From the NCBI GenBank assembly GCA_030522415.1, contig CM060107.1:26720571-26784570 (forward strand): a stretch of 64,000 bases of DNA, in the 5' to 3' direction. The DNA is from Channallabes apus (lineage: Eukaryota > Chordata > Actinopteri > Siluriformes > Clariidae). Made by a program: the position numbers and the translations under genes. The notes under the pieces are model-generated. The model had not been told where the DNA came from and made no database searches. It was given only the letters and a program-made list of their open reading frames with translations. This document shows, one piece after another, positions 1-64,000 of this stretch. Numbering within the stretch: position 1 is the stretch's first letter; each line of letters begins with the position of its first letter.

Positions 1-600
1 GCTAAAATACTGCCTTATGTAGCTTACAGATTTTCGTGATATTTAGATGTAAGGGGAAAAAAAGTCATTGTATGATATTACAAGCCTTGTCTTTATGCAT
101 GGTCATAGTTGATTGATGATGATAACAATATTCAGTAGTTTATTTTATTGTGCTATCACTCTTAAGGTTTTTTTTATCCTAAAAAGTTGTAACAGTGAAA
201 ATGATCAGCCACCTGTTTGATAGAAAGCAAATGCAAACAAGCAGCCAAGATACAGACAGCCCATTACTGTTTCATGGAAAACACAGACTGATGATGACAC
301 TCTGCGATTCCTTCCAACATGGGCACCTGGACCACAACTGGGATCTGGATTAGGAATGGATTTCTTTCTTTCTTTTTTTTTTTTTTTTTAAGTGGATGGA
401 CACACAATAAGTATTTGTCTGCACCTGTGACTGCGTACAACCAGCACTGGGACTGACCTCGGGAGACAGGAATGTTGCCACTGCTGCTCACAGGGTCTGC
501 ATGCATTGTAAAGCAGTGTACTGTATGTTAAGCAGCAACAAACACCATGGAAATGCCAGGTATGCCATGTTCACTTATGTCTTCAGTTAAACAGGAACTG
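1..600. other. ano3 intron, no gene seen
   Basis: AT-rich intronic sequence with a T/A homopolymer near 370-390. No ano3 exon could be recognised on the minus strand, so the next exon is probably outside the window. Confidence 0.5.
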
Positions 601-609
601 CATATACTT

Positions 610-1420
610 TGGTAAAGCTTTGTCCATTAACACCCTTTGTTTCAGCATTCACAAATGCAACTTAAGGCCATACATCAATACCATCCAAAGTTAAATACTT
701 TTCAGGACTCCTTTTCCGAGAAGGACAGTGGTATAATGGAAATGTTTTTTGGTCTGATGAGTCAATATATCAAATGGTTTCTGAAACAACAGCCATGTCA
801 CAGTCAAGTTCTCAGGGTCAAACAGGAAAAGGACTGTTCAAATTGTTATCAGTGTCAGGTCCACAAGCCAGAATTAGTCATGGTATGGGGGTGTGCCAGT
901 GCCCGTGGCATGAGTAAACTGTGTATCAGCGAGGGCACCATTAATGCAGAAAAAAATTATTTTTGGAACAACATATGCTGCCATACAAACACCATCTTTG
1001 TCAGAGGCGTCCCTGTATTTTCCAGTAGGACAATGCCAAACCACATTCTGCTCAGATTACACATGGATGGCTGATAAACACAGAGTACGGGTGCTAGACT
1101 GGCCTGCCTGCTCCAAATTAGAATGTGTAGTGCACTAAGAAGTGCTAAATATGGCATAGAAGAACTTGTACAATAGTGCAGCTAAAGATCTGCAATATGG
1201 AAGAACTGGGGAAAATTTGTGCTACAGTAACTCAACTTGGTGTCTTCAGAACAAATGGTGTCTTCAGTGCCTATATTCTTATAAAGTGTTATTAACAAAA
1301 GTGGTGATGTTGCACACTGGTAAACTATCAACTTCTCTAATTTTTTTTGGAGGATGTTGCAGCCAACATTATTTTTCAGTCCCAACATTTTTGGAATTGG
1401 GATTTTGAAACAAAAATTGG
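610..1420 (+). pseudogene. Decayed Tc1-like transposon remnant
   Basis: A fragment reading VMVWGCASARGM then TINAEK aligns with the LMVWGCMSACGM and TINAEK region of the Tc1-like transposase at 41.6-42.7 kb. Many frameshifts and stops interrupt it, and the second catalytic Asp region is ruined (SSRTMPNHI in place of a DNARPH box). A degraded CCCAACATTTTTGGAATT near 1381 resembles that family's terminal repeat. It is therefore an old copy of the same or a sister family, lying in an ano3 intron. Confidence 0.75.
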
Positions 1421-2369
1421 GATATTTTGAAACAAAAGCTACCATCAATAACCAACATGTTGTTTATAATTTTTGTCTACAGGAAAGTTCAATTAAAAGT
1501 AAATTGAAATACAAGTTCACTTTTGCTAATGAATTTTACAACCAACTTAATGATTGAAAACTTAATGGCCTAAAGAGCATTTAGTGGTCACTGATTAACT
1601 GCTAAAATGAAACTGTAGCTGATGTTCTTGCAGCCAATCATTTCAAGATGCATTTACATATTATAGAAATTTACTGGGAACACTCTAAATTCTATATATT
1701 TTGACAGAATACATGTAGATTTACAAGATTATATTTAACGTGCATAAACACAAACATAATCAGACGTACATATTCTGTAGCATAATTAACTCTTGACAAG
1801 TTTAAAATGACTATGAATAGAAGAAAATAACATTGAATAACATTGCTGATTTAAGTTGATCATCTTATCATTCTTCATTCTGTACAGGGCTGGCTGCTGC
1901 CAGACCCATAAAATTCTGTACTACCAACAGAAAAAATGATTTAAGTAACCCTTCTCACTCACTGCCCACGGGACCCTCATGCATTAGGAAGGCAAGATTT
2001 AACATCAGACGTAAATAGAGTTACTTGCACACTACAGAGCAGCACAGCAATGATGTCAATACAGATTCAGGGTAAAGTGCTGGTCGTTTTCTGGTAAATG
2101 GAAAGAGAATGGATTTCAGCAGCTCTCATTTCATAAGGCTATATCTATGTGCTTTGAAGGCACTTATTATGTTAAACTTGTCAAATTCACCACATTTTAG
2201 ATATTCTCTGAAAAAACTCATGGCAGTGCAAATGTTATGGCTGTTACAAAATGTGAATATTGAGAGCTTAAGCATGCTCTTGATTAAGCGACTCTGAGGC
2301 CACTTGTAAAGGCACAGAAATAGTATGAATTGGCATTTAGAGAGTCTGAGTGATGCGAAAGAAGCTCAC
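1421..2369. other. ano3 intron, nothing recognised
   Basis: AT-rich sequence without a credible coding exon or a recognisable repeat. Confidence 0.4.
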
Positions 2370-2483
2370 TGATGCATTCTGGCCCTGCTGAATGGGGCAG
2401 TGTAGCAATCTGTCTCCTCCAGATCAGGTAACGCCTCCTTATCCAGCTTCATCGGGTTCCTAGGCAGCCAACTCTTTATTTGT
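2370..2483 (-). CDS. ano3: ano3 coding exon 7
   Basis: 114 nt. The acceptor is GAGATGCAG|ACAAAT and the donor ATGCATCA|GTGAGC. It encodes [20 protein letters not shown] then [17 protein letters not shown], a conserved anoctamin block before the first membrane segment. The short MQTYFR-like stretch that I recall preceding this block in human ANO3 is absent; it may be in an unseen micro-exon. Confidence 0.94.
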
Positions 2484-5400
2484 CTGCATCTCAAATGAAA
2501 TCGACTATGGAAAAAGAGAGCAATCAAAAGGCAACAGAGAAAAAAAGACAAAGAAATAGGCATAGTGAGAAAAGGAATTATAAGGAATTGAAGGACTTAG
2601 GAGACAAATAGGAGAATTTGTATAGAATAGGAGTGCGGTATATGAACTTTGTGTTCCAAGAAATGGAAGAAAACAGTATCAGCAAATTGCATTTTTGTTT
2701 AGAAAAATGGGTTAAAAAGATAGCTTGGCCCAGTAAAGTGCAGGTCTGATGAACTGTAAGAGCTGTAAGTGCTTTTTCCCCCTGTACTGCCTTTTGGGAG
2801 TTTTAATTTTTATGATCTAAAAAAAAAAACGTTTCTTTCCCTGAAAACATTTTTTTTTAATTCAAAATGTGTTTCGCAAATAAAAATTCGAAGCGTATAC
2901 CACACATAAAATACAGACTTATTAAGTATGTATTATTTTACAAAACCCTTAGTGCTTCTACTAAAAAAAATTTTTCAAGGGCAAATTTAATGCTCCAGGG
3001 TTTAAATCTTCTCTAATCCATTTGAAACCGGGCCAATTAACTCAGAGGTGATTCAGGCCTTAGAGGTCCTAAATACAGTAATGATCTAATGCAAAGATAT
3101 TTGAACCAAACTCTCCACAGTCATTATGCTGCATTGCTCTCTCCACAAGCACAGATTAAATCAGTGAGTTCCTACTTGATTAGGAGTCTACACGCTTGGT
3201 AGAACAATTTAGTTTATAACCAAAACATACCTTCCCATCGTCTTCTTCTTCCAGTCTGAGAAGTAGCACTTTTTTCTATAAAACACGATACATTACATTA
3301 AAATCAAAATTAGACTTGAAATTCTCCTCAATAACCACAGTGTAGAGGTTAAATCAAGGCAAGGAGACAGAGAAGAAAGTGTCCTCTGACCTGTACCTGA
3401 AAGGCATTCTGATATTCATTTGCTCTGCATATTTACACAGCGTGTCCCATGGAGCATGTATCTTTACGAACATTATGTCATTGTTGGTTAAAGAGGGCTG
3501 AAAGAAAAGGAAATGCGGTTATTTTGATCCCCACACCACAAAGGAATCAGATGCTGAGTCCCAGAATAATAACCGCACATCAGTCTTATGTTCTCTGATA
3601 TAGTCAATGACAAAAGAATAGACTCAACTCAAGGTGAAGAACTAATTATAAAATAATTTTGTTTTTCATAAGTGTCAGAAGTTCTGGAGTATAAACAGGA
3701 ACATTTTGTGAATAGAAAGAGGCTCCATATTCCCAAATCCCTTGGCAAAAATAGAGAAGCTGGCTGCAGTCAACTCTTAGATTTCTCACTCTCCTGATCT
3801 TCCTCCAAACTCCTAACAGAAAGCTCATTCAGCCTCCCCTACTTAAAGTGTACTGGTAAAGTTTATTCAGACATAAATCAAGTGGGATCTGAATTTTCAT
3901 TTATCTAGCCTGATAGGTGATTCTTAAGCAATTATAACCTTCTTACACACACACATATATTGGGTTTTTTTTTTTTTACGATTTTGATGATTAGAAACAT
4001 AGAAACAGAAAATGAACACGAAGAGATCTTCCAGCAGAACCTACTGAAAATCAAATCTGCTGTTGTACAGACATGTAGGTCCTTATTTAGCTCAAGAAGT
4101 AGAGACCTAGTTTTCTGCAGGTGTGTTTACTGTCTCCATCAGTTAACTATACAGTGTGAACTTTGTCATAAATTTTTTAAGCAATATAGACCACTTTTAT
4201 ATTTTCTGGGTGTTTTATAAATGCTCGTGGTTTACAGTAATCATTTTTTTCCTATTACAAGTTATATAATATTATTTTACAATCTTTGTTTTCACACTGT
4301 ATTAATCTTCTGCTATATAGTAATCTAAAATGCTACACTGTAAAAAGGTGCAAAAAAGTAAAAAGGTGCTAAAAATCTTAATTTCTCTCTAAATATTCTC
4401 TTTTATTATTAATTTTAACAATAATAATATTCTATAATAATGTTCTCAAATTTTTAAAATATGTAATTTTACCTCTTTCTCCAGCATCAGTCCCTCTGCA
4501 CGCAGGTTCCTCTCAAAAGTGCATCTCTTCTCAACCTGAGGACTGGACTTCTTATACACCAGAATATAGTCTATTCGTTTCTTGCCATCTCGGAACAAAA
4601 GCCCTTTGGCATTTGCTCGGTTATTTCCCTGAATAAATTAGAAGGCATTGGCATATATTAACATTATACCATGTTATAACATTTGTCATTATAACACATA
4701 GGAACATTCTTCCAGGACAATTAATTAAGAAACTGAAGCCAACAGTGTTGATGGAGATGCCTCATCAACTAATAAGTCGTTTTTGTTACTTAATGGTATT
4801 GCCCATACACCCTTAATAATACAGCAAATGTAGATCTTAATAACGAGAAAAACATTTTACTGTAGATATTTAACCTTGCTGTACCCTTAATCCTGTCAGA
4901 TGCAATCAAACAGGATTAAGGATGCTTTGGGTTGCAGGGTGAGGCCTGAGGTGGATCGGACTTGTTTACCCATTCCATGTGCGCTTGATAGGATTTGGAT
5001 CTGAGGAGTTTGGAGGCCGGATCAGCAGTCTTGGGCTCTCTGCCCGCTAAGCCCTGCGTGTGGCGGGTTTTCTATAGAGCATTTTTATCATGGTCAGCAT
5101 GTACTGTACTTTTGTCAGCAATTTATTCTGCGTTGGCTTTTCTGTGGGATCAGGCTGGACAGACTGATGGCGTGGGTGAGTGTTGTTAATGTGTTAATGC
5201 TATAGCTGACCGTTGTATACAGTATGAGAAACACAAATCAATAGTCATACTGCAAATAAACCTAGAAGCTTTGTTGCTACAGTAAGTTGAACTTAGGCAG
5301 GAGAGTACCAAGTATAGAAAGAGAACAATACTGTACCCGCACAGAGTCTGTACGCGCCTCCAGCTTGCTTCTTGATGTAGGCTTCTGCTGGATGAGCAGT

Positions 5401-8400
5401 GACTCGTCTGTTCTAGACTCATACACTGCTGTCTCCATCTCCTCTACATGCTGGCCATTACTAACATCTACTATTAGAAAGAGAGAGAGAGAGAGAGCGA
5501 TCTATTGTTAAAAATCTATTGTTAGATGGGCAGTGTCAGATGGACATTAGAGGTTTCTTTACAAAGATCATTAGCATTCAGCATTTCAGCAAACACTGAG
5601 AATGAGCTCACATCATTGAACTGATAGGAATACATAATGCTAATTTGCTCAAACCATCATGCCCTTTTGTTGAAATTTGCCTGCTTTAACTCTTAGTACA
5701 GAAGGGTTAACAGAGATCTCATTATCTAAAATAGGCCGTAACTTTCACAGGCATTCCCATGTCATTAACATCTGCCTGTTGCTGACCAGGATGAATTGGA
5801 AAAAGATCATCTGTGGTTAATATGCAAATCAGTGCTGCTAGCACAACTCCACAGAGCAAACATAGCTGAACATGACAATAATGATTAATGAGGTTATAAA
5901 GGAAATGGCAGTCATGATGTGTTGCTACAGTATGAACTACTGCAAAAAAATAGATAATACAAATAACAGTCGTATAATATGTGTTAGCCTAGCATATTAT
6001 ATTGTACACCAATCAGTCACAACATCATGAACACCCACCTACTATTGAATAGCCGCCCCTCTTTTCCACCAAAAGAGTGCATTCTGATGGCTTTTATTCA
6101 GAACTAGAACTTTTCTGTTTAAAAGAACTACAACGGGCCGGCCTTCGATTTTCACGTGCATCAGTGAGCAGTGCCATCATCATCTCAATCTGGTCCTTGT
6201 CACGGTGGCTACAGTAGCAATATCTTGTTACAATAGCACCTGAAAGTGGGTTGGATAGCCTAAGCAGCATGTGAACCTTTCTTACCTAAAGTTGATGTGT
6301 TGAAAACAGAAATGTAGATCAGTTGGGGCAGTGGGGCATCTTATGTGATGATCCTGGTCTACAATGGTCCGGGCCTACCAAAAATATTCCAAGGAAGAGA
6401 ATCTAGTGAAATCTGGCAGCCAAGGCTCACTTAAGCATGTGAAGAGCAAAGGATGGCCTTTGTGAGTAAATGTGCTTAAATTGATGAAAATGTTAATGTT
6501 CTCTCCAGTAGAAAGGTGTCAGAACACACAGTGCACTGCTGTTTTGGTGGCACAAAAGGGAAGACCTACTCAATATTAGTGGTAATAATGTTATGGCTGA
6601 TTGGCATACAGTGCTAACAGAAGGTTTTCACATTTTCCACATTTTGTTGTTTCACACTCTTCTTATGAAGGATTCACATGTTTTTTCCACTCATCCTTCT
6701 ACAGACAATATACTCTATAATGACAAAGTACTGTAAAAACTTGTTGTTTGTTAATAGTGAGTTTTGTTAATACAGTAAAACCTCGGATTGTGAGTAACGC
6801 GGTCTGCAAGTGTTCCGCAAGACGAGCAAAGATTTTTTTTATAAATTTTGACTTGACTAAATATAAATAAAAAGACTGCCTTATCACATTTACATAAATA
6901 ATGTATTCAAACCTATCACCCTGTACTTGCTAGCAGTTATGACAGCCTCAGGTCTGCTTATGAATGATGTTTTATCATTTGATCCTTGTGGAGGATTTGA
7001 ATCCATTTTAAAAAACATAACAAAATGTGTAAAAGCGTCTGAAACCTTTCTGTTGGCGCTTTATATTCTACGAATTACAATTCTTTTGTATTCAGAGGTT
7101 CTTTATCCTTTTAAGCAGTACAATAATGTTTTTTGAAGCCCCCAGAATCCTCTAAATAGAGTTGATGCAACAATGAGATTATTAAGTGCTCTCGCACTAC
7201 CTTATACACAGCCAGCTCTGTTTTAATCAATTTATTTCTCCACTTGGACTAACTACATCAATAGTTGGACTGCACTTCCCGCAGTCAACTCAATCTTATA
7301 TACAACTTGAACATTCCTTCAGTAATTAACACCAAGAACAATGATGTGACATTTTTATAACACAGGTGTGGTAACAGTCTAAAAAGATTAAAAAATCTTC
7401 TATTACAGATTCAGCAGCCAGTGAACAGATTAATCTAAATGGCAGAATTTGGTTAATTCCTAATGCCATACATTTTACTCTCCTTTAAACTGCTTGCTAA
7501 ATGATTAACTTTTACTCACTGATTACTGCTTTCTTATTCATGCTATGGACAAGTGTAGAAATTGGCTATAAACTTGGAAGTAAAAACGCATAAAGGGGCT
7601 GTTTAAAGAATATAAATACTGTATGTGCTTACAGTATTCATGTATGTAAGTAGATTTTCAGATTTTCATCTCAGATCTAAGATGAATAGAAATGTCTGAG
7701 AAAGGGTTTTCACTACAGGCTAGACGACTGTATGTTAAACACCAGCACATTTCTTTATGAATATTGATTCAGGAAAGAGGCTGTATTTTTTTGTCTTAGC
7801 TTTGAAATGTAATCGAAATTGTTATGTACGTGGAGCTTTAAAATAAACCTCTAATAGCAGACATTCACATGAATCACAGAGAACTTGCTTTGATTCAACT
7901 GAACATTTGCTTTGATTTTACAATATACTGTAGCTTCCTCACACATTATTCTGTAGCTTAGAAAATAGAAAACATTTTACCTGGCGAGTCCTATTATTCA
8001 GCATTTTATAGTGTGTACTGACAGTTTATTGTGTGCAATGCTGAACTCGGCTCTGAATACTGACCTCAGGCATCAAGTGGCGAGGTATCAAATATGTGCT
8101 GTATGCTGCATTGTAGCCTTTCTGGACCAACCCTGTTTTGATACATAATGCCGTATACACTAACATGCTCTATTTTTAGACTGTCTGACACTCAGACTCA
8201 CTGTGTCACTTAAGAATAAACTAATCCAGTTGTGTATACAGTAATGGCAAAGGATTAAAGTCTGTCTGCTCAGGATTCTTTACTTTGAACAAGTGAGGGA
8301 TAAATATATAATGTATAATGAATTCAGACTAGTTGATTAGTGATGTTGATCACTTTTTGATGTTTATGCATTTTAGTTAATTATTTTATATTATTATTAT

Positions 8401-9106
8401 GTTACCATACATTATGATCATTGCTATTTTTATAATTGCTAGTAAATGTACAGGGTGGGCCATTTATATGGATACACCTTAATAAAATGTGAATGGTTGG
8501 TGATATTAACTTCCTGTTTGTGGCACATTACTATATGTGAGGGGAAAAACTTTTCAAGATGGGTGGTGACCATGGTGGCCATTTTGAAGTCGGCCATTTT
8601 GGATCCCACTTTAGTTTTTTCAATAGGAAGAGGGTCATGTGACACATCAAACTTATTGGGAATTTCACAAGAAAAACAATGGTGTGCTTGGTTTTAACGT
8701 AACTTTATTATTTCATGAGTTATTTACAAGTTTATTAATTAAGTTATAAAAAAGTTATAAAATGTGTTCAATTTGCTGCCCATTGTGTTGGATTGTCAAT
8801 GCAACCCTCTTCTCCCAGTGTGTGAAGAGTGGGAGAAGAGGGTTGCATGACTTTAAAAGAATAATAATATATGACATGTCCCATGTCACACGTGAGGATG
8901 TTAGACAGTTCGTATTAATGAGATAAGAAATAGATGTTATGGGGCATTTACAACACATTTGTATAGATTTGAAGATCCCAGGTTCAAACCCCACAACCAC
9001 CAAGTTGCCACTGTTGGGCCCTTGAGCAAGGCCCTTAACCCTCAACTGCTCAGATGTGTAAGTCGCTCTGGATAAGAGCGTCTGCCAAATGACTAAATGT
9101 AAATGT

Positions 9107-9137
<31 letters not shown>

Positions 9138-12100
9138 CTATCCTGTCTCAGTGGTTTAATGTAATGTGGGCATTTATTGATTATGTTGTAAAGGGGGTGT
9201 TTGTTTGTGTCAGGAGAAGCAAATTTTTAGGTAGTAATTTTCTACCCAGAACCTCTATAGTCACTGTATAGGTTATAACTCTATATATCACTCAACCAGA
9301 ATTGCTGAGAAAAAAAAAGGTCTTGTACTATTTTCGTGTGTGTAAAAATGATGTATTCAAACAAGGTTCAGGTAGACAGGTAGCGATGGTGGGTGGAGAT
9401 GATGCAAAGAAGAAAAGAAATTGTGTATTTGTCTGTAGGGTGGTGTATGTCAGGTCTATATTTATAGCAGCAATAGTGAGTGTATGCTCATTTTACAGCA
9501 CCTGTGGATGGAGGGCTGATGTGTGTACAGGAGACAGGAACACTGTCAGTGTGTGTGTTTGCTTTGGGCTCCGAATTCAGAGGCACAGAGAGGAAGTGAC
9601 TCAGGTTGAGAGGATGTGTTTGACTTTGAGCTAGACAGGGCAGACTGCGACGAGACGGCTTCAGACTCTTCTCCTTCAGGATCTCGCTGATACTGGTGTG
9701 CATGCCTGCAGACAGAGATAGACAGAGAAAAAGTCAGCATTCTATTTCTTTCACTGCCTATTTCACAATGCAAATAGTTACAGATTACTTCATGATTAAG
9801 TATAGTGCAAGCAGAGACATCTTTCCTGGATCTGTTCCGAGTTTGATATACAGTATAGTACATGTGGTGTGCAAATTTAATTGAACAAAAAAAAGGGTGT
9901 CACTAAATCTGAATACAAAAAGAAAATCTCTATTCAGAATGTCCAGTTAATAAAGACGGTGTGGAAAAGATCTGAATCATGACTAAACCCCTTACGTGTT
10001 GTCAAACCCAGGAGGAGAAGGGGCAGCGTCCCCAATGACAAAATGATGAGAAGCTAGTGGCGCCGGATGTAATTAAAAATTAATCCACAACACAACTTGC
10101 AGAAAACCCAAAACCTCATTCAAGGTCATTCTGAGAGGAAAGGATAAAGCAGAAGTCATTCTAGCCTTATTATTAAAAATGGCCTGTCTAGAATTTATAA
10201 TTCATTTTCAATGTTTAAATATATTAAGTTAATGATGCTTTGATTAACATTGATGTTGACTTTGATGATATGCAATGGAATGATTTTGTCATTAGTTAAA
10301 TGGTGTGACCTAACGGTGAAAAATACACTTTTTTTTCCTCCCTTTGGCTTCACCTACTTTTTATTGCGGGTCTTAATTCTCCTTATGGTGACCTTCCAGA
10401 GATCAGCTCCATTGATTTCTCTCTCATTTTCTCATGCAGCCTCTTTCTCTTTGTCTCTCCCTCCTCCCCTCCCTCCCCTAACTGGGGAACGCCTTATGGA
10501 AACCCCTGCCATATAAGCACCTGAAAAATGGAAATGATTACTCATTGTAGTCCAAGCCTGCACTTAGGGTAGAGCCAGTGGGGAAGAGAGAGTAGGAAAA
10601 CAAGAGAGAGAGAGAGAGAGATACAGTACCTGGGGATGTTTTCAATTATGGAATAACTGACATGGTTGCTAGGAGCAGATGACTGAAAAAAAATAGATAT
10701 ACGTATGAAAAAAATAGTGTGGCATGTGAGGGTGTAACAATGTCATTGGTTTATCACTTCATGAGCTGAGTGAGTACCATTTTGTGAGTGTGTGTTTACA
10801 GCACCTAGGGAGGACTCTACTGAATCCACTCTTGCAGTTTCAGCACCGAAATGGAGATTTAATCGATTACTCCTGCTCCATTATCTGAATCAAAACTGCA
10901 CCAGTGATTTGAGTTATATGTGGGAGTAAAAGTCAAAGGAGCTATTAAATCTTGGCAAGCAACACCCTTAAAAAGGCATTTGCACAGGCATTCGTAACTA
11001 ACGTTTTCATATACAAATGACTTCATGACATTTACTCTACAGCTATCGACAGTAAAATCAGATTCATAATTCTAGCAGATTTAAGAGACTCCTCTGCATA
11101 TACAGAGCTGTTCAGAACCTGTACTTGGAAATAATTGATAAATGCATCATCATAAAAAATATCATAACTTCACATAGCTTTAAGAAAAACCTAAGCTTAA
11201 ATGCTTCTTATAATAGTTGTAAAATATAAACTATTATGAGTTAATCTGATGGAAAAATATTACAATTTTATATATCTCAAAGATGTATAAGACATTTCTT
11301 TAAATGTATTATTAGTCTGAAAAATGTTACTGCTGTGGACAAAAAGTTCTTGAGCATAGTGTATTGCGTACAATCATAAAGCAGGGAATCATAAAGCAGT
11401 ATCATACTTAGATGATACAGTATAATACATAATAAAATCTATTGTAACAATCTATTATTTTTTACACAAAGGCAGGTCTATCATCTTTAATTCACATTAA
11501 TAAATTTACTATATTGTATGAACATTTGAGAAAAATTGGTTGTAAAAGCAACTCCCCCTGTCCACCGTCACCAAGATCCTGAACCAGGTACAATGTACAA
11601 TACAAAAAAATATATTTACATTAAACTTACATTACAACTGGAGATTTTACATTCAGAGCCAGGGTTCTATAGTGACTAAAAGTGGATGCCAAAAAAAAAA
11701 CATCCTGGCAGCTTTAAGCACCTTTAAACTCAGAAGACTTTGACCATGCCAATTCTCCCACTTGTTAACAAAGTATACTAATTATTTTAAATCGGCTTCC
11801 TTAGTTTGTAGTCTGTAAGCCTTTCAATAGGTATACAACGTATTAAATAAATTCTATATATTATGTATTTCACAAGGTTTAAATGGTAATTTTGTGTTAC
11901 TTTTATAGGTACAGTACATAAGCCATGCACCATTATATATACTGTAAAGTAATTCTTTATTTAGTATATAAACTAACTTTTTGCATCTTAAAAATAGAGG
12001 CAATGTCCCTTGTAAATACGAAGTGCATACGACAACATGCTGTATGTAACATTGTATGGTCTGGTGGTCACATTTGTAAAAATATAGATTTATATGAAAG

Positions 12101-15100
12101 ATAAAAAATAATACACAACTTTTTAACATACTGTAAGGTGCAGTCTTACTTGTAATCTTACTTTAAGCTGAAGAGCTTTGGGACAAAAAAAATTAAATCC
12201 CCTGTGTGCACATACTGTGTATTCCTATTTATGTGTAAAAAGGATGAGACAAACTCTTTGTTATTATAATGCATTTCATGGAGTGATCTTGCATCTAATC
12301 AGATATTCTGAAACAAAAACAGAACAGAGAGAAGTGACCTAAACAACACCCACCCAAAGGAAGTAATGATGCAGGATTCAGCAATCAGTATTTCTCCCAG
12401 TCCTTGGGAATTATAAAGTATAACATATGAAACTATTTGGTTCGTTTAGCATTTTCTGCTGTAAATGTATTTAACTCAAATGTGTTAAAATAAAAGAATG
12501 TGGAGAATACACTTGGGACCATTTCCCTTTTTGAGAATGGAATGAAATTGTGAAAAATTAGGTCAGTGGGTTCCACTGCTACTGTATAACCCTGTCTTGT
12601 TCACTTTGCAGACTTTACATTATTCATTTGTCTTCGTTCAGAGCCACCAGCACTCAGGAGCTGTACAGTATACACACCCCTGTCCCACTAATAGCAATGA
12701 TTTATAGGCGAGAGGTATAGTTCAGCTAGACTAAGTTTGGTGATACTTGTACAGTTTCCCACAATGGATGACTTATAGTACGGCTAACTAAAACACAAAT
12801 CTAAACATTTCATGCATACTGCTTTCAAATGATTTCTCCAGTAAAAGACAGTTTACAACTGGGACAATATCTGAACAGGGTGCTATTTAGTATAGTGTGA
12901 CAAATTGATTGAAAACAAATACAAATTATTATTTTTTTTAAATACAAGTAATAGAATATTTTGTAATAAAGGTTTGTGACATTTATTTTAATGTATATAA
13001 TTTATAATTTAATGTTTATATTAATATTTATATTAATATATCTTATTTAAAATGATGTAAAAAAGTATCCAAATACATACAGTGGTGTGAAAAACTAGTT
13101 GCCCCCTTCCTGATTTCTTATTCTTTTGCATGTTTGTCACACTTAAATGTTTCTGGTCATCAAAAACTGTTAACTATTAGTCAAAGATAACTTAATTGAA
13201 CCCAAAATGCAGTTTTTAAATGAAGGTTTATGTTATTAAGGGAGAAAAAAACCTCCAAATCTACATGGCCCTGTGTGAAAACCACAGTTAAGTAATTTTC
13301 TAACAAGGGGGGGCAATCACTTTTTCACACAGGGCCATGTAGGTTTGGATTTTTTTTCTCCCTAAGTAATAAAACCCCTCATTTAAAAACTGCATTTTGT
13401 GTTTACTTGTGTTATCTTTGACTAATAGTTAAATGTGTTTGATGATCAGAAACATTTTGTGTGACAAACATGCAAAAGAATAAGAAATCAGGAGGGGGGC
13501 AAATAGTTTTTCACACCACTGTATACTTCAATATGAAGTCTCCCTTTTGCAGCTACAGTATAACAGCTTCCACTCGTCATGGAAGGCTGTCCACAAGATT
13601 TTGGAGTGTTTCTGTTGAGAATATTATGCCTTTAAAATGGTCAAATTAGCGCAAACCAATTATAAAAACAAACAGTACTTTCTTTTAGGAGATTTCAGTA
13701 AGAAAATTTTTTATTTAAAAGACATACAATGCTCTCAGAAAATAATTGTAGCACGAGCAAAAACTGTGACACCAGTGACCAACAACAGCACAAATGGTGA
13801 AATCCACAAAATTTACAACCATATTAGCACATGGGTTAAAGGCCTATAAAGTACCAGTCTTTATTTATCAAAATGATTTAAAAACTCATGAAAAAATATA
13901 TATAATAAAAACATATACAAATTAATATAGTAAATACTGTGTGTATTTCCTGGAACATGTTGTGTGATGTTATTCAAATACTGTAATGACCTAACTTTTC
14001 ATCAGAGATGGCTAAATGAAACTAAAAAAGCGTTTCTAAAGTTTTTATGAAGCAGATAATATGGCCGTTCATTTTTTACACAGCCCTTTCCAGAAATCAG
14101 AAATATATCCTTATATTATATATATAATTAGTTTTTAAGGTACATGTTTATTAAGGTATTAGTTTATTTGAGCATAATCAGTTTGAAACACTTTGTCAAT
14201 ATTGTGGAATCCAATTTGTTGAATTAATTTAATCTTTTATCATTTCTCATGGAAAGTAAGACACTGGAGAGACAAGCTCGTCCAGGGTCTCATTTTCACC
14301 TTTGCATGAAAAGTGGCAATATAAAAGTTGCATTTGATAAAAAAGCAAATAAGATTTTGTATACATCCTTACTAATTAACTGTTTGTGACAAAGGCCCAG
14401 GAAAGAGTTGGAACACATACAGAAAACAGATGTTTGAATGTCAGCAAAGCAAAAGAAATTCAAAGTACTAAAACCTCAATTTCCACTATTCTATTACCTC
14501 GGAGATCATTGAATTGCATACATTTTCTTTTGGGAAGAGAAAACAAACTGCCCACGGTGTGAAATCTTGGAGAAGCATGACAGTGAGGTAATTACAGTGC
14601 TAATTATGCGTGGGTGTCCCTTTCTGTCTTTCTCCTCCTTCTCACCCATTTCTGTCTCTTCATCTCTTTGCAACTGTACCTGTAGTCAATAAAGCTCTGT
14701 CTATATAAACTGCAATACCAGTCACATTACTATCTGTAGAATAAAAATATTATGTGCAGTTGTGGATACAATCAGGATGTTCTTGTGTGATATTTGTGTC
14801 TTGAATTTTGCACTGACTTGCTGGCACTGATAAATGTTTTCATACTGTAATACAGCTGTGCACAAGGATCAGTGCGTAAATGCTGCTATATTTATCAGGC
14901 ACGTACAGTAAAAAACTATTTAACCAAGTAGGTAAAAGCCTTTGGTTGAGTGATGACAGGTGTCAATCATATGCTGCAGACAGATGGCATATTCCCCCCA
15001 CGCCAGACTACATCTTGGCATTACTCTCATCCGCCTGTCATACTGTTGCATTAGTGAGACAGATTCGATTATCCTGCCTCTGTGTCACCTGCTTCAGCCT

Positions 15101-18100
15101 CAGGCCCGTTTATCTTTTCTCATCTCATATATGCTTGGTCTTGTTTGGATCAGATTCCATCCATTCTCAAACTGCAATTCCACAATCCCTTTAAATCTGT
15201 CATGTCTCAGCTACTATTTATCTCTCCCTTCATCCTCCTTTGTGCCTTGATTTCTTTGATGCAGGACATATTTTTCTTTAAGCTATAGTTTTTCTATTTA
15301 GCCTTTAAATGACTTATATTATGGTCATTTCTTACAGGCTTCTGCTGGCAAAATTTCACAAGGAATTACACATAAGCAATATAAATTGTCAGAATAATCT
15401 TCTGTGCATAAATGAAACCGATAATGAAACCACTAGAGAGAATTAGGGAAAAGCATCTTCAGTAACTTGACTTTTAGGACTACAACTATAAAACCTTCTC
15501 ACAAAGATGATTTGCTCAATTTAGAGGGTTGTGTACTCTCTGTACATTTGCTGCTAATTTATCTGGAAAAACATTACCATGGAAAGGCCTTGCAGTCTAA
15601 AAACATGATTACTAATATTTTTATGGACCGTCCAGAAAAACTAACATGTACATTATAATAGCCAGACATGCTCAAGAGGATTAAAAAACAACAACGACAA
15701 TGCCTACATTCGAAGTTCTCTGTGGAGAAAAGTTAATAGAATAGAATACAGAAACAGAATTGTTAATGTTGTCCAAATATGAGTATTATTTTGCAGGAGC
15801 AGGTGGCTATGTTATGGATGAAGCAGTCACCTTTCAGTAATGGTGACTTTCATGCAACAAGGCATTCTTAGTTAAGGAGAACAACTGTTGCTCATCTCTA
15901 TGAAGAAATCCTGAGATGCATATCACCTGTTATCTTGCTTAGCATAACTACTGGCATACTGTACCTCCTGACCATACTCTAAATCAGGCACATCATAATC
16001 GTCTGCCCTGTGTGACCTCGGGACCTGATTTAAATAAAACCAGAAGCAGTGCCCTCTTTCCTTTTCAGAATTCAGTCATCCCTGCTCTGATCACTGCATA
16101 TATTCATATTCTAACACCTCCCCCCCCAATCTTAGTGTTATGTAAGTGGACAGGTGGCTAGCCTGTGATCGAGGCAGTGCTGTTGAACACACATACGCAC
16201 ATGCATACACAGAGACTCACAACTGAGGGAATGACGAATTCACAGCTATGCTCGGCAGGGAGTCGTCTCCTTCTCTGTGTCACCCAACAGATTATGATTT
16301 GTGAAAACTGCTGTTATGCATTTAATCACCTGCTACTAGAAGAGCCATCAGTCAGCAAATCAAATTGTTGAATCTTAAATCCGCATTGTACATTTAGTTT
16401 GTATATTTTTCTGTTGTTTTCATGTCATGCTGTTCACATTGCTGAAGGTGGTGTTAGCATCGGTGTGTCCGAGCCATGCAACACACCAGCAAAATAGCCT
16501 TCTCTCAATTGGCTCATCCAAGTTGGCTGCAACAAATATTTATTTCTATTCTAAAACAATAGTGCATTGACTAAGGATTATTCACTATTCAAATGAACCA
16601 ACTTACAGCTTATTTCTTTATACTGTACATACATCTCATCCTAAACCTTTTTAAAACTCTTTTCATCTGACTTTCAACAATTGCCCTCTCACACAATTCC
16701 TCAAACTATTAACCAACACCTCTTGTCCTTTTGCACCTCCATTATAAATAGTTCAGACATCAGCTGCTGACCAATATCATTTATCTTCTTTTTTTCTATA
16801 ATTTATGAATGTTTTATTCAATCAGGTGTTACTCTTTGTTCCACACAGTGACATCCAAGAGCCTAAACAATTTAGTTACTAGGAGACACCTCACAGATAC
16901 TGACCCTGTAATTAGCCACTAGCCCAGTCAAACTATCATTTGTCCTTAAACATCCTTGACTTTTCTCAGAACCCATTGAAACAATCAATCACAAGATCCT
17001 CCTGGCCATCCTCATAAGCCATGCAATTTGTGGCACAACATATCAATAACCAAATCGATCTGAAACCATCTAGTAATGAACACGACCTTGGGATAGTTTT
17101 AAACAGCCAACAACAGTCATCATCACCTTGTACAGTTAACCCTACTTGCTCGTGTAGGTTTCTCCTTCAAAACATCAACTGAATATAATTTGTTTTCAAT
17201 CTAACCAACTTCTCTCATACTCCCCCACTGCTGGGTTCCCACCACTTACAGTATCTTAGCCTTCCTCGGCTGCTGATCTCCGATTTAAAACACTAACGCT
17301 TGCCCACAAAATCAAAAACAAAGCAACCACCTACATACTGTAAGGCATACTGCACTCTTGACTCCATAGGAGCCTCTAACAGAGTTCGACTTGAACCAGA
17401 ATCCCTCAAGGTACAATGAAGACATGCATAAAGTCTTTTCTGTGTTCAGCCAAGCAGATGGTAGAACAATCCTTTGAAAAGACTCTAACCGTCAAGCGCA
17501 GACTAAAGTCCTACCTCTTCACCGAGACTTTGTATTTTTGTTGGCGTACAGACTAGAGGTGTAACAATACACACCAAATCACAAATCACAGTTCGATTCA
17601 ATATACAATACAGGCTTTATAATTTGATTCAAAGAAAAAAATATGACAGAAAAGACTTTTGTTTATTTCTAAATCATTAACAAAGCAAAACAATTAGTCT
17701 TTTGGGTTTATAACTCCCCCCAAAAAACTTAGAGAGAATACTGTACACAAGTTCAGCATATCTTAAAAATATATACTGTATATATTATCTATAAAATACA
17801 TAAGGGGCATTGGTGGCTTAGTGGTAGGCTTCTCGTCTGCCAAGTGAAAGGCACGGGTTCGATTCCCTGCCAGTGCCCAAACCCCAGCTACTGGATGGCG
17901 TGCTGGTCCCAAGCCCGGATAAATTGGCGGGGTTGTGTTAGGGAGGTCATATAGCGTTAAACCTGTGGCAAGGTTGTGTGCGAATCGGATGGTCCACTGT
18001 AGCGAACCCTTGCCAGGAGCAGCCGAAAGACCAACAACAATGTGTAAAAATATATATTATTTAAATAATATACATAATGTATACATACTCCCAAATATTT

Positions 18101-21100
18101 CATTGATTAAATAATGACTCTGACTCCGAGAAGTGATCAACTGAAACCTAATGAGCACTGTAGCAGCATCTGAATTGGAAACCTGAACACCAAAATACCC
18201 GAGCTCCATGACCTCCTTCTTGGGCAATGTACTGTACTGTAGATTTCAGTGGTAAATTCTCTTAATGGCGATTGCCAGTTAAAAGGTTCCGAAGAGCTCT
18301 TTTTAACTGTTAGAGTGTGGGTGTATAAATGTACAACCTACACTGCATTTCATTAGTTGTGATCTTGAACTATTGTGCATTGTGTTATCTATACATTTTA
18401 AACTTTTAAACTTCCAAATGTTCAAACAGTGCCACTGCATCATACAGTATGTATAATTAAGAGAATGCTGATTTACATTATGTAAATCGTCTCGGGTTAC
18501 TGTGCTGTAACCCTGTTCCCTGAAAAGGCGGGAACGAGATGCTGCGTGAAAACGCTATGGGAAGCATTTGTCCTGTTGCCGGTTGTGAAGCATGTGTGCA
18601 AACACGCCAAATTTTTGGGCTATATATAACCTCGGTCAGGTGACGTCATCTGATTAGACACAGCCGCAGGTTATAAATACTAGAGAGCCAGCGACAAACC
18701 TCAGATTAATTTGTCTGAACGGACGTCCGGTCACGTGGTAGTGCGGCATTAGGACGCAGCATCTCATTCCCGCCTTTTCAGGGAACAGGGTTACAGCACA
18801 GTAACCCGAGACGTTCCCTTTCAAAGGCTTTCTCTCGATGCTGCGTGAAAACGCTATGCGAACGAGAATAGCAACGCCGCCGCACTACAAGTTTCTGGAC
18901 CCTAAGTTTGCGTAGCGTGTGCGCACAAAGCCGAGAAGGTCTCAGAACTTTGCCTGGGCAGCTAACTCGGGTGCGTGAGCCCGGAGTAGCATGAACATCC
19001 AGATTATAAATGTAAGAAATGTGTGCGGGGAGGACCAACCCTTCGCGTCACACAATTGCTGCAGGGGATACCTCCTGCTGGTGCAGACTGGGACAATCAC
19101 CCTGGTTGGGTGAGCCCTGCTTCCCAGAGGCGAAGTGAACCCACGCGCCTCATAGGAGAGGGCAAAGCATCTCTCGCCCAGTATAATGGCGCTCTGACTT
19201 ACGCCACTAGCTGATGCGGTGGACGTAAATCTGAAGAGCACATACTGGACAGTAAGTGAAGTTTCTCCTGCTCCGAAGCTGTAGAAGGCAGAGGACAGAA
19301 GGCTTCAAACAATGCAGTTAAGTACATCCTGAGGGTACTAGGGCACAAGCCTAAGGACAAGCTTTTCCTGCAGAAGCTCCAGCACTGAAACATTTCAGCA
19401 GTGGACTGGGTCCACCAGCTTGGCACACACTCGCTGCAGGGGAATACCTCTTGCTAATCCAATAGCTCTGATTACTAGAGGCGAAGTGAGCACAAGCGCC
19501 TCATAGGAGAGGGCAATAGCATCTCTCATCCAGAACCTGTAGAAGCTTCTCTGACCTACGCCACTAGCTGATGTGGTGGACGTAGATCTGAAGAGCACAA
19601 GCTGGATACAGCAAGTGATGTCTCTCCTGCTCCGAAGCTGTAAGCGCGGAGGACAGAAGGCTTCAAAAGCAACAGGGTGCCTGTTGGGTTTATAGAGCTT
19701 TCGGAAGATAGTTGAGAGAGGATGCAGTTACGTACGTCCTGAGAGTACTAGGGCACAAACCCGAGGACGGAAACTCCAAGCACTGAAACAATTCGGCAGT
19801 GGACTGGGTTTACCTGCTGAGCAGACACTTGCTGCAGGGGAATACCTCTTGCTAGTGCAATAGATGAGGTAATCCCCTTGGTTGAAAGAGCCCTGATTCC
19901 TAGAGGCGAAGTGAGCCCACGCGCCTCATAGGAGAGGGCAATAGCATCTCTCATCCAAAACATGTAGAAGCTGCTCTGACCTACGCCACTAGCTGATGCG
20001 GTGGACGTAAATCTGAAGAGCAGTAAAAGGCGAAACATATCTTGCAAGGCAAGAGGTCCACCTTGCTACATGAAATCTCTCCCTGACTACTTCGGAGTGG
20101 GGTTTCCATTCCCCGTGTGTCAGAGATAGACTGGACAGTACTACTGCTCCCGCATCCATGCTGGAATGTAAATCACCCTGAGGGACGGGAACCTGGTGCG
20201 CTAGCTATTAGCGGCGTGAGCACAGTCCGCCCTGGCGATAATACAGTATATGAGACTGCCATAGTGTTGTTCACCCGCACTAGGACATGGCAGCCTCTCA
20301 ACTGCTGGAGGAAGTGCTTTAGGGCCAGAAATAGAGCCATCATCTCGAGGCAATTGATGTGCCATGCTAGAAGATGGCCTCTCCAGCTCCCTTGGGCTGG
20401 ACAGTCATCTGAGACCGCACCCCAGCCTGTGAGGGAAGCATCTGTCGTTAGCCTCAGCGACGACAAGATGAACTTAGAGTGGGACCCAGAGTAAAGACCG
20501 GGGTCTGAACCACATAGAAAGGGTACGAAGCACCTGGCGCGTAACCCTTATTGGGGATTGGCCCTAGTGAAATCCCCTGGTTCTTAGCCACAACTTGGAA
20601 TGCTCTCATGTGCAGATCCTCCCAAAGGTGTCACCGTGGATACGGCTGCCATGAGAGCTAGGATGTCTGAAAGTGATGGTCACTTTCTGGTCTAGCTTGT
20701 TTTCCTTGAGGGTGTTGAGAATGGGTTCGACACGAGCGGGAGACAGCTGTGCCCGCTTACGATCGAATCCCATATGGCACCCAATGTGTTGTCCTCTGAA
20801 CAGGAAAGAGCATGCTTTCGTGGCGTTGGGTCTCAATCCTGAGAACAGAGATGAGCTAGGACGACATGCTGATGTCGAAGCACTAGCTACCGGATGCCCC
20901 GGGACTCCCGTAAGAGCCAGGGCTAAATCCATGCATTTTGCATATGTGCGGGTGAGCTAGACCAATGGAAGGACCCGATACTGGTAAGCTTCGCCCCCGA
21001 AAGCGAACCTCAGGATCTTCCTGTGTTGTGGCAATGTTTCTGTATGAATGTAAGCGTCCTTAAATCGATTGTCAGAAATCAATCGCTTGGTAGGATTTGA

Positions 21101-21703
21101 GAGCAATCACTTTGACAGTCAACATTTGAACTGTATTTATTGATTTTCAGATAGCGAAAGAGCCTGCAAAATCTGAAAAATTGGACGCAGCCCCCGTTCC
21201 TCTTGGGAACCAAGAATACCGACTGTAGTAGCCTGACTCACTGTCTGGTGGGGGAACATGTTCCATGGCCCCCTTCCCCAGCAGCTTTGTCAGCAGATGC
21301 GTACTTTCCGGTTTCATGGAAGTGGAGACCATGCCATTGAAAACACAGAGGGTGAAGTGAGAACTGAATCCTGTAGTTTCTCTCTCCAGTGCTTAGTACC
21401 CAAGGAGATATACTTGGCAGTAGCTTCCACGCTGCCAGTTTCTCAGAAAAGGGCAAAAGTTTCGGCGGCTTGGTTAAACGGGGGGGGGGGGGAGGGGGAG
21501 TTAGATGTTCAGCATCCTGAAACATGGCAGGAAAAAAACAAAGAACTTACAGCCTATTGGAGACTGGTGTTGCCCGAAACACCAGTGGTGGCAGAGCAAG
21601 AACACAGACCTCCTGGAGGTGCCAGGGAGAACACTTCATTCGTTTGAAAGGAATTCTGGGTGCCTCTCCCTATTGGGGGGGCCACCCCCATTTATTTAAT
21701 TTA

Positions 21704-21765
<62 letters not shown>

Positions 21766-23650
21766 TGTATTTTATTTATTTATTTTTTTTAAATCAGTCT
21801 GACCTCTTGGGGCACCCCAATCTTTACGAGGAGGTGCCCGGGTCCAAAAAAAAAAAAAAAGACCCTCCTTGTGTTTTACGCCTCGCAAGAGTCAGACCCG
21901 GTCGAGACTGGGTGGCCGACAATCCCGACTCTTGAGCACGGCGGGGAGGGAATTTCCCAAAAGCTTGTTCGTATAACTTCGCCCCAGAACCTAGTGGCGG
22001 CTGAGTTAACGCTTTTTTTTTTAAGTGCTTAAGGCTATTTTCATCTCCGCTAAGCAAGAGAGGAATCCTCGTGATGAGAACGCGAAAGAAAGGAGCCTAC
22101 CTCCGTCTGTCGCAGCTCTGTCAGATGCACAAGTTTTAAGCCAGGAATGCGCGGCGGCTCGAAGCTTCTCACGGAATGCGAGGCGCGCGCAGCACTTAAC
22201 CGAAGCAGTGTAGAGATCGCACTCCGATATGGATTATCACACACGGAGGGATATCTGGTTTAAACTCCACCATATTGGTGAGTTAAACACTTTCTTATTT
22301 TGCTGGTTTAAACACAGACACGCTCACAACAAGGGTGAAGACAAATGATCTGAGGTTTCTCGCTGGCTCTCTAGTATTTATAACCTGCGGCTGTGTCTAA
22401 TCAGTTGACGTCACCTGACCGAGGTTATATATAGCCAAAAAATTTGGCGTGTTTGCACACATGCTTCACAACCGGCAACAGGACAAATGGTTCCCATAGC
22501 GTTTTCACACAGCATCGAGAGAAAGCCTTTGAAAGGGAACACTCATTTCCACTATGACAAATATTTGCATTGAGATGCATTGTGTGAATTGCTACACTAT
22601 TAGCACTAACTCATATTGTCAAACAACCTGAAAGTAGCCTGAGGATGCGTTTTTTTTTAAAAGCTCTACTGTAATCCACTCTAAGTGGTGGAGTTTGGTA
22701 AATGATGTAAATGTACAAGCAAAATATGGCCAAACATTTGTACACACGTGACCATCACATCAATACAGTATGTTTGCCATCCCCTCTGTGCGCCAGGGTT
22801 TCTTGTCTGATGTACTGTAACTGGCCTACCCCACTCATGCTTGTTTGGCTGAATGGTCAAATCCCTACAGCCATGCTTCAGAATCTAGTGAAAAACCTTC
22901 CTAGAAAAATAGTGGATTTCATAACAACAAAAAGTTCAAAATCAAGCATTTCAGGGCCAGGTGAGCACACACATTTAGCTATATAGTGTTAAAATATGCC
23001 ATAGTGAAAATATTAAATTATTTAATAAATGCTATTAAAATATTACAAGCTCACTATGTTGCACTAAAGAGACAATGCTATTTTAATAGGAGCTTTACAT
23101 CCAATCAGAACACAAAATCAAAAAGAGCAGAATAAGCACGACCAATATTTGATAATAGCAGGTCATCATTTTAGTATGGCATCCCCAATGGTTTTCCATT
23201 AAGGTGACACATTGGCATAGTTGTTACTGTAGTACTGTGGGCTCAGGTTCGATTCATGCCTCATGTGGAGTGTGCATGTTCTCCCCATGATTGGGGTTTC
23301 CTTCAAAGACATACAAAGTAGGCTAACTGATGTTCCCAATTTGTCTGTAGTGTGTGAGTGTGTGCATGTTTGTGCCATGCGATGGACTGGCACCCCTTCC
23401 AAGATGTATTTTGCCATTTGCCCCAGTCTCCTGGAAAGGTTTACATACATCTGTGTGTATGATTTATCCTGTACTGATTAATCCACTGTCGCGCAAAGTA
23501 TGCAGCACTCGCTTTACTTTTACAGTTTCCAACCACATTTCACCCTGGCTTTTTCTCAACCTATACCCAACCTTTCTGTTTCTCTCATTCTCTGCTTTAA
23601 TATTTATTACGCAAGTCCCAACTCACTTGCCCTGTTTTTCCCTCTCTCAT

Positions 23651-23696
<46 letters not shown>

Positions 23697-26600
23697 ACAC
23701 CTTTGCACCAAGCCCAGAAGCAAAAATCTATTCAATCTTATTTTCTCTTGCACTCTTTTCCAGTTCCAAAATCAAATGTGTTATGAGCTTATAATAGAAA
23801 CAATGATAAGTATATTCGAGTGGCTTATTAACGTCACTGGAGTGTGTTGTCTCTAAGTGTCTTCCTAATTTGTTGGGTCTCATGTGGTCTGCTGCCAGCG
23901 GCTTAAGACACAAAACATGAATCCAAGCTCAAGATAGGCTTCACTAGGGGTTGGCGATATAACCAAAATCTTCTATCACGGTAGGAGCAATTTTCTACCT
24001 CGATAACAATATATATCACAATATAGCAATTTGTATCTGAAAATGCATAAATAAAAATTAAAACACATAGAAACTGTTTTATGTAATTTTATTTAAACTG
24101 TGAATTGCGGAGGTTTGCCGCATTTTTTTACTTTGGCCATATTCGTTTGGATGCTTGGATTTCAGATGATAGAAAAGGTTAGACGTGTTTCCACCACTTG
24201 TTAAAACAGTGCACTTGCGTACCTTGTAAATCACGTATCACTTTTCTTATACCCAAACCAATTCCACACCACAGACGATGCACCTTTTTTCTTTACAATC
24301 TCCTCGTTGTTGGTTTCGTCACATGTAAGTAAACTCACTGCTGCTGCACCGTCTCCTTCCATTGTCGAAGTGTATGTGAAGCCAAACACATCAAAAGTGG
24401 GACGAAACCGTGGCACCCGATTGAACCAAATATCTGCGCAAATACAGCGCAGCGCGACTATCTGAATAGCGCAGAGATGATCTGGTTTACAGTATTTGCG
24501 CAGCCCGGTGGATCATGCAGCGCCGATCGAATCACAAACCTGCGTGACTCACTGTTTTTTATTTAAAAACTATTTATTTAAAATGTCAGGACTGTTTAAT
24601 ATTGTTTCCGCCTTGTCATGCCTGGTTTGTACGTGCGCATCCCAGCGGGGTAAAATGTACTTTGATGGTCGGCGCGGTCTATTTCTGTCAGAGTCGCGCA
24701 GGTTTCAATTCAATTTACTTGTATTAATGATCCATTTATTTGTGTGTGATTGTTTAGTTTTGAGTGTATGCTCTTCATTATCAATAAAGAAAAGCATGAA
24801 TTAGAATAGGTACTTTCCTATTATTTTCCACTAATTTCCTCCCGTTCATTGAGCCCCACCTGTCATGTCTGTATTACCCACTAGTGGGGCCCCACACTTT
24901 GAGAACCACTGCTTTAAGCTTATGATCCTGAGAGATGAAAGGAAACCCCAAGTAGATGAAAGAAGAGAGTCAATTAATTGCACTAAAGCCCACTCTCCTG
25001 TCTTTGCCATTAAATCACTTAAGATTAGAAGGTTCGCCATGTACGACAAATCCCAGCATCCTTCACCTGCTTTGACAGAGAGCACTGATTGCTTAACGGT
25101 GTGTACATGTAGCTGTCCACTATCTCATTACTCATCAGCTCTCTGGCTTTGTTCACTCTTGATTAAATAAAAATAAATAAAAAAATCACCTTGAAAATAG
25201 ACAAAAATCATAAAAGACTGAACCTCTAATTCAGCCGTACAGCTTCTTTGACCTGTCATTCCATAATATAAACATTAGCAGAGTTCATATTATTTTCCAT
25301 TAAGCAGCAGCTGTCAAAAATAATGGAGCCATTGCAGTCGCAGTTTCAGCCCACTGCCTCAGAAATGCCCTAAATAATTAACCACAGGGTCATCAGTTCA
25401 TTCAAAAGCCCTGTAATTAGCTGAATACATACACACCGCATTGATGGAGAAATGTCTGGGACAGCAGAGGATTGTAGAGTGGCACTATAAATACTACATT
25501 GTGTCTGCCACCTCCGTTGATCAATAAACACTAAGGCGAGTTTAAAACGCATTGTGACATGGACTGGAGCAACACAGAACTGCAAAAGATCAGGCTCTGC
25601 ACTCTGGATTTATTGCTATACTTCTGGCTGCCAAAACAGCTGAGGGACAGCAGGACATGTGGGAGGTCTGTTAGTCTGTATATCGCGTGAAGAAAAAAAT
25701 TTGCTCATACTAAATGTTTGCATGACTAAAAATCACAGCAATGCCAATATCTAGTATAACAGCATGATTGCTCTGATTGCTCCGAGCCCTTGGTCTGTAT
25801 GATACTCCTTTCATATAGCAGTTCTATAAACAATAAATGAATATCGAGCAACTAACATTTTGGACAATATATGATTTATTTTGTATACTATTACGTATCG
25901 CTTGTTGGGAGCTCAATGATGTTCAATGTTCTTGTTAAAAATTTGTCTTGCTTCATTTCTTCCTTTTCATCTTCAGTTATTAAGCTTTCATATTTGAGAC
26001 CTATTCATGTAAAATATCATTTGCCATGTCAACTGAGGATGTCACTAACTTCTATGGCAACCGTTTCAGTTAAGTGTTACTATAATTGGAATGTTCATGG
26101 TGAACATGACGAAGCTGAAAGAGACAAGCAGTAAACATGACAGCTGCATACTGTAAAAGCACTTACAATTTCTTTTTAAAACTTATTTTTACATTGTTAC
26201 TTTCACTAGATCCTGGACTATATCTATACCCTAGATACAGCAGCAAAGTAAAAGCCAAGAATTTAAACTTTCACAAACTGTTCACTATCTGCACATAGAA
26301 CAAAAGTCTGAAAACAAGTTTAGACAAGTGTATGCCATCATTGTCTTCCACTTACCATGATTTAATTAGCTTCACAAATTTGCACAGTGTCCCATAATAA
26401 AATGTTTATATTTTAAAAAGAATTAAAAAAAAAACATTATCATGTCATGTAGAATATTAAAAAGACAGTGATGCCACATGGAGCCGCCCATTTGTCTTAT
26501 TACTGAGGAAACTGTCCTATTATACATGTATTTAAAAGATATTTTAAAAAATACACATTCCATTTATCTGAGTCCAAATTGCTAAGAAATAATTATCTGT

Positions 26601-27486
26601 ACTGACCAATGACATCATCCCCGCAATTACTGTGTTGTAGGGGAAATTGTATTGCTGATGTCCTCAACATCCAATAAACCACAGGCAATCATATATTATG
26701 GGCAAGTTGGAAATGTCAGTCAGCCTACAATGCATGTTTTGGAAATCCATGAAAAATCCAAAGAAACCCATCAGCATGGACAAACTCCATTCACCAAGGT
26801 CAGAAGCAAGATTCATAGCCCAAAAAACTAAGAAGCTTTTGCTGGAAATTTATTGTATCATTACTACTATATAGTTTTACTGTGGCAGTAGTGAGTAGGC
26901 TCTCATTTGGAACTGACAATATTTGGGTTCAGGACACAAATGGAAATTATGCTGTATATTTAATACTTTTTTTATTTTGACATGAGCCCTCAAAACAGCG
27001 GTACTCAATTGTACCACTTTCTACTGTATATTGCCTGCCCTTTTGAACCTTTAGTCTTTTTTTCTGGGTAAATGTGTGTGGTGTACCTTTTAATATGTAC
27101 ATCATTATGTCAGTGGTTCGGTTATGTTCTTTAAATGATTTTGTAGGGTGACATTCAGGACATAATCCAACCTCACCCCCAGTGTTCCTGCTTCAGGCTC
27201 CGGATCTGCTGTTTCACTGATCACTATATTGACAATTCCCTGCAAAAGGTATACACTAAAGGTAAAAAAATATGACTCTTGATGGAGCACCACCTTCACA
27301 GCAAGGACATGTACTATTCGGCATTTCTTAGTGAAGCAGACAGGCTATTTAATCAGGAATGCTATAAGAGCAGAAGCCTACTGCGCCAGCGCCACTTAGT
27401 ACAGTAAAGAGTGGTGAGAAATGCAGAAACACTTCATGGAAAAACACACAAGCACACACTATCAAAAACACAAAATGCTTCTCTTG

Positions 27487-27540
<54 letters not shown>

Positions 27541-28146
27541 AACACACGTTTTTGTGAAATGTATACCTGCAAAATGGGGACATGCATTTCTGGGAGGTCT
27601 AGAAAATAAAATGAAAACAAGTTTGCATTATTTAAAAAATACTAATAAATAAACAAACAAAAAAATGCACATTTTAAGCCTGTTAGTTGAATTTTTTTAA
27701 GAGTTCTGAAATTCACAGCCTAGTCAGGACATGTTCAAGTGCTATATCCCAGGACATGTATACACACACACACACACAATTTCTCTCATACTAGAGTTGC
27801 TCTTTAAAAACACACATATACACAGTTACAATCTGACAAAACAGCAGCACATTAGAAGTGAGGCTCTCAGCTGTTTTATCACAGCAATTGTATTTAGCTT
27901 GTTTCCTTCACACGTCAGTAGATTCTCTTGTCACCTCTGATAAACAGGTCTGCAGTGTGTGATGGCCAAACGTGCGTCACAAGTTTCACACCGTGCCTTT
28001 TAAAAAGTAGCCTCCGTCATACACATAGAGAGAGAGAAAGAGAGAGAGAGAGACTCTCTCTCTCTCACACACACAAACACACACACACACTAATACCGAC
28101 CCTTTTGCTGCTTGAAGGACTGAATCGATCCGGAGTGATGCACCAT
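2370..28146 (-). CDS. ano3: ano3, anoctamin-3 (N-terminal part of gene, 7 coding exons)
   Basis: Anoctamin-3 is a TMEM16-family membrane protein of neurons, linked to Ca2+-dependent lipid scrambling and modulation of K+ channels. Coding exons on the minus strand are 28146-28101, 9705-9502, 5470-5337, 4628-4473, 3497-3397, 3275-3231 and 2483-2370. All junctions are GT/AG and all phases agree (800 nt in total). The first 16 residues spell [16 protein letters not shown], which I recall as identical to the human start, followed by the conserved [15 protein letters not shown] block. Later exons carry [35 protein letters not shown] and NIRMPFR, which fit ANO3 better than ANO4, ANO5 or ANO6. Only the cytosolic N-terminal (dimerisation) region is here; the ten transmembrane segments must be encoded beyond position 1. 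Intron 1 (about 18.4 kb) is rich in transposons. Confidence 0.93.
3231..3275 (-). CDS. ano3: ano3 coding exon 6 (micro-exon)
   Basis: A 45-nt exon. The acceptor is GTTTTATAG|AAAAAAG and the donor GGGAAG|GTATGT. It encodes [14 protein letters not shown] between two phase-matched junctions and aligns with the KKCYYTDGRSKSMG stretch I recall for human ANO3. Confidence 0.88.
3397..3497 (-). CDS. ano3: ano3 coding exon 5
   Basis: 101 nt. The acceptor is TTTCTTTCAG|CCC and the donor CCTTTCAG|GTACAG. It encodes the anoctamin signature [18 protein letters not shown] followed by MNIRMPFR. The DTLCKYAE wording points to ANO3. Confidence 0.95.
4473..4628 (-). CDS. ano3: ano3 coding exon 4
   Basis: 156 nt, phase 0 at both ends. 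The acceptor is TTATTCAG|GGA and the donor GAGAAAGAG|GTAAAA. It encodes the start of the anoctamin dimerisation domain: [18 protein letters not shown], then [17 protein letters not shown]. The last block is characteristic of ANO3. Confidence 0.95.
5337..5470 (-). CDS. ano3: ano3 coding exon 3
   Basis: The acceptor TTCTAATAG|TA lies directly after a GA/CT tract, and the donor is GTGCGG|GTACAG. 134 nt encode an acidic, low-complexity linker (about [20 protein letters not shown] onward). It is in the right place and phase for the variable part of the anoctamin N-terminus, but its sequence alone would not identify the family. Confidence 0.8.
5481..5497. repeat. (GA)n microsatellite
   Basis: About eight GA units, just upstream of the acceptor of ano3 exon 3. 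In the transcript this is a CU-rich polypyrimidine tract. Confidence 0.85.
6005..6607. mobile_element. Inverted-repeat DNA transposon derivative (CCAATCAG...CATAACATTA family)
   Basis: The left end reads CACCAATCAGTCACAACATC and the right end is its approximate reverse complement (GTTATGGCTGATTGGCAT). There is no open transposase. The same family recurs at 29.6, 31.9-32.7, 38.4 and 56.3-58.2 kb in this window. It is a common teleost repeat type; I do not assign a superfamily. Confidence 0.7.
6608..8447. other. ano3 intron 2, nothing recognised
   Basis: No exon or named repeat seen. Several TACAGTA/TACTGTA heptamers occur here (for example near 6728, 6770, 7617 and 7630). Confidence 0.4.
8450..8800 (+). 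mobile_element. 5' terminal fragment of a DNA transposon (ACAGGGTGGGCCATTTATAT end)
   Basis: Starts with TACAGGGTGGGCCATTTATA and continues through a stretch I recognise as the terminal region of a fish DNA transposon, up to about 8800. The transposase and the other end are missing. The superfamily is uncertain (mariner/IS630-like is my guess). Confidence 0.6.
8802..8847. repeat. Perfect hairpin, 17-bp arms
   Basis: The arms GCAACCCTCTTCTCCCA and TGGGAGAAGAGGGTTGC are exact reverse complements around a 12-base loop. The hairpin sits at the broken edge of the preceding transposon fragment. Confidence 0.85.
8975..9105 (+). mobile_element. V-SINE-like SINE fragment (3' part)
   Basis: Contains GGTTCAAACCCC (B-box-like), then GTTGGGCCCTTGAGCAAGGC and the tail TCGCTCTGGATAAGAGCGTC followed by TGCCAAATG. 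This is the conserved core and LINE-related tail of fish V-SINEs as I remember them. The 5' head is degraded. Confidence 0.75.
9111..9137. repeat. (GA)n microsatellite
   Basis: About 13 GA units following the SINE tail, a common place for a microsatellite to arise. Confidence 0.9.
9502..9705 (-). CDS. ano3: ano3 coding exon 2
   Basis: The acceptor is CTGCAG|GC at 9706. The exon starts by completing the Gly codon and continues [25 protein letters not shown], cut here into [12 protein letters not shown] then [14 protein letters not shown], the diagnostic ANO3 block. The donor chosen is CCACAG|GTGCTG (9501), because it leaves one base that fits the next exon. The 3' boundary is therefore less certain than the 5' one. 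The second half is Ser/Thr/Pro-rich and poorly conserved. Confidence 0.85.
9706..13077. other. ano3 intron 1, 3' part
   Basis: No exon was recognised. There is a short (GA)n at 10603-10620 and many TACAGTA/TACTGTA heptamers (near 9850, 10622, 11422, 11911, 11940, 12130, 12583 and 12665). Confidence 0.45.
13078..13523. mobile_element. Palindromic Tc1/mariner-type MITE, TACAGTGG...CCACTGTA
   Basis: The outer ends TACAGTGGTGTGAAAAACTA and its reverse complement are followed by about 120 bp of matching arm on each side (AAATCAGG, CATGCAAAAG, GACTAATAGTTAA). An inner inverted repeat is centred near 13300 (CACAGGGCCATGTAG). It has no coding capacity. The TA boundary and CAGTGG termini are of the Tc1 type. 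An excised element with these ends would leave a CAG/CTG footprint. Confidence 0.85.
13524..17803. other. ano3 intron 1, middle part
   Basis: AT-rich with no gene recognised. A GTGTAACAATACACACC motif near 17558 looks like the end of a hAT-type element, but no partner end was found. Confidence 0.35.
17804..18040 (+). mobile_element. tRNA-Gly-derived SINE
   Basis: The head (about 17806-17878) is close to tRNA-Gly(GCC): A box TGGCTTAGTGG, TCTGCC anticodon region and B box GGGTTCGATTCC. The body has CTGGTCCCAAGCCCGGATAA and the tail ends GGAGCAGCCGAAAGACCAAC followed by AACAA, a LINE-like 3' tail. Pol III promoter boxes are intact by eye. A shorter relative is at 33.1-33.3 kb. Confidence 0.85.
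18757..18860. repeat. DIRS internal complementary region (ICR)
   Basis: The first part is the reverse complement of the element's left terminus (AGGGAACAGGGTTACAGCAC, then AGTAACCCGAGACG). It abuts the reverse complement of the right terminus (GTTCCCTTTCAAAGGCTTTC, then TCTCGATGCTG). The junction is at about 18814-18816. This end-to-end fusion is the hallmark that allows DIRS circle formation. It sits on the 3' side of the minus-strand coding region, as expected. Confidence 0.85.
18942..20047 (-). pseudogene. DIRS tyrosine recombinase C-terminus, present in three tandem partial copies
   Basis: Three minus-strand segments (19241-18942, 19598-19395, 20047-19748) each contain a version of [17 protein letters not shown], the catalytic-domain stretch of DIRS recombinases. 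The DNA repeats too: CTCATAGGAGAGGGCAA, CCACTAGCTGATG and TCCTGCTCCGAAGCTGTA recur about every 385-400 bp. Only the first segment continues into the SSPHTF-like C-terminal block. Frameshifts and stops separate the pieces. Confidence 0.78.
20173..21525 (-). pseudogene. DIRS reverse transcriptase / RNase H remains
   Basis: Reading 5' to 3' on the minus strand: [15 protein letters not shown] (about 21440), [19 protein letters not shown] (about 21240), a [18 protein letters not shown] RT block near 21000 in another frame, [10 protein letters not shown] (about 20740) and the RNase H start [13 protein letters not shown] with [18 protein letters not shown] (20460-20300). Several frameshifts are present. 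The region where the catalytic Y-x-D-D box should lie (about 20870-20930) seems deleted, so the copy is inactive. Confidence 0.8.
21707..21761. repeat. (TA)n microsatellite
   Basis: About 27 TA units inside the DIRS element. Homopolymer runs lie nearby: G at about 21481-21492, T at about 21785-21790 and A at about 21845-21859. Confidence 0.9.
21825..22334 (-). other. 5' part of DIRS element, possible gag remnant
   Basis: Minus-strand open stretches (22244-22050 and 22057-21824) lie where the DIRS gag-like ORF should begin, after the right ITR. I see no recognisable gag motif, so this is only positional. Confidence 0.3.
22541..23200. other. ano3 intron 1, nothing recognised
   Basis: Begins directly after the DIRS right terminus. 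No element or exon is recognised. Confidence 0.35.
23205..23425 (+). mobile_element. tRNA-derived SINE, Mermaid-like
   Basis: The tRNA-like head ends in the B box AGGTTCGATTC (about 23247). The body contains GGAGTGTGCATGTTCTCCCC, GGGGTTTCCTTCAAAGACAT and GCGATGGACTGGCACCCCTT, in the order known for Mermaid-type fish SINEs. Against the remembered consensus the head carries an extra ACTGT pentamer (GTT[ACTGT]AGTACTG). Confidence 0.75.
23651..23699. repeat. (CA)n microsatellite
   Basis: About 24 CA units with one interruption near the end. Confidence 0.92.
23945..24913. mobile_element. hAT-like transposon fragments
   Basis: The left part starts AGGGGTTGGCGATATAACC with ATATATCACAATAT following. 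The right part ends GGGGCCCCACACTTTGAGAA followed by CCACTG, which on the minus strand is a CAGTGGTTCTCAAAGTGTGG end seen in hAT-Charlie-like elements. The two ends do not match each other, so these may be two different truncated elements. Confidence 0.4.
24914..27480. other. ano3 intron 1, nothing recognised
   Basis: No credible exon or complete repeat is seen on either strand. Confidence 0.35.
27485..27542. repeat. (CT)n(CA)n compound microsatellite
   Basis: A run of CT units passes straight into CA units. A further (CA)n lies at about 27760-27778. Confidence 0.9.
28026..28092. repeat. (GA)n(CT)n(CA)n compound tract next to the ano3 exon-1 donor
   Basis: A GA run and a CT run form a self-complementary pair (28026-28066), followed by CA units to 28091. 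On the ano3 strand this reads GT-repeat, then GA/CT. The GT-repeat starts within about 10 nt of the donor at 28100. Confidence 0.88.
28101..28146 (-). CDS. ano3: ano3 coding exon 1
   Basis: ATG is at 28146-28144, and 15 codons plus one base end at the donor G|GTCGGT (28100). The translation [15 protein letters not shown](G) matches the remembered vertebrate ANO3 start. A CpG-rich stretch lies just upstream at 28190-28420. The intron side begins almost at once with a TG-repeat tract. Confidence 0.92.
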
Positions 28147-28149
28147 AGT

Positions 28150-28430
28150 GGCGTCCCGTTGAGTTTCCAGAGGTTAGAGAAAAGTCCGCACTCGTAAAAA
28201 CAAGGTGCACACATCGGGCTGAGGGGAGGATAGTGGGACAAGCCGTAGGTGTTTCCGCCTCCCCCTTTGCGCCGAGCTGCGCAAACCGAACGCACCCCGT
28301 CACGCGCCGAACTCTTCTCGAGCCTTGCCTGCTGTTGTCATAGAAACGCACAGAGAATTGTGGGGGGGGGGGGGTCGGCTCGGTTCTCCAGATCCACTTG
28401 TTTAACGGCGCACGTGATGTACGGACAGGA
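28150..28430 (-). promoter_or_regulatory. CpG-rich 5' flank / probable promoter and 5'UTR of ano3
   Basis: This is the most CpG-dense stretch near ano3 exon 1, with GCGCCGAGC, CGCACCCCGTCACGCGCCG and similar. It lies immediately upstream of the ATG on the coding strand. It also holds a long G homopolymer at about 28361-28373. No TATA box was identified. The promoter role is inferred from position and composition. Confidence 0.55.
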
Positions 28431-28515
28431 GTCCTCCTGTCCTCTCCTCTCTTCTCCTCTATCCTGTCCTCTCCTCTCTTCTCCTCTATCCTGTCCTCTC
28501 TCCTCCCCTCTCAGC
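28431..28515. repeat. CCTCT-rich minisatellite upstream of ano3
   Basis: A pyrimidine-rich block with a roughly 27-bp unit (reading TCCTCTCCTCTCTTCTCC followed by TCTATCCTG) repeated about twice and then decaying. It sits about 300 bp upstream of the ano3 start codon. Confidence 0.7.
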
Positions 28516-29596
28516 CCTGGTGTATTTCATTAGCGTCAGGGGAAAATGAGAGCGGATGTCGGGGACCCTGAAGCCTATTTTGCGTCATATGGTTTCCTCC
28601 GAGCTTGGTATCAGCTTGCAGTAATGAGCGGTTGTCTCTATAGAGTTTAAACATCGAGGGACCTGGTGTTTCCAGCTGCCCAACATTTTCCAGTGCTCAC
28701 CAAGCACGCACACAGTCTCTGCACGCTCAACTACTGTACAGTATATTGGCAGATCATCTCTGAGAGCTGAAGTCATGAAGCATAACCCCAAAACAAAGCT
28801 CAAATTGTCTAATTAACAAAGATAAAGATGAACGCACACTATTCATTAATGTGCCCTAATGTTTGATTTGAGAAGTAGGTTTTGATTTGTGCTGCAGTGT
28901 GCGTGTATTGGAAGAGGTTCTTGAAAGCACAAAGCTTGACTGCCCCTGCTTTACAGCTCCTCTTTAGGTATTTAGGGTCAGGATGGAGTGGACTGGCACT
29001 AATTTGTTTGGCTTGACACACAGTAGTGTCAAGCTCAGCCAAAAGCAAACTGGCTGTGCCTTTCAAACAACTGCTGTTAATCATCAAAACAGTTTCCCTT
29101 GCAGCTGTTTCACTATTATATACAACAAAAAAATGGCATCTCACTATATACCGCTTTTTAGATTACAACCCATACTGCTGCAGTCAAGGAGGGGGTTTTA
29201 CCAATGCGCTTCAGTTTTCTGATTTGCTGATCAGAAGATTGCACATCACGCAGGCACTGAGCGTTAATGACATGGTTGGGTGGTTTTGACTTATGGCTAT
29301 GGCATAGAAGAGTACAGCAGGACTATATTGAGATAGTGGCAGTATTATACTTAGAGCACAACACTCATATATACCTACTGTACAAATGACCCTACTTAAA
29401 ATGCCACAAATATTACACAGGGTCTCCGTTGCTGAAAGATTCCAACATAGGCAGGAATGGAAATGTACAGAAAAAATAATAAAGTGATCAGTATATGTTC
29501 AGAGCTCTGTTCATCCCTCAACTTCCCTGGTCCAAAGACAAATGAAATATATGAGACGAGAAAAAAAAGACAGAGTGAAAATGCTAGAGGTTTATA
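28516..29596. other. Intergenic, upstream of ano3
   Basis: No gene is recognised. A TACTGTACAGTA double heptamer lies near 28733. Confidence 0.35.
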
Positions 29597-29915
29597 CACC
29601 ATAACATTACGATCACCCGCTTATTACTGAATAGGTCCTCCTTTTTCAACATTAATGCATTGTGTTCTGACAAATTTCTGTGGAAACAAGAATGAATTGT
29701 TTCAATAATTGGAGCTACGGTACTGTAGCTCTTCTATTGGATAACCAGCCTTCGCTCCCCAGGGTAATCAGTAATACTTGTCTGTGTATGACCCTTTCAC
29801 TGGTTCACCTGATTTTCTTCCTTGGACTACTTTTGTTGCGTCCTGATCACTATAGACCAGGAATATCTCACAAGAGCTGCAATTTCAGAGTTGCTCCGAT
29901 CATCGTCTAGTCATC
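29597..29915 (+). mobile_element. Half copy of the CATAACATTA inverted-repeat family
   Basis: Starts with ACACCATAACATTACGATCA and includes the block translating as RPDHYRPGISHKSC, which matches GPDHCRQGTSHRTC in the copy at about 32.05-32.23 kb. The right end is missing. It contains CTACGGTACTGTAGCTC where the copy at 57.4 kb has CTACAGTAGCTA, a 5-bp difference. Confidence 0.6.
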
Positions 29916-31890
29916 ATAATTTGTGCCAATACAATGTAAATTATTTTTTTGGGGCAGTACATCCTTAAGTTTCAAACAGTTTCATTTCTTAATGTAATAC
30001 ACATTATTATTCTTACCTAGTTATAAACTACCGTATATTACCCATTTAGTGTTGTGAAATCCTCATGGCCCAAGACATTACCTGTTATCCCTTACAGTTG
30101 ATCAGATTCAGACATCAGTCATCCTGTTGATAAGATGAGGAGAAAAAAAAACAGCAGCGTGTCATGTTTCAGAACAAGTTTCTGAAATTGCAAACTCTGC
30201 AAAATGTCTTGTAGACTCTCCTGTTTCAGAAAACATACTGGCTCTTACAAATTAATGACACCTGAGACTTCTTTTCATAAAATGAAATAAATATAGTATT
30301 AGACACATCACCATATCAACAATTATAAAGGTTTCTGTAATTAATTTATTACTACCCATATCATTGTGCATCTGCCATACAAGTCTCTACGAATCAGCTG
30401 TTATTATACAAAAGCAATAAACTGTTAAAACAAGAATGTCTAAACCTACACTACTAATATATTTAGTGATGAGTCTACTTTTTCAGAGGAAAGAATCTGT
30501 GATAATGTTTGTAGGTACTGTACTCAGTTTCCGTCTTGATGACACATAGATTACATAAAACCTCACAGAAAGTTGTAAAAGTATTGTTCCAATGATAGAA
30601 AAAAAACTTTAAGAGCTTTAGAATCTTTAATATTGTAATATAGTTATAGATTATTGTTAAATATATTTTAATTCTTGACTATTTGGATTCAACAACTACT
30701 CCTAGACTCCTGGAGCAACAGATTTTATTTCTTCACTCCAGTACAGAGAAATGTGTTGAAATTCCTTTAAATGGTAATCACACATACCAATAAAGATAAA
30801 AAAAAAACCTGGATTTAATTAAGATATCCTCTCAGTTTATATTAATAGAGTTAATAAAGTTAGTAGACACTGTAAGCCATGCACAAGAAAAATAACACTA
30901 CAATGCTGTTTTTTATTTCAACAATTTTCCTCTTTACTCCCTAGCCCCTCAATACATTTTTTCACCCTCTCTCACATTTAACTTTTACGAATGCTACTGT
31001 ATGCTTTTTAAAATGAGCTTACACAGTTTCTATTTCTTATGCCAATGCTTTATGTTTTCAAATAAAAAACAGTGAAAATGATTAGCAGACAAAATGGAAG
31101 TGATTAGCAGGACAAAGGCTGGACACACACAAATGAGTGGGCACACACACACACACACACACACAGTGTTCAATGTCAAAGAAGCCTGAGAAGGCTTGAA
31201 AACACGAAAGTACATACATCATACTATCATGTCAGACCTTATAAACAGACATGTCATTAGCTTAAATCATGTAGGCAATGCTGCACCAAAGGGCCACCCA
31301 TACCACCATCACAGAGAGTGGAGGGGTGGGGGGCATGAAAATAAGGGAAGAGGTGAGAAAGAGACATATAGACCTTTTGAGAGAGAAAATAACATGATAG
31401 AAGCTGTGTCCATAAGTAATCCTATCATGTATGACCTATCATGTGTGTGTGTATTATATATATATATATATATTTTGATCTGTAACTACAGTAATCTTTC
31501 CTATGATCTTTCCTATGTTCTCCACTTCTATGACGTCCACACTTAAATACCATCTGTTTCTCGCACACATGCCACCTTTTCCGTCCCCTGCTGTCCCCTT
31601 GATTACAGAACTGCAGTAGGAGCAGCCATACTGCTACATTGGCCTATATTATCACCATAACATGCACATTTAAACGTTTGGCTCCTGCAGTATGTTTTGA
31701 CATGTAGGTCGTATGAATTTTACTGCAGTATGCTGTGGGTCTCTGTGGTGATACTGACACCTTGTGGTAAGAGTACAAAGCAATACTTTACCTCAAGGAT
31801 TCCACATTTCTGTGGTGGTACACTAATGAGGAGTCGTTACTTGCACACTACCAAGGCTCTAGCATAGTTGTGACAGGGTCCATTTGGAAA
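29916..31890. other. Intergenic, nothing recognised
   Basis: AT-rich, with a (CA)n tract at about 31142-31164 and a (TA)n tract at about 31455-31471. No gene was found. Confidence 0.35.
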
Positions 31891-31894
31891 TTTA

Positions 31895-32737
31895 CGCTGA
31901 TAGCCATCATACTATGACAACCTGCCTAACATTGAGTTGGTCCCCCTTTTTGCCACTATAACAGTAATGCAATGTGTGTTCTGACACCTTTCTATCACAA
32001 CCAGCGTTAACCTTTTCATCAATTTGATCTACACTAGAGTTTCTATTGGATAAGACTACACAAGCCAGCCTTCACTCGTTATGTGCATCAGTAAGCCCTG
32101 AGGTAAGTACAGTAAGCCCTGTCACCAATTCACCAGTTTTCCTTGCTTGGATTACGTTAGTTGGCCCTGATCACTGCAGACAAGGAACATCCCACAGGAC
32201 CTGCAGTTTTGTAGATCCAGTCCTCTAGCCATCACCTTTTGACATTTGTCAAAGTCACTCAAATCTTTATAATCGCCTATTTTTTCAGCTTCCAACACAC
32301 CAACTTCAGGAAAAAATGGTTCACTTACTGCCTAATATATCCCACCCACTTCCAGCTGCCACTGTAATGAGATATTACAAATGTAACTACTGTGAGAAGG
32401 GCCACATTTTGATGGCTAACTTGACATTATTAACTTGACATTGTATTGGCATCTGGAAGTGGGTGGAATGTATTGGACAGCAAGTGAACTTTTTTTCCCA
32501 CTGAAGTTGATGTGTTGGAAGCAAAAAGGCTAACAGCGGCCAAGGCTCACTGATGCACATGGGGAATGAAGGCTTGCCCATGTAATCCTATCCAATAATG
32601 TAGCTCAAATTGAGATAAAGGTTTATACTGGTTTCAATAGAAAGGTGTCAGAACACACAGGTCATTACTGTTTTGGTGGCAAAGGGGAGATTTACTTAAT
32701 ATTAGGCAGGTGGTCATAATGTTATGACTAATCAATA
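31895..32737. mobile_element. CATAACATTA inverted-repeat family, near-complete copy
   Basis: The left end is GCTGATAGCCATCATACTAT and the right end GGTCATAATGTTATGACTAA, an imperfect reverse complement. Internal halves are partly inverted with respect to each other (for example CCCACCCACTTCCAGC at 32340 and GAAGTGGGTGGAATG at 32456). No transposase is present. Confidence 0.65.
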
Positions 32738-32774
32738 TAATTATGATTATAATATAATCATAAAGTGGGAAGGA

Positions 32775-33065
32775 AAATATGCTCTGTACTCATCTCAGAT
32801 ACTGGTTTATCCTGGTCAGGGTTGCAGTGGATCAGGAGCCTGTCCTGGGAACAGTACCAATTCAACTCCACACACATGCACACTTATTGATGCGTAAGGC
32901 AATTAGCATGGACAATCCTCCTACCAGGGAGACGGGAGGAAACCAGAGGGCCTAGAGGAAACCTACAGTATGAGGTTATGGAGACATCACAGTATGCTCT
33001 ACAGTATATAGAAAAACTGAGCTCAGAATCAACCCAGGGACCCCAAAGCGCTGAGAAGCAAAACT
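32775..33065 (-). mobile_element. Mermaid-like SINE, minus strand
   Basis: Read on the minus strand it has a tRNA-like head with a GGGTTGATTCTGAGC B-box region and the GTTTCCTCCCGTCTCCC core. On the plus strand it ends TTTATCCTGGTCAGGGTTGC, then GTGGATC. It is diverged. A TACAGTA is embedded in the core (about 32965). Confidence 0.7.
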
Positions 33066-33114
33066 GCCTACTCTACTGGTATGACAATTGCAACATAAAT
33101 AATAATTGCATTAA

Positions 33115-33312
33115 AATCGAGCCTGCCATGTGGAAGGCCCGGGTTTAGTTGCCGCCTAATGGTCAAACTCAGCCACTGGATGCAGGCTGGTCCCAAACCC
33201 AGATAAAATGGGAGGGTTGCATTAGGAAGGGCATCCGGCGTAAAAACCTGTGCCAAGTTGTGTGCAGATTGGATGGTCCACTGTGGCAAGCAGCCAAAAG
33301 ACAAACAACAAT
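33115..33312 (+). mobile_element. SINE with CCGAAAGA/AACAACAA-type tail, head truncated
   Basis: Shares CTGGTCCCAAACCCAGATAA, GGGCATCCGGCGTAAAAACC, GATGGTCCACTGTGGC and the GCAGCCAAAAGACAAACAAC tail with the tRNA-Gly SINE at 17.8 kb. Only the end of the tRNA head (CCCGGGTTTAGTTGCC) remains. It lies directly after the Mermaid-like SINE. Confidence 0.75.
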
Positions 33313-33319
33313 TATGCAG

Positions 33320-35389
33320 ATCAAGTACCCAGTGGAGTAAAAGCTGTACTATAAAAATCTGTACTTGTGAAGTGGCACATAAAACACAAAACTTTCTTCT
33401 TGTAGTAAATGAATGCTACATACTGCATATCTTCCTTGAGCTTGGAATTAGACTTGCAGCAGATCAGAGCCGTCCTGGAAGGTAGAAATCTTATGGAGCC
33501 GATTATAATTAATCTTAGCTGTTCCCAAGGCTGTATGAGACATGCTCCCACCTCCTCAGGCTACAGTGCATCTGAGGGTAAGCATGCTGGGTGAGAGAGG
33601 ACTTTGGGAGACATACATAACTGTAGTGTAATTATCAACACTGAACATCTATACAGAAAGACGCAAATGACCATGTTGTTTAAAGGTTAGATCAGCAATT
33701 TTGGTGTAAGTTTGCATGCCACTGCAAGATTGGAAGCTTATAAAACAGACAGGTAATTAGCAATGCCTGCTTATCCTAATTGCTTGGATCACTTGATGTT
33801 TCTTCCAAAGTCTGCAATATCACAAAGATCAAAGTTTGTCCTCTGACTCAACAGCTGCTGCAGTGTAAGGAGGACTTGTGCACCAAATGTTAGAACATAT
33901 TGATATACTGTGGTCGCAGTATAGCTCAACTGGGCATTTTAGATTATTTGTGTAAAGCAGAGGTAAATTAACAAATGATATGGTCAGTGATTCTCCAAAG
34001 CTAGGCTCCTCTTACAAGTCTCATTTATGTTTAATAAGGAAAAGGATCTCCTTCTCAGTCTGTTAAGTGACACTAATGGAGTAGAGCAGGCACCCTGCTT
34101 TAATTCAACAACATTCCCTTGATCATTCAGTGATAACATGAATTAATAAAGCATTGGAAGCTTTTCCACTGCTGAAATATTTACCGCATGATTATATCTG
34201 TTTCCAGGACAACAAAAAATATATTGCCATAGACACATTAAAAGCTAGTCTGAGACCAGATTGTTTAGGAATTGTAAAAGCTCATTAAGAGCTAAACAGT
34301 TCCCACTGTTAAGAAACATTTAATAATTTATCTAAAATTCTATTTTATAATCTGAATCTAGACAAGTGCTTTTCTCAAATAAAAGTAATGGATCAGCACC
34401 ACTCAATTCCTCATCCTTTGCTGATTTATCTACAACCCAGATTAAAATAAGTGGTTAGATTCTTTTAAACATTTACACAATATGTATTATTCAGAAGTTT
34501 TCGGAAATGAAAAAAGGCCATAATGCTCTCGTCTTGATGGTCTGGCTCATGCATGCCATACAAGGGAGTGGCCTTTAAATTAATCCTCACCCTGACTTCC
34601 CCCCACACCACACCTCTGGCATGTAATTCATAAAGACTTAATGAATTATATCAGATCATAGTGATTTTCAAATTGTCATAATGTGTTCTGTACTGTAACT
34701 ACATTTCTTTCCAATATTAAAAAACTTCAAAGTGTGATTTGTGTGATTGTAAATTTCCCACATGTAAACGTAATCCTGCAAATTAGTCCCTTTTAGATTA
34801 TATTCCCACTGTGCACCCTGTGTTCTTAGTATACCAGAGTAAATGGTTACTCAATAGGAATGCACAAATAAATGAAGCCAAAATAGCAGTGTTATTAATT
34901 CTCCAATCCTTTTTTTCCCTTATTATATACAGGAAATCTTTCAGATATTCTCCAAATATAATCATGTCCAAAATATCATTGTGATATGATACCACCTCAT
35001 GTCTAAAACCCTCGACATGCCACTGATGTTATACTAAACAGTGTCTCTTAGGTTTAGGTCATACCAAAGAAACATCAAGTAGACATCAGTAGCTAATATG
35101 TACATTACTGTAGATATTGCAGCCTGCAGTTGAATTGTTAAGTGTTCAGATGACTTTTTCTCTCATTTCAGTTCTTTCCTCTCATTCCTATCTCTGATGG
35201 TGATGTATGACAAATTAAACAACACGTCTAAGATGACTGAGCCCAGTCTGATACACAATGAGTTTTTCATTTTCAAATAAGCCACTGAGTTCAGTTGCGG
35301 GTACTAACCCATTCTCGCGAGCATCAACACAGGACATCCTCTCAGCAACCATGCTAAATATATAAATAATATATACACTACATTATAGA
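33320..35389. other. Intergenic, nothing recognised
   Basis: No exon or recognisable repeat. Confidence 0.35.
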
Positions 35390-35596
35390 GGGTGGCACAA
35401 AAGTCTGACATCCATAGACAAACAAAGAAACGCTGTCAAATGTGAAGAATCTTGTCTTGCATAATGAGAACAATGTCTATTCAATCCTCTGTTAGTTTCT
35501 AAGCCATCCCGGGTCTGAAATAAAAAAGAAAAATACATTTCATATACTGTAAGGAAAAATGTCAATGGAAACCTACATTCAGGCCACCCTGTGTAT
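35390..35596. mobile_element. Small MITE with AGGGTGGC ends
   Basis: About 205 bp beginning AGAGGGTGGCACAAAAGTCT and ending CAGGCCACCCTGTGTA. The GGGTGGC/GCCACCCT ends are inverted and the element is non-coding. Confidence 0.5.
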
Positions 35597-36844
35597 GCTC
35601 TTCAGAATGCACTAACCGGTATATAGCAAGGAACTATGTGTATTATTCCATGATTGCTATCATCCTCAATATTTTTGGCTAGGTTACGGTCCAGGGCGAT
35701 TTTCCTCATAAATTTAGATGTCCTCAATTAGAGAATCATACTGTAGCAAATAAAGCCCAATAAGTAATGAGAGTAATGATGAGCAATGTTTAGAAAATTT
35801 TGTACAATAAAATGATCATTAATTATTACAAAAACACACAATCTCTGTCCACAGACTCTCCAGAGAAACACACTTCATTAATACGTCAGTGTGTCTCACA
35901 CTACAGTATCAGGCCCATTTATCAGCTTTTGTAAGCTACGGCTCTTGTATGCTGGTTCTGTGATGCTGTAACTGGTTCTGTTTCTGCCACATTTTTGACA
36001 TTCAGTAGCAAAAAGCAAACACGTCTCAATAAATTTAACCATGCTCTAAACAAAATAAACTCGATGAGAGTTCATGATACCTAACACACACCTATACATA
36101 CTGTATGTCTCGCACTACTTGGACGATATAACGAATTATTCTTTTACTGTCCCTGAAGACCATGCCATCAGATAGATAGGAATACATCAGCTATGCCCAG
36201 ATGCCCAAGGGGGATGAGAACAAAGACAAGTTCTTGCTTTTGGGGATGCTTTGACATGCCTATTATGTTACTTAAAAGAGGTGGAAGTCAGAGATGGCAA
36301 GTGCGTCTCTGAAGTGGTTCCAGAGGGACCGTCTATTAGGGGCTAATTACACCATGTACATGACAGAGATCTGACTCATAACATGTCACAATGATAGGAA
36401 TAGCTACATTATGCAACACATACAGTAGCTGTGTAAGCAGAGTATAGGATGTATGGTACATCAAATGAACTTGTCTGGAGTCATACAGGTTTATATTTAC
36501 ATGTAATGCTATAAAAGTTACATTTGGAAATGATTCCAGCTTAGGCACAATTTCCCTGTTTATTTGTGAATGTGCAATCATGTGGACAGCATTTGTTCAA
36601 ATTGCATGGACTATTTGACACCTTTAATGGTTTCCCTAAACTGGGCCAAGTTCACTCTCTCATCAACTACATTGTATTCTGCAATACAGCATATGCAACA
36701 ACAAAAAAACTGTTCTGAATGATAAATTACATTTATAAAGTATAACATGGGAAAAAATATTAATATTACTCTCTTCGTATTTGCCTGCCCACTCAGAGTT
36801 TGTGCTGAAATAGACCATGTGAAGCACAATAAATGAGAAGACAG

Positions 36845-37050
36845 ATAAATTAATTACCAGAAAGTTGAGGTCTTCTGCTGTGTCCGTGGTGAAGTCTATC
36901 TTTCGCGTCTGGATTGAATTTCCTGAGCTGTGTGCCGGCTGTGCGGTCTACACGCAGAGAGTGCGTGAAGCCACTGCAGCTCCATCATGCGGAGGCTGCA
37001 CATGTCTCGCGCCTTCCCAGTGGTGCGTCACGTACTGAAGGAGAGCAGTA
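36845..37050. other. CpG-containing patch with possible first exon
   Basis: Locally GC- and CpG-richer than its surroundings. The plus strand has ATG CGG AGG at 36987, an Arg-rich open stretch (MRRLHMSRAFPVVRHVLKES) and a good donor A|GTAAGC at about 37048. The minus strand has an open stretch (IQTRKIDFTTDTAEDLNFL) ending at CTG|GTAATT (about 36857). Neither matches a gene I know. An alternative upstream ano3 exon (minus) is one possibility. Confidence 0.25.
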
Positions 37051-37205
37051 AGCACAGCTGCACAAGAGTGATACCAAAACTGAATCCAAAGTTTTGGAAA
37101 AGTTGCCCCCATGGTGATTTTGTCATGCATGATAGCAGTATCAGATCTACAGTATGTATGGCCAAGATTAAAGGGAGACTAGAGAACCTTTAAAGTGCTG
37201 TTCAG

Positions 37206-37290
37206 ATGGTATAATTCAATTAAATTTTATTTGTATAGCATTTTTAAAAATTGTCATTGTTGCAAAGCAGCTTTACACAATCAAAAGAAA
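37206..37290. repeat. Dispersed teleost repeat fragment
   Basis: AATTCAATTAAATTTTATTT, then GTATAGCATTT and GCAAAGCAGCTTTACACAAT, resemble a fragment very frequent in fish genomes. The element class is not assigned. Confidence 0.4.
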
Positions 37291-38369
37291 TTATGGAAGT
37301 TTATGTGAAATGTGAATGTGTATGAATCAAAATGATAAGATTATGGAGATAAGACTGGGTATAGTGTATACTGTAAATCACAGAGATGAGTCTCACAATA
37401 ATTGCTTTGATACAAAATGACTGTGTTGACCTTTATTAAAGCTGATTGTGGGAGGGCTGGTGTGGCTTGAAAGTTGCACTTAATCATTAGTAGCTATACC
37501 TTTGCTCAGAAATGTTTTCTATTATTTTTTTTTGATCTACTGTATATTACCAGTCCAGTCTATTGCTCACCTGCCCAGGATATCTGGTAACTACAGGGCC
37601 ATCAAAAAGCAGGGATTTAAACTGAATGATCTTTTAAGACGTATAACAATTATAAATGAAACTAAACAGTACTAAAATCCCTGAAATCACTATTAAGTAT
37701 GATACTGTAACTTCATGTACTCATGTAAAACATTTCCCAAAGAAATATGGCTTAAGAACGTTTGTTTAGATGATTGTAATGCTGTTTCTTTTCTTAACAA
37801 ACCATAAAAATAGCTAAATTATATAAAATATAGGCTATTTACACAGGAATATGATATATTTCTGTTTTTCATTCTGTACGGTATTTGTTAGTATTGTTTG
37901 TTCTTTCTAATGCGATCAAGATGAATGTCTGCTGAAAAAAAAGAAGACTGAATATTTTTTTTTATACAGCAGTACTGTATGTCAAACACTGCTGTCCATG
38001 TGTTCAGTGTCTACCATGATCATAGATGATTAGCAGCACACAAGCAACTGTTACACCAACCACTGAGAAGATGGGAAAATACACAAGTTAATAAATATTA
38101 GTGATCATTCGATATTTATTATCTTTAGATGACCCAATATTACTACGGGAGTACTGTAAATGATGAAACTGTATCAAAACTGTTATTGTTACATGCAGAA
38201 ACCATTTCCTCCTTTAGTGAAATGATTGTGGGTCACTGCAATGTAAACTACACAACAATGATCACTAACTTTAAACTAACAAACTAGTAACAGGATCATG
38301 AGTACCCAAGGTACATAACTCTGAGGAGCAAAGCCTATTCAGGTCAACCGCACAGAAAAGCCAATGCAG

Positions 38370-38687
38370 TACAAATCACTGAATAACCACCCAGTGCACC
38401 ACATCCCACCACACAAAGGTCCAAGCAGGCAAAAAGCCCAAGGCCTTCAACCCAGCCTCCAAATTCCCCAGATACCAACCAAATCGAGCACATTTTGGAT
38501 GCAGTGAATTACCAAGTGCAATCAATGGAGGCCCCATCCTGCAGCCCACAGCACCCAAAAGATCTACTGTATTGCTAATGTTCTGACACCATAGCACATC
38601 CCTCAGAGGTCCTGCAGAGCTACCCTGTTGGCACAAGAGGAACGCAAAACCTAGCGGGTTATAATGTTATGGCTGATCACTGTACGT
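38370..38687. mobile_element. CATAACATTA family, right-hand part
   Basis: Ends GGTTATAATGTTATGGCTGA followed by TCACTGTA. Inside are AATGGAGGCCCCATCCTGC and CCTCAGAGGTCCTGCAGAG, the body of this teleost repeat in reverse orientation. The left end is missing. Confidence 0.65.
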
Positions 38688-40145
38688 CATTCTAGTGTTG
38701 GCCAGTGAAGACTTCCAAATCTAAGCAAATATTCAGTTTACCTGTGAAATCTTCTTTCTGTATGTGGGAAAGAATGTAGCAGTAAATAAAAAAAAGCAGA
38801 ATGGCATTTATATTATAATAATATGAACAATAATATGAACAAAATCTACATTATTATTTATTACAGCTTAAAACCACCACAATTCACAAGGCCAAATAAA
38901 CATGGCTAACTTAATGTATAATCACATCAAGGTCATTTCATTAAATGTGCTTTCCTAGTGTAATCTGCCAATGCAGTCACATGCCTGAGTGTGTGATCAG
39001 CCTCAAAATATACTCACTCAGGATTGGGTTTTAATTTTAATCTGGCAAAAGATATCCAATAACAAACAGAAATTTCATTTAAATTCGGTCCCGGTAATAA
39101 TGTATACACAAAGTGGTTTCACATTCAAAATGTTAATTTGAAAGTAAGTGCATTCTCAGCTGCTCAAACAAACATGAGGTACATACATAACTGCTACAGC
39201 TATGTTTCAAAGGTTTAGTGCATACAGCAATTATTACTGTTGAATGAATAATTGTAATGATATCATTCTAAATAACTTGCATATATAATGTGGACTTGCT
39301 TACAGTGTCAATAGGAGTGTTGCCTGAAATCTGAAAATCCTTAGATCTGATCTAAAAATGTGCTGTCAACACCGGGGAATTTTGAGCTTACAACAATGTA
39401 TTTGTTGTTGCTTTAGTTGTAGTTAAATGAATTCCCTTTACCTTTGAACAGTTTGAAATTTGAAACGGACTATTTATACAACCGTATACAGTGAGGGGAA
39501 ATATTTATGTATGTGCATATTAGGATCACGGCTTCAGGTGACATCACCTGTTTTGTGCTGGCTTAGTTAATGGATGGAACAAGTAAGTGACGGGACTTTT
39601 CCATTCTGAAGCCTGGAGTTGCTACCTCTGGGCATGAGTGACTAAAATCAATGACCAAATTAATTGAAAATTATTTTAATTGTCGATTAGTTAGCAACAT
39701 CATCACGTGTTTTCCAAACTGACTCGGATGGATCTGCCATGCACAGATAATCTCAGATAATAAGCTCAGATAAAACTGGAGTAAAGTGAACAATAGAGCA
39801 ATACCCTTAAAAGTGAGGGAGCATTTCACTCATAATTTGGAAAACATAAATGTTTTAACCATTTCCTAGGTGTTGATTCTCTTGATAAATGAAAGTCTGT
39901 GTTCCTGGCTGTATGTAAGGTAGGCAAAGATTTAAGTTTTCACAAAATGAAAATTTGGCTTCCATCTGCAATCTTAAAAATTAAATAACTGTTATACTTT
40001 ATTGCTGCTACTTTGCTTATCCTTGGTTTTAGATTTTGAGAGGAAAAATGTTTGGGATTTATTTTTATTAATGTTTTATTTATGTTTTGAATTGTGAATA
40101 CTGTTAGTTAGCACATGCCTAACACAACACAGCCATGGATATATA

Positions 40146-40754
40146 AGTGATGGGAAGTTTGGATCATTTTAGTGATATGGTTCTTTGAATCTCGTTCATC
40201 AAAATTAACAAATTTTTTGTGTTCTTTTGATCAGAAGTAAAATAAAATGGTTACATTTTCAATAAACAGACCCCCAACACGTCTACATACACAAATTTTG
40301 GCTATAGTTCCATTAAGAAATAAATTACAGTGCAGCTAAGGAACATATGATAAACACAAGAAGCAGCTCACCTCTCATATCTTCTGGTCCGAATCGTTCG
40401 TTCTTTGTCACGTGACTCTCATAGACACTATGCAGTCCATAACACGGAAACAGAATTAAGCGGTACTTCTCATAAGTCTACTAGTCTGAGCCTTTCGTTG
40501 TTTTGAATCTATTGCACTGCATAGCATCTATGGGAGTCACGTGACAAAATAATTAACTATTCGGATCAAAAGACTCGAGAGGCAACTTATTCATTTCTGT
40601 TTCCTGTACAGAACCTACTGAGGTTTTGTGATGCCTTGCGCATGCACGCCCGGTAGAAAAAGGAACAAATCACTCTCTGAGACTACTCGTTCTTCTAAAT
40701 CACGTTAAAGACTCGTTCAAAAAGAACTAATTGTTCATGAACAACCCATCACTT
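40146..40754. mobile_element. hAT-like MITE, AAGTGATGGG...CCCATCACTT
   Basis: About 610 bp with inverted ends AAGTGATGGG / CCCATCACTT and further inverted similarity inside (GATCATTTTAG, CTCGTTCATCAA against GTTCATGAAC). Flanks are TA-rich and nearly identical (ATTATATA / TATATATA), consistent with an 8-bp target duplication. Non-coding. Confidence 0.65.
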
Positions 40755-40817
40755 ATATATATATATAAATAAAACAGTTTATTGTACATATATTGTATTA
40801 ATATATTATATTACAAA

Positions 40818-41045
40818 CAATTCAGTTTGGCCTGCCGCCGGTGACCGGTGCTGCGAGCGTCCCTCACCATGTAACAGTAGACAGCTTCATCATCACATTT
40901 TATGCCGAAATGTGAGGTAATAGAATATCGGCCAAAATATTGAAGCAGTGTGGAGCGGCAGCGAATTGACTGCACACTCCATTTGCAGATGTTAGCACAC
41001 GGGCGTCAGGATCTGCACATGGTTGGAGCCACGATTACCCTCTAA
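40818..41045 (+). repeat. Dispersed repeat, copy 1 (inverted partner at 54.8-55.0 kb)
   Basis: TTTGGCCTGCCGCCGGTG, GCAGTGTGGAGCGGCAGCGA and GATCTGCACATGG recur in the same order, in opposite orientation, at 54972-54795. No coding potential. Confidence 0.7.
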
Positions 41046-41227
41046 TAATCATCAGATAAGGAGCAGCCCTAGTGCATATATCAACCACAATTTTGCACAC
41101 ACAATGTCTCTGGTGGAAAAGGTGGATATATCAGACAACAGTCTAGAATTTATTGATGGAAGATTGTGGAATTGTGAGTTTATCAAAGATATCATCAAAA
41201 CCAAGGACTTCAAATCATTTTAGCATT

Positions 41228-41264
41228 AGTAATAGGCAAAAAAAAAAAAAAAAAGTAATAGGCA
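41228..41264. repeat. A-run flanked by 11-bp direct repeats
   Basis: AGTAATAGGCA (41228-41238), then 15 A, then AGTAATAGGCA (41254-41264). The structure is that of a poly(A)-only retroposition with its target duplication. Confidence 0.75.
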
Positions 41265-41289
41265 TGATGCTATTGCAAAATAAAATATA

Positions 41290-42891
41290 TACAAACCGGA
41301 TTCCAAAAAAGTTAGGACACTAAACAAATTGTGAATAAAAACTGAATGCAATGATGTGGAGATGGCAAATGTCAATATTTTATTCAGAATAGAACATAGA
41401 TGACAGATCAAAAGTTTAATCCAAGAAAAAGTATGATTTTAAAGGAAAATATGTTGATTCCAAATTTCACGGTGTCAACAAATCCCAAAAAAGTTGGGAC
41501 AAGTAGCAATAAGAAGCTGGAAAAAGTAAATTTGAGCATAACGAAGAGCTGGAAGACCAATTAACAGTAATTAGGTTAATTGGCAACATGATTGGGTATA
41601 AAAAGAGCTTCTCAGAGTGGCAGTGTCTCTCAGAAGCCAAGATGGGTAGAGGGTCACCAATTCCCACAATGTTGCGCAGAAAGATACAGTAGTGGCGCAA
41701 TATCAGAAAGGTGTTACCCAGCGAAAAATTGCAAAGACTTTGCAGTTATCATCATCAACTGTGCATAATATCATCCGAAGATTCAGAGAATCTGGAACAA
41801 TCTCTGTGCGTAAGGGTCAAGGGCGTAAAACCATACTGGATGCCCGTGATCTCCGGGCCCTTAAACGACACTGCATCACAAACAGGAATGCTACTGTAAA
41901 GGAAATCACAGAATGGGCTCAGGAATACTTCCAGAAACCATCGTCAGTGAACACAATCCACCGTGCCATCCGCCGTTGCCAGCTGAAACTCTACAGTGCA
42001 AAGAAGAAGCCATTTCTAAGCAAGATCCACAAGCACAGGCGTTTTCATTGGGCCAGGGATCATTTAAAATGGAGTGTGGCAAAATGGAAGACTGTTCTGT
42101 GGTCAGACGAGTCACGATTCGAAGTTCTTGTTGGAAATGTGGGACGCCATGTCATCCGGACCAAAGAGGACAAGGACAACCCAAGTTGTTATCAACGCTC
42201 AGTTCAGAAGCCTGCATCTCTGATGGTATGGGGTTGCATGAGTGCGTGTGGCATGGGCAGCTTGCATGTCTGGAAAGGCACCATCAATGCAGAAAAATAT
42301 ATTCAGGTCCTAAAACAACATATGCTCCCATCCAGACGTCATCTCTTTCAGGGAAGACCCTGCATTTTTCAACACGATAATGCCAGACCACATTCTGCAT
42401 CAATCACAACATCATGGCTGCGTAGGAGAAGGATCCGGGTACTGAAATGGCCAGTCTGCAGTCCAGATCTTTCCCCTATAGAGGACATTTGGCGCATCAT
42501 AAAGAGGAAGGTGCGACAAAGAAGGCCCAAGACGATTGAACAGTTAGAGGCCTGTATTAGACAAGAATGGGAGAGCATTCCTATTTCTAAACTTGAGAAA
42601 CTGGTCTCCTCGGTCCCCAGACGTCTGTTGAGTGTTGTAAGAAGAAGAGGAGATGCCACACAGTGGTGAAAATGGCCTTGTCCCAACTTTTTTGGGATTT
42701 GTTGACACCATGACATTTTGATTCAACATATTTTTCCCTTAAAATGATACATTTTCTCAGTTTAAACTTTTGTTCCGTGATTTATGTTCTATTCTGAATA
42801 AAATATTGACATTTGCCATCTCCACATCATTCCATTCAGTTTTTATTCACAATTTGTTTAGTGTCCCAACTTTTTTGGAATCCGGTTTGTA
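41290..42891 (+). mobile_element. Tc1-like transposon, copy 1 (IR/DR type)
   Basis: 1602 bp, TACAAACCGGATTCC...GGAATCCGGTTTGTA, with about 210-bp inverted repeats. Each inverted repeat carries CCAAAAAAGTTGGGACA-like direct repeats at its outer and inner ends (the IR/DR layout known from Sleeping Beauty-type elements). Flanked by TA. It is about 97% or more identical by eye to the copy at 52.3-53.9 kb, so both inserted recently. Confidence 0.93.
41642..42669 (+). pseudogene. Tc1-like transposase, frameshifted by a 5-bp insertion
   Basis: A DDE transposase that cuts and pastes the element at TA sites. ATG is at 41642; the other copy predicts a 340-aa protein, the usual Tc1 size. Five extra bases, CAGTA (41687-41691), shift the frame and create TAG at 41690. 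From 41692 the frame is open to TGA at 42669. Paired HTH motifs (QRKIAKTLQLSSSTVHNIIR) lie at the N-terminus. The catalytic triad survives: WSDESRF, QHDNARPHSA and SPDLSPIEDIW. Only the start is damaged. The 325-aa open frame begins with GTG, which is not a credible eukaryotic start. Confidence 0.92.
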
Positions 42892-42896
42892 CAATG

Positions 42897-44434
42897 TAAT
42901 GTACTTGCAAAAGTATTCGGCCCCCTTGAACTTTTCCACATTTTGCCACATTACAGCCACAAACATGAATCAATTTTATTGGAATTCCACGTGAAAGACC
43001 AATACAAAGTGGTGTACACGTGAGAAGTGGAACGAAAATAATACATGATTCCAAATATTTTTTACAAATAAATAACTGAAAAGTGGGGTGTGAGTCACCT
43101 GTGTAGAACCACCTTTTGCTGTATGTCTCTACCAGCTTTGCATATCTAGAGACTGAAATCCTTGTCCATTCTTCTTTGCAAAACAGCTCCAGCTCAGTCA
43201 GATTAGATGGACAGCGTTTGTGAACAGCGGTTTTCAGATCTTGCCACAGATTCTTGATTGGATTTAGATCTGGACTTTGACTGGGCCATTCTAACACATG
43301 GATATGTTTTGTTTTAAACCATTCCATTGTTGCCCTGGCTTTATGTTTAGGGTCGTTGTTCTGCTGGAAGGCGAACCTCCGTCCCAGTCTCAAGTCTTTT
43401 GCAGACTCCAAAAGGTTTTCTTCCAAGATTGCCTTGTATTTGGCTCCATCCATCTCCCCATCAACTCTGACCAGCTTCCCTGTGCCTGCTGAAGAGAAGC
43501 ACCCCCAGAGCATGATGCTGCCACCACCATATTTGACAGTGGGGATGGTGTGTTCAGAGTGATGTGCAGTGTTAGTTTTCTGCCACACATAGTGTTTTGC
43601 ATTTTGGCCAGAAAGTTACATTTTGGTCTCATCTGACCAGAGCACCTTCTTCCACATGTTTGCTGTGCAAACGGGACTTCTTATGGTTTTCTGTTAACAA
43701 TGGCTTTCTTCTTGCCACTCTTCCATAAAGGCCAACTTTGTGCAGTGCACGACTAATAGTTGTCCTATGGACAGATTCCCCCACCTGAGCTGTAGATCTC
43801 TGCAGCTCGTACAGAGTCACCATGGGCCTCTTGGCTGCATTTCTGATCAGCGCTCTCCTTGTTCGGCCTGTGAGTTTAGGTGGACGGCCTTGTCTTGGTA
43901 GGTTTACAGTTGTGCCATACTCCTTCCATTTCTGAATGATGGCTTGAACAGTGGCTCCGTGGGATGTTCAAGGCTTTGGAAATCTTTTTGTAGCCTAAGC
44001 CTGCTTTAAATTTCTCAATAACTTTATCCCTGACCTATCTGGTGTGTTCTTTGGACTTCATGGTGTTGTTGCTCCCAATATTCTCTTAGACAACCTCTGA
44101 GGCCGTCACAGAGCAGCTGTATTTGTGCTGACATTAGATTACACACAGGTGCACTCTATTTAGTCATTAGCACTCATCAGGCAATGTCTATGGGCAACTC
44201 ACTGCACTCAGACCAAAGGGGGCTGAATAATTACAAACACACCCCACTTTTCAGTTATTTATTTGTAAAAAATGTTTGGAATCATGTATGATTTTCATTC
44301 CACTTCTCACGTGTACACCACTTTGTATTGGTCTTTCACATGGAATTCCAATAAAATTGATTCATGCTTGTGACTGTAATGTGACAAAATGTGGAAAAGT
44401 TCAAGGGGGCCGAATACGTTTGCAAGCCACTGTA
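42897..44434 (-). mobile_element. Second Tc1-like family, degenerate copy
   Basis: Ends resemble TACAGTGGCTTGCAAAAGTA followed by TTCGGCCCCCTTGAAC. The right end (44390-44434) is good; the left end is worn (ATGTACTTGCAAAAGTATTC). It lies only about 5 bp beyond the end of the first Tc1-like element. Confidence 0.85.
43075..44061 (-). pseudogene. Tc1-like transposase pseudogene with lost catalytic Glu
   Basis: ATG is at about 44061 with a TAG nine codons later, then frameshifts. A segment at 43823-43629 holds TTISRALHKVGLYGRVARRK. A long frame from 43588 carries IMLWGCFSSAGTGKL, FQQNNDPKHKA and SPDLNPIKNLW. In the last motif the catalytic Glu (IEN) is Lys (AAG), so the enzyme would be dead even without the stops. 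Confidence 0.88.
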
Positions 44435-44437
44435 TAT

Positions 44438-45518
44438 TAGGGCTGCACGATATATCGAAAAAATATCGTTATCGCGATAATGGCATGGGCGATAACCATA
44501 TCGCAAAGAATTGCGATAAATACTTTATTTGCCAAGCATGTGTGTCCAAATTTGACCAATCAGATGGTCCCTTACTATGTTTATACCCGCTTATATCTTA
44601 TATATATATATATTTATTATTTATATATATTATTTATATCTTTATACTTCATTCTGTCTCGAACTAAGCCCGGATGATCAGAAGACTTAGCGGTTAGCAC
44701 ATTGTAGCGTGGACGGTAAACCCAAACGCGGAAGCAAGCGAGTAGGCAGAATAACCATGCGAATTAGTTTAAGGACTCTCACAGAAGGGGAGCAAGGGAA
44801 AAACACAAATTTAACCTGCGTCCTATAAACACACACTCGAATCAGAAAGTAAACAATCTGCACCGACATGCGTGAACACAGTGACTAAGCTCTATGCAAT
44901 GGTTTGTTTACTCCTCTTATACTTCCGGGTTCGCGCCCGCATTACTTCCGGGTCCTAGTGCCGGTCGCGGAGCGAGTGTGTGTGTGCGTATGTGTGTGCG
45001 TGCGCGCGTGCGTGTGTGACAAATAGTATTTTTTTAATTTAATTTTTGTTTAATAATATTTATTTTTATTTTTAAAAAACAGGCAAGCCAAAGAGAATAT
45101 TTTGTTTAAAAGATGCTCTTGTTTTAAGACACTATTGATGAGTGTGTGGTTACATGTAAATAAAAAGTAATGTTTGAAAGTAATTCATATTGTGTTGGCA
45201 GGTTTATAGTAACAGCAAACCAGAAGTCAGAATATCTGCTGAGGGTTTTAAGTCATTCATAGTGTTTTGAAGTCTAAATATTTTCAACTTCCTTGACATA
45301 TAGTTTCTTTTTAGCCTGAATTAGATTTAATTACATCAGACGAATATCTATTACCTGTTTATTTTAGTATGATCATTACATATAAATAAATAATAAAAAA
45401 AATAGGCAATAATAATTAAAAAATGCATTTCTCTAGGGAAATGTTATATCGCAAGAAATATCATTATCGCAGTATTCAACAACAATATCGCATATTTTCC
45501 TAATATCGTGCAGCCCTA
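44438..45518. mobile_element. hAT-like non-autonomous element, TAGGGCTGCACGATAT ends
   Basis: TAGGGCTGCACGATATATCG at the left and ATATCGTGCAGCCCTA at the right, with subterminal TATCG/CGATA repeats. No transposase is visible. It contains a (GT)n/(GC) tract at 44975-45018. No clean 8-bp target duplication was found, partly because the flanks are TA-rich. Confidence 0.75.
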
Positions 45519-45855
45519 ATATATAAATTATTACTGCAGATGTCTCAAAGATGTAAGTGCCAACAATGGCTTTAAATTCAAATACTAGCACTAATAAACT
45601 TCAGAATACTTTTATTCCTATTATCAATTTTCTTTTTTAACATACCTTATGTAAATTCAGATATGTAAATATGAACAACATATTAATGCACCAGAATTAA
45701 AAAACATGCATGTGCAAAATCTTATTTCCCCTCACTGTATCTGTGAAAAAAAGAGGTATTTAATATCACTAGCAGTATAAACTATCTATTGTACCACATT
45801 AGCTTGCACAATGCCTGCCTCATTCAGCAGTCTTTGTTTCAGCTCAAGAGTGTGT

Positions 45856-46124
45856 TCACAAGTATTTGCCAGGATGCATTTTCTTTTGATGCTGATGCAA
45901 GTTGTCTTTGATCTTAAAAGCTCTTCCACAGTCGGAGCACATGTAAGGCCTTGCTTCCGAGTGTACGACCACATGCTTGGCGAGTGTACGACTGTGGCTG
46001 AAGCCTTTCCTGCACACTGGGCACTGAAAGGGTCTCTCGCCGGTGTGGATGTTGCGGTGCTCCTGTAGCCCACGCTCCTGTGCAAACGCAGAGCCGCAGT
46101 CTGAGCAAATGTGGGGGCGCTCGC
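45856..46124 (-). CDS. Zinc-finger gene coding exon 3: fingers 4-6
   Basis: 269 nt. The acceptor is CTCTTGGCAG|GCGAGC. It has CSDCGSAFAQERGLQEHRNI, CPVCRKGFSHSRTLAKHVVV and CSDCGRAFKIKDNLHQHQKK, with the last finger spaced H-x4-H, and stops six codons later. A minus-strand AATAAA at 45616-45611 is a possible polyadenylation signal, lying inside the transposon nest. Confidence 0.92.
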
Positions 46125-49100
46125 CTGCCAAGAGGAGCCAGGAGCAGTTAGAATATTGATGGGTGATAGACCAGTGTAGCATTTATTATGGTGTTTATTT
46201 CAGAGATTCTTAAAAGTTATACTCAATGCAAAAATCATGGCCGCATGTAATTTTAAAAATCACTCAAAGAATAGATTGAGTTGTATCTCCCGGCACTGCA
46301 GAATTATTGACTGAATTCAAAATGAAGTTGTATGAAAAGTATTTTTTTCTCCGTTAACACACAGCACATTAAGGCAACTTTAAACAAATTTCAACCAAAA
46401 CGTCACGTAAATGTTTTCATTTCAATTTCAACATTTCAATTACTTTCTAACTATGTTTTGGTGTCTGTATCGGGAAAGATAATGTCGAGTAATACACCAA
46501 AGTAACAAATGCAAAGTGTAAGTAAATGCAATCAGTCTGTCTAAAATGACAAAGGAATTGCTAGGTAAGTGTGCTTCCTTCATGATTAACCTGAACTTTT
46601 GAAAATATCGCCATAGCAACAGATATAAGGCTAAACAATTCCGTTTGTGATCAGATACAGGTTGACTGCCAGGTTAACATTGCAGAGCGCTACAATAAAA
46701 AACAATCAAACAAAAAATTATTATTCTAAAGGGGTGTTCAAGTCAAAGTGGGATTCTTGACTGTGCAGAATAAAAGAACACTGTTAATGAGATTAAAATC
46801 TAATTTTATTTCTCTATCAAATCCTCTGCTACACTAATGCACAGAACCTGCTAAAATGAGGCGGTGTGTGTCTGTACAATGTAACTATTAGTCAGTTGAA
46901 CATTCTAGTATATTATGGAAATAAACAACTACAAGATCATTTGTACTGCTACAATAAATGAAATAATGTTTATACTGCCTGGTATTTGCAGATAACGTAT
47001 AATAATTTCAATATAACAATCTATGCTGTGTTCTATGTACCTTACCTGTGTGTGTGCGCTGGTGGCAGCGGAGGTTGAAGCGGTCTCTGAAAGCCTTGTT
47101 GCAGTCAGGACAGTGCAACATTTTCCGATGCACTCGTAGGTGGTTGGTTAACTGCGAGAGGGAGGGGAAGCGCAGATCACAGTGTTGGCAGCCCAGACTT
47201 TGCCCAGGAGTACATATGTGTTTTCTTAGGTAGTCAAACCTCTTGAACTTGCTACCGCAGTCTGGACAGTCAAGTATACGTTTTAATTTTGTCCCTGTGG
47301 TTATGTTCCCATTCTTATTAGCTCGTCTTGGTGAATTCTTTATTGATTCGCCACTATAGCAAGGTCCGTGAAGCACAACTTGAGTATCATTTCTAATCAA
47401 TGGTGTGTTTTCAGCATTCAGCACTGGCTTTATGTCAACCAGGGATGGGGAAAACATAGCTTCAGAAAACCGTTCCTCTTCAAAATGCTCCTCTCCAACA
47501 GTAACTACTAGGCTGTGGCTGTCAGACGGGAGGACTGGTTCAGAGTCCAGCTTCTTTAGCTCGTTTGAGCTGATGTAATCCCTGAAATGGGTTTAGGTCA
47601 AATATTAATGACACTTATTTTATGAGGATACATTATCCACATTCTGGCTGTAGAATTTATTTTAACTCAATTTTATAAAAGACAAGTACATAATTTTTCA
47701 ACATTATCTCCTACACTTTGTTCATCCGTTAACAAGCTTTCATACTCCGTCATTTAAAAATGTTTTAGGCTAAGCTGCAAGCCACAAATGCACCTTCGTC
47801 TTCAATTCTTCAATCATAGGGCTGTTTTCAGGGGTTTAAATACATCTCAACAACGAGTCAGCACCACAGATACACACACAGCAATGCATGTCTGGATATA
47901 TTTTCCACATTCTAGAACAATACTGGATTTTTTTTCTACTATCAATATATGAAATAACACATATTGTATGGCATTAGGGTATTAAGTAACAATTACAATG
48001 CTCAGTTGTTATTTTAAGACACAAAGGTCAGCTGTTCTGGAATAGTTCTTGCAAGAACAGAATTATCAGGTACTTTTGCAAAATCGATCAAGCACCATGA
48101 TGAAACTGCCTCTCATAAAGACCTTCCTAGAAAAGCAAGTCCAAAACGTACCTCTGCAGCAAAGGTGAAATTCATTTAGTGTTACCAGCCTCAAAAATCA
48201 CCAGTTAACAGCAGCTCATATTAGAACCATTATGAAGGCTTTAAAAAGCATAAGTAGCAAACACACCTCAATATTAGCAGTTCAAAGTAGATTATTGCAT
48301 ATTTTGGATGCCTTTAGTATTGTTTTACAATGTAGAAAGAAAGAAAAATCAGGAAAACAACATACAGTAGAATTAAAAGGTGTGTCCAAACTTAACTGGT
48401 GATGGACACAGACATACATGGCTTTTCCATTAGACAGTGCGGCAGACTTAGAACTAACTCTACTCCAGACACATACTTGTATGTGTTTCTCATTACATTA
48501 GAGAATGTAAAAGCACACACTGTTTTCCATCGACAATGGACTGATGATTAGTAATGGGGAACTCTGCATTACCTTGAGTAGCCATGATCAGCATGTGCAT
48601 CTTCATGATGGCTCTCCTTCTCTTTGTTCCATTCAGTCCTGGTACCTTCCAGGATGGATGCCGCCATGACAGCAGCCTCCTCCATGTTCTGCGGCTGCTC
48701 TTCGCTTGTCTTCTCAATCGCATCAGGTGGAAGAAGAGAGAGAAACTTCTGCAAAGCCACTTTCCTTACCACTTCCTCAGAGCTGCACCTTTCGGGCTGA
48801 AGCCACTTCTTTGCTGCTTCCTCCACCCCTACTTTTAGTTCTCGCACCCCCTGGTTAGGATCATACTGGACCTTGTTGAAGTCCCTCCACCGCTGATACT
48901 CCAAGGAACATGCCTGTTTCCTCATGTTTGACTTCACAGCTTCATAACTCAGTTCATGTTCATCCTCATCGCACGTCTTCACACAGAGGAGCTGTGCCAA
49001 CCTCGAACCCCATTGTCTCTTTGGGAGTTTACTGTCATCCAAAGCTCGTTCGAAAACAGACAGTGAAAGCTCCAGATCGTCCCCGGTCAAGTCCAACTGT

Positions 49101-49246
49101 GGCAGAGGCAGCTGCCATGGGCTTGCATTGTCTTGGTTTAAAAGCTGAGCAAGAAACTGTGTCTGGATCTCTCCCTGAAGGGCTACAGCTCTCTGTAGCT
49201 GAACGTGGAGGTCCAGAAGAGAGCGTAAACAACGAATCACATCCAT
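45856..49246 (-). CDS. gag/SCAN-like capsid domain plus C2H2 zinc-finger protein (3 coding exons)
   Basis: Predicted nuclear DNA-binding protein of 492 aa. Exons are 49246-48573, 47581-47046 and 46124-45856, with GT/AG junctions, consistent phases and a total of exactly 493 codons. Exon 1 encodes a Gln-rich helical start, then a capsid-like region: ELSLSVFERALDDSKLPKRQ, WGSRLAQLL and KKWLQPERCSSEEVVRKVAL followed by QKFLSLLPPD. This follows the pattern of Ty3/gypsy (Gmr1-type) gag and of SCAN domains. Exon 2 has one C2HC-like and two C2H2 fingers; exon 3 has three, with TGERP-type linkers. SCAN domains mediate dimerisation, so that role is inferred. The Met at 49246 is the first in frame; non-coding 5' exons probably lie near 50.4-50.6 kb. 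I do not recognise a named orthologue. Confidence 0.85.
47046..47581 (-). CDS. Zinc-finger gene coding exon 2: acidic linker and fingers 1-3
   Basis: 536 nt. The acceptor is CCATTTCAG|G and the donor ACACACAG|GTAAGG. An acidic/basic linker leads to CPDCGSKFKRFDYLRKHIC (finger 1, C2HC-like), CQHCDLRFPSLSQLTNHLRV (finger 2) and CPDCNKAFRDRFNLRCHQRT (finger 3). The exon stops in the finger 3-4 linker, within the Gly codon of HTGE. Confidence 0.9.
47619..47838 (-). pseudogene. Mariner transposase 3' fragment in intron 1 of the zinc-finger gene
   Basis: About 210 bp nearly identical to 49411-49620, in the same orientation. Translated with gaps it resembles a mariner C-terminus (PKTFLNDG, then KLV and GWTKCRR). 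No catalytic motif remains here. Confidence 0.6.
48140..48412. mobile_element. Tc1-type non-autonomous repeat, copy in zinc-finger intron 1
   Basis: Shares CCAGCCTCAAAAATCACC, TTAACAGCAGCTCATATTAG and GATTATTGCATATTTTGGAT with the element at 60520-60865. Its ends are worn. It serves as the comparison copy showing 5-bp insertions in its sister. Confidence 0.7.
48573..49246 (-). CDS. Zinc-finger gene coding exon 1: gag capsid / SCAN-like domain
   Basis: 674 nt ending at CTCAAG|GTAATG. An N-terminal helix (VQLQRAVALQGEIQTQFLAQ) resembles the coiled start of Gmr1-type gag. Residues about 50-100 resemble the capsid N-terminal half. Residues about 130-205 resemble SCAN, with the WLQPE and LQKFLSLLP blocks conserved. 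The exon is open throughout, with no decay. Confidence 0.85.
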
Positions 49247-49410
49247 AGACTCTGCACTCAGATTCAGAAAAAGATAAGAAATGAAGGGAGAAGCAAATTA
49301 ACATAAAAAAAATTATTGTGCACAGATGTACACTTAACTTGATGAAATTATAAATTCTGCAATACTGGGAAATCAACAAGAGACCTGGTATATCGGATCT
49401 GAGAATATTT

Positions 49411-49830
49411 TATGAGGATAAATTACCCACATTCTGGCTGTAGAATTTATTTTAATTACATTTTATAAGACAAATTTTTCAACATTATCTCCTACGCTTT
49501 ATCCATCTGTCAACAAACTTTCATATTCCGTCATTTATAAATGTTTTAGGCTAAGCTGCAAGCCCAAATGCACCTTCGTCTTCAATTCTTCAATGGGGCT
49601 GCTTTCAGGGGACCAAACAGGTGACCTGTCCGACGGAGCAAGATCAGGACTATAGATAGAATTCTTTACCAGCTCAAAAGTAAGTTATTGCAGCGTGTCG
49701 ACAGTGTGGGCAGAATTGTGCAGATATCTATTGTCATGCAAGATCACAATGGCCTTGGATAGTTTAGGCTTCAACTCATTAAGCATCTCACTGTAACGCG
49801 CACTGTTGATTGCTGAACCTTTTCCCTCTT
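49411..49830 (-). pseudogene. Mariner-like transposase remnant
   Basis: Minus-strand reading gives ARYSEMLNELKPKLSKAIVI, LHDNRYLHNSAH and IYSPDLAPSD. The two Asp residues are 34 residues apart, the DD34D spacing of mariner. An in-frame stop and frameshifts follow. It lies in the 5' flank or 5' intron of the zinc-finger gene. Confidence 0.75.
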
Positions 49831-50660
49831 CTTGAAAAAGGCAAGTAGCATTGCTTTTTTTGCTTGCACCGCAGGTACAAATGAACTAATGTAACACGTT
49901 CACAGCAGTGACTGTGAGATAGTCTTGAAAGAAAAGTCGTCCAACAGCACTTAAAATATAACCGGAATCCGGATAAGTTTATTTTTTACTTACATTCGTA
50001 ATATCCTTAACTTCATTTAATTTACAAAACCGACTTAGAAAACTAAACGCATACAGACAAAAAGATCACCATGCAAAATCGATTATTATTTTTATATTGT
50101 GCATTTCCTGTGTGTAACTTACTTGATATCCACTTTATGAAAGAATATAACTAGGTTTATGATCAACAAATCGAAAGAATTAGAGAAGAGGGATAATGTT
50201 GTTGCTGCTTTCCTACAATAAGCCATATAAAGTTATTCTCTTTATTCCAGTTTGAATGCAAATAATGCAACAAAAAAACTGGTCTGTTCTTTTTTCAGTA
50301 ACTAGCCCGAACGATAAGTGTAGAAAAGTATTTGTATTTTCGTGGTGGTGTGTTTTGTTGCATTAAGCAAAAGGCTTGACATGAATGACAGAATGTCTTT
50401 GGTTAAAGCTAATCTACAGCACTCTAGCTGAAGTCTACTCACCGCGCGCCAAAAGCCCAAGGCAGCGAGAATGAGTTTGCAAACAGCACGAGCTCTATGG
50501 ACGAGACTATGTTAATTAAGCTCGAGTGGATGTTATCTGTTTCGCTATCAGGGTTCCAGTTATTAGCTTTGTCCAACGCCAGTCCCTTTCCCTTCTCTTC
50601 TTCTCCGTCGAATTCTTCTCTTTCTATGTTTCACGTTTTGTTGTGAGATTAAAAGTTGTT
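49831..50660. other. 5' flank of the zinc-finger gene, likely promoter side
   Basis: A short CpG-containing patch (CACCGCGCGCCAAAAGCCC) at 50448-50480 is a plausible transcription start region. No TATA box or exon is certain. Confidence 0.35.
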
Positions 50661-50707
50661 ACTGCCACCTAGTGACCAAACTGTGCATAAGACGCGCTTT
50701 GTATCAC

Positions 50708-51000
50708 GGGGACACATTTATTCATTCATTCATCGTCTGTAACGCGTATCCTGTTACCCAGGTGCCGGGCCCCTACCCCAGGAGACTTCGGGCACGAGGG
50801 GGAAACCCCCTGGACGTGGTATACCAACCCACACTCAATTTGGGCAGGCCAATTAAGATGTCTTTGGACTTTGGGAGGAAACCCACCAAGTATGGGGAGA
50901 ACATGCAATCTCCACGCACCCAGACCCCAAGTGGAAATCGAACCCTCAACCCTGGAGGTGCAACGCCACAGTGCTAACCACTACGCCATCATGCAACCAC
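50708..51000 (-). mobile_element. tRNA-derived SINE (Mermaid-like), minus strand
   Basis: On the minus strand the head has A box GGCGTAGTGGTTAG and B box GGGTTCGATTTCC (about 50930-50985), then the core GAGATTGCATGTTCTCCCCA and GGGTTTCCTCCCAAAGTCC. It ends in CATTCATT repeats on the plus strand (50721-50735). Both pol III boxes look intact. Confidence 0.82.
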
Positions 51001-52307
51001 ACCTGTGCTAAAACTCCTAAGACCAGGTCACACTGCAACAAAGATCATGAAGTTCCCACTGCATCCCAAAAGTATCAAAGAATGCAGCATAAACAGGTAA
51101 AAATGAATGAATTATGAAAAAAATATGGATTCATTAAGTTTATAATACTTCCTAGCCACGTCCCGTTCAGGTTCTCAATGCGGCTATTAGGGTTGGTGAA
51201 CTCCAGTCACCTCGCGATACAATAATATCACAATACCGTGCCAATTCGGTTAAAATTGTAATTCTATAGGTATTACTCTTTTATAAATATGCTTATTCAA
51301 TATTACATTTTTTTTCAGATTTTGTTATGATTTTAATCCTTTAAAAACGTTTCATGAGTAATTAAATGCTCAATTCTAATAACATTCGTTTTCTCTCCTA
51401 AAAACCAAGTGTAGCATTTATACAAAATAACTTCAAATACAAGATTTCTCTCTCGCACTCAAGTATCTCTGTTATCCTCCGTAATTATTACTAAACAAAC
51501 TTAATAATTCAGGGATATATATGTGTGTGTGTGTGTTGTTTTTTATATACACACATACACATACACACATACATATATATTTAAAAAATATATTTTGGAG
51601 TCAGTGTAGTGTTACAAGAATCACCACACAAAAGAATCGTATTTCATTACTGAATCAATATTTCCCCCATATCTAGCTTCTATCATGTTGTCACAAATAT
51701 TCTATCATGCACATTCTCATCCTCTCAATAGGCCCAATAAGATCAGAGAGAGTTATTCCTGGGTCCAATCAGATCACACTGCACTCTTGGCCGGCGCATA
51801 TCACATGATTACTACAATGTTATTGCATACAATGGGTTTAAAATAAATCAATACTACAGTGCTTTCAGCACAAAGTGATTGAGTGAGGAATTGGATCCAG
51901 TATTTATACTTAATTCTCTGAATATATAGATGCACTGATAACCTGCTGCTTGCATGCCATAAATGCTGTAAGCACCAGAATAACGTAACATGAACTTAAT
52001 GCATTTTTTTTTACAGTGTGGCATGGCCATGGTGATGGCACAAGCCCCCAGAGAACTCCACTGACAGAGCGTCATCCCAGTGACGGCCCAATAACAAACT
52101 CAGTTAAAATGTAATCTTTCCCCTCACCACCATGTGTGTAGTACATTAATGAAGTCATTAAGAGGTATTAGTTATGTTGTTAACTGTTCAATGACATTGG
52201 TAATACTTCCTTATTCTTCTTGCATTTTGCTTTGATCATCTCTTAATCAGTTTTTTTTAACATGTCCAAAAAGAAGCATGGCAGCTGTCTCCAGTCAAGG
52301 GAGACAA
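51001..52307. other. Intergenic, mostly unrecognised
   Basis: A compound (GT)/(TATACACA) tract at about 51520-51590. A TTAGGGTTGGTGAACTCC motif near 51189 may be a worn hAT-type end. No gene. Confidence 0.35.
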
Positions 52308-53904
52308 TACAAACCGGATTCCAAAAACGTTGGGACACTAAACAAATTGTGAATAAAAACTGAATGCAATGATGTGGAGATGGCAAATGTCAATATTTTA
52401 TTCAGAATAGAACATAGATGACAGATCAAAGTTTAATCCGAGAAAATGTATCATTTTAAAGGAAAAATATGTTGATTCCAAATTTCACGGTGTCAACAAA
52501 TCCCAAAAAAGTTGGGACAAGTAGCAATAAGAGGCTGGAAAAAGTAAATTTGAGCATAACGAAGAGCTGGAAGACCAATTAACAGTAATTAGGTTAATTG
52601 GCAACATGATTGGGTATAAAAAGAGCTTCTCAGAGTGGCAGTGTCTCTCAGAAGCCAAGATGGGTAGAGGATCACCAATTCCCACAATGTTGCACAGAAA
52701 GATAGTGGAGCAATATCAGAAAGGTGTTACCCAGCGATAAATTGCAAAGACTTTGCAGTTATCATCATCAACTGTGCATAATATCATCCGAAGATTCAGA
52801 GAATCTGGAACAATCTCTGTGCGTAAGGGTCAAGGGCGTAAAACCATACTGGATGCCCGTGATCTCCGGGCCCTTAAACGACACTGCACCACAAACAGGA
52901 ATGCTACTGTAAAGGAAATCACAGAATGGGCTCAGGAATACTTCCAGAAACCATCGTCAGTGAACACAATCCACCGTGCCATCCGCCGTTGCCAGCTGAA
53001 ACGCTACAGTGCAAAGAAGAAGCCATTTCTAAGCAAGATCCACAAGCACAGGCGTTTTCATTGGGCCAGGGATCATTTAAATTGGAGTGTGGCAAAATGG
53101 AAGACTGTTCTGTGGTCAGACGAGTCACGATTCGAAGTTCTTGTTGGAAATGTGGGACGCCATGTCATCCGGACCAAAGAGGACGAGGACAACCCAAGTT
53201 GTTATCAAAGCTCAGTTCAGAAGCCTGCATCTCTGGTGGTATGGGGTTGCATGAGTGCGTGTGGCATGGGCAGCTTGCATGTCTGGAAAGGCACCATCAA
53301 TGCAGAAAAATATATTCAGGTTCTAGAACAACATATGCTCCCATCCAGACGTCATCTCTTTCAGGGAAGACCTTGCATTTTTCAACAAGATAATGCCAGA
53401 CCACATTCTGCATCAATCACAACATCATGGCTGCGTAGGAGAAGGATCCGGGTACTGAAATGGCCAGTCTGCAGTCCAGATCTTTCCCCTATAGAGAACA
53501 TTTGGCGCATCATAAAGAGGAAGGTGCGACAAAGAAGGCCCAAGACGATTGAACAGTTAGAGGCCTGTATTAGACAAGAATGGGAGAGCATTCCTATTTC
53601 TAAACTTGAGAAACTGGTCTCCTCGGTCCCCAGACGTCTGTTGAGTGTTGTAAGAAGAAGGGGAGATGCCACACAGTGGTGAAAATGGCCTTGTCCCAAC
53701 TTTTTTGGGATTTGTTGACACCATGACATTTTGATTCAACATATTTTCCCCTTAAAATGATACATTTTCTCAGTTTAAACTTTTGTTCCGTGATTTATGT
53801 TCTATTCTGAATAAAATATTGAAATTTGCCATCTCCACATCATTGCATTCAGTTTTTATTCACAATGTGTTTAGTGTCCCAACTTTTTTGGAATCCGGTT
53901 TGTA
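52308..53904 (+). mobile_element. Tc1-like transposon, copy 2 (IR/DR type)
   Basis: 1597 bp with the same ends and about 210-bp inverted repeats as the copy at 41290. It is 5 bp shorter because it lacks the CAGTA insertion. TA flanks. A TACAGTA heptamer lies 2 bases outside the right end. Confidence 0.93.
52660..53682 (+). pseudogene. Tc1-like transposase with early nonsense codon
   Basis: ATG is at 52660 and the full frame would give 340 aa, ending at 53682. Codon 27 is TAA (52738-52740) where the other copy has AAA, a single A-to-T change. Otherwise the frame is open, with HTH region and catalytic motifs WSDESRF, QQDNARPHSA and SPDLSPIENIW intact. Because the two copies carry different lesions, each shows the intact state at the other's break. 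Confidence 0.92.
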
Positions 53905-54794
53905 CTACAGTACATTCCTACTGGTTTCAAGGTGTTCATGCACAAGTTCTTACTGCCTTCATCAATCTTTTGTGAAAATAGTGGAAATGTGTGGGGGCCT
54001 ACTGTAAATGCTAGTGCAAGGGAGGGTTTTCCGAAGCAATACCCATTCATCTATTATCTGATGCATATTCCTTTGGATGTAACTAATTTTTCCCTATTTT
54101 ATTTGAAACCAGCTAATGAGTCACAAGCACTGAAGGTTTTTCCAAGTAGATAATTTATTGTCATCCCTGCTGTAAAGAGAAAATATTTTTGTCAAACTTC
54201 AGAAGACAAAGAACTTCATTGTCAGAGGCCCCTTATTTAACTCATTACATTGTCTTAGATACTTATATAGCTTCAGGTGCAATTTATTAAATAGCCTTTA
54301 TAAAGATTGCTAAGCCAAAACGTAAAAATGAGGAAACAAAACTCTTGATAATTCAGAACCTCAGGCTAATGCAAATCAAGTAGTAATGAAAACACCCCAT
54401 CCACAGTGCTCAACAGTAGAAGTTCCTTAGACTCCTATGCAAATCCAGTTAAAAGAAAATCATCGCCCCTGTACAGCAGTATTTTTGTTGCAGATATCCA
54501 TCCAAGTGCAGCGAGTTCCTTGAGCACAAGTTACTGTCACGTGGAGTTTCCGTTCATGTGCCTGTCTGCACATGGGTTCTTCTGGGTTCTCCATTTCCCC
54601 ACAAAGAATCATGCTGTAGATTAATTAATTCATTTATCTTAAAGTAACTGGATTGTTGTTAGGTTTAAAAAGAGTATCCAAATTGTGAAGTTTTAAGATG
54701 AATGAAAAAAATGTTCAACATGGCAAATGTTTTCAGGATTATAATACACTCCAAATATCTGTAAAACAAGACATAGATTTTATTTAAGAACTAA
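53905..54794. other. Intergenic, nothing recognised
   Basis: No exon or named repeat. Confidence 0.35.
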
Positions 54795-54972
54795 AGGTTA
54801 CCCATGTGCAGATCTTGATGCCTGTGCGTCTCCATTTCCTGTGAATGGAGTGTGCGATCAACTCGCTGCTGCTCCTCACACTGCTCTAATTTTTCATCAG
54901 CCCTATTATTACACGGTGAGGGGGACGCCCGCTACACTGGCCATCCAAACACTGGCGGCAGGCCAAACAGAA
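54795..54972 (-). repeat. Dispersed repeat, copy 2 (inverted relative to 40.8-41.0 kb)
   Basis: Contains ATGTGCAGATCTTGATGCCT, GGAGTGTGCGATCAACTCGC and ACTGGCGGCAGGCCAAACAG, matching the reverse complement of the 40.8-kb copy. Confidence 0.7.
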
Positions 54973-55399
54973 TTTCTGTTATACATACCCATATAAATGT
55001 ATGTATATATTATTATAACAACACAAACTACACATATTCAGTATTATAACACTTTCACAGACATTGGGTCTGTCCTGGATGACTGAAAAGTTTCATTCAG
55101 GTTGTTAAGTTTATTAAATCCTTCATTTTCAATAACTTACATCAAGAGCAATTTTACAACACAACGTGGGTAAGAAACTATTAACAATTCTGACAAATCC
55201 TTGTGTCTTAACTGCCATATTTAGTGTTCACTAAAATAGAGAAGTACATCGTGGATGTCTCTTAACTAATCTAAATATAATGTACATCCTTTGATCAGTA
55301 CCCCTGTTTAGGGCATAATGGCAAAATTATCAGTGCTTTGGATCATAATTTATCTGAAAAGATAAATCTCACAAACTTGAGCACACTGTACTGTAAAGG

Positions 55400-55945
55400 G
55401 CGCGGTTTGGGGCAAACAGTGTGTGTTTATTTTATAAAGCCGCTGTGCTTCTCCGTGCCGCTGTGTGGCGCTGCTGAGTAACACACAGCTATAACGGGCC
55501 GCAGACAGTAACCAGTGACAGCCTGACAGCTGATCGTCACAGCCTGCTTATGGTCGGATTTAAGTTCATACAAGATCATACTATATACTAAACGAGGTCG
55601 GATACTATCTTTTTATTTATTATTTTCGCCAGATGTCAGATCGCATGAAGAAGAGGTTTGGTGGGAATTCGTTGGCTTTTAGTGTGTAATATATTCCCCT
55701 AGCTGCAGCTTACTGTATGTTTACATTAAATACCCGAGGCGAGCGTTAGTTAGCGAGCTAGCATTCCTAGCGAGTTTACAGGTTTATACGGATATTTGTC
55801 GCACAGCCGAATGTATTTTCAGTGACGGTCGCGCGCTGCAGTAGTTGGTGTCGATATACGGTGTTTAGCCAGGTGATGTCATTAAGCCTGGCAGCTGTTT
55901 AAAACTTTGTTTCTGGACTGTTTGCCCCTGTGCTGCGCGTACAGG
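55400..55945 (+). promoter_or_regulatory. svip promoter / 5'UTR region
   Basis: CpG-containing sequence (GGGCGCGGTTTGG, GCCGCTGTGTGGCGCTGC, CGGTCGCGCGCTGC) upstream of the svip ATG. TTATTTTATAAAGCCGC near 55430 could act as a TATA-like element. The exact start site cannot be set from sequence alone. Confidence 0.5.
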
Positions 55946-56008
55946 ATGGGGATGTGTCTGCCCTGCCTGGGTGGAGCCGCCGACGACGTCGTAGTCACTC
56001 CTGATCCC
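55946..56008 (+). CDS. svip: svip exon 1 (coding part)
   Basis: 21 codons, MGMCLPCLGGAADDVVVTPD then P, ending at GATCCC|GTAAGT. Carries the acylation signal. Confidence 0.93.
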
Positions 56009-57189
56009 GTAAGTACATCAGAATTATGATACAGTTTATTAATATAATACTCTCATTTATGTTTTTATTTACAGGCAAGTAAAAAAGATTTCATCCTTTT
56101 CCTGCCAGCATGCTTCTTGCATGGTTTTTCTGCTTAGCAAGCATAGTCATCAGTTGACATCAATGATAAAATGTCTTAAAAAAATTTTTTTTGGAGAATA
56201 AAATTTCAGATTTTTCCACTTCTGAAAAAAATTATTAAATTATTCGGATGACCTGTTTTCAACCAGTTTTATGTTTCCCCCAAATAAATGCTCCCTACTT
56301 GCGCCATATACAAATCAGCCAAAACATTAAAACGACCTGACTAATATTGTGTAAGTCCCCTCCTTGTCCCCAATCCAGCTCTGATTCTGTATAACAAGGG
56401 GTCAAACTGGATCTAAAAACGACCTGTCTGAGTGCAGGCTTTCTTTCCAGCCAAGAAGAATCCACATCCGCTTAATCCTGCACCCAGACCAGCCCATTCA
56501 GGATCCAGTTTGACACCCCTGATCTACAATACGAGCAGGAGATACTTTAAGTCATGAGTCTGACTTGTTTATCAAGCACTTCCCAGATCTGCTCAGTCAG
56601 ATTATGTTCTGGGGAATTTGTAGGCCAAGCGTACACCTTGAACTGTTTGTCATGTTCCCTCGATGCACTTTCACCCAGCCGTTTACATCACAATAAAGAA
56701 GATTTAAATAATCAAAACCAGGCCACCTTCTTTCACTACTCAGTTTTCCATTTCTGATGCTCATGTGTCCATTGCAGGCATGTTCTGTGGACATATTCAG
56801 TTACGTATCACAATTCTCTTGTGTGGCAATTCATATATTGCCACACTGACTACAAAATAGATTTTTGAACATTTATTTTACTTTATAAAGTGTCGCATTG
56901 GAAGTGGTAAAATGTTGCAATTGCTCTCTAATCCAATAGTTGGTGCTCTCTAAACTATTCACATATTTGGTACACACATTGGTAGGAAGCACAGCATCCT
57001 GTGTTGTGGGAGCGAAGTATTTAATGTACGTTTAGAATTGTACTGGAATCTGGAAAAAGAAAAAATATATAATAATATCGGGACATTTATTTTTATTATT
57101 TATAAATTGTTTCCCCCCCAGATTTAATTACAATTCTAAACAAAATGAAAAAGTAATAAAATCGAATCAGGTATACATAATAATATTGG

Positions 57190-57241
<52 letters not shown>

Positions 57242-59460
57242 AAAATAAAATTGCGTTGAATGTTCCCTGGTGCTTTGCGTCCATAATGGGTACTCTGGTC
57301 TGTGACTAGACAGCCCAATACACAACAAGCTGGGATGCGGTGTGTGTTCTGATACCTTTCTGTCAGAGCCACTGTTAACTTTTTAAACAGTTTGTGCTAC
57401 AGTAGCTATTCTGAACTGGGGTGCCACGTATCAAGACTTTTGACTCCTGACTCTATTGCTGGTTTAGCTGATTCAGCCCTTCCTTGGGCCGCTTGATACT
57501 GTAGGTTGCACTGTCCCATTTATCTAGCCATCTTAATATAAAATCACTCAGATCTATTCGCTTGCCCATTTTTCTTGTTTCCAACACATGTACTTTATCC
57601 CACACCTTTACATGTCCTGAGGTAACGAGATAACCAATGCTATTCATATCAGCGGGCAGTTTACGTATAAGTTTATTTGTCTTACAGTGGACAATTTTTT
57701 ATGTATCAGCATCTATAGTAGGGACAGTACAATGTATGAATACAAAAGAAAAAGAAAGAAATACAATAGTTACACTTTTAAATGAATTGCACTAGGTGAT
57801 ATTGCAGAGTTTGAAATGGTGTTATTGCAAAGTTGCTATTGCAAAAAAAATTAAGACATAACAACAGTATAGACTGGTTCACTGGGAGCAGCTCTGATTG
57901 TACAGTCTTATAGCAGCAGGGAGAAAAGACCTTCAATATCGCTCCTTCAGACACTTACAGGATGTCTGTCTCTAAAGGAGCTGCTCAGAGATGAAACTGT
58001 GTCATACAGGCATTGAGAGACATTCTCCAGCAATGACGATAGCTTAACTACCATCCTCCTTTCTCCCATCTCCTGTACAGTGTCCAGGGGAATCCTCAGA
58101 ATTCAGCTGGCCTTCTTTATCAGCTTCCTTCTGTCAGTTACTGTTATGGCTGATCAGTGTATATATCCTGCCCTTCTTGGCATGATAAAGATTAAACTAG
58201 ATGAACTCCATTCTACTAGATGAGCCCCGTATGCCCATACTCACTTTTCATAAGATTGTTTTCTCTTTGCAGGAAACCAAAAGGCGACAGCTGGCAGAAG
58301 CTGCAGAGAAACGTCATAAAGAGGTAACAGCCTTATTCCTGATTCCAGTTTATAACAGCAAAAGCAGATTACTTTCAGCTCTGTGACTAGTTGCAAACAA
58401 CAGACAGGGTGTTTATAAATCTCTACAACCCCAGTGATTCCTCTCCTGCTGATTCTTGCAGTCTCCTGTCATTTTCCATTCGTGTTTTTTTTAAATAGCT
58501 TCTCAGCTGATTCTGTTGATTCTCTAAATAGCTCTCATTTATTCATTAAACCCATTCCTTCTGACATCTGGTTTCATTTGGAACCATTACTGGTCATATA
58601 ACCACATTGTAGTGAATGTGTTTTAAGAATGAAGGAGGATCAAACCTGCACCCTCATTTCTTTCTTGACGCCCTTTTGACATATAAAACATCATATCAGG
58701 TTATTCCATCTATCACATTTTATTAGAAGGCTTGAAATAAATTTTGGTTTGCCCCTCATATACACTGTGGGCCCTTTAGAGATGTTCATCAGCACGTGCC
58801 GCTCGTCGAGCTGCTAAAGCAGCCCGGTAAGTAAAGTGCCATTTTGTTTTGTTTCCCCCATCTCCACACTTTGATCTCTGTGCATTCAGGCTGCGTGACA
58901 GTGCTGCGATTTTTCTGTAGCGTCTAATTTGAAGTGAAGATGAATAATAATAGTAACATATTTTAACTACACAGATTTGAAAACTCAAGTGTTTCTTCAC
59001 ACAAAAACCGAATGCTCTCCTTAATCCCACGTGCCATCCCACGTTCTCAGCATGCTTCTGATGAGCACAGTACACTCAAGCACCAGCTTGTATAACATAC
59101 TGATTTACCCTTTTTTTTTTTCTTTTTTTTTAAAGCGGTTGTATGCATAGGACACAGAACTGGTTTTGAGGGAAAAGGTTTCCTGAGGTTTCTCACTATA
59201 TAAGATGTGTGATTGTTCTCGCTTTTGTTGCTTTTGTTGCTTAGAGCACACACAGGGGTGTCAAAAACCCAGAAGCAGTGGAAAGAAAAAAAAAGAAACA
59301 AGAGGAGATTGAAAAGCAGGCGATGAGCACATCACCATCGGGGGGCGGTGGACTTAGGGTAAATGTGAAATGACATTAAGGCTGAACAAGCTGTGTAGTT
59401 AAGCTCAATTGCTCATTATTCTCTTTGTTTATTGTCTCTTCATAGTGGCAGGTTGGCTAG
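55946..59460 (+). CDS. svip: svip, small VCP/p97-interacting protein (4 coding exons)
   Basis: Svip is a small lipid-anchored inhibitor of ER-associated degradation that binds the AAA ATPase VCP/p97 and derlin at the ER membrane. Exons 55946-56008, 58273-58323, 59245-59358 and 59446-59460 all join in phase 0 and give 80 aa (human 77). The start MGMCLPC supplies Gly2 for myristoylation and Cys4/Cys7 as likely palmitoylation sites. RRQLAEAAEKR fits the VCP-interacting motif R-x5-AA-x2-R. A Lys/Glu-rich helix (VERKKKKQEEIEKQAM) and the C-terminal GGLRWQVG follow. The residues I recall for human SVIP agree throughout. Confidence 0.95.
57187..57238. repeat. (TG)(TA)n microsatellite
   Basis: A short TG run followed by about 20 TA units, in svip intron 1. 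Confidence 0.9.
57880..58130 (-). pseudogene. LINE-like ORF2 C-terminal remnant
   Basis: The minus strand reads IPLDTVQEMGERRMVVKLSS, then LLENVSQCLYDTVSSL and SSFRDRH with stops between blocks. The layout resembles the very C-terminal end of fish non-LTR retrotransposon proteins. The family is not assigned. Confidence 0.5.
58273..58323 (+). CDS. svip: svip exon 2, VCP-interacting motif
   Basis: 17 codons, ETKRRQLAEAAEKRHKE, between TTTGCAG| and |GTAACAG. Holds the whole p97-binding helix. Confidence 0.95.
59245..59358 (+). CDS. svip: svip exon 3
   Basis: 38 codons between TTGCTTAG| and AGG|GTAAAT. STHRGVKNPEAVERKKKKQE is followed by EIEKQAMSTSPSGGGGLR. Confidence 0.93.
59446..59460 (+). 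CDS. svip: svip exon 4 (coding part)
   Basis: Four codons, WQVG, then TAG, after the acceptor CTTCATAG|. The rest of this exon is 3'UTR. Confidence 0.9.
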   Translation, partial: WQVG

Positions 59461-60480
59461 CACAAGATGGGAGAAGAAGATGAAGACAACCGGTGTGTCA
59501 ACTTCGCAGCTCAGCCCACATGAGTGGTGTTAATCATCCAATGTGGAGGGTGTTTTTTTTTCCCCCATTGTTTTTCTTTTTAAATCCTAAGTCTTTTGGT
59601 TAGGTCGCTTCCTACAAAGGACATCTGACAGGATGGAGCTCCTTGGTGATCACGCCTACTTTATCATGCTGATCGTCACGTGCCAACACTGACATAAACA
59701 AAGCAGCGATGTGTCTTTCAGTCCACTCATGTGTGTATCACTACTGAGAGATATACTGTAGCAAGGTCACTGCTCATCCAAGGAGGAGCTAATGTCAAAG
59801 GGTCCTTTCTTTTTAAATAGAGTGTAAATGGTTTAGATGAGTGTAGCACTAAATCACATTCATATCACATTTTTGTAATGCCGTTCTGGCACTGGCACAT
59901 CCAGTTAGCCACACTCATATATTTTAAGGTTAAGCTATAGGCTCTGCTGTGTTTTGGTTAGAGGACTGTAGTGCAATATACATTTATTTGTTTAGTACAA
60001 AAATGGATTGAACAGAAAGTTGAAGCTAAGAAGGAGTGCTGGTCATTTGAATAATTTTCCATTACAAACCCATCAACAGAATAGTAATAATATTGAATGT
60101 TTTTATTTAATTATACAGTGCTAATGGTTAATGAAGATCACTGCTTGGTTACTCTTGTGTTGTGTTGATTTACTCAGATGCAGGGCAGCTTACTATAAAG
60201 TAACAACCATAGTGTCAGCTCTCTAGTGTTACAGTTTAGCTTACTCAGCTATAGAGCTCCTCTCATCTATTACACTTTTACTGTGTCATTGCGTACCAGA
60301 CAGAGAACTGAGCTGTAGTTTTTATACGGACTTGAGGGTTTTAAAGAAAGGCTTACGAAATATATTTGTTACCAAAGCACAATGTGCTTGGTACCCTGAA
60401 ATCCTGGCCCTCGCCTCCTGAAGGGTATAAGGCTGCTTTGTTAGTTTGATGGCATGAATAAATTCTTAAACTTAATATCT
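59461..60480 (+). terminator. svip: svip 3'UTR with polyadenylation signal
   Basis: AATAAA is at 60457-60462, about 1 kb after the stop codon, with T-rich sequence downstream. No nearer canonical signal was noticed, so a long 3'UTR is inferred. Confidence 0.6.
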
Positions 60481-60519
60481 GGTTCTGATTTAATATTTCT
60501 GTACGGACACCCACACACA

Positions 60520-60865
60520 TACACTACCACTCAAAATTTTGGGATCGCTTGCAAATATCTGTTTTTGTTTGGCTCTCTTGAAGACCATCACAGGAAGGTA
60601 AGATCAGCACTTACTGTACCTCTGCTGCAGAGGAGTTACAGTACCAGCCTCAAAAATCACCAATTAACAGCAACTTAGATTACAGCCATTATAAAGGCTT
60701 TAAAGATCATAGTACTGTAGCAGACACATCTCAATATCAACTGTTCAAAGGAGATTATTGTATATTTTGGACGCCTTCAGCATTGTTTTACAGTGTAGAA
60801 AGAAATAAAAATCACAACCGACCTTGAAGTTAGAGAGTGATCCCAAACTTTTGAGCAGTAGTGTA
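60520..60865. mobile_element. Tc1-type non-autonomous repeat with three pentamer insertions
   Basis: The ends ACACTACCACTCAAAATTTT and CAAACTTTTGAGCAGTAGTG are inverted, with TA borders. Compared with its relative at 48.14-48.41 kb it carries CTGTA (60616), CAGTA (60640) and CTGTA (60708) as extra 5-bp blocks, each next to a TA. Confidence 0.8.
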
Positions 60866-60869
60866 CTAG

Positions 60870-61365
60870 AAACACAGCAAAAAATTACTCAACTAAGAGT
60901 AACCTGATGAAAAACTAATTGAATAATTACAAATTACTTTTTTTTTTTAAAAATCAGTGCTGTAGTGCAGGGTATATGCAGGTATCCAGTGTGTACAGGC
61001 ATACACACTCATATTTTGAGAGTTAGGAGATTAGAACAGTGGATGATGTCTCCTTTGATTGGTCACTATAAATGTCCACAGGCTGCTCCCTCTGACCCCT
61101 TGTTCAGTGGCAGAAGGGTCAATCAGACATAGATGATAACATCTATTTCATCAGTCTTCTTACACATTAATGTCTTTCAACAATCCCATTTTAATATGGT
61201 TTAAAAGTAATTTGGTTTAGTACATGCACACAATAATATTATGTCCCTTGTGACACAAAGCAAAATGTGTCCATTTCTGGAAATTAAAATATACAAATAA
61301 ACAGGGAAGGTGAAGCTATCCAAGCAAAAATCAGCTCACACACATGAACTTTCTCTTTCTAGGGT
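60870..61365. other. Intergenic, nothing recognised
   Basis: AT-rich. The five bases before the LTR (61361-61365) are TAGGG, one side of a possible target duplication whose partner lies outside the window. Confidence 0.35.
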
Positions 61366-62011
61366 GTTACGACTGTCTAGGGGACTGTGTCGTAGCAAAA
61401 AGGTGAGTGAAGGAGTCTCACTACCAAAGAGGTTAGGAAATTGTATTTCTTTTTATTTCTAGGCAAAAAAAGATAAGGGTTACGAACTTCAGAGGTTGAC
61501 CAGGCCAAAATAATAAACAAAATGGTCTTCTTTTAAGAAGAACTAGATTCCTAAGTCAAAAGAAAATAAAACAAGATACATAAGGCTTCTCTAACTCCCT
61601 AACCAAAAACAGAGTACAAAATATATACAACAAAAGAAATGGCATCAACCTCCTACTGCCCTTAATATGATGAAAGTATTTACAGTATTTACAACAATAT
61701 GAATCGATGGCTAACAAATGAAAAACAGAATCCAAACTCGTATTCAAAAACAGGCTTAAGGTCACATCAACAGTCAGACTAACAATTCTCTCTAGTAAGA
61801 AACTCGAATATACAAAGACCAATTTGAACAAAGAGACACACAGTGGCACCAAAGGCATCTGAAAGGAGTTTGGGGTGGTCCTTTTATTCTGGTTGGTTGA
61901 GGAGATGAGCCAACCGCAGCATCCGGTGAATTACCTGGAGGAACACTCACCTGAAAGGCAAGCAAGTACCCAGAAAGAACAGCAGAGGGCAGAATAACAA
62001 ACTCCTAACAC
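61366..62011 (-). repeat. 3' LTR of the Gmr1-like element
   Basis: 646 bp from TGTTAGGAG (62011 on the minus strand) to GTAACA (61366), i.e. TG...CA with 5-bp inverted ends. The GGATGGGGG polypurine tract sits immediately upstream. Boundaries are inferred from these signals, since the partner LTR is not visible. Confidence 0.75.
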
Positions 62012-62046
62012 CCCCATCCATAAAATAAAACATTATGTTTTAAATG

Positions 62047-64000
62047 CTAATTAACACGGGACAGAGAATCAGCAATCACATTGTCTGTACCCTTTTTATG
62101 ACAAATTTTCAAATTGTAACCTTGACAAATTAATGACCAGCGCATGAGACGATGGTTGGTATTGGACATGCGTTGGAGAAATATCAATGGATTATGGTCG
62201 GTGTAAACATTGACAGGTTGTACAGTGGAACCAATCTACACTTCAAAATGTTGCAAAGCAAAAATTAATGCAAGGGTTTCCTTTTCGATGGTACTATAGT
62301 TTAATTGATGTTTCAGGAACTTTTTTGAAAAAAAAAAACTGATAGGATGATTTAAACCATCATTCCCGACCTGTAATAGTACAGCACCAGCACCGCTACC
62401 ACTAGCATCAACTTCCAAAAAAAATGGCTTTTCAAAATCAGGGGCAACAAGCACATGGTTTGTACACAGCAACAACTTTAGAGCATTAAATGCAGATTCA
62501 CATTCAGCGGACCATTTAAATGTGACTGCTTTTCGGAGCAGTCCTGTTAGAGGACCGGCAACTACAGAGAAATTCCTACAGAAACAGTGATAATACCCGA
62601 TCATTCCAAGAAATCGTCGCAGCTCTCTTTGGTTCTGTGGAACTGGTAAATGAAGGATTGTGTCAACCTTCGAATTCAAAGGACGAACTTTACCACTTCC
62701 GACCTCTTTACCCAAATATGTGACAGTAGCACATCCAAATTCACACTTAGCCAAGTTCAGAGTAAGGTTAGCAGCTTTAAGTCGCTCAAAGACTCCACGC
62801 AAGGTTTCAAGATGATCTTTCCATGTATTATCATAACACACAACATCGTCTAAGTAAGCCTCACAATTAGACATGTTAGACAACACGATAGACATAAGTC
62901 GTGGAAAAGTGGCACCCGAATTTCGAAGTCCGAAAGGCATAACCCGATATTGTAGGAACACATCAGGGGTGGCAAACGCAGAAATCTCAAATGCACGCGA
63001 TTAAAGGGGCACCTGCCAATATCCTTTTAGCAAGTCGAGTTTCGTTACAAATTTTGCGTTCCCAACCCGGTCGACACAATCTTCCATGCGTGGTATGGGA
63101 AAAGAATCAGCTTTTGTAACTAAATTTACTTTCCTGTAATCTGTACAAAATCGTGACGACCAGTCAGATTTGGGCACGATAAGACATGGAGAACACCAGG
63201 GACTAGAACTCGGGACAGCCAACTCATGTTCAAGTAAATACTGTGTTTCTTGTTTCATAAGTTCTCTCTTAACTGGATTTACCCGATAAGCATTTTGCTT
63301 AATAGGCGCATGTGAACTGACATCAATGTCGTGCATTAACACTTGTGTCATTGAAGGAAAATCACCAAACAAGGTTGGATAACTCTGAATCAAGTTTCTA
63401 ATATCAGCTTGGTTGGAAATTGATAAATGAGATAACTTGGAAGAAAGATTCAACAAAGTTTCTGAGTTAGACAAACGGGCAGTAGTGAACATGGCGCTAT
63501 TCATCATCAAATCATCATTTTCTGGCGAGTATTCGGCAAGGGACGCCACTGCTGCTGCAACAGTGACAACAGGACGCTTCTCCACAGAATCGTGACGGGT
63601 CACATATGCTTTGAGCATATTTTCATGACAGACACGCGACTTCTTCCTACGTTCAGGAGTGGAAACAACATAATTAATATCACTCAATTTTTCACTAATT
63701 TCATAGGGACCAGTGAATTTAGCTTTCAGTACTGCACCAGGCACAGGTAGTAAGATTAAAACTTTATCTCCGACACAAAATGAACGTTGGACAGCTTTTT
63801 GATCATAACGACATTTCATTTGTTCTTGTGCCGAGTCAAGCGATCGTTTTGCCAGTTTCCACATTTCGTGTAGCTTTTCGCGGAAAGAACTAATATATTC
63901 TGGGACGTTTTTCACGGGGGCTTGGTGAGTAAGGGACAACATTTGCTCCTGCAAAATTTTCAAAGGACCGCGCACTGTGTGTCCGAAGATCAGCTCTGAC
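62047..64000 (-). pseudogene. Gmr1-like pol (integrase C-term, RT, RNase H) with two in-frame stops
   Basis: One continuous minus-strand frame runs from the window edge to TAG at 62049-62047. It is broken only by TAA at 63003-63001 and TAG at 62238-62236. In order: end of the integrase core (ELIFGHTVRGP), a basic region, a GPY-type module (KFTGPYEISEKL), a spacer, the RT fingers (WCSPCLIVPKSDWSSRFCTD), LDLLKGYWQVPL, the YLDD box (62856-62845) and RNase H (VDASGSGAGAV, STIEKETLALIFAL). The final DHNPL and ADSLSR motifs lie after the second stop. Otherwise undecayed, hence a young insertion. Confidence 0.88.

Follow-up and report, generated by a model that had tools for sequence, protein, structure and literature searches.

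Excision of the transposons Sleeping Beauty and Frog Prince leaves the footprint C(A/T)GTA, as given in the accessible part of one report (PMC3878927, Table 1), and proceeds through a three-base overhang and end joining, according to an extract of another (PMC7827188). More than 300,000 copies of both heptamers, TACAGTA and TACTGTA, are given for the mouse genome in the available portion of a third report (PMC4378557). The heptamers described here have the same pentamer at a duplicated TA, in both of its forms (PMC3878927, PMC4378557), but the footprints in the available sections of those reports come from excisions induced in cells, embryos or mice, whereas those proposed for the window, by which we mean the whole 64-kb stretch of Channallabes apus DNA that was analysed, lie in natural, germline DNA at about one per kb. 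Footprints of Stowaway, a Tc1/mariner MITE of the Triticeae, are likewise evolutionary, being short TIR fragments between TA duplications found by comparing relatives, but as far as the accessible text goes they concern few plant loci and several footprint types (PMC1925063), whereas the window is regionally dense in one uniform type. DNA transposon excisions have also been counted through the genome comparison of two rice species, where eight of the 94 putative excisions left the duplicated target site alone and the rest came with deletions, filler or both; these mostly irregular outcomes, as set out in the available part of the source (PMC4423477), differ from the large number of uniform TIR-derived footprints proposed here. 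A literature search, which mainly covered papers outside subscription, gave among the matches listed no account of TACAGTA/TACTGTA being in excess at genome scale in a natural genome. The chemistry of excision is known, and it is the density of footprints in a natural genome that looks new.

Abundance and exactness of the heptamers

Both forms of the word, TA-CAG-TA and TA-CTG-TA, occur in the window, with an exact total of 86 (1.34 per kb) made up of 37 TACAGTA and 49 TACTGTA; their similar frequency (P 0.24) speaks for excision. The preliminary description had counted about 80 by eye where about 13 were expected. Markov models of order 1, 2 and 3 predict 10.0, 13.7 and 16.8 copies of the two heptamers together. 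Its eleven example positions are all real, being 0 to 4 bases off, with exact starts at 519, 5218, 7617, 9849, 12664, 18230 and 18235 (overlapping), 28732, 35545, 37973, 55389 and 59754 (here and below on the + strand unless indicated). Masking the heptamers gives expectations of 9.0 to 10.9 (orders 1 to 3), and 100 simulated order-2 sequences held a mean of 14.3 (sd 4.0) and a maximum of 26. Models of order 4 and 5 predict 30.5 and 59.3, but the words they are built from already include most of the heptamer. When all heptamers were ranked by z-score TATATAT alone stood higher, and it did so under orders 2 and 3 but not under order 4, while among words of the form TA-N3-TA the TA-CAG/CTG-TA pair reached z = 19 against 3.6 for the runner-up. 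The excess is limited to the heptamer and its complement: one-letter variants are present in 3 to 30 copies each, TACATTA (29 vs 14.5 expected) and TACAGTG (30 vs 13.9) being mildly over expectation, and the one-mismatch words sum to 292 where 215 are expected. The fully filled footprint TACAGCTGTA has no copy in the window.

Because 10 to 17 copies are expected by chance, about 70 of the 86 heptamers would represent excision events, at a density near 1.1 per kb; among the 4693 TA sites they would make up 1.5%. The mouse genome measures 2.7 Gb, and the count available for it corresponds to about 0.11 heptamers per kb against the 1.34 per kb found here.

Five-base gains at TA in repeat copies

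The clearest case of insertion is provided by two Tc1-type elements which are 97.9% identical and are separated by a single clean CAGTA at a TA. Copy 1 (41290..42891, including the flanking TAs) has TIRs of about 215 bp with the ends CAAACCGG...CCGGTTTG, carries DDE_3 and HTH_Tnp_Tc3_2 domains and matches the Sleeping Beauty SB100X chain (E=2.2e-50); copy 2 (52308..53904, likewise including the flanking TAs) is without the pentamer. The gain in copy 1 produces the TACAGTA at 41685..41691; when 68 TA sites of that copy were tested, no other gave a better alignment once the pentamer was removed (+8 here). Since the transposase frame is open through the site in copy 2 and stops there in copy 1, the pentamer is the added state. 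Both copies end in CAA and not CAG; the corresponding CAA-type footprint, TACAATA, was considered and set aside, its excess (24 vs 14 to 16 expected) being too weak to claim. Relatives of the Tc1 transposase were also sought in viral and prokaryote collections, and none was confirmed there by tblastn.

A repeat relic at 60570..60814 carries three heptamers within about 100 bp and has a partner copy at 48107..48351 which is empty at all three sites. The TACTGTA at 60612..60618 is a five-base insertion at TA (+4.0 on removal), and that at 60713..60719 is a five-base insertion together with a separate one-base difference (+3.5). The TACAGTA at 60637..60643 is probably a five-base insertion beside a neighbouring deletion (+1.0 in the global alignment); this gain is small and the BLAST alignment gives the opposite direction, which tells against excision. 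Removal improves the alignment at all three, and the sole other TA that does so overlaps one of them. The TACTGTA at 29721..29727, in the repeat 29599-29885, corresponds to five bases gained with respect to 31904-32209 (+4.0 on removal, tied with two neighbouring TA sites). The heptamers at 29721 and 57398 sit in related repeats.

Over the nine heptamers that could be compared with a repeat copy in this way, removal of the pentamer improved the alignment for five, whereas the other TA sites, 304 in number, showed such an improvement in 8 cases (Fisher P 6e-6), in a test whose nine pairs are a subset of the repeats and whose TA sites are non-independent within pairs; the alignment became worse for three of the other four and was unchanged for one. 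Removal was neutral at 32108, and at 1223, which lies near a Tc1 remnant, the alignment is too poor for a verdict. Ten heptamers have a copy with which they can be aligned, and four of these (6210, 41892, 52905 and 57398) are not insertions, which counts against excision; 41892 and 52905 represent one heptamer that two Tc1 copies share, and that at 57398 aligns gap-free with TACACTA. The earlier claim that pairwise comparisons reveal the 5-bp units as insertions is therefore borne out by the five improved alignments and fails for these four. A common excision origin probably extends to the majority formed by the other 76 of the 86 heptamers, and the density may continue beyond the 64-kb window.

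Excision and its alternatives

As far as can be judged from sequence, most of the 86 heptamers very probably record the germline excision of Tc1-type transposons whose termini are CAG. An element of this kind enters at a TA, which is thereby duplicated. When it is excised, the transposase cuts three bases inside the element end, so that an overhang of three bases (CAG or CTG) stays behind between the TAs; the break is then closed by end joining as TA-CAG-TA or TA-CTG-TA, and the site is five bases longer than before. Both this footprint and the chemistry of cutting are taken from published work, while the excess, its exactness and the five-base gains in some repeat copies were observed here. 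Candidate donors are present in the window together with a Tc1 transposase. A palindromic MITE-like element at 13078..13523 has the ends TACAGTGG...CCACTGTA, whose CAG termini would leave a TA-CAG/CTG-TA footprint. A second Tc1 element (42904..44434, - strand) has 189-bp TIRs, one end reading TACAGTGGCTTGC and the other without CAG, and retains a transposase remnant (DDE_3). A further CAG end, TACAGTGAGGGGAAATA, lies at 39487..39503, and the same 17 bases run in the opposite direction from 45739. The CAGT ends which the preliminary description placed at 13078, 44434 and 39487 are thus all present, but recognised CAG-ended elements are few, which weighs against excision. Its proposal of Tc1-type excision gains from the specificity of the exact word, the five-base gains at TA and these CAG-ended elements, and has to be qualified for a background of 10 to 17 in 86, for the four of ten comparable heptamers that are not insertions and for flanks that fit only partly.

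The word could instead belong to the consensus of a single interspersed repeat family, or of a small number of them, and have been spread by copying, as the single heptamer shared by the Tc1 copies at 41892 and 52905 and the related repeats around 29721 and 57398 would allow. Flank pairs alike at 8 or more of 12 bases are also somewhat more numerous among heptamers (24) than among controls (17), but mean flank identity for the 86 heptamers (3.17/12) is not above that of controls (3.20/12), so there is no shared flanking family or repeat consensus. Base frequencies 4 to 10 positions away differ little from those at all TA sites (P 0.0045 to 0.93, with slightly more G), and within-window BLAST found a partner copy spanning the heptamer for only 9 of 86, all of which makes spread by copying improbable. 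It is less probable still that the word became common without insertion, whether through biased composition or mutation or because it is a binding motif that occurs often: TACATTA and TACAGTG are in mild excess, and the order-5 model, with the hexamers already inside it, predicts 59, but the excess persists over models of order 1 to 4, falls steeply at one-letter changes and includes clean five-base indels, and mouse, on the available count (PMC4378557), is without such density. We give equally little weight to some other process adding CAGTA/CTGTA at TA, such as abortive or incomplete transposition with no full transposon ever present. A footprint cannot reveal the element that departed, and the flanks match the published ATATATAT preference poorly; against this, the pentamer is exactly what CAG-ended Tc1 elements leave on excision according to published work, and the window contains elements of that kind.

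If excision is accepted, the window may hold a countable record of jumps by elements which have since vanished. Cut-and-paste transposons are usually counted from their remaining copies, and jumps that leave no copy go unseen. We think it rather likely that Tc1 excision scars which can still be read number in the order of a million in this fish genome and exceed the surviving CAG-ended elements many times over; this takes the figures of the window (about 1.1 per kb, 1.5% of TA sites) as typical and assumes a genome size near 1 Gb. Gains of five bases at TA would then make up a major class of the lineage's indels, and the scars would show directly how many jumps had been made for each copy that survives. 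Should footprints last at such a density, excisions in the vertebrate germline could be counted from plain sequence, together with their age, their choice of target and the outcome of repair, and the one-mismatch words may permit a rough reading of decay. As one scar interrupts the transposase frame of a Tc1 element, it seems that elements also put one another out of action by visiting and leaving.

Sequence context and distribution

The heptamer flanks fit the Tc1-like target preference in part, and the evidence is mixed. The preference has been published as ATATATAT (PMC7913693), which predicts ATA beside the TA, and ATA is found in 12 of 172 heptamer flanks and 36 of 756 control flanks, which is not significant (P 0.25). 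The AYA half-site at first looked good as support (25/172 vs 51/756), but it derives mainly from ACA, the only enriched triplet (13/172 vs 15/756, P 6e-4), and all-A/T triplets are depleted beside heptamers (33/172 vs 260/756). Because ACA rather than ATA drives the signal and all-A/T triplets are fewer, flank preference was dropped as support for excision, confidence in which was slightly reduced on that account.

The heptamers are unevenly distributed, 71 lying in 1-38600 and 15 beyond, as compared with 237:142 for the other TANNNTA words, and this argues against excision. Gaps of 100 bp or less are in excess over the whole window (18 vs 11.6 simulated, P 0.024) and not within 1-38600 (14 vs 12.5), so that the excess reflects the regional difference in density, and local clustering was not retained. 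Heptamer density declines as the CpG ratio rises (2-kb bins), but the control TANNNTA words do likewise, and CpG depletion was given up as a sign of footprints gathering in older DNA. Two overlapping doubles, TACTGTACTGTA at 18230..18241 and TACTGTACAGTA at 28732..28743, compare with 1.6 expected from random placement at TA sites and were counted in favour of excision; the former has the form that would arise if excision had taken place once more at the TA of an existing footprint. Among single sites, one TACTGTA lies within an AT run (ATATA-TACTGTA-TATAT, 17774..17780) and one TACAGTA immediately 3' of a GA repeat run (10622..10628).

Abundance of the heptamers

The plus strand of the 64-kb window holds 37 copies of TACAGTA and 49 of TACTGTA (86 together), where models of order 1, 2 and 3 predict 10.0, 13.7 and 16.8; orders 4 and 5 predict 30.5 and 59.3, being built on words which already hold most of the heptamer. 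The maximum across 100 order-2 simulations was 26. Among all TA-N3-TA words the heptamer has a z of 19 and the runner-up 3.6, and its one-letter variants occur 3 to 30 times each (the middle A/T exchange, which gives the complement, excepted); given this fall in count, the word is sharp. The coordinates listed in the preliminary description were correct to within 4 bases. Some 10 to 17 of the 86 are expected to be chance background, singly recognisable only given a copy for comparison. The heptamers are split 71 to 15 between 1-38600 and 38600-64000, a boundary picked post hoc with the data already seen, against 237:142 for other TANNNTA words, and TA content does not account for the imbalance. 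The mouse genome comprises 2.7 Gb. The same two heptamers are reported there at >300,000 places (PMC4378557), i.e., about 0.11 per kb, as compared to 1.34 per kb in the window.

Five-base insertions between repeat copies

The clearest insertion lies in two Tc1 copies at 41290-42891 and 52308-53904, which are 97.9% identical with seven gap columns, five of them a single CAGTA at a TA in the first copy. The transposase frame of the second copy continues past this site, while that of the first hits a stop immediately 3' of the pentamer, which indicates that the pentamer is the added state; the second copy has an in-frame stop of its own farther along. The repeat relic at 60570-60814 carries three heptamers, all absent from the corresponding positions of its partner copy (48107-48351), and within the relic only these three and one overlapping TA were helped by pentamer removal.

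Self-BLAST of the window yielded 30 repeat pairs. Eight of these, plus a ninth with a hand-set range (6131-6330 vs 32281-32527), were analyzed in 15 directions by deleting the five bases following each TA, one TA at a time, and rescoring the global alignment. The 313 TA sites included nine heptamer starts. The preliminary description held that pairwise comparisons show the five-base units as insertions; this was borne out at five of the nine (41685, 29721, 60612, 60637, and 60713), where removal raised the score, and failed at 41892, 52905, and 6210, where it fell, as well as at a tenth heptamer, 57398, whose gapless pairing with TACACTA is evidence against insertion; 32108 scored the same either way. 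Removal also raised the score at eight of the 304 other TAs (29716, 29726, 60710, 32051, 32057, 32080, 47687, and 18000), three of which share a gap with an adjacent heptamer. The difference gives a Fisher P = 6e-6, with the pairs chosen and TA sites inside one pair non-independent. In an earlier BLAST version 9 of the 86 heptamers had spanning hits, favouring removal at 17774 (an AT run), 29721, 41685, 60612, and 60713 and disfavouring it at 6210, 41892, 52905, and 60637; the call at 60637 is therefore method-dependent. Spanning hits were found for 26 of 379 control TANNNTA words, five favouring removal, of which two lie within a low-complexity AT run and one next to heptamer 29721.

Proposed mechanism and candidate source elements

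Sleeping Beauty and mariner transposases place their nicks 3 nt within the element; the resulting 3' overhangs are three bases long, and end joining turns them into footprints identical to the overhang (PMC7827188); together with the duplicated TA this makes C(A/T)GTA (PMC3878927, Table 1). In zebrafish, a footprint left by Sleeping Beauty excision was reported to pass through the germline, in 1 of 26 fish screened (PMC520745, which prints its footprints in reverse direction). A CAG-ended Tc1-type element cut in this way and joined between duplicated TAs would leave TACAGTA/TACTGTA. As cutting, end joining and germline inheritance are already published, every step needed is known; the unusual part, in the one window sampled, is the number of traces and not the chemistry.

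The CAGT ends previously noted at 13078, 44434, and 39487 were recognised: they belong to a CAG-ended palindrome (13078-13523), a Tc1 element ending at 44434, and a pair of matching ends, TACAGTGAGGGGAAATA, facing opposite ways and separated by 6.3 kb (39487 and 45739). The proposed footprints are many times more numerous than these ends (n = 5), which were recognised among 48 TACAGT[C/G/T] sites listed, and further ones may be hidden. Both near-identical Tc1 copies have CAA ends, so that TACAATA is their expected footprint (weakly raised, 24 vs 14-16) and the heptamers would stem from other, CAG-ended families. For comparison with another fish, the blue catfish repeat table puts Tc1-IS630-Pogo at 189,344 copies and 8.2% of that genome (PMC9270728). 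Between 39487 and 45739 lie the first Tc1 copy and a second, different Tc1 element, nearly back to back about 12 bases apart (41290-44434), the latter with a left end without CAG; the outer ends possibly represent one old element with later internal insertions. TACATTA/TAATGTA (29 vs 14.5 expected) and TACAATGTA (7 vs 1.2) are mildly raised in the window, possible footprints from families with other termini.

Flanking sequence and window content

No consensus is common to the heptamer flanks. The positions nearest the TA are biased, with A more frequent at -3 (44% vs 32%) and less frequent at -2 (20% vs 32%). AYA is a Sleeping Beauty target form. This half-site, tested after the flank table had been inspected, occurs in 25/172 heptamer flanks vs 51/756 at other TANNNTA words and 41/578 at one-mismatch words (P = 3e-4 against the 6.75% seen across all TA sites). 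The reported target preference of Tc1-like elements is ATATATAT (PMC7913693). The flank triplets run counter to it: ATA by itself is not distinguishable (12/172 vs 36/756, P 0.25), ACA is enriched (13/172 vs 15/756, P 6e-4) and all-A/T triplets are rarer (33/172 vs 260/756, P 9e-5), making the flank evidence mixed. Two overlapping double heptamers (18230 and 28732; 1.6 expected by simulation) are compatible with repeated use of TA sites.

The window has a G+C content of 38.9% over 64,000 bases and contains, besides Tc1-type elements, a UnaL2 LINE 3' element (9045-9098), a tRNA-like match (17807), and a reverse transcriptase/RNase H fragment (62239-62997). The UnaL2 element and the abundance of Tc1 sequence give it the appearance of ray-finned fish DNA. 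C2H2 zinc-finger and SCAN-domain open frames lie close together on the minus strand (47011-49294) and represent either a host gene or a mobile element.
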